A stretch of DNA of 54,233 nucleotides from Alphaproteobacteria bacterium (GTDB lineage: Bacteria > Pseudomonadota > Alphaproteobacteria > UBA8366): the NCBI GenBank assembly GCA_029861675.1, contig JAOTYV010000001.1, positions 1 to 54,233 on the forward strand, given 5' to 3'. This document shows positions 1 to 54,233 of this stretch, in pieces; position 1 is the stretch's first letter, and every line of letters starts with the position of its first letter. The notes under the pieces are model-generated. The model worked only from the letters and a program-made list of their open reading frames with translations, ran no database searches and was not told where the DNA came from. The position numbers were made by a program, and so were the translations under genes.

Positions 1-519
1 CGCTGCACCATAGGTGCCGTTGGTCGCGGTCGAGTGCCATCCGTTGAGATAATGGCCATCCCCCATCAGCATGCCGACACGGGCTTCCGCCTCGACGCCG
101 GCGACGAAGGCGGTGAGCAGGTCCCGGCCCGACGCGCCGTCGCGTTCCGCGACCGCGAAGACGACGGGCGCCACCGGCGCGGTCGGATGTCCCTTGAGCG
201 CCCGCAAGCAGTCGTCGTAATCGAGTGCATGCCCGGCCGATCCGTTGATCAGCGCCGCCTGGCTGGCGGTTCCCCGGGCGTTCAATCCGATCAGGGTCGC
301 CTTGTCGCCGAGGCCGTCGGCCGCCGCGAAATCCAACAGCTTTTGCACCAGCGGTTCCTGCGCGCCGGCCAGCGTCACGCCGAGCCAATCCAGCAGGCAT
401 TGCTTGGCAACTTCGACCGCCGTGGCGGGCAACCTTTCGAAGGTCATGCCGCTTGCCAGTTCGGCGAGCCTCCGCGTCACATCGGTTGAGCCTTGCGTGG
501 TGTCGAGCGCGCGTTCCAT
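1..519 (-). CDS. MmgE/PrpD family protein, N-terminal part (runs off window)
   Basis: The minus strand is open from an ATG at 519 to the window edge, giving 173 residues without a stop. The translation carries the family hallmark HALDYDD near residue 95, preceded by a helix ending in CLLDWLGVTLAG. The family includes 2-methylcitrate dehydratase (PrpD) and cis-aconitate decarboxylase relatives, cytosolic enzymes that dehydrate or decarboxylate tricarboxylic acids. The exact substrate cannot be told from this fragment, which is less than half of a normal ~450-residue protein. It is divergent from the TRAP operon that starts at 716, so the two may share the 196-bp intergenic control region and handle related organic acids (inference). 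Confidence 0.88.
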   Translation of the reverse strand, partial: MERALDTTQGSTDVTRRLAELASGMTFERLPATAVEVAKQCLLDWLGVTLAGAQEPLVQKLLDFAAADGLGDKATLIGLNARGTASQAALINGSAGHALDYDDCLRALKGHPTAPVAPVVFAVAERDGASGRDLLTAFVAGVEAEARVGMLMGDGHYLNGWHSTATNGTYGAA

Positions 520-715
520 CGGGGGACTCCTGCGGTATGGGATGTGTGTGAGTAGCGTCGATACTAGCACCAAATTTATTGTCTTGCGCAATGAGCCGGA
601 GGCTACGCGCACGTGATTCCTCACATATTTTTTAACTTGCATGACCGGCGCTTGTCTACTCGCAGCGGTAGTCAGGGACTGAATGAACAGTTCCGATAAG
701 AGAAGGTGGGAGATC

Positions 716-1750
716 ATGAAACACATTTTGGTTGGCGCCGTTGCTGCCGCCGCTGTGGCATTCGCGGGGGCCGCGAACGCACAGACCGTCATTAAAATTC
801 AGACCGCGAACGCCGCCGGCAGTTTCTCGCTGAAGTATTTGAAAGACAATTGGGTGCCGAAGCTTGAGGCCATGACATACGGCAATCTCAAGATCGATAT
901 TCGACCCAGCAAGACCGTTGTGCCGCATCGCGAAACGCCGCAGGCGGTCGCCGCCGGCATCCTGCAGGGCGATAACAACGCCGTCGCCTATTTTGCCGGG
1001 CGCGATCCGGTATTCGGCATTCTTGGCGATCTGATCGCCGGGTATGACACCCCTGCGCAGAAACAGATGTTCTTCCGTTTCGGCGGTGGCGTCGAAGTTT
1101 TGCAGAAAGCCTGGGACAAGCATTTGCCGGGTAAGATTCACGTCGTTGGCGCCGGGCCGTTCGCGAAAGAAGCCTTCGTGTCGACCGTGCCGATCAGGAC
1201 CGTCGCGGAGTTCAAGGGGCTGAAATTGCGGTCGCCGGAAGGCATGGCGGCCGAAGTGTTCCGCCGCGTCGGCGCCGCACCGACCTCCATTCCGTTCCCG
1301 GAGTTGTACACCGCGCTCGAGAAAAAAGTCGTCGATGCCGCCGATGCGAGTTCCTATACGAACAACTCATCGCTCGGTTTCAACAAGATCGCCAAGTACC
1401 CGATTTATCCGGGAATTCATTCGATGGCGGTTTTGCAATTCGTCATCAATAAAAAGGTGTGGGACAAGATCGGGCCGCAGGGCCAGGCCGCGCTCACGAC
1501 CTGGTACTATGCCGCGTGGACCGATATGACCCGGGCGACCGATTTGCAGGATCGCAAGCTTGTTGCCGCCGATCGGGCGGGGACCGGCACAAAGGGAATT
1601 ACGATCGTCAACTGGAGCCAAGCCGAGCGCGATAAGTTTCGCAAAGTTGCGCAGGGCGCCTGGGAGGACGTTTCCAAGCAGAGCCCGTTGGCCAAGGAAG
1701 CCTACGACGCTAACATCAAGTTCATGAAAACGTTGGGCCTCCTCAAGTAG
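716..1750 (+). CDS. dctP: TRAP transporter solute-binding protein (DctP family)
   Basis: Periplasmic binding protein of a tripartite ATP-independent transporter, 344 residues. I chose the ATG at 716, not an upstream in-frame ATG at 683, because it starts a clean signal peptide (MKHILVG..., probable cleavage after AANA near residue 22) and is preceded by the purine-rich AGAAGGTGGGAG. The body shows the DctP signature: an Arg in KLRSPEG followed by GAAPTSIPFPELYTAL and a VDAAD segment, the region that clamps a carboxylate ligand. It is first in the operon with dctQ and dctM, separated from them by 85 bp that contain a stem-loop. The ligand is unknown; an organic acid is expected for the family. 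Confidence 0.93.
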   Translation: MKHILVGAVAAAAVAFAGAANAQTVIKIQTANAAGSFSLKYLKDNWVPKLEAMTYGNLKIDIRPSKTVVPHRETPQAVAAGILQGDNNAVAYFAGRDPVFGILGDLIAGYDTPAQKQMFFRFGGGVEVLQKAWDKHLPGKIHVVGAGPFAKEAFVSTVPIRTVAEFKGLKLRSPEGMAAEVFRRVGAAPTSIPFPELYTALEKKVVDAADASSYTNNSSLGFNKIAKYPIYPGIHSMAVLQFVINKKVWDKIGPQGQAALTTWYYAAWTDMTRATDLQDRKLVAADRAGTGTKGITIVNWSQAERDKFRKVAQGAWEDVSKQSPLAKEAYDANIKFMKTLGLLK

Positions 1751-1784
1751 GCGGTTCGACAACGATAAAATCTAAACTTGAACA

Positions 1785-1813
1785 TGCCGTGACGGGATTG
1801 CCTCGTCACGGCA
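1785..1813 (+). promoter_or_regulatory. Intercistronic stem-loop between TRAP SBP and permease genes
   Basis: A perfect 10-bp inverted repeat, TGCCGTGACG (1785-1794) and CGTCACGGCA (1804-1813), with a 9-base loop. No T-run follows, so it is not a standard terminator. It lies between the binding-protein gene and dctQ, where a hairpin commonly protects the upstream mRNA end so that the binding protein is made in excess of the membrane subunits (inference). Confidence 0.7.
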
Positions 1814-1835
1814 CGTTTCAGTTGGAGCCCTGCCA

Positions 1836-2354
1836 ATGAATGCTTTGCTTCGCGCCGTGGACCGGCTCAACCAGTATATCGGTTTGTCGGTCAGCCACCT
1901 CTACATGATCTGCGCCGCCGTCACTGTTTACGAGGTGGCCATGCGGTATTTCTTCAACGCGCCGCCGCAATGGGCGTTCGAGGTTGTCATGGTGGTGTGC
2001 GGCTCGGCCTGGGCTCTGTCCGGCTCCTATATCACGATGCGCCGGGCGCATATTGCGATCACCGTCGTGTATGAACATGCCAAGGGCAGAGGCAAGTGGT
2101 GGCTCGACCTGGTCATCCTGCTGATCAGCTTGGCCGCGATGTTTACGTTTACCTACGCGCTCTACGACCCGATGGTCCATGCGGTTTCCAGTTTGGAACG
2201 CAGCGGCACATCCTTCAACTCGCCCGAGCCGCTCATCCTCAAGACACTGCTGTTCGTCGGTGCTCTGCTTTACGGTGTGCAGTTGATCGTGAATCTTATC
2301 AAGCACTTGACCGGGCACGGTGTCCCGAAGTCGACAGAGCTTCCGGGAGACTGA
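1836..2354 (+). CDS. dctQ: TRAP transporter small permease (DctQ family)
   Basis: Small integral-membrane subunit, 172 residues, normal for DctQ. Four hydrophobic segments can be seen. The family region around EVAMRYFFNAPPQWAFE and the later RRAHIAI segment match the Q-subunit pattern (an aromatic/proline loop, then RxxHIxI). It bridges the binding protein and the large DctM permease in a sodium-driven importer. Its start is preceded by GTTGGAGCCCTGCCA, and its stop lies 4 bp before the dctM ATG, so translation is probably coupled. Confidence 0.9.
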   Translation: MNALLRAVDRLNQYIGLSVSHLYMICAAVTVYEVAMRYFFNAPPQWAFEVVMVVCGSAWALSGSYITMRRAHIAITVVYEHAKGRGKWWLDLVILLISLAAMFTFTYALYDPMVHAVSSLERSGTSFNSPEPLILKTLLFVGALLYGVQLIVNLIKHLTGHGVPKSTELPGD

Positions 2355-2358
2355 ACCC

Positions 2359-3678
2359 ATGGTCGATATCCAAACAGCGACGCTGATCATCGTCGCATCG
2401 ATGATCTTGCTGATGATGGTGGGCATACCGCTCGGCATCGTCACCTTGACCGTTTCGATCTGCACGGCGCTGGCCTATTTCGGTATACCGGGCCTGTTCC
2501 TGGTGGCGAGCAACGCGCAGGGCCTGCTCGAGGCCTATCCTTTGGTGGCGGTGCCGCTGTTCGTGCTCATGGCGAACATCCTCGAACGCTCCGGCGTGGC
2601 GGAAGACCTGTTCGACGCGATGTCGATGATCGCCGGCCGGCTGCGCGGCGGCGTGGCGGTGCAAACGACGCTGGTCGCCGTCCTGATGGCGGCGATGACC
2701 GGGATCATGGGCGGTGAAATCGTCATGCTCGGACTGATAGCACTGCCGCAGATGCTGCGGCTCGGCTACGACAAGAAGCTCGCGATGGGAACGATCTGTG
2801 CCGGTGGCTCGCTGGCGACATTGATCCCGCCATCGGTCATCATGATCATCTATGGCCTGACCGCCAACGTCTCGATTTCCGACCTGTTCCTGGGCGGTTT
2901 TCTGCCGGGCCTGCTGCTGGCGAGCCTGTATATCTCCTACATCATGATTCGCTGCAGACTGCAGCCGCATTTGGCGCCGCTCCCCGAAGAGGGATTGATC
3001 CAACTGTCCGGGGCGGAAAAGGCGACAAAGCTCAAGGGCCTGATCCTGCCGATGCTGCTGATCCTCTGGGTACTCGGCAGTATCTATGGCGGTATTGCCA
3101 CGGTGACCGAAGCCGCGGCCGTCGGCGTGTTCGGCGCCGTCGCGGCGGCGGCGTCGCGCAAGAAGCTTTCCTGGGACATGCTCCAGGAAGCCCTGCGCAA
3201 GACCATGATCACGGTCGGCACCATCGTCTGGCTGATCCTGGGCGCCGTCAGCTTCGTCGGGATCTACAACGTCATCGGCGGCAATGAATTCATCCAGGGG
3301 CTGTTGCGCGGTCTCGATATCCCGCCGCTTGGCGTGATCTTCGTGATCATGGGCATTCTCATCGTGCTGGGCACGTTCATGGAATGGATCGCGATCGCCT
3401 ATATCACCGTGCCGATCTTCGCGCCGGTGATCGTCGGTCTCGGCTTCGACCCGATCTGGTTCGGCGTCCTGTTCGTCATGAACATTCAGATCTATTTCCT
3501 GTCGCCGCCCTTTGGGCCCGCCTGTTTCTGGCTAAAGAGCGTGGCCCCTCCGGATATAACGCTGCAGGAAATATTCATGGCCGTGCTGCCGTTTATCGGA
3601 CTGCAGATCATCGGTCTGACGCTGGTGATCGTCTTTCCGGAAATCGTGCTGGTCCTGCCGCGGCTGCTGGGCGGATAG
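2359..3678 (+). CDS. dctM: TRAP transporter large permease (DctM family)
   Basis: Large membrane subunit, 439 residues with about 12 hydrophobic segments, the normal size. The ATG at 2359 follows GGGAGA and sits 4 bp after the dctQ stop; an upstream in-frame start at 2320 would only overlap dctQ. Typical DctM sequences are visible, including LEAYPLVAVPLFVLMANI, GGSLATLIPPSVIMIIYG and NIQIYFLSPPFGPACFWLK. It forms the ion-coupled translocation path. Its TAG stop is also the first three bases of dispersed repeat copy 1, and a rho-independent terminator follows at 3790. Confidence 0.93.
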   Translation: MVDIQTATLIIVASMILLMMVGIPLGIVTLTVSICTALAYFGIPGLFLVASNAQGLLEAYPLVAVPLFVLMANILERSGVAEDLFDAMSMIAGRLRGGVAVQTTLVAVLMAAMTGIMGGEIVMLGLIALPQMLRLGYDKKLAMGTICAGGSLATLIPPSVIMIIYGLTANVSISDLFLGGFLPGLLLASLYISYIMIRCRLQPHLAPLPEEGLIQLSGAEKATKLKGLILPMLLILWVLGSIYGGIATVTEAAAVGVFGAVAAAASRKKLSWDMLQEALRKTMITVGTIVWLILGAVSFVGIYNVIGGNEFIQGLLRGLDIPPLGVIFVIMGILIVLGTFMEWIAIAYITVPIFAPVIVGLGFDPIWFGVLFVMNIQIYFLSPPFGPACFWLKSVAPPDITLQEIFMAVLPFIGLQIIGLTLVIVFPEIVLVLPRLLGG

Positions 3679-3780
3679 ACCAATTCTTGTTTAAATTGAC
3701 CCAAGAGAAATGGTCTATCTCTTTATTTTTGAGCAAATACGTCGTCGCGAACCGTTCCGGTTCGCTCGGGATTTGCTATA
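3676..3780 (+). repeat. Dispersed two-hairpin element, copy 1
   Basis: First of three copies of a 105-base intergenic element, here in plus orientation. It opens with TAGACC (the TAG being the dctM stop) and ends GATTTGCTATA. The left half pairs TAGACCA with TGGTCTA. The right half is a longer hairpin with outer arms GCAAAT/ATTTGC around GCGAACCG/CGGTTCGC. Ungapped hand comparison over the first 101 bases gives 88 matches with copy 2 and 89 with copy 3. Both ends carry TA. Short length, hairpins and TA ends resemble a MITE or REP-like element; I do not recognise a named family. Confidence 0.85.
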
Positions 3781-3789
3781 ACGCACAAC

Positions 3790-3825
3790 GCCGTCGGCGC
3801 TCTGAGCGCCGGCGGTTTTTGTTTT
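3790..3825 (+). terminator. Rho-independent terminator of the TRAP operon
   Basis: The stem CGCCGTCGGCGCT / AGCGCCGGCGG closes on a CTG loop and is followed directly by TTTTTGTTTT. It lies about 110 bp downstream of dctM, just after repeat copy 1, and points with the TRAP genes. Confidence 0.85.
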
Positions 3826-3851
3826 CGAATTGTAGGTTTAAAGCGAGGCGG

Positions 3852-3986
3852 TCAGTTCAGGCTGGTGGCGGGAAGCGACCAGTAGAACATGATGAAGACG
3901 ATAATGGCGCCAAGCGCATACCCGCCGATGGTGGTCCAGATATTCATCCGATCCGGCATCAGGTCGTCGGGATCATCCTGCATCAT
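3852..3986 (-). CDS. Small single-span membrane protein, 44 residues
   Basis: A 45-codon reading frame. It starts ATG ATG with GAGGG 8-10 bases upstream. An acidic head (MMQDDPDDLMPDRM) is followed by one hydrophobic segment, about residues 17-38 (TTIGGYALGAIIVFIMFYWS), and a short tail ending SLN. The charge pattern and ribosome-binding site support a real membrane microprotein. It lies alone between the converging TRAP terminator and the sulfatase gene that starts at 4152. I do not recognise a family; a small accessory subunit of a respiratory or transport complex is one possibility, with no direct evidence. Confidence 0.5.
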   Translation of the reverse strand: MMQDDPDDLMPDRMNIWTTIGGYALGAIIVFIMFYWSLPATSLN

Positions 3987-4151
3987 CGGCTTGGCCCTCG
4001 CTTTCGACGGCGATTATCCGCGCATCTCACCGGTTGGTCAACGGCCCAATATCTGGCCAGCGGTGAGGGCGCGCGGTAGGATCGGCAGCCCCGCCGTCCG
4101 ACACGCCCGTCTCTGCGGCATTCATGCGATCCGCAATTAAATGGAGCCCCC

Positions 4152-5501
4152 ATGGCCAAGAAAAACCCGAATATCGTCCTCATCCTCGCCGACAATCTCG
4201 GTTGGGGCGAACTTGGCTGTTACGGCGGCGGCGTCCTGCGGGGGGCGCCGACACCGCGCATCGACGCGTTGGGTCTGCAGGGGTTGCGGTTCCTGAATTT
4301 CAATGTCGAGAGCGATTGCGTGCCGACACGCTCCGCGCTGATGACCGGCCGCCAGGCGATCCGCACCGGCGCGTTTCAATCGGTCCCTGCCGGCTTGCCC
4401 CAGGGGCTGACCAAATGGGAGGTGCTGCTGCCCGAGGTGTTGTCGGCGCAAGGTTACGCCACCGCGCATTACGGCAAATGGCATCTCGGCGATATCGAGG
4501 GCCGGTTTCCGAACGATCGCGGATTCGACGAATGGTACGGCCTGCCGCGCACGACCAACGAATCGCTTTTCACAACATCGCATGGCTATGACTCGGACAT
4601 TGTTGGTTTGCCCTATGTCATGGAGGGAAAGAAGGGCGGGAAATCCTCGAACGTCAAGGTATTCGACAACGATGAACGGCGGCTGATCGACGGTGAGCTG
4701 GTCGACCGGACGATCGATTTCATGAAAAAACAGACCGCGGCGAAGACTCCGTTCTTTGCCTATGTGCCGATTACGCAGTTGCATTTCCCAAATCTGGCCC
4801 ATCCGGACTTTATGGGCGTTACCGGGCACGGCGAGATGGCCGATTCACTGGCCGAGATGGATCATCGGGTGGGGCAAATCGTGGATGCGGTCGATGCGCT
4901 CGGTATCGCCGAGGATACCATCCTGATGTTCGGCTCCGACAACGGGCCGGAATTTCGCCGGCCCTGGCGCGGCACGGCGGGATATTGGCGCAGCACCTAT
5001 CACACCGCGATGGAGGGCAGTCTGCGCGTGCCTTTCATGATGCGCTGGCCGGGTCAAATTCCGGAAGGCGGCGTCAGCGACGAAATCGTCCATATCGCCG
5101 ACCTGTTCCCGACCCTGCTCGGCCTGATCGGCGCCGACCTGCCGGCCGACCGACCGCTCGACGGTGTGGACCAACTCGATTTCTTCCTCGGCAAACAGGA
5201 GAAATCCAACCGGGAAGGCTTCGTTTACTACATCAAGGATGAGTTGCGCGCGGTGAAGTGGCGCGAATGGAAAGTGCATCTTGTCTGGGAGCCGGAGGTC
5301 AATGACGGCGCGATCAAGCTGGAGGCGCCATACCTGTTCAACCTGATCCAGGATCCGAAGGAAGAGACCAACGTGATGGTAGAGAACGGTTGGGTGCGCA
5401 GCGTTGCAATGCGCATGGTCCATGAGTTCCGCCAGAGCCTAAAGGAAAACCCGCCGATCCCGCCGGGTGCGCCCGATCCCTATACGCCGCCGGGCAAGTG
5501 A
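4152..5501 (+). CDS. Sulfatase (arylsulfatase family, formylglycine type)
   Basis: Hydrolyses sulfate esters; 449 residues, normal for the family. The activation motif C-x-P-x-R is present as CVPTR at Cys56-Arg60, followed by SALMTGR, so Cys56 should be converted to formylglycine. The N-terminal metal loop reads ILADN (Asp14, Asn15) rather than the usual ADD. Other family marks are HYGKWHLGD (Lys109, His111) and GSDNGPE. There is no signal peptide, so it is predicted to be cytoplasmic, unlike many secreted sulfatases. No sulfatase-maturing enzyme is in the window. The ATG is preceded by TGGAGCCCCC. It may desulfate a substrate brought in by the TRAP system upstream (inference). Confidence 0.9.
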   Translation: MAKKNPNIVLILADNLGWGELGCYGGGVLRGAPTPRIDALGLQGLRFLNFNVESDCVPTRSALMTGRQAIRTGAFQSVPAGLPQGLTKWEVLLPEVLSAQGYATAHYGKWHLGDIEGRFPNDRGFDEWYGLPRTTNESLFTTSHGYDSDIVGLPYVMEGKKGGKSSNVKVFDNDERRLIDGELVDRTIDFMKKQTAAKTPFFAYVPITQLHFPNLAHPDFMGVTGHGEMADSLAEMDHRVGQIVDAVDALGIAEDTILMFGSDNGPEFRRPWRGTAGYWRSTYHTAMEGSLRVPFMMRWPGQIPEGGVSDEIVHIADLFPTLLGLIGADLPADRPLDGVDQLDFFLGKQEKSNREGFVYYIKDELRAVKWREWKVHLVWEPEVNDGAIKLEAPYLFNLIQDPKEETNVMVENGWVRSVAMRMVHEFRQSLKENPPIPPGAPDPYTPPGK

Positions 5502-5665
5502 GCGCCCGGCGAGCCGGACCTGAATTTGACATATCAGGATAGTGGCGGCTTTATTGGAGCGGATAAAAACAACAATGTGAAAGAGACATTGACGCTGTCC
5601 CGGAAGGGGCTGCATCCCGATACCGTCAAATACATCCGTTAAACAATCAAACGAGTATCCCTCCT

Positions 5666-6163
5666 ATGCCGTCTTTGCTTTGGGCGATCCGCACGGTCGC
5701 CGCCCTGACCGTCGTCCTTTTACTGGGCGCATGCGTCATCCAGCAACCGCCGCACCGCACCGGGCCTGGACCCGGCGTAACGCCTGCTCCTGTACCGGGA
5801 CCCGATCGCCAAGCGCGCTTCACGCATGCGCGGTATGCGGGTCCGTTCAGTTGCAAGCGATACGGGAGGCGCGCGTTTTTCGATCCGCGCAAGGGCGGCC
5901 AGTGCTGGAAATGCCCCGGCAGTCATCCGCAACGCACGGTGCTGCCCGTCACCGGCAAGCGGGCGTGTCAGCCACGCGGCACGATCGTCAGCCTGGGCGG
6001 CGTGCGCGCCAAGTATATGGGAAAACGGTGCCCGGCCGGCGCCTTCAAGCAACGGGGCGCGAAGCGATGCTTCAAGTGCCCGGCCGGATACCGGCCGCAC
6101 AATATCAAGGTCAAAACCGACCTGCGGCAGGTGCGAAACGCCTGCATTTCGAAGCGTCGCTGA
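5666..6163 (+). CDS. Cys-rich lipoprotein of unknown function
   Basis: 165 residues. The N-terminus is a lipoprotein signal with lipobox LLGAC, so the Cys near residue 23 should be lipidated. A Pro-rich linker follows, then a basic region with two related Cys units: GQCWKCPGSHPQRTV...RAC and KRCFKCPAGYRPHNI...NAC. The CxKCP core and paired downstream Cys suggest disulfide-bonded or metal-binding repeats in the periplasm or on the outer-membrane surface. I recognise no named family. It lies between the sulfatase and an enoyl-CoA hydratase gene on the same strand, with 164 bp of unexplained sequence upstream. Confidence 0.72.
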   Translation: MPSLLWAIRTVAALTVVLLLGACVIQQPPHRTGPGPGVTPAPVPGPDRQARFTHARYAGPFSCKRYGRRAFFDPRKGGQCWKCPGSHPQRTVLPVTGKRACQPRGTIVSLGGVRAKYMGKRCPAGAFKQRGAKRCFKCPAGYRPHNIKVKTDLRQVRNACISKRR

Positions 6164-6318
6164 TCGGAACGGGATTTAAATTTCGTTTCACGGCTTTCGC
6201 TATCGCCCCGACCGACTAAACTACGGACGACTCTATGGATGTAACCTGCGACGGGTTTGCGCCTTTCGGCGCGGCCCGCGCATGTCCTTTGTGGACGCGA
6301 CGAACGGACGGGCGGATC

Positions 6319-7125
6319 ATGACCTACAAGCACATTCTCTTCGACATCAGCGATCAAATTGCGACCATTACCCTGAATCGGCCCGAGGCGCGGAACGCGC
6401 TCAGCCTCGAGATGCGGGAAGATTTGAGCAATGCGCTCGAGGCCATCCGCGAAGGGGCGGGCGATACGGTGAAAGCGGTCATCCTTACCGGTGCGGGCGG
6501 CGCCTTCTGTGCCGGCGGCGACGTCAAGCGGATGGGCAGCAAAACCGAAACCGGCATCGAACACCGCAAGGCGATGCGGTCCGCGCACAACCGGATTTAC
6601 GATATCATTCACATGGAAGTGCCGGTCATCAGCCTGGTCGACGGTCCCGCCGCCGGCGCGGGCTGTAACTTGGCGCTGTTGGCGGATTTCGTGCTGGCGA
6701 CGCCGCGCGGCTTTTTCATGCAGGCCTTCGCGCGCATCGGTCTTGTGCCGGATTGGAGCGGCTTTTACATCCTACCGCGGCTGGTCGGAATCCAACGGGC
6801 GAAGGAACTGATCTACACCGGCCGCCGGGTCTATGCGGAGGAAGCCAAGGAACTGGGGATGGTCCTGCAGATCGTCGATCAGGAGAACGCCATGGCGGAA
6901 GCGCGCGAGTTCGCGGGCCGGTTCCGCCACGCCTCGACCGATGCGATCGGCGTCTCGAAGAACATCTTGAATCAATCCTACAATCAGGATTTCCGCACCC
7001 TGATCGAAATGGAAGCGATGGGCCAAAGCCTGGTCCGCGACACCGACTTCCACCGCGAGGCGGTACGGCGCTTCAAAGATAAGGATACGCCGCTGTTCGA
7101 TTGGGAAGCGCTGTCGAAGGGGTAA
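6319..7125 (+). CDS. Enoyl-CoA hydratase/isomerase family protein
   Basis: Crotonase-fold enzyme, 268 residues. I chose the ATG at 6319 (MTYKHILFD...), the usual family start; an in-frame ATG at 6235 would add 28 residues with no homology character. The CoA-binding/oxyanion motif GAGGAFCAGGDVKRM is present, followed by the second oxyanion segment DGPAAGAGCNLALLADF and GLVPDWSGFYILPRLVG. Members hydrate enoyl-CoA or shift double bases in fatty and aromatic acid breakdown. The cluster also holds a second crotonase and an acyl-CoA synthetase, which together would activate and process an imported acid (inference). Confidence 0.9.
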   Translation: MTYKHILFDISDQIATITLNRPEARNALSLEMREDLSNALEAIREGAGDTVKAVILTGAGGAFCAGGDVKRMGSKTETGIEHRKAMRSAHNRIYDIIHMEVPVISLVDGPAAGAGCNLALLADFVLATPRGFFMQAFARIGLVPDWSGFYILPRLVGIQRAKELIYTGRRVYAEEAKELGMVLQIVDQENAMAEAREFAGRFRHASTDAIGVSKNILNQSYNQDFRTLIEMEAMGQSLVRDTDFHREAVRRFKDKDTPLFDWEALSKG

Positions 7126-7297
7126 GGTGCCTTTGGATCGGGTGGAGCAATCCGCGCGGCAAACTGAAGTTGGATGATGGAACAAGCCTTCACCCTGAGC
7201 GAAGTCGATGACCGGATCCGGCTTGGCCAATGTCCGCGTTTTATCTCGGACCAGCAGTTTCCCGAAGCGGCTTGAGCCGGCGATTGCCGCCGCGCGC

Positions 7298-7402
7298 TAG
7301 ACCATTTCTAGTTCAAAGTGACTCAAGTGAGATGGTCTATCTCTTTGTTTATACGCAAATACGTCGTCGCGAACCGTTTCGGTTCGCGCGGGATTTGCTT
7401 TA
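7298..7402 (+). repeat. Dispersed two-hairpin element, copy 2
   Basis: Second copy, plus orientation, from TAGACCATTT to GATTTGCTTTA. The inner right-hand stem is perfect (GCGAACCG TTT CGGTTCGC), inside outer arms GCAAAT/ATTTGC. Its last three bases, TTA, are the complement of the TAA stop of the dioxygenase gene on the minus strand, so the element end supplies that stop. It has 88 of 101 matches with each of copies 1 and 3 by hand count. Confidence 0.85.
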
Positions 7403-8350
7403 ATCCGCCGCGGCGTTCGATTCCCAGGCGGAGATGATCGGCTCGCCCTTGATCAGGGCGCGGTGCAGCACACGGGGTTGCGTGTGGTCGATCTCCGAGC
7501 GCGCATGCATGGTGCAGCGGTTGTCCCAGAGCACCAGGTCGCCGATCGCCCAGTCATGGGTCCATTTCAAGTGATCCTGGGTTGCGTGATCCCACAGCTT
7601 GCCGAGAATGTCTTCGCTCTCCGCGTCGTCGAGTTCGACGATGAAGCTCGACGGCCATTCATAGTGGCGGCCGAGGTATAAGGCGCGCTTGCCGGTCAGC
7701 GGATGAATGCGGACGATCGGATGGGCCGGGCCCTTGATGTCGTCCCGTGATTTCGGCGGCTCGACAGTCGGACGGAACCGTCCGGCGGTGTTGCGGGTAT
7801 TGTCATGGCGGATGTGCTTGCCTTCGATCCGCTGCTTGAGGTCGTCGGGCAGCGTCTCGTAGGCGAGGTATTGATTGTTGAACGAGGTCTGACCGCCGCC
7901 GTTGACCGGCAGAACATGGGCGTGCAACAGGCTGCCGGCGGGCGGCGTGTCCACATAGGAATTATCCGTGTGCCATTTCAGCTCGAGGCTGCCGACCGCT
8001 TCGGTGATTTTTACCGGTTTGCCGTCCTTGTCCAGGTTGGAGACGATGCTGATGCCCGCATGTTTGGCGACACGGTGTGTTTCGCCCGCCTTGTGGCCGG
8101 CTTTCAGGAAATAGTCGCGCGAGCCCGCGGCCTGCTGCCCGCCGAAGACGTCCGCGGCGGCCAGCAACTGTTCGTCGCTCAGCTTCAGGCCGCGAAACAG
8201 CAGCACCAGGTGTTCGCCCCAAATCCGCTTGATCTCGGCGCCGACCTCCTCGGGCACTGCCTGCGCAAAGTCGATGCCGCGGACTTCCGCGCCGAGCGCC
8301 TTGCCAGAGGGAATAACTTCGATCGCGTCGAGCGTGTTGACGACAGCCAT
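7400..8350 (-). CDS. TauD/TfdA family Fe(II)/2-oxoglutarate dioxygenase
   Basis: 316 residues, normal for the family. The iron-binding triad is visible: His127 and Asp129 in KWHTDNSY, and His282 in RCTMHAR. The 2-oxoglutarate-binding Arg lies in the PRVLHRALIKG segment (about residue 293-297). The enzymes hydroxylate and cleave sulfonates, phenoxyacids or related substrates, using 2-oxoglutarate and O2 in the cytoplasm. The start follows a strong AGGAGG. The gene lies downstream of the second crotonase gene on the same strand with a 192-bp gap. With a sulfatase nearby, a sulfur-containing substrate is possible but unproven. Confidence 0.9.
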   Translation of the reverse strand: MAVVNTLDAIEVIPSGKALGAEVRGIDFAQAVPEEVGAEIKRIWGEHLVLLFRGLKLSDEQLLAAADVFGGQQAAGSRDYFLKAGHKAGETHRVAKHAGISIVSNLDKDGKPVKITEAVGSLELKWHTDNSYVDTPPAGSLLHAHVLPVNGGGQTSFNNQYLAYETLPDDLKQRIEGKHIRHDNTRNTAGRFRPTVEPPKSRDDIKGPAHPIVRIHPLTGKRALYLGRHYEWPSSFIVELDDAESEDILGKLWDHATQDHLKWTHDWAIGDLVLWDNRCTMHARSEIDHTQPRVLHRALIKGEPIISAWESNAAAD

Positions 8351-8542
8351 GGCGTGGTCCTCCTGTGGCAGAGATAAGCTCTGGAATCTATGGTTGGTTC
8401 GATATCCTGTGCGCCGGAAGCCCGGGCCGGGCGGCGGCGTGACGGTGGCTCTTAACGCATACCATTAAAGCAGATTTCATCGCGAATTCCCAGATGGCGC
8501 GGGACGATCAGGACGCCAGGAAAGTCGGGTTGCCGCGATGCG

Positions 8543-9400
8543 CTACTCCGGTGGGTCGATGGGTCGATTGCCGGTCCAGTCGAACGTGCCGCGATCCCGC
8601 TCTTCGACCGCTTGTTTCCAGCCGACCGTTTCGGCGCGGTTCTTGAAATTCAGCCCTTCCGGCGAGTGGCGCGCGATCCCGTCCATGATGGTGGCAAGCT
8701 GCTGGGTGTTGCCGAGCCCCATCGCCTCGATCGCCTGATTGATCACCATTTTGTGCATCATGAGCTGATTGACCGGGACCGTCATAATGCGCTCGGCGAG
8801 CGCCTCGACCTCGGCGTCGAGCGCGTCGGCCGGAACCGATTTCAGCACGAGACCGATGCGCGCCGCTTCCTTGCCGTCGATCTTGTCGCCGGTAAACAGC
8901 ATGCGTTTCGCGTTTTCCGGCCCGAGCCGGTAGACCCACATCGCCGTGGTCGGACAGCCCCAGACGCGGGACGGCATGTAGCCGATCTTCGCATCGTCGG
9001 CCATGACGATCATGTCGGCGCACAGCGCGATGTCCGAGCCGCCGGCGACCGCGTGGCCGTGCACCTTGCAGATCACCGGTTTGTGGGAGCGCCAGACCGA
9101 CATGATGTGATCGGTATTGGCCGCCATTAAGGCGAAATCCTTCATCGGGTCCCACGGCATTTCCTGCGTCACCGGATTCTCGCCGCCGCCCTCGGCATAG
9201 GAGGTCAGGTCATACCCCGCGCAGAAAGCGGGACCGTTTCCCGAGAGAACAATTACGTGAATGTCCGGGTCCTTGTTTGCGGCGGCGACCGCGCCGGACA
9301 GAAGCACGGGGACTTCATCGTCGATCGCGTTCAAGACATCCGGTTGATTCAGCGTAATCCGGCCAATTCGCCCCGTTTTTTCAAACAGCACTTTTGACAT
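8543..9400 (-). CDS. Enoyl-CoA hydratase/isomerase family protein
   Basis: Second crotonase-fold enzyme, 285 residues starting MSKVLFEKTGRIG at 9400; the 69 residues of open frame upstream look non-coding. Motifs include GNGPAFCAGYDLTSY and HGHAVAGGSDIALCADM (the two oxyanion-hole segments), then PSRVWGCPTTAMWVYRLG. In place of the usual catalytic Glu region it carries SRVWGCPTT, so its exact reaction (hydratase, isomerase or hydrolase) is open. It is divergent from the acyl-CoA synthetase gene, 107 bp away, so the pair may share regulation and act in sequence on the same acyl-CoA. Confidence 0.88.
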   Translation of the reverse strand: MSKVLFEKTGRIGRITLNQPDVLNAIDDEVPVLLSGAVAAANKDPDIHVIVLSGNGPAFCAGYDLTSYAEGGGENPVTQEMPWDPMKDFALMAANTDHIMSVWRSHKPVICKVHGHAVAGGSDIALCADMIVMADDAKIGYMPSRVWGCPTTAMWVYRLGPENAKRMLFTGDKIDGKEAARIGLVLKSVPADALDAEVEALAERIMTVPVNQLMMHKMVINQAIEAMGLGNTQQLATIMDGIARHSPEGLNFKNRAETVGWKQAVEERDRGTFDWTGNRPIDPPE

Positions 9401-9507
9401 TCCCGTGGTCTCCTTGGTCTTATGGCTGGCGCGGGGGAGGCGGTCACTGTATCGGAACGCGGTTGCGGTCACAGCCCGGCAATTTTGAACCGATGAGACT
9501 CTAACGG

Positions 9508-11121
9508 ATGTACGATCTTCGCCTATCGGAGTCGCTGATCGCCCCGCAACAGGACGAGGACGTCGAGGAGGCGACCGTCGGCGGCCTGTTGCGCGAGGTG
9601 GCGGCACAACATCCGTCTGCGACGGCCCTGGTCGAGGTCACGATGGAGGGGCGGACTGGCCGGAGCTGGACCTACGGCGATTTGCTGGCGGACAGCGAGA
9701 AATTGGCCTTGGCCCTCTCGACGCGGTACGGCCCGGGCGAACGGATTACCGTATGGGCGCCGAATATTCCGGAATGGCTGTTGATGGAATATGCCTGCGC
9801 GCTGGCGGGGCTCGTTCTGGTGACCGCGAACCCGGCCTATCAAGCGCCGGAATTGCGCTACGTGCTCGAGCAGTCCGGATCATCGGCGCTGTTCCTGGTC
9901 GCGACCTATCGCGGCAACCCGATGGCGGAGATCGCGCTTAAGGCGACGGAAGGCCTCGATGCGATTCGCGACATCGTCGACCTGGAGGACGCCGACGCGC
10001 TGCATCGGACCGGCGACCGGGCGCCGGGGCTTCCCGATGTCGCGCCGGGCGATGCGGCGCAGATCCAATACACCTCGGGGACGACCGGTTTTCCGAAAGG
10101 CGCCATCCTGGGGCACCGCGGGCTCGTCAACAACGCCCGTTTCTTCAACAAGCGCGCCGGGACGCGGCAGGACTCCGTCTGTACGAACTTCATGCCGATG
10201 TTCCATACCAGCGGCTGCGGCATGATTTCATTGGGATGTATGCAAGCGGCCTGCAAGATGCTGCTGCTAAAATATTTCGAGCCGACCGCGATCGTCCGGT
10301 TGATCGAGAGCGAACGGGTAACGTCGATCTTGGGCGTTCCCACGATGCTGGTGGCGCTGCTGGAGACGCTCGAACACGACCCCCGCGACATGTCATCGGT
10401 CGATATGGTGACGTCCGGCGGTTCGATGGTCGCGCCGGAATTGGTCCGTCAAATTCGCCGGGTCTTTGGCTGTGACTTCGAAACCGTGTATGGCCAGACC
10501 GAAACCTCGCCGCTCGTCACCCAGCACTATCCGGACGATACGATCGAAGACATCTGCAATACGGTCGGCCAGCCCTTGCCGCAAACCGGCGTTTCGATCC
10601 GCTCGGTCGCGGACAACACGGTCGTTCCCATCGACGCCGTGGGCGAAATCTGCGTGCGCGGGTACTGCAACATGATCGGGTACTACGCCAACGAGGCGGC
10701 CACCGGCGAAACCATCGACGGGGAGGCCTGGCTGCACACCGGCGATCTGGGCGCGATGGATTCCCGGGGCTATATCCGCATCACCGGGCGGGTGAAGGAA
10801 ATGATTATCCGCGGCGGTGAGAATCATTTTCCGGCGGAAATCGAGAATGTGTTGCTGGAGCACCCAACGGTCGCCGAAGTCGCCGTGGTCGGACTGCCCG
10901 ACGCGAAGTGGGGCGAGATTATCGCGTGTTTCATTCGACCGGAATCCCTTCAGGAGTTGGACCCGCACGAATTGCGCCGTCATTGCCGCGAACGCCTGGC
11001 CCCGCAAAAGACGCCGGTCTTGTGGTTCGGCGTGGCGACGTTTCCGCTCACCGGCTCCGGCAAGATCCAGAAATTCGCCCTCCGCGACGGCTATCAGGCG
11101 GGCGACTACACGCCACTTTAA
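9508..11121 (+). CDS. AMP-dependent acyl-CoA synthetase/ligase
   Basis: 537 residues. Activates a carboxylic acid with ATP and joins it to CoA. The ANL-superfamily motifs occur in order: the P-loop-like YTSGTTGFPKG near residue 188, GQTETSP, then TGDLGAMDSRGYIRITGR with KEMIIRGGENHFPAEIE, and the C-terminal catalytic Lys in TGSGKIQKFALRDGY. It resembles medium/long-chain fatty-acyl synthetases of the FadD/FadK kind. It is divergent from the crotonase gene. Its stop is 3 bp before the left copy of a direct repeat (11125-11168) that marks the edge of a lower-GC insertion. Confidence 0.92.
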   Translation: MYDLRLSESLIAPQQDEDVEEATVGGLLREVAAQHPSATALVEVTMEGRTGRSWTYGDLLADSEKLALALSTRYGPGERITVWAPNIPEWLLMEYACALAGLVLVTANPAYQAPELRYVLEQSGSSALFLVATYRGNPMAEIALKATEGLDAIRDIVDLEDADALHRTGDRAPGLPDVAPGDAAQIQYTSGTTGFPKGAILGHRGLVNNARFFNKRAGTRQDSVCTNFMPMFHTSGCGMISLGCMQAACKMLLLKYFEPTAIVRLIESERVTSILGVPTMLVALLETLEHDPRDMSSVDMVTSGGSMVAPELVRQIRRVFGCDFETVYGQTETSPLVTQHYPDDTIEDICNTVGQPLPQTGVSIRSVADNTVVPIDAVGEICVRGYCNMIGYYANEAATGETIDGEAWLHTGDLGAMDSRGYIRITGRVKEMIIRGGENHFPAEIENVLLEHPTVAEVAVVGLPDAKWGEIIACFIRPESLQELDPHELRRHCRERLAPQKTPVLWFGVATFPLTGSGKIQKFALRDGYQAGDYTPL

Positions 11122-11124
11122 GCC

Positions 11125-11168
11125 GGACGGGCTTCAACGCGTATCGCCCTCGCGGCGCGGGTGATACG
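11125..11168 (+). repeat. Left direct repeat flanking the 11.2-12.9 kb gene
   Basis: A 31-base core (from CAACGCGT to GGTGAT) matches 13081-13110 with the preceding C at 13080, with two mismatches; weaker similarity extends to GGACG on the left. On the minus strand this copy reads HPRREGDTR then stop, while the right copy encodes the true C-terminus HLRREGDTR of the yjdF-like protein. It therefore looks like a leftover 3' end of that gene. Confidence 0.75.
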
Positions 11169-11196
11169 AGAAGCCGGGGGATCGTGGTCAGGGGCC

Positions 11197-12870
11197 CTAA
11201 TTTTTCTGGGATCGCTGTCCGGGCCGCGCATACATCGAGTACGATGCGCCGTCGAAGATCGGAAGGAAGCCGAAGTTTTCGAGCCAGTTCAAATCCTCGA
11301 AATGTTCGCCCTTTGTCCGCAAGAGCAGGATGGGTTGATCCCGCCACTGAGGGGCTTCGATTCCGCTGGCAAAGAACCGATTCAACTCCTGATCGCGTTG
11401 CTTTTTGAAAGGCGTATTGTATTTATGTGAGCGCCATGATCGTAAAGGCGTATAAACGGTTGCTAGATAACCAATTTGCGCATCTTCGCTGATGATCAAC
11501 GATCCGCGAAATTTTTGCGCATTCATGATAGCCAAAACACGCGACATTTCATCGGATAGGGTGATTCCCAAAGGTGCGTCGCGAACCAGCGTGCGATAGC
11601 CGTGGCCTGCGAACCACGCCGCATTATCACTGAGAAACAGCAGCAACCCGGCGGCCACGGCAAGTTTGGAAAGAATGGCGGTTCGTGAGTCCAGGACGTG
11701 TTGTATTCCGTGTACGAGTACCGGAGCACCGAGGAAAAACAGGGGAATCCAAATATAACCGCGCGTGAAATGAATTGGCTGGCGCGGCTCGATCAATAGA
11801 TCATGGTTAGCCAAAACTAAGGAAACGACAAACCAGACAATGAAGAACCGGTCCTGCCTATTTGACCACGGAAGTGCGAACCGGTCGCGCCACAGGAACC
11901 GAACAACAATCAAACCGCCGACCAGCGCATAAGCTAAAAGTATCGCCTTGATGTCCAAGATCCAGGCCAACGACCATTGTTGTTGCAGTGACCTGTGTTC
12001 CGAGGAAATGTTTAGGACGCCCAGGTAATACCCGACATGAAGGAGCGACAGGATAATCGCAACGAACAGCAAGAAGCGGGGCGGATCGTACGTGCGCAGG
12101 ATGATGCGTTCGAGCGCAGTCCACGCACCGACAATCAGTAGAAGTTGGAGACCAGTAAAAGGATGGCTTATGGCCATTACAGCAAGGCCGATGGCCGCCA
12201 ACCCGTACCTTCTGCGGAAACACATCAGGACGGTGCCAAAAAATACGGCGTGATAGAAGGCTTCCGTTGGGTAAAAGAGGTTGCGCCCGAAATTCAGAAA
12301 CCAATACCCGTTCTGCGGGTCGAAGGCGAAAATCTGTACACGCTGTATCAGGACGGCATAGAGCACGCCGGCTATGGCAAAAAGCCCGCCGCCCCAGAAA
12401 AAACAAATGAGTCCGATCTGTTGTGCAGCCTTATCTCGACCGATGACGTCATCGTAGAGCGCAATGGCAATTCTCGCGCAAACCAGTGCCGCGATCAGGC
12501 CAAACGCAAAATAGATATACCCTGGATCCAAGTTTGTTAGCTGGTGCAACATTCCGAGAAACAGCGAGAGTATCTGCACATATATTCGTGGCGTGCTTGG
12601 ATCGTTGCTGAATGGTAATCCATAGAGGAAGGAGAATTTCCCTCCATCAAAATGCTCACGCGCGTTCGCCATGTAGTACGGCTGATCATATTGAAGAAAG
12701 CCGGTGCCTCTATGCCCGTCCGGTACGGCGGCAAAATGCAAGACGTAGGAATAAATGATGGGCAGTACGAGGAAGAGGCACAGGAGCCAAACGGCCCATC
12801 GTTTGTGATTGATCCTGTGTAGACGGGCGCCATCTCCGGTCCTCGGGGTCGCTGGGGCTGGCTCGTTCAT
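11197..12870 (-). CDS. Polytopic integral membrane protein, possible GT-C-type transferase
   Basis: 557 residues from the ATG at 12870 (preceded by GAACGAGAGGG); an in-frame TTG at 12897 would add nine residues. About ten hydrophobic spans are visible, starting with one near residues 25-45. An acidic loop follows the first span (LQYDQPYYMANAREHFDGG), and a soluble C-terminal tail of about 120 residues closes the protein. A large periplasmic acidic loop after the first span plus a polytopic body is typical of GT-C glycosyltransferases, but I see no diagnostic motif. Base composition is lower than the neighbours (28 of 60 G+C at 11701-11760 against 45 of 60 at 10021-10080). Direct repeats flank it. 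Likely acquired; function unknown. Confidence 0.75.
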   Translation of the reverse strand: MNEPAPATPRTGDGARLHRINHKRWAVWLLCLFLVLPIIYSYVLHFAAVPDGHRGTGFLQYDQPYYMANAREHFDGGKFSFLYGLPFSNDPSTPRIYVQILSLFLGMLHQLTNLDPGYIYFAFGLIAALVCARIAIALYDDVIGRDKAAQQIGLICFFWGGGLFAIAGVLYAVLIQRVQIFAFDPQNGYWFLNFGRNLFYPTEAFYHAVFFGTVLMCFRRRYGLAAIGLAVMAISHPFTGLQLLLIVGAWTALERIILRTYDPPRFLLFVAIILSLLHVGYYLGVLNISSEHRSLQQQWSLAWILDIKAILLAYALVGGLIVVRFLWRDRFALPWSNRQDRFFIVWFVVSLVLANHDLLIEPRQPIHFTRGYIWIPLFFLGAPVLVHGIQHVLDSRTAILSKLAVAAGLLLFLSDNAAWFAGHGYRTLVRDAPLGITLSDEMSRVLAIMNAQKFRGSLIISEDAQIGYLATVYTPLRSWRSHKYNTPFKKQRDQELNRFFASGIEAPQWRDQPILLLRTKGEHFEDLNWLENFGFLPIFDGASYSMYARPGQRSQKN

Positions 12871-13070
12871 CCCTCTCGTTCCAAGGTCAGGCGTCAAGAA
12901 TCAAACCGCGATTCCTTACCGAAAACGCTCGGTCGCGTTGCTATTGCGCACTCATGTATTGCGTAGCATTTTTTGATGAAACCAGGATATGGAAAAAGTT
13001 TAACCAATCACCGATGCAACCTCGTATTGGCACGTTCGGGATATTCGCGTCACAGGGATCCGCCGTGTTT

Positions 13071-13113
13071 GGACGCGATCAACGCGTGTCGCCCTCGCGG
13101 CGCAGGTGATCGA
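13071..13113 (+). repeat. Right direct repeat flanking the 11.2-12.9 kb gene
   Basis: Partner of the repeat at 11125-11168, in the same orientation. Here it is the coding 3' end of the yjdF-like gene: HLRREGDTR plus stop on the minus strand. The two copies bracket a 1.95-kb segment that contains only the polytopic membrane protein gene. Confidence 0.75.
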
Positions 13114-13807
13114 TTTCCGTTTCGCCCAACGGCCGCCTGCGCTTTATTCGCAGGCTTTCCGCCCACTCGCGGAAGAAATCCCGTTGCATCGCAATATTGA
13201 TCAGTGCGGTGATTGTCATCGCGATGGTGCCGCCGACGCTGGCCAACAGCATGTCCTTGTGGGCGTCCCAGATGTCCCCTTGCGTTCCGAGGAAGGCGTC
13301 GCCCAAGTCGCCGCCGAACAGCACGGCTGCGCCCCATTCGATCAATTCATAGATCATCGAGGTCGACATGGTGAAATCGAGCGGCAGGAAGTATCCCCAA
13401 AACCCGCGCACGGCGGCGATTCGCAGGAAGACCTCGCGCAGCGGGTAGGCGATCAGCAGGCCGTACAGAAAGTGGACCAGCCGGTCGAAGTGATTGCGCT
13501 GCCACCCCAGCATATCGTTCAGGGATTTTCCGAACAGGGCCTCGGTCCACGCGTTGTAGGGCACTTCGGAATAGGTGTAGTGCGAACCCACCTCATGCAC
13601 GCAGAGAAAGAGGAAGATCAACGTGTAGGAAACGCGCGAGAACGGAAAGTGGCGGTAGGTCGCCACCAAAGTGATGATTCCAACGACGACCAGCACGTTC
13701 TCCAGGGCCCAATCGTCCCGGTGATTCGGCTCGATCGCGAGGGCGGCAAAGACCGCGGCGAACAAGGCCAACAGGATCAGAGCATATCGAAGGTGGGATT
13801 TTTCCAT
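13079..13807 (-). CDS. yjdF: YjdF-like DUF2238 membrane protein
   Basis: 242 residues from the ATG at 13807 (MEKSHLRYALI). The family pattern is clear: DDWALENVLVV, HEVGSHYTYSEVPYN, WQRNHFDRLVHFLYGLL, YELIEWGAA and GDIWDAHKDMLLA, spread over six or so membrane spans. The conserved His, Glu and Asp within the spans suggest a buried polar or metal site. The biochemical role of DUF2238 proteins is not established. The last nine codons and stop lie inside a direct repeat whose second copy is 1.95 kb away beyond the membrane protein gene. Confidence 0.88.
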   Translation of the reverse strand: MEKSHLRYALILLALFAAVFAALAIEPNHRDDWALENVLVVVGIITLVATYRHFPFSRVSYTLIFLFLCVHEVGSHYTYSEVPYNAWTEALFGKSLNDMLGWQRNHFDRLVHFLYGLLIAYPLREVFLRIAAVRGFWGYFLPLDFTMSTSMIYELIEWGAAVLFGGDLGDAFLGTQGDIWDAHKDMLLASVGGTIAMTITALINIAMQRDFFREWAESLRIKRRRPLGETEIDHLRREGDTR

Positions 13808-14028
13808 GGTTCGTGCCGATTGCAATTTCCGAGTAACGGGCCCTAAGACCATCCTCTCGACAGTCTAGGGTCCTTTAACCAATTGGGTAGCATCGAAATT
13901 TGGCACGTTTGTGACGGGCTCTGGAGCGCACCGCATGGATGCCGCTTTTTCCTCCGTCCGCTATCGCGATATGATGTGCCACTGTTCGGCATGCGATTGC
14001 CGTAACTCGGATGGAGAGCGCCGCAGGG

Positions 14029-14382
14029 ATGGAAAAGCCGCAGCAGGATCGTCGCATCGACTACATCGAGTTCAATGTGGCGGATATAGGCCGGTCCAAG
14101 GATTTCTATGGCAAGGCGTTTGGCTGGACGTTTACCGACTATGGACCGGGGTATTGTGAATTTTCGGACGGCCATATGAAGGGTGGGTTCGACGCGGGCG
14201 GACCGGTGACCTTGGGCGGACCGTTGGTGGTTCTCTATGGCGACGACCTGGCGGATGTCCTGAAGAGCGTCGAAGCCGCCGGAGGCAAAATCGTGAGACC
14301 CATTTTCGAGTTTCCGGGCGGGCGCCGGTTCCATTTCACCGACCCCGATGGGTATGAACTCGCCGTATGGACCGAGGGCTGA
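14029..14382 (+). CDS. VOC (glyoxalase/bleomycin resistance) family protein
   Basis: 117 residues, a single VOC domain made of two beta-alpha-beta-beta-beta units. Family marks are IDYIEFNVADIGRSKDFYGK at the start, FGWTFTDYGPGY, and FHFTDPDGYELAVW at the end, where the Glu is the usual metal ligand of the second half. The ATG at 14029 has GGAGAG ten bases upstream; an alternative ATG at 14011 adds six residues. Members isomerise, cleave or bind small molecules in the cytoplasm; the substrate is unknown. It is followed after 13 bp by the EEP-family gene, so the two are probably cotranscribed. Confidence 0.87.
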   Translation: MEKPQQDRRIDYIEFNVADIGRSKDFYGKAFGWTFTDYGPGYCEFSDGHMKGGFDAGGPVTLGGPLVVLYGDDLADVLKSVEAAGGKIVRPIFEFPGGRRFHFTDPDGYELAVWTEG

Positions 14383-14395
14383 CGGAGCCGATAGC

Positions 14396-15145
14396 ATGCC
14401 GTTTCGTGTCGCATTCCTGAATTTGGAGCAAGATCATCGGCGCTGGGAGCAGCGGCGCGGCCTCGTCGCCGATCAGTTGGGCGATTTGGCGCCGGACATT
14501 TTCGCGATGAACGAAATTTGCCTGCCGAAACAGACCGGCCGCTGGCTCCAGCGGGAAGCGATCGCGCGGCTTGGCCGGCGATACGCACTGGTTCAACAGA
14601 GCAAGACGAATTCCGGATCGCGTGTCGAAGGCGAGGGGCTGTTGACGCGGTTTCCGGTCCTGGAGACCGGCAATCTCGACTACCAGACGCGGGACTATGT
14701 GGCGCTGGTCGCGCGGATGGAGATCGAGAACCGCATCCTCGACGTCTATGTCACCCATCTGTTCATGTCGCGGGGCGACGAATCCCTGCGCGAATTTCAG
14801 GTCCAGCAATTGCTGGAATGGATTGCTTCGCGGGACGATGCCGATGCGCAAATCGTCTGCGGCGATTTTAACGCGCCCCCGGACGCAGCGGCGGCGCGGC
14901 GCATGGCCGGGCAATTCACGGCGACGCAAAGCGCGCCCACCGCATTTACCCCGCTCGCCGATGCGGCCGGCGCGGTGACGCACCCCTATTGGGACCGGTT
15001 CGACCGGAGCATCGACTATATCTGGGTGCGCGGCCCGATCGATGTGGGTGAAAGCGGCGTCTGCTTCAATATACCGGACGTCAAGGATGAATCCTTATGG
15101 CCGTCCGACCATGCGGGCGTTTGGGCCGACCTGTCCTGGGCCTGA
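14396..15145 (+). CDS. Endonuclease/exonuclease/phosphatase family protein
   Basis: 249 residues from the ATG at 14396, with GGAG nine bases upstream. The EEP fold is indicated by FRVAFLNLEQD near the start, the metal Glu in FAMNEICLPKQ, YVTHLFM, CGDFNAPPD (catalytic Asp/Asn pair) and the final WPSDHAGVWADL with the active-site His. These enzymes cut phosphodiester or phosphate bonds in nucleic acids, sphingolipids or inositol phosphates. With no signal peptide it is predicted cytoplasmic. The substrate cannot be assigned. Confidence 0.87.
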   Translation: MPFRVAFLNLEQDHRRWEQRRGLVADQLGDLAPDIFAMNEICLPKQTGRWLQREAIARLGRRYALVQQSKTNSGSRVEGEGLLTRFPVLETGNLDYQTRDYVALVARMEIENRILDVYVTHLFMSRGDESLREFQVQQLLEWIASRDDADAQIVCGDFNAPPDAAAARRMAGQFTATQSAPTAFTPLADAAGAVTHPYWDRFDRSIDYIWVRGPIDVGESGVCFNIPDVKDESLWPSDHAGVWADLSWA

Positions 15146-15205
15146 AATTATGGCTGCCCAAACCCTATAATCGGCGTATCCGTCAAAATCGCGCGTTCGA
15201 TCTGT

Positions 15206-15601
15206 CTATTCGGATTGCAGTATTTCCACTTTGATCCAGTCGGCGAATTGTCTGCGATCCAGGTTCTCGAATTTCACCTCCGTTCGACGTCCGACCTGTA
15301 ACGCCGATGTTTCGCCGGCGCGATTCGATTTCTTTATCTTTGACAGATCAAGCCAGATCCGTGTCCGCTCCGTGATGGAAACGGTTACCGGTTCAGCCTC
15401 GCCTTTCACGGTGACCGTGCGTTGCGTGGGATCGTAAGCCTGGATCGTGCCGATATAGGATTGCTTGCCTGATATTCCAGGCGATCGGTCGATGGGGATA
15501 TACCGTTCCGTTTCCTGGTGGCCCTGCGTGGACGGTTGTCCGACCATCATGACGAGGACCGTCGCTACCGTCGCAACGGCGGTTCGAAGGATGCCGGTCA
15601 T
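15206..15601 (-). CDS. Small secreted protein of unknown function
   Basis: 131 residues with a Sec-type signal peptide (MTGILRTAVATVATVLVMM..., likely cleaved in the twenties). The mature part is a short beta-rich domain: SYIGTIQAYDPTQRTVTVKG, then SITERTRIWLDL and GRRTEVKFENLDRRQFADW. This arrangement is like small periplasmic OB/DUF5666-type domains, but I make no firm family call. It lies 39 bp downstream of the diheme cytochrome lipoprotein gene on the same strand, so it is probably cotranscribed and may assist it at the periplasmic face. Confidence 0.7.
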   Translation of the reverse strand: MTGILRTAVATVATVLVMMVGQPSTQGHQETERYIPIDRSPGISGKQSYIGTIQAYDPTQRTVTVKGEAEPVTVSITERTRIWLDLSKIKKSNRAGETSALQVGRRTEVKFENLDRRQFADWIKVEILQSE

Positions 15602-15640
15602 CCTGTGTAAATCTCGACTGGTTGCATCGTTCGTCTCCGG

Positions 15641-17008
15641 TTAGCTGTCTTGAATCAGGTCCGCGCGCGCCTTCTTCAATGAATTTAGGGCTTCGCGAAT
15701 GAGGCGTGTCTTCGAGAAAAAACTCTTGCCCGCATTTCGGATATGCCGCCTCGCGTCACGCAGGTTTGCAACCGCTTCCGGATGCAGCCCGCCGCCACTC
15801 AGAACCTTTGCGGCATCTTCCGTTTCCGCCGCGGCTTGGCTTAGCGAGCTTTTGGTGCGCTTTTCCAAAAGTGCGATGCTTTGGCGGATGTTCTCGAGGC
15901 CATTAATTACCCGGAGGAATGCAGCGACCGCCACGACTTGCGTTGCATCCAGGCGTATGCCGACGCCGTTTGGATCCAGGCCCGAAAGAACCTGTCCCGC
16001 GGGTGAATTGTTGAACGCATCGCCGTTATAGAATGCGACGGCTCCTTCAATCGTCTCGATCGCGTTGTTGTGAAAGAAGGGGCCTGTATCCGCGGCTTCC
16101 ACGAGGGTTGGCGTGTTAAACGTCCCGTCGCCCGGCGTGCCAAATCCGTCATCCGGCGGCACTTTCGGGTCGATCAGGTCCGCGGGCTGGTCGGGGAGAT
16201 TCTCAACGCCCGTATTGAAGTTGGCATTTCCCGCGTCCTGGCCCGCAAGCAAGGCGTTTGCACCGGCATTCCGATGGCAGATATTGCATTTGCCGAGAGT
16301 GTCGTCGACGAATATTGCCTGTCCGCGCTTCGCCACGTCGCCCTTGAGCGGCAGGGGCAGGCTCAACTCCGCCTGTCGTCCAAGCGATAGTTGGAACGCC
16401 TCCAGCGCATCGAGCTCCGCATCCGTCGGCAGCCGGAAATCGACATCGGGCACGCGACCCAGGGTTTTTGGGAAATGTTGGATAACCGCGCCGACCGCGA
16501 AGGATCGTAGCGAGCCGTCACCGGGCGCGCCATCGCCGGACCACCCGGTGCGGGGCCCTTGAGGGCTGGCAATGGACGTGGGCATGGCAAGCGTATGGGG
16601 CACGCCGCGCATATTGAAATTGTTTTCGAGATCGTCGAACCCATCCTGATTCTCAAGTATGAGGCCAAGGGCGCGCATCAAAACGGGTTTTTCAAAATTC
16701 CGGGCAAGGGCAGGGTTGGTCTCCGCCACGAACAGTGGATCATCGGGCGGCAGCGTCGCGATGAAAGCGGGATCTATCGTGAAGTTATTCTCCGCCGGGT
16801 GACAGGTCCCGCAGGTGCGGCCGTTGCCGTCGAAGGTCTCATTGAAGAAAATATCCCGGCCTTTTGCGATGAGTTCGGCGTTTGGATCGGTTGGTTCGAC
16901 CGGCCGGTCGTCGCAGGCCGCAAGCAGGATAAACGGAATACTAAGCGCCGCTACGAACGCCACGGAAATGGGGTGATGACCGAATGCAGGGCGATCGTTC
17001 ACCGCCAT
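15641..17008 (-). CDS. Diheme cytochrome c lipoprotein, CcpA/MauG-like
   Basis: 455 residues. The signal ends in a lipobox (LLAAC, Cys32), so the protein should be anchored facing the periplasm. Two c-type heme motifs are present: CGTCH (Cys66-His70) and CNICH (Cys241-His245), the layout of bacterial cytochrome c peroxidases and MauG relatives. After the cytochrome part, about residues 365-455 form an extra predominantly helical, charged tail with several Lys/Arg-rich stretches, not part of the usual fold. It is divergent from the copper operon across a 445-bp gap. It may remove peroxide or oxidise a partner near the membrane (inference). Confidence 0.85.
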   Translation of the reverse strand: MAVNDRPAFGHHPISVAFVAALSIPFILLAACDDRPVEPTDPNAELIAKGRDIFFNETFDGNGRTCGTCHPAENNFTIDPAFIATLPPDDPLFVAETNPALARNFEKPVLMRALGLILENQDGFDDLENNFNMRGVPHTLAMPTSIASPQGPRTGWSGDGAPGDGSLRSFAVGAVIQHFPKTLGRVPDVDFRLPTDAELDALEAFQLSLGRQAELSLPLPLKGDVAKRGQAIFVDDTLGKCNICHRNAGANALLAGQDAGNANFNTGVENLPDQPADLIDPKVPPDDGFGTPGDGTFNTPTLVEAADTGPFFHNNAIETIEGAVAFYNGDAFNNSPAGQVLSGLDPNGVGIRLDATQVVAVAAFLRVINGLENIRQSIALLEKRTKSSLSQAAAETEDAAKVLSGGGLHPEAVANLRDARRHIRNAGKSFFSKTRLIREALNSLKKARADLIQDS

Positions 17009-17453
17009 GGCAAAGTGCCGTGCACGCGGTTAGCGAACAAGTAATTCACGCTGTATTTTAAGAACTCATATCTCGTCATGATATGTTTGATTCCACACAT
17101 CAAAGTGTCAATCGACATTTACGACTAAGTATGAGCCTAAATTAAAAATGTTGTTTGCGGTTTTATTCTGACGACTTTAGGGATTTTCAATGGCAGAAAT
17201 TGTAATCGCCGAACTTGGGCGATAACCGGGCATCAGAGCCATCCGGGTTTCCGGGCCTATCGAATGCGCATCACGCGCTATTTTTGCGCTTGACCCTCCC
17301 GTTACGGGAAGCCCTAGGGTCCGCGACGGTTTGGCGCGACATGGTAGCGCCGCCTGAAGTTCGCTTCGGCAACTCATTCATAGAATTGCCATATCCGGCG
17401 GGTTATCTTTGTCGGTGGCAGGCATTGTCGGGCAGATCGAAAGGAAACGTCTT
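17009..17453. other. Divergent intergenic region, cytochrome / copper operon
   Basis: A 445-bp gap. The left part (about 17045-17170) is AT-rich and may hold the promoter of the leftward cytochrome gene, though no convincing -35/-10 pair stands out. The right part contains the MerR-family promoter described at 17290, then a leader of about 130 bp before the cupredoxin ATG. I see no gene in it. Confidence 0.6.
17290..17320 (+). promoter_or_regulatory. CueR/MerR-type copper-responsive promoter
   Basis: TTGACC (17290-17295) and TAGGGT (17315-17320) are separated by 19 bp, the stretched spacer typical of MerR-family promoters. The spacer holds a dyad centred on TTA, with TCCCG on one side and CGGGA on the other, close to known CueR operators. 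It points at the cupredoxin-copA-copB genes. No merR/cueR gene is in the window, so the activator must be encoded elsewhere. Confidence 0.75.
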
Positions 17454-18035
17454 ATGCGGTCAATGAATTGGGGCACCACGAAGACTTTTTTCACGGCTGG
17501 GACACTGGCCGCCGCGCTCTTGGCGTTTGCCGGCGGAGCGGCCGACCGCGTCAACGCAGCCGGCAAACATGGCGCGGGCGGTCACCATGGCGCTGCGGCG
17601 GCAATTGGCAAGCCGGGGACGGCTTCAAAGGTGACGCGCACGATCGTCGTCACCATGCGGGACAATTTCTATGAGCCCGAATCGATATCCGTGAAGCCCG
17701 GCGAGACCATCCGCTTCAAGATCACGAACAAGGGCGAGTTCCTGCACGAGTTCGGGCTCGGCACGGCGGCCATGCATGCCGCTCACCAGAAGGAGATGCT
17801 GGTGATGATGGAGCACGGCATGATCGAGGCCGATCGCATCAATCACGAACGTATGAAAATGGATCACGGCGACGGGATGAAAATGTCCCACGACGATCCC
17901 AACAGCGTTCTCCTGGAACCGGGCAAGTCCGGCGAGATCATCTGGACGTTCAACAAGCGCGCCAAGCTGGAGTTCGCCTGCAACATTCCCGGTCACTACG
18001 AATCCGGTATGATGGGCGAGATAAAGTTTCGATAA
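17454..18035 (+). CDS. Periplasmic cupredoxin
   Basis: 193 residues from the ATG at 17454, seven bases after AAGGAA; an upstream in-frame start at 17409 would push the signal peptide inward. A Sec signal is followed by a His/Gly-rich linker, then a plastocyanin-like domain. Type 1 copper ligands are visible: His98 in FLHEFG and Cys176-x4-His181-x4-Met186 in CNIPGHYESGM. Between the first His and the Cys is a long Met/His-rich insert (HQKEMLVMMEHGM, MKMDHGDGMKMSHDD) that could bind extra Cu(I). It is the first gene of the copper operon and probably a copper carrier or electron donor in the periplasm. Confidence 0.9.
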   Translation: MRSMNWGTTKTFFTAGTLAAALLAFAGGAADRVNAAGKHGAGGHHGAAAAIGKPGTASKVTRTIVVTMRDNFYEPESISVKPGETIRFKITNKGEFLHEFGLGTAAMHAAHQKEMLVMMEHGMIEADRINHERMKMDHGDGMKMSHDDPNSVLLEPGKSGEIIWTFNKRAKLEFACNIPGHYESGMMGEIKFR

Positions 18036-18060
18036 ACGATTTATCCGATAGGTGGCACCA

Positions 18061-19761
18061 ATGATCGGAAACCTCAGACAATTCGCCGGCGCTATCGCGA
18101 TGGGCTTCTGTTTTGCGCTCGGCGTCGCGTCGATGGCGACCGCCGGACAATACAATCTGGAGATCGCCAAGACGGCCATCAACGTCGCCGGCGAACGCCA
18201 GACGGCAATGACCTTCAACGGCACCGTCCCCGGGCCGGTTCTGCGTTTCAAGGAAGGCGAAGAGCTCACCATCAAGGTGACCAACCGGCTGGACGAAGAT
18301 ACGTCGATTCATTGGCATGGATTGATACTGCCCTACCAGCAGGATGGCGTGCCGGGGATCAGTTTCCCGGGCATCAAGCCGGGAACGACCTTCACCTACA
18401 CCTTTCCGGCGCAGCAGAGCGGTACTTACTGGTATCATAGCCATTCCGGCCTGCAGGAGCCGGTCGGCATGTATGGCGCGATCATCATCGAGCCGAAAAA
18501 GCGCGAACCCTTCCGCTACGACAAGGAATATGTCGTCGTCCTGTCCGATTGGCACACGGATAGCCCGCAAACCATCTTGGCCAACCTGAAAAAGTCATCT
18601 GACTACTACAATTATCAGCGGCGCACGGTCGGCACATTTTTCGAGGATATCGGTAAGATGGGGCTCGGGGCCGCACTGTCCGACCGCATGGACTGGGGCG
18701 ACATGCGCATGGTGCCCTCCGACATCGCCGATGTCAGCGGCTACACCTTCCTGATGAACGGTCGGAATCCGGATCAGAATTGGACAGGACTTTTCAAGCC
18801 CGGGGAGCGCATCCGGCTCCGATTCATCAATGCGTCCGCGATGTCGTATTTCGACGTCCGGATCCCCGGTCTCAGACTAACGATGGTGCAGGCCGACGGG
18901 AACAATGTGCGGCCGGTCACCGTCGACGAATTCCGCATTGCGGTGGCCGAAACCTACGATGTCATCGTTCGGCCGAAGGAAGACAAGGCCTATACGATCT
19001 TCGCCGAGGCGATGGCGCGAACGGGGCACGCGCGAGGCACGCTGGCGCCCAGAATGGGGATGAAAGACAAGGTGCCGGGGCCGCGTCCGCCGCAGTTCCT
19101 GACCATGGCCGACATGGCCGGGCATGAGGGGCACGGTGGACACGGTTCGATGGATCACGGCGCGATGAAGCATGGCGCCGAGGGCATGCCGGCGGGCACT
19201 CACAAAATGCCTGACGGCACGGTGATGAAAGGCATGGATCATTCGGCGCACGGGATGGCGGCCAAGAAGGCCGACCCGTTCTACGCGGCGGGCAGCGGGT
19301 TGACGCCGAAGGCGGCGAATGGCGGAAAGTTCCTGTCCTATGCGGATTTGAAGGCGTTCAGGCCGCTGTATCCGCACCGAAAAGCGCATCGTGAGATCGT
19401 CGTCCGCCTGACCGGCAACATGGAGCGCTATGTCTGGACCATCAACGGCACGAAATATTCCGACGCCGAGCCGATTTACCTGAAATACGGCGAGCGGGTG
19501 CGCTTCAAGTTCATTAACACGACGATGATGACCCATCCCATGCATTTGCACGGCATGTGGCAAATTCTGGACAACGGCAGCGGCAAATACAATCCGGCCA
19601 AGCATACGATTTCGATTGCGCCCGGGACCACGGTCGAAGCCGATATCGAGGCGGATGCGATGGGCCAGTGGGCATTTCACTGTCATCTCACCTTTCACAT
19701 GGCGTCGGGCATGTTCCGTAAGGTGGTGGTCAAGCGCGATCTGGCGGAAGCGCCTCAATGA
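18061..19761 (+). CDS. copA: Multicopper oxidase, CopA family
   Basis: 566 residues. The ATG at 18061 follows GATAGGTGG; the frame also has a GTG at 18052. All copper-cluster motifs are present: HWHG at His84-His86, HSHS at His126-His128, HPMHLHGM at His492-His497 and HCHLTFHMASGM at His540-Met551, with Cys541 and Met551 as type 1 ligands. A Met/His-rich stretch around 18 codons long begins near residue 355, as in CopA/PcoA proteins. It should oxidise Cu(I) in the periplasm. The signal peptide lacks the twin-Arg motif usual for CopA and looks Sec-type, which is odd for a cofactor-rich oxidase. Confidence 0.93.
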   Translation: MIGNLRQFAGAIAMGFCFALGVASMATAGQYNLEIAKTAINVAGERQTAMTFNGTVPGPVLRFKEGEELTIKVTNRLDEDTSIHWHGLILPYQQDGVPGISFPGIKPGTTFTYTFPAQQSGTYWYHSHSGLQEPVGMYGAIIIEPKKREPFRYDKEYVVVLSDWHTDSPQTILANLKKSSDYYNYQRRTVGTFFEDIGKMGLGAALSDRMDWGDMRMVPSDIADVSGYTFLMNGRNPDQNWTGLFKPGERIRLRFINASAMSYFDVRIPGLRLTMVQADGNNVRPVTVDEFRIAVAETYDVIVRPKEDKAYTIFAEAMARTGHARGTLAPRMGMKDKVPGPRPPQFLTMADMAGHEGHGGHGSMDHGAMKHGAEGMPAGTHKMPDGTVMKGMDHSAHGMAAKKADPFYAAGSGLTPKAANGGKFLSYADLKAFRPLYPHRKAHREIVVRLTGNMERYVWTINGTKYSDAEPIYLKYGERVRFKFINTTMMTHPMHLHGMWQILDNGSGKYNPAKHTISIAPGTTVEADIEADAMGQWAFHCHLTFHMASGMFRKVVVKRDLAEAPQ

Positions 19762-20480
19762 GGACGCGAGTTTTGAGTCTCCGTGCCGCGCTATTTGCGG
19801 CGGGGGTGTTGATTTTGCCGGCGCCGTCCGGGGCGGCCGAGCTCGACGATACGATCTTCAAATCTTTCGAGGTCGAGCAGCTCGAATACCGGATCGGCGA
19901 TGGAACCGATGTGGTGGCGTGGGACGTCAACGCCTGGATAGGGAATGACGACCACCGTCTTGCCTTCAAGTCAGAGGGAGAGAATCCGGTCAACGAGGAA
20001 TTGGAAGCGGCGGAATTTCAACTGCTGTATCGCCGTCCCATCTCGGATTTCTTTGACGCCAATGTCGGGGTCCGCCACGACATCCGGCCGGACCCGGACC
20101 GGACGTACGGCGTAATCGGCGTAGAAGGTTTGGCAGTACAGTTTGTTGAGATGGACGCTAATCTCTTCGTTAGCGAGATCGGCGCGGTGTCGGTCCGGTT
20201 CGAAGCGGAGAAGGATTTCCTGCTGACGCAGAGATTGATTCTGCAGCCGCTTCTGGAAGTCAATGTAGCGTTCACGAAAGATACCGCGATTGGGTCGGGG
20301 GCCGGCGTGAACGATCTCGAGCTGGGATTGCGGCTGCGCTACGAATTTTGGCGTAAATTGGCGCCGTACGTCGGCGTTCACTGGGAGAGAAAATTCGGCA
20401 GGACCGCCGATTTTGCGCGGGAGGAAGGCGAGGATACGGAGAACGTATATTTCGTTTCCGGCGTGAAATTTTGGTTTTGA
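19758..20480 (+). CDS. copB: Outer-membrane copper resistance protein CopB
   Basis: 240 residues with a signal peptide cleaved after about residue 26. The mature protein matches CopB: EVEQLEYRIGDGTDVVAWDVNAW near the start, YRRPISDFFDANVGVRHD, and alternating beta-strands ending in an aromatic residue (VKFWF), the outer-membrane barrel signal. The Met-rich N-terminal extension of many CopB proteins is absent, so this is a short form. Its ATG overlaps the copA stop by four bases (ATGA), so the two are translationally coupled. It works with CopA in copper tolerance. Confidence 0.9.
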   Translation: MRTRVLSLRAALFAAGVLILPAPSGAAELDDTIFKSFEVEQLEYRIGDGTDVVAWDVNAWIGNDDHRLAFKSEGENPVNEELEAAEFQLLYRRPISDFFDANVGVRHDIRPDPDRTYGVIGVEGLAVQFVEMDANLFVSEIGAVSVRFEAEKDFLLTQRLILQPLLEVNVAFTKDTAIGSGAGVNDLELGLRLRYEFWRKLAPYVGVHWERKFGRTADFAREEGEDTENVYFVSGVKFWF

Positions 20481-20536
20481 CCATCAGGTGACGGCACCAC
20501 TCTGATTGATGAATAATTATCACGATCCGTAGCGTG

Positions 20537-21052
20537 TCAGTCCGCGTGGATTGCAAATTCAAAAATCGCGGTCACGCCGCGCAAGGAATCGCCGGTGCCG
20601 ATGGCGGTCCACCCACGATTGACGAGGAGGTTGGCATCGGCTTCCTCCCAGCCGCCCGGGTTCTTGAGGGTTTCGTCGGTGTTGGCGTCGCAATAGAGCG
20701 CGGTTTCGCCACGCCGCGCCGCCTCAATCTCGATCGCCTGGACGAGAAAATTTGCAATGCCGCGTCCCGCGCAGTTCGGCCGGACGACCAGGGCTGCCAG
20801 CCACGGGCCATGCCGCGGCAAGTCGGCCACGGAAACGGTCTTTAGCGATGCGGTGCCCATTGGTTCGCCCGCGCCGTCGACCGCAAGGAGGCAAACCGGC
20901 AGGGCGTTCACTTGGCAGCCGGCGTACAAGTCGGCCGCCGCGTTGCCTGGTCCATCGGGCCCGTAATACGGCGCCCAAATCTCAGCGAACCATTCGCAAA
21001 GGGTCGGAATGAGATCCGGTCGATCCGCGAGGAATGCCAGCTTGATATCCAT
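20537..21052 (-). CDS. GNAT family N-acetyltransferase
   Basis: 171 residues from the ATG at 21052 (MDIKLAFLADRPDLI). The acetyl-CoA-binding core is visible: LAALVVRPNCAGRGIANFLV, with the Q/RxxGxG/A-type loop as NCAGRGIA, then an amphipathic helix and LYCDANT before the final strand. The substrate is unknown. The start lies two bases after the stop of the frameshifted SRPBCC gene, so the two were made as an operon. The open frame upstream to 21181 overlaps that gene and is not used. Confidence 0.85.
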   Translation of the reverse strand: MDIKLAFLADRPDLIPTLCEWFAEIWAPYYGPDGPGNAAADLYAGCQVNALPVCLLAVDGAGEPMGTASLKTVSVADLPRHGPWLAALVVRPNCAGRGIANFLVQAIEIEAARRGETALYCDANTDETLKNPGGWEEADANLLVNRGWTAIGTGDSLRGVTAIFEFAIHAD

Positions 21053-21054
21053 AT

Positions 21055-21494
21055 CTATGGATAAGGGGTGGCCGTCCGGCCCATGGCTCGTTTCAAATTC
21101 GCGAGCTGGGTTGCGTCGCTCTTCTTCATCGCAAAGACGATAACCGGATGGATCAGTTTCCAAAGACCCGTGGCGTCGCACACGGCGTTTAGAGTCATCT
21201 CCGTTCCGCCGCCGGCGGGCGCGACCGAATATGTATAGGTGGCCGTTACGCCGCCTTGCGTCGACGTCAGGGCAATTCGCTTGCCGGAGTCAAAGTCGGT
21301 CACGCGGGTCTCGCGCTGCTTGCCGCGCGCCTGGAAGCCGAACCGCGTTCCGATTTCCAGGGGATTCTGAGTGATCTGGGTAAAGGCCCCAATTCCCGCC
21401 ATCCATTCCGGGGCGTTGCTAAAATCCGTGAGGTAGGACCAGACATGCGCGGGGCGTGGTCCAGCGATTCATGCACGGTGAAGCCATTCGCCAT
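21055..21494 (-). pseudogene. SRPBCC family protein, frameshifted
   Basis: The reading starts MANGFTVHESLDHAP at 21494 (GGAG eight bases upstream). It then breaks: restoring one G in the CCCCG-CGCATG run near 21447-21453 gives HAPAHVWSYLTDFSNAPEW followed by MAGIGAFTQITQNPLEIG, the classic SRPBCC/polyketide-cyclase-like layout of about 146 residues. As written, the first frame continues out of phase, and only an internal start at 21402 opens the rest. The break is either a real one-base deletion or a sequencing/assembly error. The fold binds hydrophobic ligands. It is coupled to the GNAT gene downstream. Confidence 0.75.
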
Positions 21495-21895
21495 TCGACC
21501 CACTCCGGCAACTCAGTTGGCCCGGTCGCCATGGTAGTTGAAAGGAATTCGAAACTGAAGCCGTCTGGTATTGCCTGACGAAAAGTAGCGCGGCGCGGTT
21601 CGGCGGCTTCGATACCAAGTCGCGCCGCACGCATTTCTCCGGCGCGTTGCGGCAGAATCCGTCGGTCGAACCAGGCGCCGAGTCGTTGGTCGATACTCCG
21701 AGACACCGGGAGCGTATTCGCCGTGTGGTTGGTTTTCAGGGACCCGTCTCCAAGTGCGGCTTAAATTTATTCGCGTTTGGCTCTAGTCAGCGCAACAGAA
21801 TTGGGCGGATAATTATTCCCTGTAGAGAGCGCTACCCTAAAAAAACGCCAAGTCCCGAATAATCTGCTCGATAACACACAGGACGGGAGGAAACC
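21495..21895. other. Intergenic region before the ABC transporter operon
   Basis: About 400 bp between divergent genes. Short open frames exist on the minus strand (to 21706), but none shows family character or a ribosome-binding site. The right end, from about 21765, turns AT-rich and probably holds the promoter of the binding-protein gene, whose ATG follows GGGAGGAAACC. Confidence 0.5.
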
Positions 21896-23482
21896 ATGAA
21901 TCGCAAAATATTGTTTGCCACGGTCGTGGCCGCCGCCGTGTCTATGTCGGCCTCGATTGTCGCCGCCAAGGATTTGGTGATCGGCCTCGGCGCAGTGCTG
22001 ACGGGCGTCGACCCCCATTGGCACAACAACGGTCAGAACAATTCGAACGCCATGCACGTCTTCGAGACGCTGGTAAAAACGGACGTCAAGGGCAACCTCG
22101 TTCCCAGTCTCGCGACCTCCTGGAAGGCGTTGAGCCCCACCGAGTACGAGCTCAAGCTTCGGCGCGGCGTGAAGTTCCACGACGGAACGCCATTCACCGC
22201 GAAGGATGTCGTGTTTTCGTTCGACCGCGTGATCAAGGGGGTTCCCAACAGCCCGGGTTCCTTTGCGGGCTTCATGAAGGGCGTTACGAAAATTGAAGCC
22301 GTTGACGATTGGACGATGCGATTTACCACGAAGAAACCGATCCCGCTAATTTTTAAGAATATCAGCCGCATCTACATCATTTCGGAGAAGAACGGCAAAG
22401 GGGCAAAGACCGAAGACTACACCACCGGCAAGGCGACGATTGGCACTGGACCATATAAGTTTGTGCGATGGGTGCCCGGCGCAAGCGTCGAATATGTCCG
22501 CAACGATACCTATTGGGGTGGCAAGGAGCCCTGGGACAAAGTCACGTTCAAAATCATGAAGAACGATTCTACCCGGCTCGCCGCGCTGCTCGCCGGGGAT
22601 GTGGATATCATATCCGCGGTTCCGACGACGGACATCAAGCGCCTGAAGACGGATAAGCGTTTGAAACTGTGGACCAGCCCGACAACCCGATTCACCATGT
22701 TCGTCCCTGGTTTCGTGCAGGAACCGGACAAGACGAAACATTTCTCGGGCAAGGACGGCAAGCCGCTCAAGGAAAACCCGTTTCGCAAACTCAAGGTGCG
22801 TCAGGCGCTCAATCTGGCGATCGACCGGGATGTCATCGTCGAGCGGGTCAACCAGGGCCAGGCGGTACGCGCCCGCCAGTATCTGCCCGAGGGCATGTTC
22901 GGCCACATCCCAAACTACGACATGTCGACATTCGACCCCAAGAAGGCCAAGCAGCTGATGACGGAAGCGGGTTATCCGGATGGCTTCAGGGTGACCATCC
23001 ACACGTCCAACGACCGTATCGTCAATGCGGTCAAGACGATCCAGGTGGTGGCGCAGATGTGGACGCGGCACCTCAATATGGAGATGAAGGTCGAGACGAT
23101 GCCGCATTCGGTATTCTCGAAGCGCCGCGGCAAGCTGGAGCTTCCGCTGTATATGAGCAGTTGGGGTAACAGCCTGATGGACCCGATGGGCATCCTCAAT
23201 CCCAACGTCATGACCTACAATAAGAAGAAGCGCACCGGTCGCGCCAATCGCGGGCGCTATTCCAACGCCGAAGTCGATCGGTATGGCGAATTGTCTACGG
23301 TCGAGGTGAATGCCGAGAGGCGTGAAGATCTTTCGATGAAAGGCTTAAAGATTGCGATGGATGAGGTCGCGATGATGCCTCTCGTTTTCTGGGTTTTTTC
23401 ATGGGGTACCAAACCAGATTTGGTCTATACGCCGCGGCTCGACCAATACACGCTGGCGATGTCGGTACGTGAAAAGAAATGA
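21896..23482 (+). CDS. ABC transporter substrate-binding protein, SBP_bac_5 (DppA/OppA) family
   Basis: 528 residues with a Sec signal peptide (MNRKILFATVVAAAVSMSASIVAAKD). Family segments include NNSNAMHVFETLVKTD, LVPSLATSWKALSPTEYEL, FHDGTPFTAKDVVFSFDR and YPDGFRVTIHTS. It binds peptides, nickel, sugars or other solutes in the periplasm and hands them to the two permeases downstream. A GGGAGG site precedes the ATG. A strong stem-loop separates it from the permease genes, which suggests higher expression of the binding protein. The ligand is not predictable. Confidence 0.92.
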   Translation: MNRKILFATVVAAAVSMSASIVAAKDLVIGLGAVLTGVDPHWHNNGQNNSNAMHVFETLVKTDVKGNLVPSLATSWKALSPTEYELKLRRGVKFHDGTPFTAKDVVFSFDRVIKGVPNSPGSFAGFMKGVTKIEAVDDWTMRFTTKKPIPLIFKNISRIYIISEKNGKGAKTEDYTTGKATIGTGPYKFVRWVPGASVEYVRNDTYWGGKEPWDKVTFKIMKNDSTRLAALLAGDVDIISAVPTTDIKRLKTDKRLKLWTSPTTRFTMFVPGFVQEPDKTKHFSGKDGKPLKENPFRKLKVRQALNLAIDRDVIVERVNQGQAVRARQYLPEGMFGHIPNYDMSTFDPKKAKQLMTEAGYPDGFRVTIHTSNDRIVNAVKTIQVVAQMWTRHLNMEMKVETMPHSVFSKRRGKLELPLYMSSWGNSLMDPMGILNPNVMTYNKKKRTGRANRGRYSNAEVDRYGELSTVEVNAERREDLSMKGLKIAMDEVAMMPLVFWVFSWGTKPDLVYTPRLDQYTLAMSVREKK

Positions 23483-23487
23483 TCGGG

Positions 23488-23541
23488 TAACGGCCGGCGG
23501 ACGGCCGGCAGTGTTCTGCTGTCCGCGTCCGCCGACCGTTA
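23488..23541 (+). promoter_or_regulatory. Intercistronic stem-loop between ABC SBP and permease genes
   Basis: A 16-bp inverted repeat with one mismatch: TAACGGCCGGCGGACG at 23488-23503 pairs with CGTCCGCCGACCGTTA at 23526-23541. There is no T-run, and the permease genes follow in the same direction. It probably stabilises the upstream binding-protein mRNA, like the element in the TRAP operon. Confidence 0.7.
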
Positions 23542-23564
23542 TCAGCATACGCGCCGGGTAGACG

Positions 23565-24542
23565 ATGTCGGTCTTCCTCATTCGCCGGCTGATGCAAAGC
23601 GTCGTCGTGCTGTTCGTGATGTCGGTGATCGTCTTCACCGGAGTCTTTGCCGTCGGCGATCCGGTCGAACTGTTGATTGCCGAGGACGCCACCGATGAGG
23701 ATGTCGAGCTGGCGCGCCGGCAAATGGGGCTCGACAAGCCCCTGTGGCAGCAGTACGGCGTTTTTGTGGGCAATGCGCTCAGCGGGGATCTCGGCAAATC
23801 CTTCGTGTTCAGAGTGCCGGCGGTCGAGTTGCTCGCGCAACGTCTTCCGGCAACGTTCGAGCTGACGATCGTCGCCCTTCTGCTGTCGCTCGGCATCGGC
23901 ATACCGCTTGGAATGTTCGCCGGACTCTATCCGGAGTCGCCGGTTTCGCGGACCATCATGGCCGGATCGATTCTTGGCTTCAGCTTGCCGTCTTTTTGGG
24001 TTGGCCTGATGCTGATTATGGTCTTCGCCGTCATGCTGGGCTGGTTGCCGTCGACCGGTCGCGGCCACACGGTCGAAGTATTCGGCATTCAATTGAGCAT
24101 CCTGACTTGGGACGGCTTCACGCACATCCTGCTGCCGGCGATCAATCTTTCGCTGCTCAAGATGGCGCTTGTGATTCGTCTGACGCGCGCCGGTATGCGT
24201 GAAGTGATGCTGACCGACTACATCAAGTTTGCCCGTGCCAAGGGGCTCCGGAACCGGCGTGTCGTTGGGGTCCACGCCATGAAGAATATCCTGATTCCGC
24301 TGGTCACCGTTGTCGGTCTGGAATTCGGCGACCTGTTGGCCGGTTCTATCGTCACGGAAACCGTATTTGCATGGCCGGGTATCGGCCGTCTCGTCGTCAA
24401 CTCGATCAACCTGCTCGACCGTCCGGTGATCGTCGCCTACATGCTGATCGTCGTGACCTTGTTCATCTTCATCAACCTGGTGGTCGATATTATTTATTCG
24501 CTGGTCGATCCGCGCGTTCGGCTGACGCAGGAAAAGGTATGA
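23565..24542 (+). CDS. ABC transporter permease, DppB family
   Basis: 325 residues, six predicted spans, normal for DppB/OppB. It starts MSVFLIRRLMQSVVVLFVMS. It carries the family N-terminal loop (RQMGLDKPLWQQYGVFVGN, LSGDLGKSFVF) and the EAA-type cytoplasmic motif around YIKFARAKGLRNRRVVGVHAMKN, which contacts the ATPase. It forms the inner-membrane channel with the next permease, whose ATG overlaps its stop by four bases. Confidence 0.93.
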   Translation: MSVFLIRRLMQSVVVLFVMSVIVFTGVFAVGDPVELLIAEDATDEDVELARRQMGLDKPLWQQYGVFVGNALSGDLGKSFVFRVPAVELLAQRLPATFELTIVALLLSLGIGIPLGMFAGLYPESPVSRTIMAGSILGFSLPSFWVGLMLIMVFAVMLGWLPSTGRGHTVEVFGIQLSILTWDGFTHILLPAINLSLLKMALVIRLTRAGMREVMLTDYIKFARAKGLRNRRVVGVHAMKNILIPLVTVVGLEFGDLLAGSIVTETVFAWPGIGRLVVNSINLLDRPVIVAYMLIVVTLFIFINLVVDIIYSLVDPRVRLTQEKV

Positions 24543-25468
24543 GCACCGTCCCCGAGCGCCGCTTTGAAGATGGCAAGGATCCGGCCGCAGTACCGGTTCA
24601 GACGCCCTTCATGCGGTTGCTGACGGATTATATGGAAAGCCCGCTGGCCGTGTTCGGCTTTGCGGTCACCGTGATAATCCTCTGCGTCGCGATCTTCGCG
24701 CCGCTGATTTCGCCACAAAACCCGTACAACCTCGGCGAGATCGACGTGCTCGACAGTCTATTGCCGCCGGGCTCTAAGGCTTATACCGGCGGCACGTACT
24801 GGCTCGGCACCGACGATCAGGGCCGTGACATGGTGAGCGCGATTTTTTACGGCCTGCGGCTGAGCATCTTTGTGGGCATCGGCAGCGCCACGCTCGCGGT
24901 AATCGCAGGGACTTGCGTCGGTTTGTGCTCGGCCTATTACGGCGGCCGGATTGATACGCTCATCATGCGGGCGGTCGACGTTCAAATCAGTTTTCCCACC
25001 GTGTTGATCGCGCTGATCCTCCTCGCCGTATTGGGCAAGGGGGTCGACAAGGTGGTCGCGGCACTGGTTATCGTGCAATGGGCGTACTATGCCCGCACGG
25101 TCCGGGGCACCGCTCTGGCCGAATTGAACAAGGAGTATATGGAGGCGGGGCGCAGCCTTGCGTTGTCCAGTCTCCGTATGATCTTCCGCCATCTGCTGCC
25201 GAATTGCCTGCCGCCGCTCATCGTCATCGCGACCGTGCAAGTTGCGAACGCCATCGCGCTCGAGGCGGCGCTATCGTTTCTCGGCCTCGGCTTGCCGGTC
25301 ACGGAACCTTCGCTCGGCCTGTTGATCTCGAACGGCTATGACTATTTGTTGGGCGGGAAATATTGGATCAGCGTTTTGCCGGGTGTCGCACTGCTTGTCA
25401 CCATTGTCAGCATCAATCTGGTTGGTGACCGTTTGCGCGACGTTCTCAATCCCCGGCTCGAACGATAA
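24539..25468 (+). CDS. ABC transporter permease, DppC family
   Basis: 309 residues from the ATG at 24539, overlapping the previous stop (ATGA). DppC/OppC marks are present: FAPLISPQNPY after the first span, YWLGTDDQGRDMVSAIFYGLR, and the EAA loop YMEAGRSLALSSLRMIFRHLLPN. It pairs with the DppB-type subunit. No DppD/DppF-type ATPase genes follow; the next gene is on the other strand. The importer must therefore use ATPases encoded elsewhere, or their genes have been lost. Confidence 0.93.
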   Translation: MSTVPERRFEDGKDPAAVPVQTPFMRLLTDYMESPLAVFGFAVTVIILCVAIFAPLISPQNPYNLGEIDVLDSLLPPGSKAYTGGTYWLGTDDQGRDMVSAIFYGLRLSIFVGIGSATLAVIAGTCVGLCSAYYGGRIDTLIMRAVDVQISFPTVLIALILLAVLGKGVDKVVAALVIVQWAYYARTVRGTALAELNKEYMEAGRSLALSSLRMIFRHLLPNCLPPLIVIATVQVANAIALEAALSFLGLGLPVTEPSLGLLISNGYDYLLGGKYWISVLPGVALLVTIVSINLVGDRLRDVLNPRLER

Positions 25469-25532
25469 CCGGACCCAATTTTGCGCATCCAGGTCGCCGA
25501 CAGAGCGCTGGACGCGCCAAGCCGAGGCGGCA

Positions 25533-26306
25533 TCATTTCTCCGGCAGATTGCGAAAGAACACATCGGTCAGGCCCGGCGACAGCGCGCCGGTCAGCCAAG
25601 ACGCGAAATAGGTCGGCCACGGGAAGGCGATCCGGGGTTTGTTTTTTGCCAAACCGCGCCGGATGATTGCCGCGGCCCGGTCGGCGTCCATCAACAGCGG
25701 CATGCGAAACTGGTTGGCCGCGGTTATCCGGCTGCGGACGAACCCCGGGCAGATCACCGAGACGCCGATGCCGTCGCGATAGAGCATGCCGCGCAGCGCC
25801 TCGCCGTAAATACGTACCGCGGCCTTGCTGGCGCTATAGCTGGGCGCGCCCGGGAAGCCGCGAAAGGCGGCGGCCGAGCTCATGACGGCGATTTGTCCCC
25901 GGCGGCGCGTGCGCATCGCGTCGATGGCCGGATGTACGGTGTTCAAGGTTCCGGTCAAGTTGGTGTCGAAGATCAGGCGCACTTGGCGTTCCGCTTCGCC
26001 GCCGCCGGAAGTGCCGGCCGATATTCCCGCATTGGCGATGACCAGGTCGATCGCGCGCGCCCGCTCGGCCGACCGGATCCAGTCCCGCATGGCGTCGCAG
26101 TCGGTGACGTTGATAGTCCGGCCGTCGGCTTCCGCGCCCTGTTGCCGGCATTGTTCCGCGACCGCGTCCAGCCGGCCTTGGTGGCGGCCGCCCAAGGCGA
26201 GACGGACGCCCGGCGCAGCGTAGGCGAGGGCGAGCGCCTCGCCGATGCCGCTGGATGCGCCGGTGAGCAGGATCGATTGCGGCGGTGCGGGAACGCGTAC
26301 GGACAT
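25533..26306 (-). CDS. Short-chain dehydrogenase/reductase (SDR)
   Basis: 257 residues from the ATG at 26306. Classical SDR features: the cofactor loop TGASSGIG near residue 17, the NAGIS motif, and the catalytic Ser and Tyr-x3-Lys in SSAAAF and YSASKAA, followed by CPGFVRS. It reduces or oxidises an alcohol/ketone with NAD(P)H. The substrate is unknown. It converges on the ABC transporter operon with a 64-bp gap and is divergent from yicC, 106 bp away. Confidence 0.9.
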   Translation of the reverse strand: MSVRVPAPPQSILLTGASSGIGEALALAYAAPGVRLALGGRHQGRLDAVAEQCRQQGAEADGRTINVTDCDAMRDWIRSAERARAIDLVIANAGISAGTSGGGEAERQVRLIFDTNLTGTLNTVHPAIDAMRTRRRGQIAVMSSAAAFRGFPGAPSYSASKAAVRIYGEALRGMLYRDGIGVSVICPGFVRSRITAANQFRMPLLMDADRAAAIIRRGLAKNKPRIAFPWPTYFASWLTGALSPGLTDVFFRNLPEK

Positions 26307-26412
26307 GGGGTTGGGGATACCGTGCGATTGTTGTTGCGTCACGGGGAGCAGGATATAGTGCGGCGCGAAAATGTCTCGCCTCAGCTGCAAGTTTTCTTGA
26401 AGGAGCATATTT

Positions 26413-27309
26413 TTGGCCGTTGCCAGTATGACAGGGTTCGCCCGGGCCGGCGGACAGCACGGGTCCTGGCAATGGAGCTGGGAAGCCAAGAGCGTAAATG
26501 CGCGCTCCCGTGACATCCGGTTCCGTCCGCCGCAGGGCCATGAAAAGCTCGATATTGTCGTTCGCGAAGCGATTTCCAAGCGGTTTCAACGCGGCGCGTT
26601 TTCCTTGAATCTCGGCCTTAGCCGGACCGGGACGGCGCAGTCGGAGGTCCCGATGCGCATCAATAGCGACCTGCTCGACATGCTGGTAGAGGAAGCGCGC
26701 CGGTATCAGGGCCGGGTGTCGCCCGATGCACCGCGGATCGAGGCCTTGCTGGCGGTTCGCGGCGTGGTCGAGGCGGTCGATACGCCGGAATCCGAGGAAG
26801 ATGTCGCGGCCCGGTTGGACGGCATGGCTCAGTCGCTGGGTGAGGCGCTTGATGCGCTCGCCGAAGCCCGCCAGGAAGAGGGCGATCGACTGGCGGTGGT
26901 TCTGTCGGGACAGCTCGCGGACCTCGAAGCGCTGCGCGCGGAGGCGGCATCGGTTGAATCGCTGCGGCCGGAAAAAGTCAAAGAACGTTGGACCATGCAG
27001 CTCAAGGAGTTGCTGGATGCGGTTCCCACGCTGCCCGAAGAGCGCCTGGCCCAGGAACTCGCGGTGCTCACCGTGAAGGGCGACATTCGCGAGGAGCTCG
27101 ACCGGCTCGCTTCCCATTTCGCCTCGGCGGGGGAATTGCTCGAGGGCGGCGGGGCGATTGGCCGGCGGCTGGATTTTCTGTGTCAGGAGATGACCCGCGA
27201 AGCGAACACGTTATGCTCCAAGTCGAATGATGTCGATTTGACCCGGGTGGGGCTCGACATGAAGGCGACCGTCGAGCAATTCCGCGAGCAGGTTCAGAAT
27301 CTGGAATGA
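26413..27309 (+). CDS. yicC: YicC family endoribonuclease
   Basis: 298 residues, near the usual length. It begins at a TTG with AGGAG eight bases upstream, giving MAVASMTGFARAGG, the family N-terminus. The C-terminal DUF1732 part includes GGAIGRRLDFLCQEMTREANT, followed by CSKSNDVDLTRVGLDMKA. E. coli YicC is an RNA-cutting enzyme involved in stress and small-RNA turnover. The stop overlaps the gmk ATG by four bases, the widespread yicC-gmk pairing. Confidence 0.94.
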   Translation: MAVASMTGFARAGGQHGSWQWSWEAKSVNARSRDIRFRPPQGHEKLDIVVREAISKRFQRGAFSLNLGLSRTGTAQSEVPMRINSDLLDMLVEEARRYQGRVSPDAPRIEALLAVRGVVEAVDTPESEEDVAARLDGMAQSLGEALDALAEARQEEGDRLAVVLSGQLADLEALRAEAASVESLRPEKVKERWTMQLKELLDAVPTLPEERLAQELAVLTVKGDIREELDRLASHFASAGELLEGGGAIGRRLDFLCQEMTREANTLCSKSNDVDLTRVGLDMKATVEQFREQVQNLE

Positions 27310-27956
27310 GTGCCAGCAGCGATTTAGATACGATCTCCCGGCGCGGGCTGATGCTTGTGCTTTCGTCGCCGTCCGGTGCGGGGAAATCCACAATTTCCCG
27401 CGCTATTCTGGAAAGGGATTCGGGGATTACCATGTCGGTGTCCGTCACCACCCGGCCCAAGCGGCCGGGCGAAGTGGCGGGGCGGGATTACCGGTTCGTC
27501 GACGTGGCGGATTTCAATTTGATGGTCAACCGCCGGGAGCTGCTCGAATACGCGAAAGTCTTCGACAATTATTACGGCACGCCGGCGGCGCCGGTCCTGG
27601 AGGCGCTTGATCGCGGCCAGGACGTGCTGTTCGACATCGACTGGCAGGGGACGCAGCAGATCGAAGAGAAGGCGGGCGAGGATCTGGTCAGTGTGTTCAT
27701 CCTGCCGCCATCTACGGCGGATTTGGAGCGCCGGCTCAAGAAGCGCGCGCAGGATCCGCCGGAAGTGGTGGCGCGGCGGATGGGCAAGGCGTCGGACGAA
27801 ATGAGCCACTATGCGGAATACGACTACATCATCGTGAATCACGACATCGAGGAAAGCGTCCGGAATGTGACGGCGATCCTCGAGGCCGAGCGGCTGCGCC
27901 GCGAACGGATGATCGGATTGGGTGAATTCGTCAAGGGGCTGCGTTCCGGGCGCTGA
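27306..27956 (+). CDS. gmk: Guanylate kinase
   Basis: 216 residues. Phosphorylates GMP to GDP with ATP in the cytoplasm, in purine salvage and synthesis. The P-loop SSPSGAGKST lies near residue 20, then SVTTRPKRPGEVAGRDY (the GMP-binding segment) and FDIDWQGTQQI. It is coupled to yicC and converges on rsmA, with the two coding ends overlapping by 26 bp. Confidence 0.96.
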   Translation: MSASSDLDTISRRGLMLVLSSPSGAGKSTISRAILERDSGITMSVSVTTRPKRPGEVAGRDYRFVDVADFNLMVNRRELLEYAKVFDNYYGTPAAPVLEALDRGQDVLFDIDWQGTQQIEEKAGEDLVSVFILPPSTADLERRLKKRAQDPPEVVARRMGKASDEMSHYAEYDYIIVNHDIEESVRNVTAILEAERLRRERMIGLGEFVKGLRSGR

Positions 27957-28791
27957 AGGCGCGCGCCAGCGCCGCGAATTGGCCGATCGTTAGGGTTTCC
28001 GCCCGCGCGGTCGGTTCGATTTCCGCCGCGGCCAGCAGCGGCAGCGGGTCCGTTTTCAGAGTCTTCAACGCGCTGCGCAACATTTTGCGCCGCTGCCCGA
28101 ATGCCGCTGCGACGACGGTTTCCATGGCCTCCCAGATGGCCGGTTCGGGCGATTCCCGCGGGGAAAACTGGACCACGCTCGAGTCGACTTTCGGCGGCGG
28201 CGTGAAGGCGCGGGCTGGCAGGTTCAAACATATCCGAGTCTCGCAGAGCCAGTTCGCCATCACGGAAAGCCGGCCAAATGCAGAGGTTCCCGGCGATGCG
28301 ATCAGCCGGTTTGCGACCTCCTTCTGGAACATCAAGGTCATGCTGTGAAACGCCGCCGCATCGCGCAGCCATCGAATCAGGAGAACCGTTGAAATATTGT
28401 AGGGCAGATTGGCGACGATACGTCGCGGTGGTGTCCCCAGTGCGGCGCAATCGATCTTGGCGGCGTCGCCTTCAACGATTTCCAACCGGCCGCCGGCGGC
28501 TTGTGCGAGCGGTGCCAACGCTTCGATGCAGCGGGCGTCGCGTTCGATCGTAATTAGCCGGCGGGCGCCCTCGGCCAGCAGGGATCGCGTCAAGCCTCCC
28601 GGGCCGGGCCCAATTTCAATTACCGTTCCCGTGCTCAAATCGCCCGCCGCCTGAGCGATCCGCCGGGTCAGATTTAGGTCGAGCAGAAAATGCTGACCGA
28701 GCGACTTGCGCGCATTCAGACCGTGCCGGCCGATCGTGTCGCGCAGCGGCGGCAGAGTGGCAAGTTGGTCGTTGTCGGCCCGGTCAGGCAA
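27931..28791 (-). CDS. rsmA: 16S rRNA (adenine1518/1519-N6) dimethyltransferase
   Basis: 286 residues. Dimethylates two adjacent adenines in the 3' end of 16S rRNA during ribosome assembly. The SAM-binding EIGPGPGGLTRSLL and catalytic NLPYNIS motifs are present, after the N-terminal LNARKSLGQHFLLD. I place the start at the TTG at 28791, which overlaps the pdxA stop by eight bases and gives the expected N-terminus (LPPLRDTIGRHG); no nearer ATG or GTG fits. It is last in the lptG-lptD-surA-pdxA-rsmA run. Confidence 0.93.
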   Translation of the reverse strand: MPDRADNDQLATLPPLRDTIGRHGLNARKSLGQHFLLDLNLTRRIAQAAGDLSTGTVIEIGPGPGGLTRSLLAEGARRLITIERDARCIEALAPLAQAAGGRLEIVEGDAAKIDCAALGTPPRRIVANLPYNISTVLLIRWLRDAAAFHSMTLMFQKEVANRLIASPGTSAFGRLSVMANWLCETRICLNLPARAFTPPPKVDSSVVQFSPRESPEPAIWEAMETVVAAAFGQRRKMLRSALKTLKTDPLPLLAAAEIEPTARAETLTIGQFAALARAFSARNAAP

Positions 28792-29818
28792 GGGCGGTTC
28801 GCTGCGTCCTGCGGCCGTCGCTTCGGCACGCAACGATATCGCGCGCCATGGTAAGTGCCGCCGCCAGACTGGTGACGTCGGCGACGCCCATGCCGGCGAT
28901 TTCAAACGCCGTTCCGTGATCCGGCGACGTGCGGACGAACGGCAGCCCCAGGGTGACGTTGACGCCGTTGTGAAAGTCGATGGTCTTGAGCGGGATCAGC
29001 GCCTGATCGTGATGCATGCAAATGGCCGCGTCATAGGCTTCCCGCGCGCGTTCATGAAACAACGTGTCGGCGGGCGCCGGGCCGCTGACCGAAAGTCCGC
29101 GTTTCTTGAGCTCGTCGATTGCGGGCCGGATGATGGCTTCTTCCTCGGGCCCGAGGGACCCGTCTTCGCCGCCATGCGGATTGAGCGCGGCGACCATCAG
29201 ATGCGGGACCTCAATGCCGAAATCACGCCGCAAGGCGGCGTCCGTGATCGTCACCACCTCGACGATCTCCGCGCTGCTGAGTTTGGAAATCGCGTCCAAA
29301 AGGGGGACATGCCCGGTGACCGGAATTACACGCAGCCCCGGACAGGTCAACATCATGACAGACCGCACGCCGCCGGCCAGTTCGGCCAGAAACTCCGTGT
29401 GTCCGGGGTGGGGGAAGCCGCCGTCGTAAAGCGTTTTCTTGTGCACGGGATTTGTGACCAATGCGCCGGCCTTGCCCGCGACGACCAGGTCCACGGCGAT
29501 GCGTATGGCATCGATGACGGCGGCGGCATTTTTCGGGTCCGGTTGTCCCGGCACGACCGATCCCGGAATGGGATTGGCGAGGACGGGGAGGGCGTCGTCG
29601 AACCGATCGGCGGCGTCGTCCGGATCGCCAATTTCGGCAATTGGAACATCCCAACCGAGGCGGCCGGCCAGCGCCTTCAGCCGCGCCACATCGTCGACGG
29701 CAAAAAATATCGGCAAGCCCAACCGTTCACGATCGAGCCATGCCCGCAGGGTTAATTCTCCACCGATGCCGGCGGGCTCGCCCATCGTGAGCGCTATCGG
29801 GAGCGGCGATCCGATCAT
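28784..29818 (-). CDS. pdxA: 4-hydroxythreonine-4-phosphate dehydrogenase
   Basis: 344 residues; a pyridoxal 5'-phosphate biosynthesis enzyme of the DXP-dependent route. The start at 29818 overlaps the surA stop (ATGA) and gives MIGSPLPIALTMGEPAGIGGE, where most homologues have GDPAGIGPE. Metal-binding His residues are seen in PGHTEFLAEL, MHHDQALIPLK and TSPDHGTAFEIAG. It is in the usual alphaproteobacterial order with surA and rsmA. Confidence 0.95.
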   Translation of the reverse strand: MIGSPLPIALTMGEPAGIGGELTLRAWLDRERLGLPIFFAVDDVARLKALAGRLGWDVPIAEIGDPDDAADRFDDALPVLANPIPGSVVPGQPDPKNAAAVIDAIRIAVDLVVAGKAGALVTNPVHKKTLYDGGFPHPGHTEFLAELAGGVRSVMMLTCPGLRVIPVTGHVPLLDAISKLSSAEIVEVVTITDAALRRDFGIEVPHLMVAALNPHGGEDGSLGPEEEAIIRPAIDELKKRGLSVSGPAPADTLFHERAREAYDAAICMHHDQALIPLKTIDFHNGVNVTLGLPFVRTSPDHGTAFEIAGMGVADVTSLAAALTMARDIVACRSDGRRTQRTALA

Positions 29819-31128
29819 CCGCGGATATCCACGAAGGCGGTCCGCCGAAGATCGCGCATATACCGTTGGATATGAAGGTTGAGCCGTTGGTCGCCGAGGC
29901 GCCGCTGGATCTGTTTCCGGCTCGGCAGGCCGGCCAGGTCCTCTTTGAGGGCACACAATGTCATCACGAGATATCCTTCGGCAACCCGTATCGGTTGGGT
30001 TGATTCGCCCACTCTCAACGCCGCAACCGCATCGCGCAATTGGGTGGGAAGGTCGTCGGCGGTCACCCCTTTGAGGTCGCCGGATTTCGGAGATGCAATC
30101 GACTTCGCGGCCTCCCGAAGCTCAGCGCAATCCTTAGTCGCATTGCGAATATTCTGCGCCTTGAGACGCATATTCCGCAAATCCTCATCGGTGGCATCCT
30201 TGCCGACGGGCAATACGATTTGCGCAAGATCCATCGTGGTCTTGCGCAGGGACGTCGATTGCGCGTTCACGCGATTGACCAGCATCAGGATATGAACGCC
30301 CGCCAGTGTGCGAACCGGCTTGGCAATCTCGCCCTTTTTTAGTCCGGCGATGCTTTGTTCCAAAGCCGGGTCGAGCTGGCCTTTGGAAACCCATCCCATG
30401 TCGCCGCCGACCGCGGCGCTGGAACTTTGTGAGAATTCGCGCGCAAGCGCCGTGAACCGTGCGCCGGCCTGAACCTGTTTAATGAGACGATCCGCGAGTT
30501 CCATGACCCGGTCTTCGTTTTCCTCGTTGTCGATGCTGAGGAAAATTTCGGCTATTTGCTGGCGCGGCTGATTCCGCACCGTCTTGAGGCGCTCCAGCTC
30601 TTCGTCCACCTCTTCGCTTCCAATGGAAACCTGGCGCCGCAGTTGCCGGCGAACCACTTTTGCCCAGGCGTTTTCAGCGTGGAGTTTCGCACGCAGAACA
30701 CTCGCGTCGATACCGCCGCGCGAGAGCATGCGCTCGATCGTACCTGGTTCCACGCGGTTCTGCTGGTTCAGTTTGAGAAGAAGGCTATCGACCTCCTTGT
30801 CGGGGATCTCGATTTTAAGGCGTTTGGCCTCCTGCAATTGCAGTCGTTCATCAATGAGGTTGCGCAACACCTGGGAGGATAGGCGGCGCTGGATTTCCGG
30901 CGTGTTGGGCAGCCGGCTGGTGAGCATGACGAGGCGAATTCGGTTCGAAAGGTCATAGGCGGTAATGAGGTCTTCGTTCACCACCGCGGCGATCCGAATG
31001 ACGCCCTGTGCATCGACGGTTCCTGCCGTGGATGCGATGAATGCGCCACAAATCAAGACGGCGGCTAAAAGCCGCTTGAATCGTACAATCGCAACAGGGG
31101 AGTAAGCCCATGTTCGCTTGATAACCAT
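29815..31128 (-). CDS. surA: Periplasmic chaperone / peptidyl-prolyl isomerase SurA
   Basis: 437 residues from the ATG at 31128 (GGTGGGAG upstream). A signal peptide ends near residue 40 (TAGTVDAQG). The SurA N-terminal domain follows (VNEDLITAYDLSNRIRL, LIDERLQLQEAKRL), then a parvulin-type segment including FTALAREFSQSSSAAVGGDM and GWVSKGQLDPALEQSIAGLK. It escorts outer-membrane proteins such as LptD, whose gene is directly upstream, across the periplasm. Confidence 0.94.
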   Translation of the reverse strand: MVIKRTWAYSPVAIVRFKRLLAAVLICGAFIASTAGTVDAQGVIRIAAVVNEDLITAYDLSNRIRLVMLTSRLPNTPEIQRRLSSQVLRNLIDERLQLQEAKRLKIEIPDKEVDSLLLKLNQQNRVEPGTIERMLSRGGIDASVLRAKLHAENAWAKVVRRQLRRQVSIGSEEVDEELERLKTVRNQPRQQIAEIFLSIDNEENEDRVMELADRLIKQVQAGARFTALAREFSQSSSAAVGGDMGWVSKGQLDPALEQSIAGLKKGEIAKPVRTLAGVHILMLVNRVNAQSTSLRKTTMDLAQIVLPVGKDATDEDLRNMRLKAQNIRNATKDCAELREAAKSIASPKSGDLKGVTADDLPTQLRDAVAALRVGESTQPIRVAEGYLVMTLCALKEDLAGLPSRKQIQRRLGDQRLNLHIQRYMRDLRRTAFVDIRG

Positions 31129-31141
31129 CGCTCCCACCAGA

Positions 31142-33313
31142 TCATCCGGTCGTCGTGCCGACTTCACCGAGATGCTTGAATTTAATACGAATCAGTAGGG
31201 AGTCGGAAGGGTCAATATCCTCCTCGTCGAAGAAGCTTCTTGTGCCCACCAATTCGAGCCCAAAACATTCATCCTCGTATCGCAGAATCCCCGAATGTTT
31301 CAGTGCCCGGCCCTCGGCGACGTCGCGATGTGTCGTTGCGGCAAGCGACCAATGATCGGTGATCTTCGTCGAGAATCGAAGCTTTATTTCCTCGCGTTCC
31401 GAAAAATCGCCCGTGGCATCGACAAAGGAATAAAATCCTTCAAATTTCAGTGCCGGTGGCCCGAGCGAGAAGGATACCTCGCTCCGCTTCGGGCGTCCGA
31501 TGTCATCCGATGAAAAGGCGAAGCGATACAGCACATCCACGTATTTCATTGGCGTGATATCGACTCGTCCAACGATATCGGAGAAGCCTTGCTCGATGAA
31601 GTTTTCTTGGTTCAAGCTGCTGTCGGTAGTGGGCCGGTAACTTTGGCCAATGAAGGCCGTCATCTGGCTGGCGCCGCTACCGTAGACGCCGACACGCAAT
31701 CCATAGATGGCGCGCTGACCGCTTTCGACTCGGTCGGTGCCCGGTAACCGGTCCGGACTCAACAGGTTCGAATCATCGGCTTCGAATACCGTACTGTCTT
31801 CATTGGGGACTTTTTTGGGATTTTGGCCGTTCGGCGTCGCCGTAAACATGGCTACCGGCTCAATTAATTTGCGAAAGGCCCCGGATGTGTTCACGAAGGG
31901 AAACCGCCAATTCAATGTTGCCCGGGGCAACAGCCGGCCGCTCATGTTGTTCTCGATATCGGGTCTGAAGGATGGGCCGGCGGTCTGATTTACGTTGTAG
32001 AAGTTGGCGAGGACGGATGCCGAGAATGTCGTAACGAACCCGGCGTCGGCGGTGTGCGAAACCTCGTAGCCCGGCCGGACCGATACCCGCTGCGTTGTCG
32101 GGCCGTCGGTTCGGGTCAGCAGCCGGAAATCCGCATCGAAGCTCAGGCGGCCGCTGTATTGGTCGGACTCGCCGACATGATTGAATTGCAGCAGAGGTGC
32201 GATAATCGGCTGTTCCGGTCTCGATGATACCGGCCGGAGGTCCTGGAACGCATACACATTTGCCGCGGCGTAGGTGCGTGGCCGAAACCCTTCCAGATAG
32301 GCATTGGATTTCAAGACATCCGGATTGTTTTCAAAGAAGTCGAACCGCTTGAGGTAGGTGCGGTCGGTTGACCGTTGCGCGTCCGCGCCAACACGCCATG
32401 TCTGATCGATGTCATACCGACCATTAATCTCGCCGTAACCGCGCAGCTTGTCCCGTTCCGTCACGCTGACTCCGTTGACCGTGTCGGTTCGGTCGGCTTC
32501 GGTGACACTTCCGGAAATAATTACCTCACCCTTGTTGAACCTTTGTCGGTATTCCCCGCTGAAGACCAAGCCCTCGGCAACGGTATAGATCGGACTGATC
32601 GTCACATCCTTGTCGTCGCCGATTGTGAGGAAGTAAGGCACGCGGATAAATCCGTCGAGATTTCCGCCTGCACCGAAATCCGGAGCAAGAAAGCCGCTCT
32701 TTCGTTTCACCGTGGGGTCCGGATGGGTGAAATAGGGTATGTAAGCGACCGGCAATCCAAACAACTCCAGGAATGCGTTGTGGTAGCGGACCTCGCGCCG
32801 CAATTCATCGTGTTCTATTCGCGTGGCCTTGATTTGCCAGATCAGCGGTCGGTCGGGATTTTTCTTGCATGCCTTGCACGGCGAGTAGACGCCATGTCTC
32901 ATGACCAACTTATTGCCATCTTCGCGGCGCGCTTCTTGGGCCGCGAATCGGCTGTCATCGTTCAGCAGAACGCGGATCTGTTTGACGATCCCGTTTTTGA
33001 ACTGGTCCCGGAGTTCAACGAATTCCGCGAAGATGACCTCGCCCGAAGGCTCCATCAGCCGCACATTGCCGGATGCGCTTACCGTATCCGATTTTTCGTT
33101 GTAGCTGACGGAGTCAGCCATGAGGATACGGTCGCCCTGGGTGATCTCCACATTGCCGCGCGCAATAACCACGCCGAGTTCATCGTCGCGGCTGAGCTCA
33201 TCGGCTGTGATCAATACCGGGGTGTCTGGCGAACCGATCTCGCGCGTTTGCCCTGCGGGAATCGACGCCGCGAGGATCGTCACCAGCACGGCGACCATTC
33301 GAAAGACGCCCAT
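31142..33313 (-). CDS. lptD: LPS-assembly outer-membrane protein LptD
   Basis: 723 residues from the ATG at 33313, which shares one base with the lptG stop (TGATG). A signal peptide is followed by the OstA-type beta-jellyroll (ITADELSRDDELGVVIARGN, GDRILMADSVSYNEKSD, ASGNVRLMEPSGEVIF), then a barrel of about 500 residues. A C-K-A-C pair in the N-terminal half could form the disulfides LptD needs. It inserts lipopolysaccharide in the outer leaflet with LptE, whose gene is not seen here. Confidence 0.95.
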   Translation of the reverse strand: MGVFRMVAVLVTILAASIPAGQTREIGSPDTPVLITADELSRDDELGVVIARGNVEITQGDRILMADSVSYNEKSDTVSASGNVRLMEPSGEVIFAEFVELRDQFKNGIVKQIRVLLNDDSRFAAQEARREDGNKLVMRHGVYSPCKACKKNPDRPLIWQIKATRIEHDELRREVRYHNAFLELFGLPVAYIPYFTHPDPTVKRKSGFLAPDFGAGGNLDGFIRVPYFLTIGDDKDVTISPIYTVAEGLVFSGEYRQRFNKGEVIISGSVTEADRTDTVNGVSVTERDKLRGYGEINGRYDIDQTWRVGADAQRSTDRTYLKRFDFFENNPDVLKSNAYLEGFRPRTYAAANVYAFQDLRPVSSRPEQPIIAPLLQFNHVGESDQYSGRLSFDADFRLLTRTDGPTTQRVSVRPGYEVSHTADAGFVTTFSASVLANFYNVNQTAGPSFRPDIENNMSGRLLPRATLNWRFPFVNTSGAFRKLIEPVAMFTATPNGQNPKKVPNEDSTVFEADDSNLLSPDRLPGTDRVESGQRAIYGLRVGVYGSGASQMTAFIGQSYRPTTDSSLNQENFIEQGFSDIVGRVDITPMKYVDVLYRFAFSSDDIGRPKRSEVSFSLGPPALKFEGFYSFVDATGDFSEREEIKLRFSTKITDHWSLAATTHRDVAEGRALKHSGILRYEDECFGLELVGTRSFFDEEDIDPSDSLLIRIKFKHLGEVGTTTG

Positions 33314-34410
33314 CAGCCATCCTCCAAATGAAACAGTATGGCAAGCCCGACCAGTGTCGACACGCCGGCGGGCGTCCAAGCCGCCAAAGGAATGGGGATG
33401 CTGGCTGAAAGGCCGAGTGCGTGCACCACGTCAGTCAGGAAATAGAGCACGAAGCTGCACAACAATCCGCCGAGCAGGGTAATGGTGGCGCGGGTCCTGC
33501 GATTGATGCGCAGCGTGAATGCCGCCGCGATGAGTATCATCGAACTCAGGAGCAGCGGATAGGCCATCAGCGCATGAAAATGCAGCCGATGGCGGTGTGC
33601 CGAGAATCCAGCCGTTTCAAGCACGCGAATGAATGCCGGCAGGTCCCAAAATGACATTGTCTCGGGCGGGGCGAAGCTGTCTAAGATCCGGTTCTGCGTC
33701 AGATCCGTTTTGATCTTCAAGTCCTTGACGGCTTTCGTCCCCTCGGTCGGCGTTGATTGCCAGCCCGATCGGATCAGCCAATACCCATCCCGCAACATCG
33801 TCGATTCAGAGTCGATCCGTTCAATGAATTCCTCTTTTTGGGAAAAGCGGAAAATGATGACGTCCCGGAGGTCCATCTTGTCTTGCGCAACACGGAGCGC
33901 GTGTATGACCGAATAGCCCTGATCGTCATTTGATTGCCGCAACCACAATCCGTTCCTTGAAACGGCGAGCATGCTGGTTCGGCCCTTCAGATAGTCGGCC
34001 TCGAGCTTTTCGAATTTCGCGAGCATCGCCGCCGCGAAAGGATTGATAACCGTGATCTGCGCGAACCCGACCAGGGCCGTGATCAGGAAGGCAGGCAGAA
34101 TGAATTGCCACGCGGAAATTCCCGCCGCGCGGGATACCACGGCTTCGTTGGCGCGCGCCATGCGCCAAAAGCTGAACATGCCGGCAAACAGAACCATGAA
34201 AGGCAGCGTCGTCTGCAGAAGGTGCGGCAGCTTAAAAAGGCTCATTTGCAGGACGATGCCGACGGTCGCATTTTCCTTGTTTGCGGCGCGGCGCATCATT
34301 TCGACAAAATCGAAAAGCAGGGCGATCGCCATAAAGCACAGGAACACGCCGAACAGCCAATACATGTATTGGCGTCCCAAATACGACGACAATGTTGCCG
34401 AGAGTTTCAC
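33313..34410 (-). CDS. lptG: LPS export ABC transporter permease LptG
   Basis: 365 residues, six predicted spans. It starts at GTG 34410 with GGAG seven bases upstream, giving MKLSATLSSYLGRQYMYWLFG. YjgP/YjgQ-family features are ALLFDFVEMMRRA, LPFMVLFAGMFSFWRMARANE with AVVSRAAGIS, and a periplasmic jellyroll between spans 3 and 4. With LptF and LptB it extracts LPS from the inner membrane. Its usual neighbour lptF is displaced here by a 3.4-kb segment carrying the dprE-type cassette. Confidence 0.94.
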   Translation of the reverse strand: MKLSATLSSYLGRQYMYWLFGVFLCFMAIALLFDFVEMMRRAANKENATVGIVLQMSLFKLPHLLQTTLPFMVLFAGMFSFWRMARANEAVVSRAAGISAWQFILPAFLITALVGFAQITVINPFAAAMLAKFEKLEADYLKGRTSMLAVSRNGLWLRQSNDDQGYSVIHALRVAQDKMDLRDVIIFRFSQKEEFIERIDSESTMLRDGYWLIRSGWQSTPTEGTKAVKDLKIKTDLTQNRILDSFAPPETMSFWDLPAFIRVLETAGFSAHRHRLHFHALMAYPLLLSSMILIAAAFTLRINRRTRATITLLGGLLCSFVLYFLTDVVHALGLSASIPIPLAAWTPAGVSTLVGLAILFHLEDG

Positions 34411-34774
34411 CAGAACGCTCCGATCAGACGGTGGCTATTAGGACGCCACGTCGCCTGCCCGCATCATCCGTCCCGCCATCGCAGATCTTTGTGCGACGGG
34501 GGCGCCTGATCCCGCGATGTCAGCGGAAGCAACTGCCGGTGCGGCAAAATACTGGTCGATACTCATCGAAGTGCTGCCCATTCCCTGTCTTTGGTTTTAT
34601 TATCCTTGATTAATAGTACGGAACGGAACGGTATTGAAAGGTTCTTTCCGTCACCGAATATCCATCACGCTTCACTTTGTGGCTGCCGAATTCGTTAACA
34701 GGCTATTAGTAACGTTATGAAATAGTCGCCGTTTGAGCAGTCCTGCAGCCGCCGGACGACCCAGGAGCCGCCCC
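34411..34774. other. Divergent intergenic region, lptG operon / arabinan-donor cassette
   Basis: 364 bp between lptG and the DPPR synthase gene. The left part is GC-rich and may be a remnant of the old lptF-lptG junction; the part from about 34585 to 34720 is clearly AT-rich and likely holds promoters for one or both directions. I see no gene, repeat or terminator in it. Confidence 0.5.
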
Positions 34775-35692
34775 ATGAGTACCCCCATTCCGCAAGGCGA
34801 TCGGCACGACACGGATTTCGTGGAAAGCCGGCTGTTGGGTATGGTCCGGTTGATGCGGCCGCGCCAGTGGGTAAAGAACGCGTTCGTTTTCGCGCCGATA
34901 TTCTTTACACCCAGTGCCGTTTCGATAAAGGCACTAGCCGCGACTCTTTTGTTATTCTTGAGTTTTTGCCTTGTGTCGAGCGGTGTCTACTGTTTCAATG
35001 ACCTGCGCGACCGGCAATCCGACAAGCGGCACCCCATCAAATGTCGTCGGCCATTGGCGTCGGGTCTGCTCGGGCCGGCAACCGGTCTGGCAATGGCGAT
35101 CGGGCTGGTCTTCACCGGTCTGCTGATCGCAATCTTGACCAGTCCTGCCGCGGCAACGGTGGTGCTCGCCTATGCGGCGCTGAACTTGGGATACAGTCTC
35201 GGCCTCAAATCAATCTCCATTGTCGACGTCTTGATAATTTCGGCGGGATTCGTGCTGCGTGTGCACGCGGGCGCCGCGGTGATCGCAGTGGAACCGACCG
35301 CCTGGATTCAGATTTGCGCCGGTATGCTTGCGCTATTCATCGCATTGGCGAAACGGCGCGACGACCTGGTGATGGCATTGGATTCCGAACATCGGGTGAG
35401 TTTGGCGGGATATACGAAACCTTTCCTCGATGTGTGCGTCGTGGTGACTCTGTCGGCGTTGCTGGTTTCATATTTAATATTTACCGCCGATCAGGATGCG
35501 ATGGCGCGGCTTGGCAGCGAAAAGCTGTATCTGACGACGCCCTATGTAATCGCTGGCGTTTTCCGGTATCTGCAGCTCACCCTGGTGGAGGAGCGTTCGG
35601 GCTCGCCGACGAGTTTACTTTTTAATGATCCATTTCTCATGGTGACCGTGGCCGCATGGCTCGCTACATACATCTACATGATTCATTTTTAG
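34775..35692 (+). CDS. Decaprenyl-phosphate phosphoribosyltransferase (UbiA family)
   Basis: 305 residues from the ATG at 34775, seven bases after AGGAG. Transfers 5-phosphoribose from PRPP to a polyprenyl phosphate, the first step of decaprenyl-phosphoryl-arabinose (DPA) synthesis. UbiA-superfamily motifs: RPRQWVKNAFVFAP at the first span, FNDLRDRQSDKRHP (Asn75, Asp76, Asp79) with KCRRPLASG, LKSISIVDVLIISAGF, and AKRRDDLVMALDSEHR. These match the Rv3806c/NoeC subgroup rather than quinone-type UbiA. It is followed by dprE1 and dprE2 homologues, which confirms the pathway. An inner-membrane enzyme with about nine spans. Confidence 0.9.
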   Translation: MSTPIPQGDRHDTDFVESRLLGMVRLMRPRQWVKNAFVFAPIFFTPSAVSIKALAATLLLFLSFCLVSSGVYCFNDLRDRQSDKRHPIKCRRPLASGLLGPATGLAMAIGLVFTGLLIAILTSPAAATVVLAYAALNLGYSLGLKSISIVDVLIISAGFVLRVHAGAAVIAVEPTAWIQICAGMLALFIALAKRRDDLVMALDSEHRVSLAGYTKPFLDVCVVVTLSALLVSYLIFTADQDAMARLGSEKLYLTTPYVIAGVFRYLQLTLVEERSGSPTSLLFNDPFLMVTVAAWLATYIYMIHF

Positions 35693-35711
35693 AAGCCTGC
35701 GCGCGCCGAAC

Positions 35712-37054
35712 ATGACCTGGAAAGAACTGCAATTGACCGGCTGGGACCGAAGCAGCCGCGCCTCGGTCCGGGCCTGCCGTCCCGAGCGCTGGTCGTCGGC
35801 GGTCCAATCGGTGGCGTCTCGGCCGGAAGGGGGCTTGATCCCATTCGGCGGCGGCCGCAGTTATGGCGATGCGGCGCTGAACGATGGCGGACACGCGATG
35901 CTGACCGAGCGGTTGGACCGTGTGCTCGCCTTCGACGCGGCGAAAGGCGAACTTGTTTGCGAAGCCGGTGCGACCATTGCCGCGTTGCACCGGTGGCTCG
36001 TGCCGAAGGGCTTCCTGCTGCCGTCGATACCGGGAACGGGCTTCGCCACGATCGGTGGCGCGGTCGCCAACGACGTGCACGGCAAGAACCATGACCGGCA
36101 TGGCGGATTTGGCGACCATGTCGTGTGGATCGACCTGCTGCTGGCGGATGGTTCGATCCGCCGCGTCGCAGCGGCGGATGACGACGATCTGTTCGCCGCC
36201 ACGATCGGCGGGCTAGGCCTGACCGGTATGATCCTCGCGGTTTGCATCGGCCTTCTGCCCGTGGCGAGCAATGCGGTCGATCTGCGCGAACGGCGGGCAC
36301 GCGACCTGGACGAGTTTTTTGAATTGCTCGAGGATGCGCGCCGGACCGCCACCTATTCGGTCGGTTGGATCGATGCGCTGGCGCAGGGCGGGAACCTGGG
36401 CCGCGGAATATTGGAGACGGCGGAAGTTGCGGCCGACGGGGTTCCGGCGGGATCCGGCCGCCCCCGCAAGATACCGTTCGATTTGCCCGGTGCCGTGTTG
36501 AACCGCTGGTCGATTGCCGCCTTCAACGCGCTGTATTTGCGCCGGGTGAGCGCGACCGGCCGCTCGCGCCGGGTCGAAATGTCGCGCTTTTTTCACCCGC
36601 TGGACAGTATTCACGAATGGAACCGAATGTACGGCCCGCAGGCTTCCATCAGTTCCAATGCGTCATTCCGGACGCCGAGGCCCGCGCCGGCATTGAAACG
36701 CTCTTGGCAACCGCCAGCGCGGCGCGCGCAGGATCCTTTCTCGCCGTGTTGAAAACCTTGGGCGCCGCCGGCAAAGGACACCTTTCCTTTCCCTTGCCCG
36801 GATACACATTGGCGCTGGATTTTCCAATGCGGGCCGGCATGGACGATCTGATGACGCGGCTGGAGGCCATTACCCTGGATCACGGGGGACGGATTTACCT
36901 TGCCAAGGATTCCTGCCTTAGCGCGAAAGGCTTCGCGACGATGTACCCGAAGCTAAAGGCATTCCGCGAGGTGCTACAGCAGGTCGATCCGGATGGAATG
37001 TTCATTTCCGATCTCGCGCGGCGACTGCAAATTCGCGAGGGCGGCGGCAAATGA
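35712..37054 (+). pseudogene. dprE1: Decaprenylphosphoryl-beta-D-ribose oxidase DprE1, frameshifted
   Basis: FAD enzyme that oxidises the 2'-OH of decaprenylphosphoryl ribose. The first frame (35712 on) has the FAD-binding FGGGRSYGDAALNDGG near residue 47 and NDVHGKNHDRHGGFG with His123. It breaks near 36638: one missing G in GGCCCG-CAGG turns MYGPAGFHQFQC into MYGPQASIS. The second frame then continues correctly to 37054 with LPGYTLALDFP, YLAKDSCLS (catalytic Lys near residue 398) and MFISDLARRLQ. Repaired, it would be 447 residues, normal for DprE1. Either the gene is broken or the sequence has an error. Its stop overlaps the dprE2 ATG. Confidence 0.88.
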
Positions 37055-37797
37055 CCGATGCCCGGACCACCTGGCTGATCGTCGGCGCGTCTTCTTCGAT
37101 CGGGCGGGCCTTCGCCCGGCATGCCGCCGGCGAGGGCGCAGATCTTCTGCTGGCGGGCCGCGACGGCGACGACCTGCAACGCACCGCCAATGATGCGATG
37201 GCGCGCGGCGGCGGCCGTGCGGAGGTTTTGACGTTCGACGCGGAGGATTTCGACAGTCATCAGGCATTTGTGGATGCCTGTGTCGGCAAGGCGGAACGGC
37301 TGAACGTGCTTGTCCTGTTCGGCGCGATGCCGGAACAGGACGATATCGATCTTGATTTCGATTTGGCGCGGCGCGCCGTCCACGTGAACTATCTCGGCGC
37401 GGTTTCTTTGTTGAGCCGGCTGGCGCCGCATCTGGAGACGCGGGGAGAGGGGAAAGTGGTTGTCCTGTCATCGGTGGCAGGCGACCGGGGACGGATCAAG
37501 AATTACGTCTACGGGTCGGCGAAGGGCGCCTTGAACCTGTATCTTCAGGGGTTACGGGCGCGGCTGTGCCGCCATGGCGTATCGGTGACCACGATCAAGG
37601 CCGGTTTCCTGGATACCGACATGACTTTCGGTCTGCCGGGATTGTTCCTCGTGGCGTCGCCCGAAGCTTGCGCGGCGGCGTGTTGGCGGTTCGCGGAAAA
37701 GGGCAGGGAAGTCGCCTATTTTCCGTTTTTCTGGTGGGGCATCATGACCATTATCCGGTCTATTCCGGAGCCAATTTTCAAGCGCCTCAACATTTGA
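37051..37797 (+). CDS. dprE2: Decaprenylphosphoryl-2-keto-ribose reductase DprE2 (SDR)
   Basis: 248 residues. Reduces the keto intermediate made by DprE1 to decaprenylphosphoryl-D-arabinose with NADH. SDR features are WLIVGASSSIGRAFARHAAG at the start, the Ser in VVLSSVAGDRGR and Tyr-x3-Lys in NYVYGSAKGALN, a segment characteristic of DprE2. The C-terminal part (FFWWGIMTIIRSIPEPIFKR) is hydrophobic and suits membrane association. The ATGA overlap with dprE1 indicates one operon. It converges on lptF with a 21-bp gap. Confidence 0.9.
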   Translation: MTDARTTWLIVGASSSIGRAFARHAAGEGADLLLAGRDGDDLQRTANDAMARGGGRAEVLTFDAEDFDSHQAFVDACVGKAERLNVLVLFGAMPEQDDIDLDFDLARRAVHVNYLGAVSLLSRLAPHLETRGEGKVVVLSSVAGDRGRIKNYVYGSAKGALNLYLQGLRARLCRHGVSVTTIKAGFLDTDMTFGLPGLFLVASPEACAAACWRFAEKGREVAYFPFFWWGIMTIIRSIPEPIFKRLNI

Positions 37798-37818
37798 ATG
37801 GCCGGGCGCGGACGCCGG

Positions 37819-38994
37819 CTATTGCGGTGCGGCGGGACCGCCGCGGGGCAGCTGCCTGGGCGCCGCGAGTGAAAGCAAGCCGATTAGCAGCGGTAACAGC
37901 ACTGTCGCGTACATAACGGCGATCAACCACGGACGCTGCGTTGCGTAGTTCCGCAGCAGATGCGTGGCGATGATGACACCTGCGGCCGCTATCACCGCCA
38001 TGAGCACCAATTTGAACTGGCCGCGGCGGCTGAAGCTGCCCGACAGCAGAATCGCGATGCCGATCACGGCGCATGTCAGCGGCAGCAGCGGCATGGCAAG
38101 CCTGTAGTGCAGCTCCGCCTGCATGTCCCGGCGAAGTCTTGGATCTACAATCGTCGGGTCCAACAACTCGACGAACATCCGTTCCCGGGGGCCAAGGTAG
38201 AGGCTGCTCTCGCCCCCGGTGAAGAAATCGAATTCGACGTGATTGGCGTCGGAGAACGCGGCGCGCTCGAACGCCGGTGGACTACAATCGGTCCGGTCGG
38301 GGTTGTCGGCTAGGGCGCGCGGCCCACAGACCGCAGCCTTTTTTGGGTTTGCGAGGTACTGCACGCTGAAATCCTTCAGCGTGAGAACCCATTGGCCTTT
38401 TTTCCCTTCATGCACCAGTCCGCGTTTCGCCATGTAGGTTTCCGGCCTTATACGGTCCCGGTTGTCGTGGACCAGTACATCCAGCAGCGCGCCGTTTTTC
38501 GCAACGTCGCGGAAATACACCGTGACGCCATCGGCCATCGGACTGAAGACGCCTTTCTGCAGCAATAGTTTGGGTAGGTCATTGCGGTACTTCAGCTGCA
38601 GTTCCTTGTATTCCCGGAAGGTGAGCGGGACGAAATAGGTGCTCATGAAGATCGACAACAGCGAAATCGCGAGGCCGATAATGATTGCCGGTTTGGCCAG
38701 CGCCATCTGGCTCAACCCTGCGGAGCGCATGACGACCAGTTCGCTGTCGCCAATCATTTTGTTGTAGGTGAACAGCGCGGCGCCGAATACCGCCATCGGC
38801 GCGACAAGAAGCAAAAACCGCGGGAACAGCAGCGATGCGAAATACAGAAATCCCGTCAGCGAGATGCCGCGGTTCAAGACCATGTCCACGACCTGCAGGG
38901 ACCGGAACAGCCAGACCATGAAACAGAGCACAAGGGCGGCCAGCAGCGTCATGCCGAGGACCTGCTTGGTGATGTACCAGGTGACCGTCTTCAT
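37819..38994 (-). CDS. lptF: LPS export ABC transporter permease LptF
   Basis: 391 residues from the ATG at 38994. YjgP/YjgQ family: WYITKQVLGMTLLAALVLC at the first span, LVAPMAVFGAALFTYNKM, then DSELVVMRSAGLSQMALAKP, a periplasmic domain, and three C-terminal spans beginning RLAMPLLPLTCAVIGIAIL. It partners LptG in LPS extraction. A run of Cys residues (AAVCGPRAL, TDCSPPAF) in the periplasmic domain is unusual. In most relatives lptF directly precedes lptG; here the arabinan-donor cassette lies between them on the other strand. Confidence 0.94.
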   Translation of the reverse strand: MKTVTWYITKQVLGMTLLAALVLCFMVWLFRSLQVVDMVLNRGISLTGFLYFASLLFPRFLLLVAPMAVFGAALFTYNKMIGDSELVVMRSAGLSQMALAKPAIIIGLAISLLSIFMSTYFVPLTFREYKELQLKYRNDLPKLLLQKGVFSPMADGVTVYFRDVAKNGALLDVLVHDNRDRIRPETYMAKRGLVHEGKKGQWVLTLKDFSVQYLANPKKAAVCGPRALADNPDRTDCSPPAFERAAFSDANHVEFDFFTGGESSLYLGPRERMFVELLDPTIVDPRLRRDMQAELHYRLAMPLLPLTCAVIGIAILLSGSFSRRGQFKLVLMAVIAAAGVIIATHLLRNYATQRPWLIAVMYATVLLPLLIGLLSLAAPRQLPRGGPAAPQ

Positions 38995-39089
38995 TTTAGG
39001 ATGCCTGTCGCCGCCCGGGTTCCATCGTCCGGCTTACATATCGCGCGCCGCCGGTATTGTACACATCAAAGCCCGTCTCAAACACGGAA

Positions 39090-39126
39090 CGAGAAAAGGC
39101 CCGGCCACACGATGGGCCGGGCCTTG
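39090..39126 (-). terminator. Rho-independent terminator of the symporter gene
   Basis: An 11-bp stem, AAGGCCCGGCC and GGCCGGGCCTT, with an eight-base loop, lies 25 bp past the stop of the symporter gene. Read on the minus strand the stem is followed by TTCTCG, a short T-bearing tail. Confidence 0.75.
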
Positions 39127-39150
39127 GGAAAATACCTTCCCGTTTTCGAA

Positions 39151-40659
39151 TTAAACGCCTTTGTACTTCTTGATCTCGCCGCTTTCGATCCGGGCAAGAT
39201 ATGATTCGAGCTCCTTCCTGACGATCGGCGCCAGGATATAGAGCCCCAGGATGTTCGGGACGCAGATGAGGAACACCAGCGCGTCCGAGATATCCAGGAT
39301 CGGACCGAGCTGCACGACACAGCCGAGCGCCACAAAGGCACAGAAGATCAGCTTGTATATCGTCTGTCCGCGCATGCTCTCGCCGAACATATAGGTCCAC
39401 CCCTTCAGCCCGTAATACGACCATGAAATCATGGTCGAGAAGGCGAACAGGACGCCCGCGAAGGCAAGCGGGATCGGGAACCATGCAAACTGACGCTCAA
39501 ACGCCGCCGACGTCATGGCGATGCCCTTGGCCGTCCCCGCAAAGTTCGGATCCGCGACCGCGGAGGTCCCGATCACCAAGGCGGTGATCGTGCAGATGAC
39601 GATCGTGTCGATGAAAGGCTCGAGCAGCGACACGATGCCTTCGGTGACCGGCTCCTTGGTTCGTACCGCCGAGTGGGCGATGGATGCCGAGCCGATACCC
39701 GCTTCGTTCGAGAAAACCGCCCGCTGGAAGCCGATAATCAAGGCCCCCAAGGCGCCGCCGGCTACGCCCTCACCGGTCAATGCGCCGGAGAAGATATTGC
39801 CAATGGCCTCCGGAAGGACGGAGGCGTTCAGGAAGATGACGATCAGGGCGAAGAAGCAGTAGAAGATCGCCATGAACGGCACGATCTTTTCCGTCACCCG
39901 GGCGATCGACTTGATGCCGCCGACGATAACGATAAAGACGATTCCGGCCATGATCAGGCCGACCAGCCAGCCGAGGCCGTCCAGGCCGCCGCCGGCCACG
40001 TGGTTCAACTGCACATAGGCCTGATTCGACTGGAACATATTGCCGATGCCAAGGGCGCCGATAAAAATGCCGACGGCGTAGAAGGTCCCCATGAACTTAC
40101 CGAATCCTTCCATGCCGCGCTCGGCAAATCCTTTGCGCAGATAGTACATCGGCCCGCCGGAAACGGAGCCGTCGGGATTCTCATTCCGGTATTTGACGCC
40201 AAGCGTACATTCGACGAGCTTCGTCGACATACCGAGAAAACCGGCCATGATCAGCCAGAATGTGGCGCCGGGTCCGCCGACCGTTACGGCAACGGCGACG
40301 CCGCCGATATTGCCGATTCCGACCGTGCCCGAGACCGCCGTCGCAAGGGCCTGGAAGTGAGAGACTTCGCCCGCATCTTTGGGATTGGCATAGTCGCCGC
40401 GTACCAACTGAATGGCGAGTTTGAATCCGCGAATGTTGATGAATCTCAAATAGAAAGTAAAGAATACGGCGCCGGCGACCAGCCACAATACGACCAGCGG
40501 CAACTGTGCGCCGAAAATCGGAATTTTGAAGAATACGACCTTGCCGACCCACGCGGCGATCGGTGCGGTTGCTGTATTGATGGTTTCGTCAATGCCCGCG
40601 GCATGTGCCGTGGCGGTGGCCAACAGCATGATGGCCATGGCAGCAAGAATACGTTTCAT
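39151..40659 (-). CDS. Alanine:cation symporter (AGCS family)
   Basis: 502 residues, about eleven spans after an N-terminal segment that looks like a cleavable signal (MKRILAAMAIMLLATATAHA). AGCS marks: FYLRFINIRGFKLAIQLVRG, SHFQALATAVSGTVGIGNIG, VGGPGATFWLIMAGFLGM with STKLVECTLGVKYR, and GFQRAVFSNEAGIGSASIAH. It imports alanine or glycine with Na+ or H+. A GGGGGG-rich site precedes the ATG. It lies 36 bp after the UspA-family gene on the same strand and has its own terminator. Confidence 0.93.
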   Translation of the reverse strand: MKRILAAMAIMLLATATAHAAGIDETINTATAPIAAWVGKVVFFKIPIFGAQLPLVVLWLVAGAVFFTFYLRFINIRGFKLAIQLVRGDYANPKDAGEVSHFQALATAVSGTVGIGNIGGVAVAVTVGGPGATFWLIMAGFLGMSTKLVECTLGVKYRNENPDGSVSGGPMYYLRKGFAERGMEGFGKFMGTFYAVGIFIGALGIGNMFQSNQAYVQLNHVAGGGLDGLGWLVGLIMAGIVFIVIVGGIKSIARVTEKIVPFMAIFYCFFALIVIFLNASVLPEAIGNIFSGALTGEGVAGGALGALIIGFQRAVFSNEAGIGSASIAHSAVRTKEPVTEGIVSLLEPFIDTIVICTITALVIGTSAVADPNFAGTAKGIAMTSAAFERQFAWFPIPLAFAGVLFAFSTMISWSYYGLKGWTYMFGESMRGQTIYKLIFCAFVALGCVVQLGPILDISDALVFLICVPNILGLYILAPIVRKELESYLARIESGEIKKYKGV

Positions 40660-40695
40660 GACACCCCCCTTAATTGTGTCCGACTTGTTAATTTT

Positions 40696-41130
40696 TTAGG
40701 GAACGACCGTGACGGGAACCGGCGACGTCTGGACCAGTGATCCAGCGACGCTGCCGAACAACAGAGATGCCACGCGCGATTCGCCCTTGCGGCCGATAAA
40801 AATCTGTGTGGCGCCATGCTCTTTGGCGAGGTCGACCAGTGTCTCCGACGGATGCCCGTGATTGACGACGACATCCACTTTGACGCCCTTGCCTTTTACC
40901 GATTTGGCAATCGGTTCAAGCACCGTTGTTTGAGCACGCTCGATCTCTTCTTCGCGGCGTTTGTGCCGCTCCGCCAGTTCCTCGGGCGTGTGAAAACTGT
41001 AAGGCGACCATTCGATGACGTAGGCAAGGACTAAATTCGACTTGCTTGCGAGCGCACGCTCGGTCGCGAAGTCAGCAGCTCTGACGCTGCCCTTGCTGCC
41101 ATCGACGGCCACAAGAAAGGTATTCGACAT
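40696..41130 (-). CDS. Universal stress protein (UspA family)
   Basis: 144 residues, a single Usp domain. The N-terminus FLVAVDGSKGSVRAADFA and the C-terminal nucleotide-binding pattern IFIGRKGESRVASLLFGSVA with PVPVTVVP (G-x2-G-x9-G[S/T]-like) are clear, so ATP binding is likely. Members respond to starvation, oxidative or membrane stress. It is the first gene before the alanine symporter; the pairing may tie uptake to stress state (inference). Confidence 0.9.
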   Translation of the reverse strand: MSNTFLVAVDGSKGSVRAADFATERALASKSNLVLAYVIEWSPYSFHTPEELAERHKRREEEIERAQTTVLEPIAKSVKGKGVKVDVVVNHGHPSETLVDLAKEHGATQIFIGRKGESRVASLLFGSVAGSLVQTSPVPVTVVP

Positions 41131-41567
41131 CGGCTACCCCCTTTCTGCTCGGTAGGATGTGTTGGTCCAGACCGTAAATTCTCACCCGGCTACCGTCGGG
41201 CGTCAGGCATGTTTGCAGCTACGCGACGGCATTTCCAGTGTGCAGATCGGGCGGGTGATTCAACCTGCACGTGGAACAGTGTGTTGCCAGCGTGTCCGGA
41301 ACCGGCCGCAGAGCCAGGGTAAGCGCGGTGATACACGCCGAAACCGTTAGGTATTGTACAACCTTCGGCTTCTTGCACCGAAAAGGACGCGATGGGATAT
41401 GCACCGATATAGTGCGGCAGTCGGCCCGTGCTTGTAGCGTTATCAAGACGGCGGGCCGGCTTCGCGGTATAAGAGCGGTTGCAAGTTCGGGCAACCTCAC
41501 CCAAGCTGGCATAGCCGTCCCGGCGGTCGCTTGCTGCAGGATTTCAATTCAGAAAGACGAAATTGAT
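41131..41567. other. Intergenic region between usp and a small basic protein gene
   Basis: 437 bp between divergent genes. Open frames in it have no recognisable protein character. I see no strong hairpin, repeat or RNA gene. It presumably holds the promoter for the usp-symporter pair. Confidence 0.45.
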
Positions 41568-41771
41568 ATGACCAAAGCGAAAGCCCGCCAACGGGCAAAG
41601 GCAAAATCGGCTCAGAGAGCCAAAAAGCAGGACACCGAAGTGGACCTGCCCGGGAAGAAAATCCGGCCCGGACAGTTCGATCCGGGCGCGAGTTCGATTA
41701 AGGGGCCGCGCGTGAATGCAAACACCAAAAGCTTTGGCGGGGCCAAACGGGGGTCGGCGCGCTCAAGATAG
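41568..41771 (+). CDS. Small basic protein of unknown function
   Basis: 67 residues, ATG at 41568. Very rich in Lys, Arg and Ala at the N-terminus (KAKARQRAKAKSAQRAKK) and Gly/Ser/Arg at the C-terminus, with a central DLPGKKIRPGQFDPG. The composition suggests a nucleic-acid or ribosome-associated protein, disordered outside a complex. Similar short Lys/Ala-rich proteins are common in alphaproteobacteria (recollection, not checked). The ribosome-binding site is weak (AGAAAGACGA). Confidence 0.6.
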   Translation: MTKAKARQRAKAKSAQRAKKQDTEVDLPGKKIRPGQFDPGASSIKGPRVNANTKSFGGAKRGSARSR

Positions 41772-41937
41772 CCTTTGCAGTTAAGTTTCCCCGGCGGTAG
41801 TTCTTTTCCCGTCGCTTATTCGCTTTTCGGTGGTTCATCATTTTTCCGGTCTCGCCGCGCCTCGCAACGTTTCCGTTCGTCAGGTTGCCGAGATCAGCTA
41901 AACAGACCCAACTCGTGAGAATGATCGGGAGGGTCCT

Positions 41938-43689
41938 GTGAATATCGAGACGCTGAGTCTACGCGAGGTGATTGTCTTTCTCGTCGCTGCCGGCATCGTC
42001 GTGCCGTTAGTCCGTCGCCTCAAGATCAGCCCAGTACTCAGCTTCCTGGTCGTCGGACTTGTAATTGGGCCGCACGGGCTCGCGCGTTTTGTCGACGTGC
42101 TGCCGTGGCTTGGCTACGCGGCAATTGCCGACTTGGAGGGGGTGCGCGCCTTGGCTGAGCTCGGCGTCGTATTCCTACTTTTTATGATAGGCCTCGAACT
42201 TTCGGTCAATCGGCTTTGGGCGATGCGCCGTCTCGTGTTTGGACTTGGCGGCGCGCAGGTCGTCTTGACCGGCGCCGTGATCGCGGCAATCGCCTTTCAA
42301 TTCGACAACACGCTACCGGTCGCAACGGTGCTTGGCGCCGGCTTCGCGCTCTCCTCGACTGCGATTGTTATGCAGGTCCTGGCCGAGAGCCGACGCCTGG
42401 GCACGAGAACCGGGCGCACCGGGTTCTCCATACTACTGTTCCAGGACCTCGCAGTAGTACCGATCCTGTTTTTGGTGGCCGCGTTCGCCGAGCAAAGCGA
42501 CGGATCGGTAGCGCTCGCATTCGTGTGGGCGATCGGCCAGGCACTGATCGCCGTCACCGTCATTCTTGTAATCGGCCGGTTGGTAATCCGGCCTCTGTTC
42601 CGTATCGTCGGTAGCGCGGCCAGCCGCGAAATGTTCCTCGCCTTGGTACTGCTGGTGATTATCGGCACGGCGCTCGTTACGGAGAAGGCTGGTCTGTCCA
42701 TGGCACTCGGCGCGTTTTTGGCGGGGCTCCTCTTCGCCGAGACCGAATATCGTCATGCGATCGAGGTCGATATCGAGCCGTTCAAGGGCCTGCTTCTGGG
42801 TCTGTTCTTCGTCTCAGTCGGCATGTCGATCGACATCGCCCAAGTCGCGGCTAATCCGCTCTGGCTGATCGCATCGGTTTTCGGGCTGTTTCTAATCAAG
42901 AGCCCGGTCGTCTACGTCCTCGCACGATTGTTTAATGAACCACGGTCGGTGGCGCTTGAAGCCGCGCTCCTGCTCGGCCAGGGGGGCGAGTTCGCCTTCG
43001 TGATCTTCGGCATGGCTTACGGTCTGGGATTGATGCCCGGTGATACCGCCCAATTCATGCTTATCGTCGCTGGCATGACCATGATCGCGACGCCGCCGGT
43101 TGCGCACGCTGCGCGCAGGATGGCGCGCGCGATCGAGACCTGGGAGGCAAGCCATGGCGAACCCGACGCTGACATGCCGGCCGGTCTTGCCGGCCATGTC
43201 GTCGTCGTCGGCTATGGTCGCGTCGGCCAGATGCTTGGATCGCTCCTGGACACGCAGGAGCTGCCCCACGTTGCGCTTGATATCGATGCGAGCCTGGTCG
43301 CGCGGTTCCGTGCGGCGGGCGCAAACATCTTCTTTGGCGATGCGAGTCAGCCCGAGATGTTGCGAAAATTCGGTGCCGAAGAGGCGGCCGCGCTGGTGGT
43401 GACAATGGACAGCCCAAAAGCCGCCGAGAGCGTGGTTACGGCCGCGCGCCAACGGTGGCCGGATCTGACCATCTACGCGCGGGCCCGTGATATCGGCCAC
43501 GCCACGCGCCTTATTGCGCTCGGTGCCAGCCATGCCGTCCCCGAGACAACGGAGGCGAGTTTACAGCTTAGCGAGATGGTACTGACAGGCGCCGGCGTTC
43601 CCGACCACGCCGCCCGACAAATTACCGAAGTCCGCCGGAAAGCCGAGCAGGCCGCAGTGGACGAAAGCCGCCGGCGGCAGGGGGGATGA
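41938..43689 (+). CDS. Kef/CPA2-type cation:proton antiporter with RCK domain
   Basis: 583 residues from a GTG with GGGAGGG just upstream. The membrane part (residues 1-390) has about twelve spans and CPA2 motifs such as VGLVIGPHGLARF, FLLFMIGLELSVNRLW, LGAGFALSSTAIVMQVL, FQDLAVVPILFLVA and LLGQGGEFAFVIFG. The C-terminal RCK/TrkA-N domain begins near residue 418 with HVVVVGYGRVGQ and binds NAD(H). It exchanges K+ or Na+ for H+, often in electrophile or pH stress. It converges on the helicase gene with a 15-bp gap. The gene's codon use (more CTC/CTG with fewer GCG runs) looks slightly unlike its neighbours. Confidence 0.93.
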   Translation: MNIETLSLREVIVFLVAAGIVVPLVRRLKISPVLSFLVVGLVIGPHGLARFVDVLPWLGYAAIADLEGVRALAELGVVFLLFMIGLELSVNRLWAMRRLVFGLGGAQVVLTGAVIAAIAFQFDNTLPVATVLGAGFALSSTAIVMQVLAESRRLGTRTGRTGFSILLFQDLAVVPILFLVAAFAEQSDGSVALAFVWAIGQALIAVTVILVIGRLVIRPLFRIVGSAASREMFLALVLLVIIGTALVTEKAGLSMALGAFLAGLLFAETEYRHAIEVDIEPFKGLLLGLFFVSVGMSIDIAQVAANPLWLIASVFGLFLIKSPVVYVLARLFNEPRSVALEAALLLGQGGEFAFVIFGMAYGLGLMPGDTAQFMLIVAGMTMIATPPVAHAARRMARAIETWEASHGEPDADMPAGLAGHVVVVGYGRVGQMLGSLLDTQELPHVALDIDASLVARFRAAGANIFFGDASQPEMLRKFGAEEAAALVVTMDSPKAAESVVTAARQRWPDLTIYARARDIGHATRLIALGASHAVPETTEASLQLSEMVLTGAGVPDHAARQITEVRRKAEQAAVDESRRRQGG

Positions 43690-43704
43690 GTCGGCGCTTC
43701 TGCC

Positions 43705-45558
43705 TCAGGCCGATTTTCCCAGAGACGTTCCGGCCAGATGATCCGCAGCGTTGAAATAGGGCAGGTTGTCTTGCGGTGAGCAGCCGATCACGGCGAGCCT
43801 TTCGGCAATTCTGATCGCTTTCTGGTACTTGCGTTCGCGATCTTCCGGCGTGTGTGTTTTGAACACGGTGCCGCAGAGGGAAATTCCGTAATGCGCCTGT
43901 AACGTGCGAATTTCCCGGCCGGCGAGCATGCCGTCGGCGAGAAGGGCGAGGTCGAAATCGCCCTGTTTCACGATCTGGAGATTGTTTTCCACCAGATAGG
44001 CGCGGATTCGCGCCTCCGCCGCCAGCGCGGCGTCCCAATACTCGGATTCCGTTTGCGTCGGCTCGCCCGACACCTCTAGGAACGCCATGCAGAAGGAGAG
44101 AAACACCTGCTCTTTTGTATTGGCCGATTTCCACGCCGTGCTGCCGAGGCTGTTCCAAACGGACAGGTTCATCTCTTCGAAGACCTTCGGCACCCGCTCG
44201 AAGAACAGCCGGTGCAGCCCGTTTTCGTTCAGCGAACTGCCGAGCTTCTGCTCCTTGTAGATGTCGATGGCGGCGTAGGTTCCGCAGACCGGGCAGGTGT
44301 CGTCATCAAAGGCGTCTTTTTTATAGATGTGCGAGCATCGCGTTTTGTTGGGCAATTCATTGGTGCAGAGCAGGTAGGTTTCGCTGTGGTCTTCATCGTC
44401 CTGTTGCAGGCCGATCCAGTTGAACCGGTTCATGAACTGCATATAGGAACGCCGGTGGCTCCAAAGGCTCCATTCCAATTTCTCCACCGGACCGAAGGTG
44501 CTCCAATTGGAACTCACATCGATGACGATACATTTGTCCTTGCCGGGCGCGGACCGTAGGCCACGGCCGACCGATTGGCCCCACAGCACCTTCGACAGGG
44601 TGGGCCGGAGGTGGACGATGATGTTGCATTGGGGGTTGTCCCAGCCCTCGGCGAGGACGCCGACCGACACCATCGCTTCGATCTCGCCGTTTTCGTGTCG
44701 TGCCAGGAGTTTCATCCGTTCATTGATCGGCGTCTGGGCGGTCACGATGGCGGCTTCGATCCCGTTATTTCGAATGGTTTGCAGCGTTGCTTCCGCGACG
44801 CTTATATCGGCGCAAAACCAGGCCGAGACCGGTCTCCCGGTAACGTTCCCGCGCTCTTCCTTGTAGCTCCAGATGGCATAGTCGATCATCGACGACTTGA
44901 TGATGGCGGGCGCCAGTTTCGCGACCGGGAAGTCACCCGAGCTGATGTCGATGTCATTGAGTTCCAGGTCGTGCACGAAGTGGGGCCGATAGACCGGCCG
45001 CACCAAGACGCCTTCGTCGATCAACGTCTCGATATTCGCGCAATCGATAATGGTGTCGAAAGCGAGATGGAGTTGGTCGCGCTGGTCGCCGGTGCGGCGT
45101 TCGGGCGATGCGGTCAGCCCCAGGAACTGGGCGTCCGTCTTTCCGTTCTTGTTGAAATTGTCGAGTATCCGCTTGTAGCCCTGACCGTTTGGTGAAACGC
45201 GGTGCGCCTCGTCCACGATGATCAGGTCGGCCTTTGGCACTGCGTCCGCCAACACCTCCTTTGCGCGCATATTGGTCGACAGCAGGATGTCGTAACCGTC
45301 GAAGGCGGGACCCGTGTCGGAAACCTGCAGCTTTCGGACCGTGTGTTTTTCGCCGAGCGCCTTTTCGAGCTGTTCCAGCAGCACCAGCCGGTGGCACAGA
45401 ACGATAATTTTCTTACCTTTGTAAAACCGCTCGACGATTTCACTCGCAAGCACGCTCTTTCCCGCACCCGTGGGCGCTTTCAGGATAAACCGGCGGTGTT
45501 GTTTCAGGATCGTCGGAAAATCATCGATGATCTTTTGTTGCCAGTTCCTGAGGTGCAT
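43705..45558 (-). CDS. SF2 DEAD/DEAH-box helicase with zinc-finger-like segment
   Basis: 617 residues from the ATG at 45558 (MHLRNWQQKIIDDF); a TTG at 45639 would add 27 residues. Walker A is APTGAGKS (Lys34), Walker B DEAH at 116-119, then LGLTASPERR (motif III region), SVGVLAEGWDNPQ and GQSVGRGLRSAPGK (motif VI). The pattern is that of COG1061/RAD25-like or type III restriction-like helicases. A four-Cys segment follows (CTNE...RCSHI...CPVCG), likely zinc-binding. The C-terminal 170 residues have no family I recognise. Its cellular role (repair, defence or RNA) is open. Confidence 0.88.
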   Translation of the reverse strand: MHLRNWQQKIIDDFPTILKQHRRFILKAPTGAGKSVLASEIVERFYKGKKIIVLCHRLVLLEQLEKALGEKHTVRKLQVSDTGPAFDGYDILLSTNMRAKEVLADAVPKADLIIVDEAHRVSPNGQGYKRILDNFNKNGKTDAQFLGLTASPERRTGDQRDQLHLAFDTIIDCANIETLIDEGVLVRPVYRPHFVHDLELNDIDISSGDFPVAKLAPAIIKSSMIDYAIWSYKEERGNVTGRPVSAWFCADISVAEATLQTIRNNGIEAAIVTAQTPINERMKLLARHENGEIEAMVSVGVLAEGWDNPQCNIIVHLRPTLSKVLWGQSVGRGLRSAPGKDKCIVIDVSSNWSTFGPVEKLEWSLWSHRRSYMQFMNRFNWIGLQQDDEDHSETYLLCTNELPNKTRCSHIYKKDAFDDDTCPVCGTYAAIDIYKEQKLGSSLNENGLHRLFFERVPKVFEEMNLSVWNSLGSTAWKSANTKEQVFLSFCMAFLEVSGEPTQTESEYWDAALAAEARIRAYLVENNLQIVKQGDFDLALLADGMLAGREIRTLQAHYGISLCGTVFKTHTPEDRERKYQKAIRIAERLAVIGCSPQDNLPYFNAADHLAGTSLGKSA

Positions 45559-45946
45559 TCGGAGCCTATGGTGAAGAAGGGAGGTCGCGCGTTCGGCAGG
45601 GGCTGTTTCAGTCTTCGGCGACGCGGCGCTGGGCGTCAATCCTCATATGCCGCCACAGCCGGCAGGAAAGAGCATACCGACTGGGGGCCCGCATATATGA
45701 CCCTTACCCAGCCGGATTCCAACCCTCAATACCACATTGCGCCGGCGGCGTTCTTGGAATGTTGGGACATGGTCGAATTTTCAGCTGAGCGCCATCCACC
45801 GCAAATGCAATGCCAATGACCGGTCATCCCTCAGGATCAAGGGCTTATGCCCGGCCGCAACCCGGAACGACGCGCCCAGACGATACTTCTCCGCTGCCGT
45901 GCGCTATCGGTCTCGCGTCCGGACCGGCGCCGCCGCTTTCTTACGC
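45559..45946. other. Intergenic region upstream of the helicase gene
   Basis: 388 bp. The minus strand around 45790-45900 encodes an odd open stretch (AEKYRLGASFRVAAGHKPL) that might be a fragment of a lost gene, but it has no start site and ends quickly. Nothing else is recognised. Confidence 0.35.
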
Positions 45947-46453
45947 TTAGGAATTTTCCGCCTGCAACTCCGCGAACATCTCGTCCATAATCGCGAAACC
46001 GCTTTCCCATCCCTTGCCCATATTGGCCACGGCACCGGCAAAACAGGCAATCTCCGCGTCGGTCGCTTCAAAAGGCGCCCAGATCAGCCGCACCTTGGTT
46101 CCTGGGCCGTCATCCTCGAACGTCACGGTTGTCAAAAGGATGCGCGGCCAGTCCGGCATTTTCGGATTTGCTACGGTGTTCCACTCTGAATCCGTGGATG
46201 AATGGTGATGCCATACGAGCCGCTCCAACGGCGCGACTTCTTTGAAAATAGCCTTACTGAGCATGGAGTTTTCACCCCACTTCATCTCATTGAGCCACAT
46301 CCCGCCGGGCTTCAAATCAAACGCGTGGATGATCGTTTCCGCACCCGGGCCATACCATCGCGCGAGCAATTCAGGATCGGTCCAGGCGCGCCAGACCATT
46401 GCGCGGGGTGCATCGAAGACCCGGTCGGTGATGTACTCGGGTAGTTCACTCAT
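45947..46453 (-). CDS. SRPBCC / AHSA1 domain protein
   Basis: 168 residues. The family segments RVFDAPRAMVWRAWTDPELLARWYGP, at the N-terminus, and the later TTVTFEDDGPGTKVRLIW with the C-terminal AVANMGKGWESGFAIMDE helix identify the Aha1/AHSA1-like lipocalin-type fold. These small cytoplasmic proteins bind hydrophobic ligands. The ATG overlaps the ArsR-family stop by eight bases. The ArsR-AHSA1 pair is a very common bacterial module whose function is unresolved. Confidence 0.9.
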   Translation of the reverse strand: MSELPEYITDRVFDAPRAMVWRAWTDPELLARWYGPGAETIIHAFDLKPGGMWLNEMKWGENSMLSKAIFKEVAPLERLVWHHHSSTDSEWNTVANPKMPDWPRILLTTVTFEDDGPGTKVRLIWAPFEATDAEIACFAGAVANMGKGWESGFAIMDEMFAELQAENS

Positions 46454-46799
46454 GGCTTGTTTCCTTCGCTTCGGCTCGTTTCATATGGGCAAGGACGTCA
46501 TCCAGCTGGTTGAAGCTCGTCCCCCAAAATTCCTTGAATTCGGCAAGCCAGTCGACGGCAGCCGCCATATTCTCAGCCTTCAATCGCGCCGGGCGCCGTT
46601 GCTCGTCGACGTCGCGCTCAATCAATCCCGCCCGCTCCAGCACCTTCAGATGCCGCGAGACCGCGGGTTGGCTGATTTCAAAGGGCGCCGCGATCTCAGT
46701 GACCGACGCCTGACCCTCCGCGAGCCGGGACAGGATTGCCCGGCGCGTGGGGTCGGCCAACGCCGCGAAGACAGCGTCGAGCGTCGGTTGCGCATTCAT
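46446..46799 (-). CDS. ArsR-family winged-helix regulator
   Basis: 117 residues from the ATG at 46799; a second ATG at 46817 (MEQLRY) is possible and would give an almost leaderless mRNA if the promoter at 46825 is right. HTH features: LADPTRRAILSRLAEGQASV, then PFEISQPAVSRHLKVLERAG (recognition helix) and IERDVDEQRRPARLKAE, the wing. There are no Cys pairs for metal binding, so it is not an arsenic/cadmium sensor of the classic kind. It probably represses itself and the coupled AHSA1 gene. Confidence 0.9.
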   Translation of the reverse strand: MNAQPTLDAVFAALADPTRRAILSRLAEGQASVTEIAAPFEISQPAVSRHLKVLERAGLIERDVDEQRRPARLKAENMAAAVDWLAEFKEFWGTSFNQLDDVLAHMKRAEAKETSHE

Positions 46800-46824
46800 A
46801 TAACGCAGTTGTTCCATAACAAGA

Positions 46825-46852
46825 TCATTATATAAATGCCGGATAAGGTCAA
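46825..46852 (-). promoter_or_regulatory. Possible promoter of the ArsR/AHSA1 pair
   Basis: On the minus strand TTGACC (46852-46847) is followed by TATAAT (46832-46827; spacer 14, short) or TAATGA (46830-46825; spacer 16). The stretch is clearly AT-rich compared with its surroundings and lies just upstream of the regulator start, the usual site of autoregulation. Confidence 0.4.
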
Positions 46853-46919
46853 TTTATTTATGCGGGCTTGCCCGCCGCCGTCCGTGGCGTTGTTGCGTTT
46901 TCGGGTCGATCTTGGTGGT

Positions 46920-49271
46920 TCAGCCGCCGTGCGGGGCCATGCCGTTGATCGCGCGCCAGATTCGCTCGGGCGTGGCGGGGCCGGCGAACTCATTGGGGTC
47001 CCCGATGGCGTTCAGGGACGCCAGCGCGTCGCCGATCGCGCTGGTAACCGCCGGATACGCCGCCACCGCGCCGGCTTCGCCGCAGCCTTTCACGCCGAGC
47101 GGGTTCGTGGTGCAGTTCGTGCCGTTGAATGCCACGTCGAAGGAGGGCAGGTCGGCGGCGCGCGGCATCGCGTAATCCATGAAGGACGCGGACAGAAGCT
47201 GCCCGGTTTCCGGCTGGTAGACCGCATGCTCCATCAGCGCCTGGCCGATCCCCTGGGCGATCGCGCCGTGCACCTGGCCCTCGGCGACCATCGGGTTGAT
47301 GATCGCGCCGTAATCGTCGACGGCGGCGTAGCGGACCACCGCGACCGTGCCGGTCTCGGGGTCGATCTCCACCTCGGCAATGTGGCAGCCATTCGGATAG
47401 GTCATCGCCTCGCGGATGTATTCCTGCGGGGTGTCGAGGCCGATGTCGCCGTCCTCGGATCGCGTACCGCTCTCGCGCGCAATCCGTGCCACGGTCAGCA
47501 GATCGAGCACGCGATCGGTCCCGCCGACCCGGAACTGGCCGTCGGCGAATTCGATATCCGCTTCGGCTGCTTCCATCGCTCGGGCCGCGACGCGCCGGCC
47601 CTTTTCGATGATCTTCTCGGTGGCGAGGTAGATTGCCGTGCCGCCCATATAGGTCGAGCGCGAACTGCCGTGTCCGCCGCCTTTCGAGATGATGGCGGTA
47701 TCGCCCTGGCGATAGCGCACCCGCCCGAAGGGAACGCCGAGACGGCCGGAAACGATTTGCGGGAAGGTCGTTTCGTGCCCCTGGCCGATCGATTGAGTCC
47801 CGGTGGTCAGCGTCACGGTGTCGTCGTCGCCGAATCGAATTTCTACTTTTTCTTCGGGTGCTCCACCCGTTCCCTTAATGTGATAGGCGAAGCCGAGACC
47901 ACGGCGGAGGCTGCGGGCTTCCGACGCGCGCCGCCGGTCCGCAAAACCGTGGGCGTATTCCAGGGCGGCATCCAGATTGGCGGTAAAATCGCCGCTGTCG
48001 ATGGTCGTGCCCGTGGTGTTCGTATAGGGCATGGCGTCGGCGCCGATCAGGTTGCGCCGCCGGAGGTCGGCGCGGTCGATCTGCATTTCGCGGGCGGCGC
48101 GGTCGATCAGGCGCTCCAGGATGTTGACGGATTCGGCGAAGCCCGGACCCCGCGTCACGCCGATCGGCACCGTATTGGTGGTGACCGCGCCGATGGTGAG
48201 GTGCAGGGCGGGGATCCGGTAGACCGTATTCGGCATTGCGATGTATTGATTGAGGGGAACCCGGCCGCTCGAGCCGCACAGGTAAGCGCCAACATTGGCC
48301 CAACTGCCGACGCGCAGCGCGAGAAATTTGTCCGTGGCGTCAAGCGCGAGTTCGGCCGTCGCGCGATGGTCGCGCGCCTGATGGTCCGATACGAAGCCCG
48401 CGCCGCGCTCGTTGATCCATTTCACCGGCGCCTTCACGGTGCGCGCTGCCCATAACGTCAGGATGTTTTCCACATAGGAAAAATTCTTGGTGCCGAAGCC
48501 GCCGCCCACATCGGGTGCGACGAAGCGCAACCGTTCCGGAGGAATGCCGAGCACAGCCGCAATATTGTCGCGGCCGGCGTGAATGCTCTGGCTCGAGACA
48601 TGGAGCGTGTAGGCGTCGGCATCGCCGTCGTAGACGCCGATCGCGCCGCGCGGCTCCATCGGGTTGGTGACGATGCGGTGGTTGTCGACATCGAGCCGCG
48701 TCACATGCGCCGCGCCGTCGAACGCGCGCCGGGTCGCCGCCGCGTCGCCGGTCTGCCATTCCAGGATAATGTTCCCGGGTATGTCGTCGCTTAATTGCAC
48801 CGCGCCGCCAGCCAGCGCGGCTTCGGCTGTCGTCACCGCCGGCAAGGGGTCGTAGTCGACCCGGATGCATTCCGCCGCGTCCTGGGCCTCCGTCACGGTG
48901 CGCGCGACGACCAGGGCGACCGGCTGTCCCACGTGCCGGACCCGGTCGGTCGCGAGCGGCGGATACGGCGTATAGGCGAAGGGCTCCCCGGTATGTTCGT
49001 TGGCCCGTTCCGCGGGCGGCAGCGAGGCGATCTGCGCCGCGGCCTGGTCCTTGCCCGTCAGCACCGCCAAAACGCCCGGACCCCGGACGGCGTCTTCGGT
49101 GTCGACGCTCCGCACGCGGGCATGGGCATGCGGCGACCGCAGGATCACGGCGTACACCATGCCGTCGAACACGATGTCGTCGACATAGCGGCCGTTGCCG
49201 GTCAGGAATCGTTCGTCTTCGGTACGCTTGCGGGCCTGACCGATTTCAGTGTGTGTCGTGTGCGGTGCCAT
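46920..49271 (-). CDS. Xanthine dehydrogenase/CO dehydrogenase family molybdopterin-binding subunit
   Basis: 783 residues from the ATG at 49271. Large subunit of a molybdenum hydroxylase: KRTEDERFLTGNGRYVDD at the start (CoxL type), APDVGGGFGTKNFSYVE, TRGPGFAESVNILERLID, TTGTQSIGQGHETTFPQI and GVKGCGEAGAVAAYPAV with the catalytic Glu. It lacks the AYRCSFR loop of true CO dehydrogenase, having TRGPGFAES at that place, so it hydroxylates another carbon compound. The FAD (CoxM) and iron-sulfur (CoxS) subunit genes that normally adjoin it are absent here. Confidence 0.9.
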   Translation of the reverse strand: MAPHTTHTEIGQARKRTEDERFLTGNGRYVDDIVFDGMVYAVILRSPHAHARVRSVDTEDAVRGPGVLAVLTGKDQAAAQIASLPPAERANEHTGEPFAYTPYPPLATDRVRHVGQPVALVVARTVTEAQDAAECIRVDYDPLPAVTTAEAALAGGAVQLSDDIPGNIILEWQTGDAAATRRAFDGAAHVTRLDVDNHRIVTNPMEPRGAIGVYDGDADAYTLHVSSQSIHAGRDNIAAVLGIPPERLRFVAPDVGGGFGTKNFSYVENILTLWAARTVKAPVKWINERGAGFVSDHQARDHRATAELALDATDKFLALRVGSWANVGAYLCGSSGRVPLNQYIAMPNTVYRIPALHLTIGAVTTNTVPIGVTRGPGFAESVNILERLIDRAAREMQIDRADLRRRNLIGADAMPYTNTTGTTIDSGDFTANLDAALEYAHGFADRRRASEARSLRRGLGFAYHIKGTGGAPEEKVEIRFGDDDTVTLTTGTQSIGQGHETTFPQIVSGRLGVPFGRVRYRQGDTAIISKGGGHGSSRSTYMGGTAIYLATEKIIEKGRRVAARAMEAAEADIEFADGQFRVGGTDRVLDLLTVARIARESGTRSEDGDIGLDTPQEYIREAMTYPNGCHIAEVEIDPETGTVAVVRYAAVDDYGAIINPMVAEGQVHGAIAQGIGQALMEHAVYQPETGQLLSASFMDYAMPRAADLPSFDVAFNGTNCTTNPLGVKGCGEAGAVAAYPAVTSAIGDALASLNAIGDPNEFAGPATPERIWRAINGMAPHGG

Positions 49272-49520
49272 GTCCCGGTCGATCAGCCATAATTGAAGTC
49301 GGCATCCGATGCTACCGCCCGGCGCGTGCGGAAGCCAGACACGCTTACGGGCGCCCATTGCATGAGTTCGGGAAGCGCGGCACGGGACTTTCATTTTTGT
49401 CCATCGCCGCTACAGTGCGGACGGATTTGTCCGCCGTCATTTTCGCTCCGGCGACGGCGACGATATCGCCGTCGACTTAAGTGCATCACCCCCCAACTGC
49501 ATCACCAACGAGGCTAGCGC

Positions 49521-50996
49521 ATGAAAATCACCTTCGCCGAACCCGGCATTCCGAAAAAAGGCGCCCTGGTCGTGGGCATCGCCGAGGGCAAGAAGCTCGG
49601 CCCGGCCGCGAAACAGGCGGATCAGGCCTGCGGCGGCGCGGTTGCGCGCGCGCTCAAAGGCAGCACCTTCGAAGGCAAGGCCAGGCAGATGCTCGATATC
49701 GTTGCGCCGGCGGGAATGACGGTGAGCAGAATTGTCTTAATGGGGCTCGGCAAGAAGCTGGATGAGCGGGGCGAGATCGATCTGGGCGGGCGCGTCCAGG
49801 CACGCTTGGACGAGGCGGGGGAAAGCCAGGCGACCATCGCCGTCGATCTTGGCGTCGATGATCCGACCCTGGCGGCGGCGCGGATCGCCTATGGCGCACA
49901 ATTGCGCAGCTATCGCTTCGACAAGTACCGCACGAAAAATGAGAAGAAGAAAAAGCCTTCGCTGGCCAGTCTCGCGGTGTCGGTCAAGGGAAGCGCCAAG
50001 GCGCGGCGGAGCTTCGGGCCGATGAACAAGGTTGCCGACGGCGTGTTTTTCACCCGCGATCTGGTGTCCGAACCGCCGAACGTCCTGTACCCGGCGAGCT
50101 TCGCGACGATGGTTCGAAGCCTCAGTAAACTTGGCGTCAAGGTGGAAGTGCTCGGCGAAAAGCAGATGGAGAAGCTCGGCATGGGCTCGCTGCTTGGTGT
50201 CGGACAGGGATCGCGCCGGGAAAGCAAGCTCGTCGTCATGCAGTGGAACGGCGCCGCCAAATCGAAACAGCCCATCGCCTTTGTCGGCAAGGGTGTTACC
50301 TTCGATACAGGCGGCATCTCGCTGAAGCCGGGTCCGGGCATGGGGGAGATGAAGTGGGACATGGGCGGCGCGGGTGCGGTTTCCGGGCTGATGAAGGCCC
50401 TGGCCGGCCGGAAGGCCAAGGCAAACGTGATCGGCATCCTGGGGCTGGTCGAAAACATGCCGGACGGCAATGCGCAGCGTCCGGGGGACGTCGTCAAATC
50501 GATGTCGGGTCAGACGATCGAAATCCTCAATACCGACGCCGAGGGGCGGTTGGTGCTCGCGGACGCGCTCTGGTATTGCCAGAAAAGGTTCAAGCCCAGG
50601 TTCATGGTCGACCTGGCGACACTGACTGGCGCGATCATCGTCAGCCTCGGCCATGAGTATGCCGGGCTGTTTTCCAACGACGACAAATTGTCCGAGGCTT
50701 TGTCGGCGGCCGGCGAGGCGACCGGCGAAAAGGTCTGGCGGATGCCGATCGGCAAGGCGTTCGACAAGATGATCGACAGCGATATCGCCGATATGAAAAA
50801 CATCGGGGGCCGCGATGCGGGATCGATCACGGCCGCGCAATTCCTGCAGCGTTTCACCAACGAGGTGCCGTGGGCGCATCTGGACATCGCCGGGACGGCA
50901 TGGACGAACGAGGTGGCCGACACGGTGCCGAAGGGCGGCGCGGGCTTTGGCGTGCGCCTGCTGGACCGATTGGTGCGCGACAATTACGAGGGCTGA
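49521..50996 (+). CDS. pepA: Leucyl aminopeptidase (M17 family)
   Basis: 491 residues, normal length. Removes N-terminal residues from peptides in the cytoplasm with two metal ions; in E. coli PepA also binds DNA. The active-site segments are GKGVTFDTGGISLKPG (metal Lys and Asp), EMKWDMGGAGAVSG and the signature NTDAEGRLVLADAL. It is followed by holC 19 bp later, the standard alphaproteobacterial pairing, and is divergent from the molybdopterin subunit gene, where lptF would normally lie. Confidence 0.95.
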   Translation: MKITFAEPGIPKKGALVVGIAEGKKLGPAAKQADQACGGAVARALKGSTFEGKARQMLDIVAPAGMTVSRIVLMGLGKKLDERGEIDLGGRVQARLDEAGESQATIAVDLGVDDPTLAAARIAYGAQLRSYRFDKYRTKNEKKKKPSLASLAVSVKGSAKARRSFGPMNKVADGVFFTRDLVSEPPNVLYPASFATMVRSLSKLGVKVEVLGEKQMEKLGMGSLLGVGQGSRRESKLVVMQWNGAAKSKQPIAFVGKGVTFDTGGISLKPGPGMGEMKWDMGGAGAVSGLMKALAGRKAKANVIGILGLVENMPDGNAQRPGDVVKSMSGQTIEILNTDAEGRLVLADALWYCQKRFKPRFMVDLATLTGAIIVSLGHEYAGLFSNDDKLSEALSAAGEATGEKVWRMPIGKAFDKMIDSDIADMKNIGGRDAGSITAAQFLQRFTNEVPWAHLDIAGTAWTNEVADTVPKGGAGFGVRLLDRLVRDNYEG

Positions 50997-51015
50997 ACCG
51001 GGCGGGGCGCCGGCA

Positions 51016-51474
51016 ATGGAAATCCGTTTCTACCATTTGCAGCATATGGCGCTCGAGCGTGCGTTGCCGCAACTGCTCGAGAAGACGCTGGAGCGGGGCT
51101 GGCGCGCGGTCGTCATGGCCGGGTCGGAAGAGCGGGTGGACGCGCTCAATGGCCAGCTTTGGACCTATACCAAGGATAGTTTCCTGCCCCATGGCAGCCA
51201 AAAGGACGGGCACGCCGAGATGCAGCCGGTCTGGCTTACCCATCTCGACGAGAATCCGAATTCGGCCACGGTCCTGTTTCTGGTCGATGGGGCGAACACT
51301 GCCAAGGTCGGCGATTTCGAGCTTTGCTGCGATCTCTTCGACGGGCGCGACGAGGCCGCGGTCGAGGCGGCGCGCGGGCGCTGGACCACCTGTAAGGAAG
51401 CCGGTCACAAGCTGACCTATTGGCAGCAATCGGAGACCGGCGGTTGGGAGATCAAGGCCGAAGAAAACGGCTAG
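51016..51474 (+). CDS. holC: DNA polymerase III chi subunit
   Basis: 152 residues from the ATG at 51016. The chi family start MEIRFYHLQHMALERALPQL, then KTLERGWRAVVM, DALNGQLWTYTKDSFLPHG and VLFLVDGANTAKV fit well. It links the clamp-loader psi subunit to single-strand binding protein at the replication fork. It follows pepA by 19 bp and is likely cotranscribed. Confidence 0.93.
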   Translation: MEIRFYHLQHMALERALPQLLEKTLERGWRAVVMAGSEERVDALNGQLWTYTKDSFLPHGSQKDGHAEMQPVWLTHLDENPNSATVLFLVDGANTAKVGDFELCCDLFDGRDEAAVEAARGRWTTCKEAGHKLTYWQQSETGGWEIKAEENG

Positions 51475-51517
51475 AAAGGGTGCCGGGTCGGGTGTAGGCG
51501 CCTTGCAAATTGCCACC

Positions 51518-51637
51518 GTCACCCCGGACAAGCGGCGTAGCCGCGCCGATCCGGGGGCCAGGGCTTTTGGCACAGCACTTCGGAATCCCTGGGAATCCCT
51601 GGATCCCGGCTCTCCGCTCCGCTGCGGCTGGGATGAC
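51518..51637. repeat. Palindromic intergenic repeat of the CCCCGGA/TCCGGGG type
   Basis: Lies between holC and the ABC-F gene. Outer arms GTCACCCC and GGGATGAC enclose two sub-hairpins: CCCCGGA/TCCGGGG around GCGGC-GTA-GCCGC, and ATCCCGGC opposed to GGCTGGGAT. A short tandem GGAATCCCT is repeated at 51581. Repeats of this GTCAYCCCGG kind are widespread between genes in many alphaproteobacteria (recollection). Confidence 0.65.
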
Positions 51638-51659
51638 AGCCTAAAAAAATAAGCGCGCG

Positions 51660-53549
51660 CTATCCGTCGGTCGCCAACGCGGCGTCCAGCGCGTCTTGCG
51701 CCGCAAGCCAGCGTTCTTCAACAGCGGCGAGTTCGCGTTCGACGGTTGCCTTGCGTTTGTTGAGTGCCGGCAGTTCCGGCGCGGCGCCATTATAAAATTC
51801 CGGATCGCCCAAGCGGCGCTGGATTTCCTTCATTTCGGCGCCGAGCGTGTCGAGACGCTTTTCCGCCTCGCGCACCGCCTGACGCAACGGCACCAGCGTC
51901 GCCCGCTGTTGTGCTCGCTCGCGGCGGTTGGTGAGCTTCGATGACGCTTTCGCGGGTTTCCCGTTGGCCGGCCGCGACCGGGATTGCTTCGCACGGAGCA
52001 GCGTCGTCCGGTAGCTTTCGACATCGCCGTCATAGGGCGTGCAGGTGCCGTTCGCGACCAGCCATAATTGATCCACGGTCAGCGACAAAAGATGCGGGTC
52101 ATGGGTCACCAGCACGACGGCGCCGGCAAAATCGTTGAGCGCGCGGAGCAGGGATTCCCGGGCGTCGACGTCAAGATGGTTGGTCGGTTCGTCCAGCAGC
52201 AACAGCTGCGGCGCGTCGCAGCAGATCGTCGCCAGGACCAGGCGCGCGCGTTCGCCTCCCGATAGCTGGTCGACCACAAGGTCGGCCTTTTCCTGGGCAA
52301 AGCCGAAACGGCCGAGATGGGCCCGCCGTTCGGGTTCGGACTTCCGGGGCATCAGCGCGGTGATATGCTGGTAGGCGGTTTCCCTGGCGTTCAGCTGGTC
52401 CAATTGGTCTTGTGCGAAATAGCCGGTCCGGAGCTTGCCGCTGCGCGTGATGTCGCCCGTTTCATGTTGAAGTTGCTTGCAAAGAAACTTCATCAAGGTG
52501 CTTTTGCCGTTTCCGTTTTCGCCGATCAGGCCAATCCGGTCATCGGTGTCGATACGCAGCGAGAGGTTGCTCAGAATCGGCGCGCCGGGCTGGTAGCCGA
52601 CGGCAATATCATAGGTCGTGATGAGCGGCGGCGGCAGCGCCTGCGGCACCGGAAACTCAAAATTGACGGTTTCCTCGCGCACCGCCAGCGCGATCGGTTG
52701 CATCCGTTCGAGCATCTTGAGGCGGCTTTGGGCCTGGCGGGCCTTGGTCGCCTTGTAGCGAAACCGATCGACAAAGGCCTGGATGTGCTGCCGCTCCGCG
52801 TCCTGCTTTTTCTGCAGATGCGCTTGATGCGCCAGTCGTTCGCTCCGGGTTCTTTCGAAGCGGTCGTAGCCGCCCGGATAGAGCGTCAGGCTGCCGTTTT
52901 CCAGATGCAGGATGCCGTCGACCGAACGGTTGAGCAGCGCCCGATCATGGCTGACGAGCACGAAGCCATAGCGATAGGAGCCGAGATAGGATTCGAGCCA
53001 CATTGCCGCCTCGATATCCAGATGGTTGGTCGGCTCGTCGAGCAGCAGCAGGTCCGGCTCGGTGAAGAGGGCGGCGGCAAGATTGACGCGCATACGCCAG
53101 CCGCCGGAAAAGGAATCGACGGGCCGGCCCTGGGCCGCTTCGTCGAAGCCGAGCCCGGCGAGGATGGTCGCCGCCCGGGCGGGTGCGGAATGGGAGTTGA
53201 TGTCGGCAAGCCGGATATGGATATCGGAAATCCGCATGGGATCGGTCGCGGTTTCGGCCTCCTCCAGCAACTGGGCGCGTTCGATATCAGCGGCGAGAAC
53301 GATTTCCAGCGGTGTCCGCGAGCCCCGCGGCGCGTGCTGTTCGACCCGGCCGAGCCGTGATTTTGCCGCCAACGACACGTCGCCGGAATCCGGGCTGATA
53401 TCGCCGGCGATGAGCCCCAGCAGCGTCGACTTGCCGGCGCCGTTGCGGCCGACCAGTCCGATCCGCCTGCGGGCGCCGATTTGCGCCGAGGCGTCCTCAA
53501 ACAGGAGGCGGCCACCGATCCGATAGGTAAGGTCTTTAATTGATAACAT
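51660..53549 (-). CDS. ABC-F family ATP-binding protein
   Basis: 629 residues with two ATPase domains and no membrane spans. First domain: Walker A GRNGAGKST and signature SGGWRMR; second: GENGNGKST and SGGERARL, each with LLLDEPTNHLD. A linker with charged helices lies between them (RSERLAHQAHLQKKQDAERQ), the P-site tRNA interaction motif region, and a coiled-coil tail follows (about residues 525-620). The layout is like Uup/YheS. It acts on the ribosome or in translation quality control rather than transport. It sits between holC and ndk on the opposite strand. Confidence 0.93.
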   Translation of the reverse strand: MLSIKDLTYRIGGRLLFEDASAQIGARRRIGLVGRNGAGKSTLLGLIAGDISPDSGDVSLAAKSRLGRVEQHAPRGSRTPLEIVLAADIERAQLLEEAETATDPMRISDIHIRLADINSHSAPARAATILAGLGFDEAAQGRPVDSFSGGWRMRVNLAAALFTEPDLLLLDEPTNHLDIEAAMWLESYLGSYRYGFVLVSHDRALLNRSVDGILHLENGSLTLYPGGYDRFERTRSERLAHQAHLQKKQDAERQHIQAFVDRFRYKATKARQAQSRLKMLERMQPIALAVREETVNFEFPVPQALPPPLITTYDIAVGYQPGAPILSNLSLRIDTDDRIGLIGENGNGKSTLMKFLCKQLQHETGDITRSGKLRTGYFAQDQLDQLNARETAYQHITALMPRKSEPERRAHLGRFGFAQEKADLVVDQLSGGERARLVLATICCDAPQLLLLDEPTNHLDVDARESLLRALNDFAGAVVLVTHDPHLLSLTVDQLWLVANGTCTPYDGDVESYRTTLLRAKQSRSRPANGKPAKASSKLTNRRERAQQRATLVPLRQAVREAEKRLDTLGAEMKEIQRRLGDPEFYNGAAPELPALNKRKATVERELAAVEERWLAAQDALDAALATDG

Positions 53550-53697
53550 GGTGCGGTCAATAGCACGCCCGGGTAGTCCAGCGGAAGCATCTGGCGTCCC
53601 GCCAAATTGTTGCTAACATACGCTTGCTCAAGGTGTTGTGGCCGTCTATAACCCGGCGGCCCAAAAAAGATCGAAACAATCGAGGAAACGGTTCGAA

Positions 53698-54120
53698 ATG
53701 GCTGTCGAACGAACGTTATCCATCATCAAACCCGATGCCACCCGCCGAAATTTAACCGGTCAAATCAATGCCCGGTTCGAGGAGGCCAACCTCCGGATCG
53801 TCGCACAGCGGCGGATTCGGCTGTCTCAGGAGCAGGCGGAAGGCTTCTACGCGGTTCACAAGGATCGGGCGTTTTTCAACGATTTGTGCGAGTTCATGTC
53901 GTCCGGGCCCGTGGTGGTTCAAGTCCTGGAGGGGGAAAACGCGATCGTCCGCAATCGCGAGATCATGGGGGCGACCAACCCGGCGAACGCCGACGATGGA
54001 ACCATTCGCAAGGATTTCGGGGAATCGATCGAGGCGAATTCGGTGCATGGATCCGACAGCCCCGAGAACGCCGCGGCGGAAATTGCGTACTTCTTCAGTC
54101 TGCTGGAAGTGGTTGGGTAG
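53698..54120 (+). CDS. ndk: Nucleoside-diphosphate kinase
   Basis: 140 residues from the ATG at 53698, with AGGAAAC about ten bases upstream. Balances nucleoside triphosphate pools by a phospho-His intermediate. The signature [16 protein letters not shown] at the start and catalytic His117 in ANSVHGSDS are present. The TAG stop lies at the end of repeat copy 3, which begins at that stop. The neighbouring pepA-holC pair fits the usual alphaproteobacterial order, with the ABC-F gene between. Confidence 0.96.
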
Positions 54121-54222
54121 AGCAAATCCCGAGCGAACCGAAATGGGTCGCGACGACGTAGTTGCATAAAAACAAAGAGATAGACCATTTCACTTGCGTC
54201 AAATTAATCAAGAAATGGTCTA
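54118..54222 (-). repeat. Dispersed two-hairpin element, copy 3
   Basis: Third copy, in minus orientation: read that way it runs TAGACCATTT ... GATTTGCTCTA. The left hairpin is best preserved here, with perfect ten-base arms TAGACCATTT and AAATGGTCTA. Its last three bases are the complement of the ndk TAG stop, so the element end supplies the stop. It has 88 matches of 101 with copy 2 and 89 with copy 1 by hand count. Confidence 0.85.
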
Positions 54223-54233
54223 GGGTCTGTGGA

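Follow-up and report, generated by a model that had tools for sequence, protein, structure and literature searches.

The window, the whole 54,233-nt stretch of alphaproteobacterial DNA analysed here, contains three copies of a 105-bp repeat element, each of them sharing one end with a protein-coding gene. Copy 1 (positions 3676 to 3780, plus strand) is composed of a left hairpin (3676 to 3717), a linker (3718 to 3732), a right hairpin (3733 to 3776) and a short tail (3777 to 3780). Copy 2 (7298 to 7402, plus strand) has the same parts at 7298 to 7339, 7340 to 7354, 7355 to 7398 and 7399 to 7402, and copy 3 (54118 to 54222, minus strand) has them at 54222 to 54181, 54180 to 54166, 54165 to 54122 and 54121 to 54118. 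These positions and strands agree with a previous sequence-only reading of the stretch, and the three copies were the longest repeats listed by a repeat finder in the window. Without gaps, 88 (copies 1 and 2), 89 (1 and 3) and 88 (2 and 3) of 101 bases matched, so that the earlier hand count was right; over the full 105 bases the numbers were 91, 92 and 91. The two hairpins and the ends, TA at the start and T-N-T-A at the finish, were also as described before, with folding z-scores of -4.40, -4.77 and -2.22 for copies 1 to 3 (200 shuffles each). The inner stem of the right hairpin of copy 3 is partly mismatched. No curated Rfam RNA family matched the window at its gathering score.

The gene at copy 1 (2320 to 3678, plus strand) encodes the large permease of a TRAP transporter (Pfam DctM), and its TAG stop codon (3676 to 3678) is the left end of the element. 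At copy 2, the right end forms the TAA stop (minus strand, 7402 to 7400) of a TauD/TfdA-family dioxygenase gene (7400 to 8350, minus strand; homologues have a precomputed PF02668 assignment). Copy 3 supplies, with its right end, the TAG stop (54118 to 54120) of ndk, encoding nucleoside diphosphate kinase (53638 to 54120, plus strand; Pfam NDK). Thus, one terminal TA of each copy does lie inside the stop codon of its neighbor, as had been proposed. Directly downstream of copy 1, and distinct from it, a hairpin with a T tract (3790 to 3816, plus strand) resembles an intrinsic terminator; the region from 3500 to 7600 contained 4 such sites, compared with a shuffle mean of 4.4, which makes the evidence for this hairpin weak.

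Among the 120 matches listed for the ABC-F protein encoded in the window, one environmental cluster shared 97% identity with it and none of the others exceeded 63%. Protein clusters P0001 (94% identity) and P0121 (97%) indicate that relatives of the window organism are present in other assemblies. The organism names among the listed homologues were alphaproteobacterial, e.g., Rhodospirillales, Rhodovibrionaceae, Varunaivibrio and Magnetospira. A scan with the ABC-F protein gave 80 listed loci with 44 to 57% identity and no close relative among them, and the identity to the ABC-F proteins of the nine copy-bearing genomes described below was only 46 to 57%.

To find further copies, related genomes were searched as the sequence-only reading had advised. 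A pattern scan of genome contigs with the exact core gave no match, and neither did a first blastn pass over 22 genomes. A blastn search of 385 alphaproteobacterial genomes, in which scoring was limited to the two best candidates per genome, gave 9 genomes with a match at E <= 0.01, and a repeat search of these nine with the cutoff at E <= 1 yielded between 1 and 20 matches per genome. Thirteen copies, the three in the window and 10 from five other genomes, were used to build a covariance model (R1). The window copies, which belong to this training set, scored 109.2 (copy 1, with the terminal TA present at both ends), 106.8 (copy 2) and 103.5 bits (copy 3). At E <= 1e-3, R1 detected 17 matches in genome G331, 30, 33, 13 and 1 in G126, G411, G413 and G412, and 56, 30, 9 and 1 in G281, G183, G415 and G418, a few of the matches being opposite-strand shadows or fragments. 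The number of copies per copy-bearing genome was therefore 1 to 56, and most of these genomes were multicopy. The copies in G331 were almost identical and mostly located on different contigs. The distribution within genome families was patchy: copies were detected in 1 of the 9 genomes of the G331 family, 4 of the 14 of the G126 family and 4 of the 9 of the G281 family, which also includes the genome (G019) of an Elstera MAG (L046). Since at most 150 candidates were scored per genome, a genome with zero matches is not proof of absence. Four viral contigs in IMG/VR (L324 to L327) matched the right-hairpin pattern exactly; such contigs are a possible transfer route for the element.

Complete copies were mostly 103 to 106 bp long. 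The left part consists of a hairpin running from TAGAGC to GCTCTA and is followed by the T-rich linker. The right part reads GCAAAT, ACGTCGTC, a variable stem-loop-stem, TCGGG, ATTTGC and TCTA, and the inner sequences ACGTCGTC and TCGGG are near-invariant. In an alignment of 73 distinct rows, 91.9% of the cells paired, and the covariation score was 0.300, compared with 0.148 for shuffled alignments and no more than 0.106 when the structure was slid; the cells are not independent events, because the model structure guided the alignment and a small number of genomes supplied many of the rows. The number of further pair types (43 versus 40.6 in shuffled alignments, matched by 67 of 500 shuffles) was the sole unexceptional measure among five. 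Within the right stem, the four inner pairs had changed on both sides in 27 to 35 of the 73 rows, and at least five distinct inner stems could be told apart by eye. As judged from these substitutions, the arms keep their pairing while their sequence varies by lineage. Some copies were longer (131 to 134 bp) or had no left arm. A class of 132 to 134 bp recurred in three genomes of one family (G183:C30:338069-338200, G281:C13:31593-31724 and G415:C384:1901-2034). At two loci (L093 and L094) the right hairpin stood alone with no left arm, in one case as two units in tandem, and the arms may move or decay separately.

The target site was studied in 72 of the 115 collected copies, namely, those with TA at both ends; the other 43, in which a terminal TA had been lost, were excluded. 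The sequence YTAR was found at 63 of the 72 insertions, compared with 419 of 3,187 background TA sites in the flanks, and was divided into TTAA (31 copies), CTAA (15), TTAG (9) and CTAG (8). An open reading frame (ORF) of at least 80 codons ended at the terminal TA in 50 of the 72 copies and, after four orthologous duplicates were dropped, in 47 of 68, the ORFs being called mechanically and some of them spurious. The codon inferred to precede the insertion was TAA or TAG in 45 of the 68 independent copies, in line with the earlier suggestion that the element is often found at stop codons; among background sites, such stops were present at 222 of 3,187 TA sites and at 87 of 419 YTAR sites. At 6 of 10 readable empty sites, the stop was native, i.e., older than the insertion. 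Stop codons at the ends of the element are general to the family. They accumulated exactly at the element boundary: 56 of 136 element sides had a stop at the terminal TA, compared with 35 stops scattered across the 80 bp outside and 3 within the 40 bp inside. The left end provided 28 stops and the right end 34, indicating no orientation bias. In two of four regions read in annotated Sinorhizobium and Rhizobium plasmids (L306 and L307), the right end of the element was the annotated stop of the neighboring gene.

The size of the stop excess depended on the baseline. Against all YTAR sites in 80 other alphaproteobacterial loci, the odds ratio was 11.8 for ORFs of >= 100 codons and 15.9 for ORFs of >= 150 codons. 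Against YTAR sites outside ORFs, it was 1.7 (P = 0.06) and 3.2 (P = 2e-5), respectively. A dedicated targeting of stop codons is unneeded given this modest excess. The use of stop codons is mostly explained by the preference for YTAR together with the loss of intragenic insertions, and any extra preference for stops is at most mild. The targets flanking the window copies are ATAA, CTAA and CTAC, only one of which is YTAR; these copies are diverged and probably older.

To check for TA duplication, empty sites were searched for in relatives. Among the copies collected, G126 and G411 had 13 insertion places in common (12 single copies and one tandem cluster), with flanks that were 81 to 98% identical, the tandem cluster excepted. 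For 25 copies without a counterpart in the other of these two genomes, the two flanks were joined with one TA and searched in G126, G411 and G413. Nineteen loci, covering 14 occupied sites, were aligned base by base; 11 further junction-spanning matches at 70 to 81% identity (2 with loci and 9 without) were left out. At 10 of the 14 sites, the flanks were continuous with exactly one TA in at least one relative, whereas the remaining four had no clean TA (TT, CA, CA or not alignable). Inserts of about 90 to 100 bp were present at the same place in G126 for G411:C23:6984 and C59:56347, so these two insertions are shared and the site is empty only in G413. For G126:C12:441017, about 55 bp lay between the flanks in G411. 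Rhizobium locus L307 carries a 103-bp insert that R. anhuiense (L308) lacks, and the junction has one additional, unexplained T. The annotated L-idonate 5-dehydrogenase gene stops with TAG at the element end in L307, whereas its stop reads TAA where the site is empty in L308. A second Rhizobium locus (L304, compared with L309 and L310) was rejected as a clean empty site, as the sequences differ by 165 bp, about 62 bp more than the element. In the tandem copies G411:C94:39-326 and G126:C3:19313-19506 (L247 and L229), neighbors overlap by exactly two bases, suggesting a TA-sized unit common to both, and these bases now read CA. Sequence alone does not separate duplication of the TA from an insertion next to a TA that leaves it single. 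The symmetry of the YTAR target favors a double-strand DDE mechanism.

A transposase partner was sought among IS630 elements. Of the 7 copy-bearing genomes searched, 4 contained matches to DDE_3 (IS630); G183, G413 and G415, with 30, 13 and 9 copies, respectively, gave none, and the window contained no IS630 relative. The IS630 copy of G126 has the ends TAGAGCATGATG.../TAGAGCGTGATG... and is located in TTAG. The same copy in G126 and G411 (L298 and L299) is identical at 1,070 of 1,070 positions, in contrast to the 81 to 98% identity of the flanks of shared insertions, and is broken into several frames in both genomes. In these genomes the insertion sequence begins TAGAGCATGATG and the short repeats begin TAGAGCATCATG, with ends in common over about 12 bp; in general, this end similarity is short (about 6 to 12 bp). 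Thirteen related plasmid loci, drawn from the matches listed (40 of 754 records), were added to the G126 locus. A clear TA-anchored pair of inverted-repeat ends was detected at 7 of these 14 loci, with scores of 24 to 27 compared with 15 to 21 for one shuffle per locus. Six of the seven pairs start with TAGAGC and one with TAAAGC, and all seven are located in YTAR; as L311 and L317 carry nearly the same insertion sequence, they represent six distinct elements. The other seven loci had no clear end pair, and three of them had TAGAGC at the right side only. The L311 element, annotated in its record as a member of the ISRm2011-2 family, resembles the repeat in its TAGAGC ends, its TA and its YTAR target and differs from it in being about 1,057 bp long with a transposase gene.

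The sequence-only reading had also advised a search for a full-length transposase with matching ends. Matching ends flank the broken insertion sequence of G126 and G411, but no end pair like those of the repeat was found around the DDE_3 matches of G331 (L296 and L300) or around the third match of G411 (L301). In G281 (L297, at about 1995), a one-sided TAGAGC end was present in CTAG, about 100 bp past the DDE_3 match, and no left end was found. The IS630 transposase at L296 (G331:C10:25634-26038) has an open frame of 273 codons, and no TAGAGC ends were found around it.

On this evidence, we estimate a probability of roughly 0.8 that the copies are TA-flanked miniature inverted-repeat transposable elements (MITEs) inserted into YTAR, most likely by an ISRm2011-2-like transposase of the IS630-Tc1-mariner group, and an ISRm2011-2-like IS630 element is the likely transposase source. 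Each copy would be a nonautonomous MITE of about 101 bp (GAGC/GACC...GC-T-N) with TA on either side, and the transposase would insert it into YTAR and duplicate the TA. This is close to the nonautonomous mariner/IS630-type insertion suggested before, which is now backed by the empty sites and by IS630 elements sharing ends and target. Stop codons would be natural targets because TAA and TAG are TAR, and since the inserted end would restore TAG or TAA, the gene would lose nothing. Insertions within genes would be lost by selection, so that surviving copies would accumulate at stops and in intergenic DNA. Sequence comparison establishes the multiplicity, the single-TA empty sites, the YTAR preference, the coincidence with native stops, the pair-keeping substitutions and the matching IS630 ends and target. 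The part of an IS630 transposase as agent is inferred from these, and the three window copies presumably arrived by the same route. Against this mechanism, the empty sites are known from relatives and not from the loci of the window copies themselves.

Two other explanations are each unlikely. The element could be an mRNA 3' structure (a terminator, a stabilizer or an RNase target) that the host maintains after stop codons, mobility being only its origin. The pairing of the arms across lineages, the 13 orthologous places occupied in both G126 and G411 and the T-rich linker after the left hairpin would fit such a role, which the sequence-only reading had also proposed. However, neither orientation is favored, the element is absent from orthologous sites in relatives and patchy within families, and copy 1 is followed by a separate terminator-like hairpin, and these results lend no support to a required role at 3' ends. 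The second explanation retains mobility and assigns it to another mover, either a different YTAR-targeting transposase such as IS711 or a single-strand enzyme of the RAYT type with the hairpins as its substrates. IS711 belongs to the IS5-type family. In Brucella it is reported to target YTAR, to duplicate TA and to be associated with the Bru-RS repeats (PMC2266754). For a RAYT-like enzyme, the hairpins resemble REP-type substrates, and ACGTCGTC resembles the CGTC-tagged REPs of Alphaproteobacteria as excerpted from PMC3733652; membership in that group was set aside, only a CGTC string being common to both. Against another mover, IS630 elements match the element in the TAGAGC terminus and in target, and a symmetric YTAR is unexpected for single-strand enzymes. 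That the copies are ancestral intergenic sequence that was never inserted is hardly credible given the near-identical dispersed copies and the 10 single-TA empty sites in relatives, its only point being that no empty site was found for the window copies.

An extension of the MITE reading is more tentative. The element may belong to an IS630-driven superfamily present throughout the Alphaproteobacteria, for which the stop codon is a safe harbor rebuilt by TAG and whose arms, with ACGTCGTC and TCGGG, might serve as a two-orientation module of the mRNA 3' UTR; we consider this combination doubtful.

The sequence-only reading knew of no named family, but the element belongs with the two-arm repeats CIR, Bru-RS and RIME, having like them two hairpin arms and a linker within about 103 to 110 bp. 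R1 detected eight full-length places in seven loci outside the window (rough E-values of 2e-7 to 2.7e-4), none of which was in the training set, though four of these loci were first noticed via the linker. These were found in Tianweitania, Brucella pecoris, B. rhizosphaerae, two Falsochrobactrum species, R. tropici and an unclassified MAG, and these matches place the window element in this group. The placement rests on anatomy, size and R1 homology, CIR being compared from published descriptions.

The RIME repeats of Rhizobium consist of two palindromes and are about 108 bp long. They were reported by Osteras (1995), as cited in PMC2573895. R1 matched R. tropici (39.3 bits) and Tianweitania (44.7 bits) over the full length, with the linker core CTCTTTGTTT in common. 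Bru-RS repeats of Brucella are 103 to 105 bp long (table in PMC2267715) and are similar in length and hairpin makeup; the full-length matches in Brucella (L063 and L074, 40.1 and 39.4 bits) are candidate Bru-RS. The stem sequences of Bru-RS differ from those of the element. CIR, the CcrM-associated intergenic repeats of Caulobacter (Chen and Shapiro 2003), are described in a 2007 review (excerpts of PMC2229807) as about 110 bp long, with two arms, a linker and terminal TA, intergenic, and abundant in Alphaproteobacteria including Brucella; in the same excerpts, repeat elements other than CIR have no arms and linker. The element of the window differs from CIR in that GANTC is described as highly conserved in a terminal loop of CIR (PMC2229807, excerpts), whereas in its left loop (positions 11 to 36) GANTC is present in only one of the three window copies (copy 2, as GACTC) and in 2 of 100 copies of the branch of the element. 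Because GANTC is mostly missing, the element was not assigned to CIR proper; when the whole element was considered, half of the copies from named relatives (5 of 10) carried GANTC. RUP of Streptococcus pneumoniae, compared by description, is likewise a short TA-targeting element with ends like those of a resident IS630 (107 bp; proposed mover IS630-Spn1; PMC2229807, excerpts).

Among the matches listed in a search of open-licence literature, no paper treated CIR, RIME or Bru-RS as IS630 MITEs or as inserted in stop codons, and the 2007 review gives the target duplication of CIR as "?" and leaves the mechanism of mobility open (PMC2229807). The empty sites, the YTAR target and the TAGAGC ends offer a concrete and testable answer to how CIR, RIME and Bru-RS move, and YTAR targeting would be a simple reason why two-arm repeats are found at stop codons. 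It may also explain the association of IS711 with Bru-RS, since the ends of Bru-RS would supply YTAR sites. As far as can be judged by comparison, the element is a known kind of repeat in a variant form, with a well-supported mechanism of transposition.
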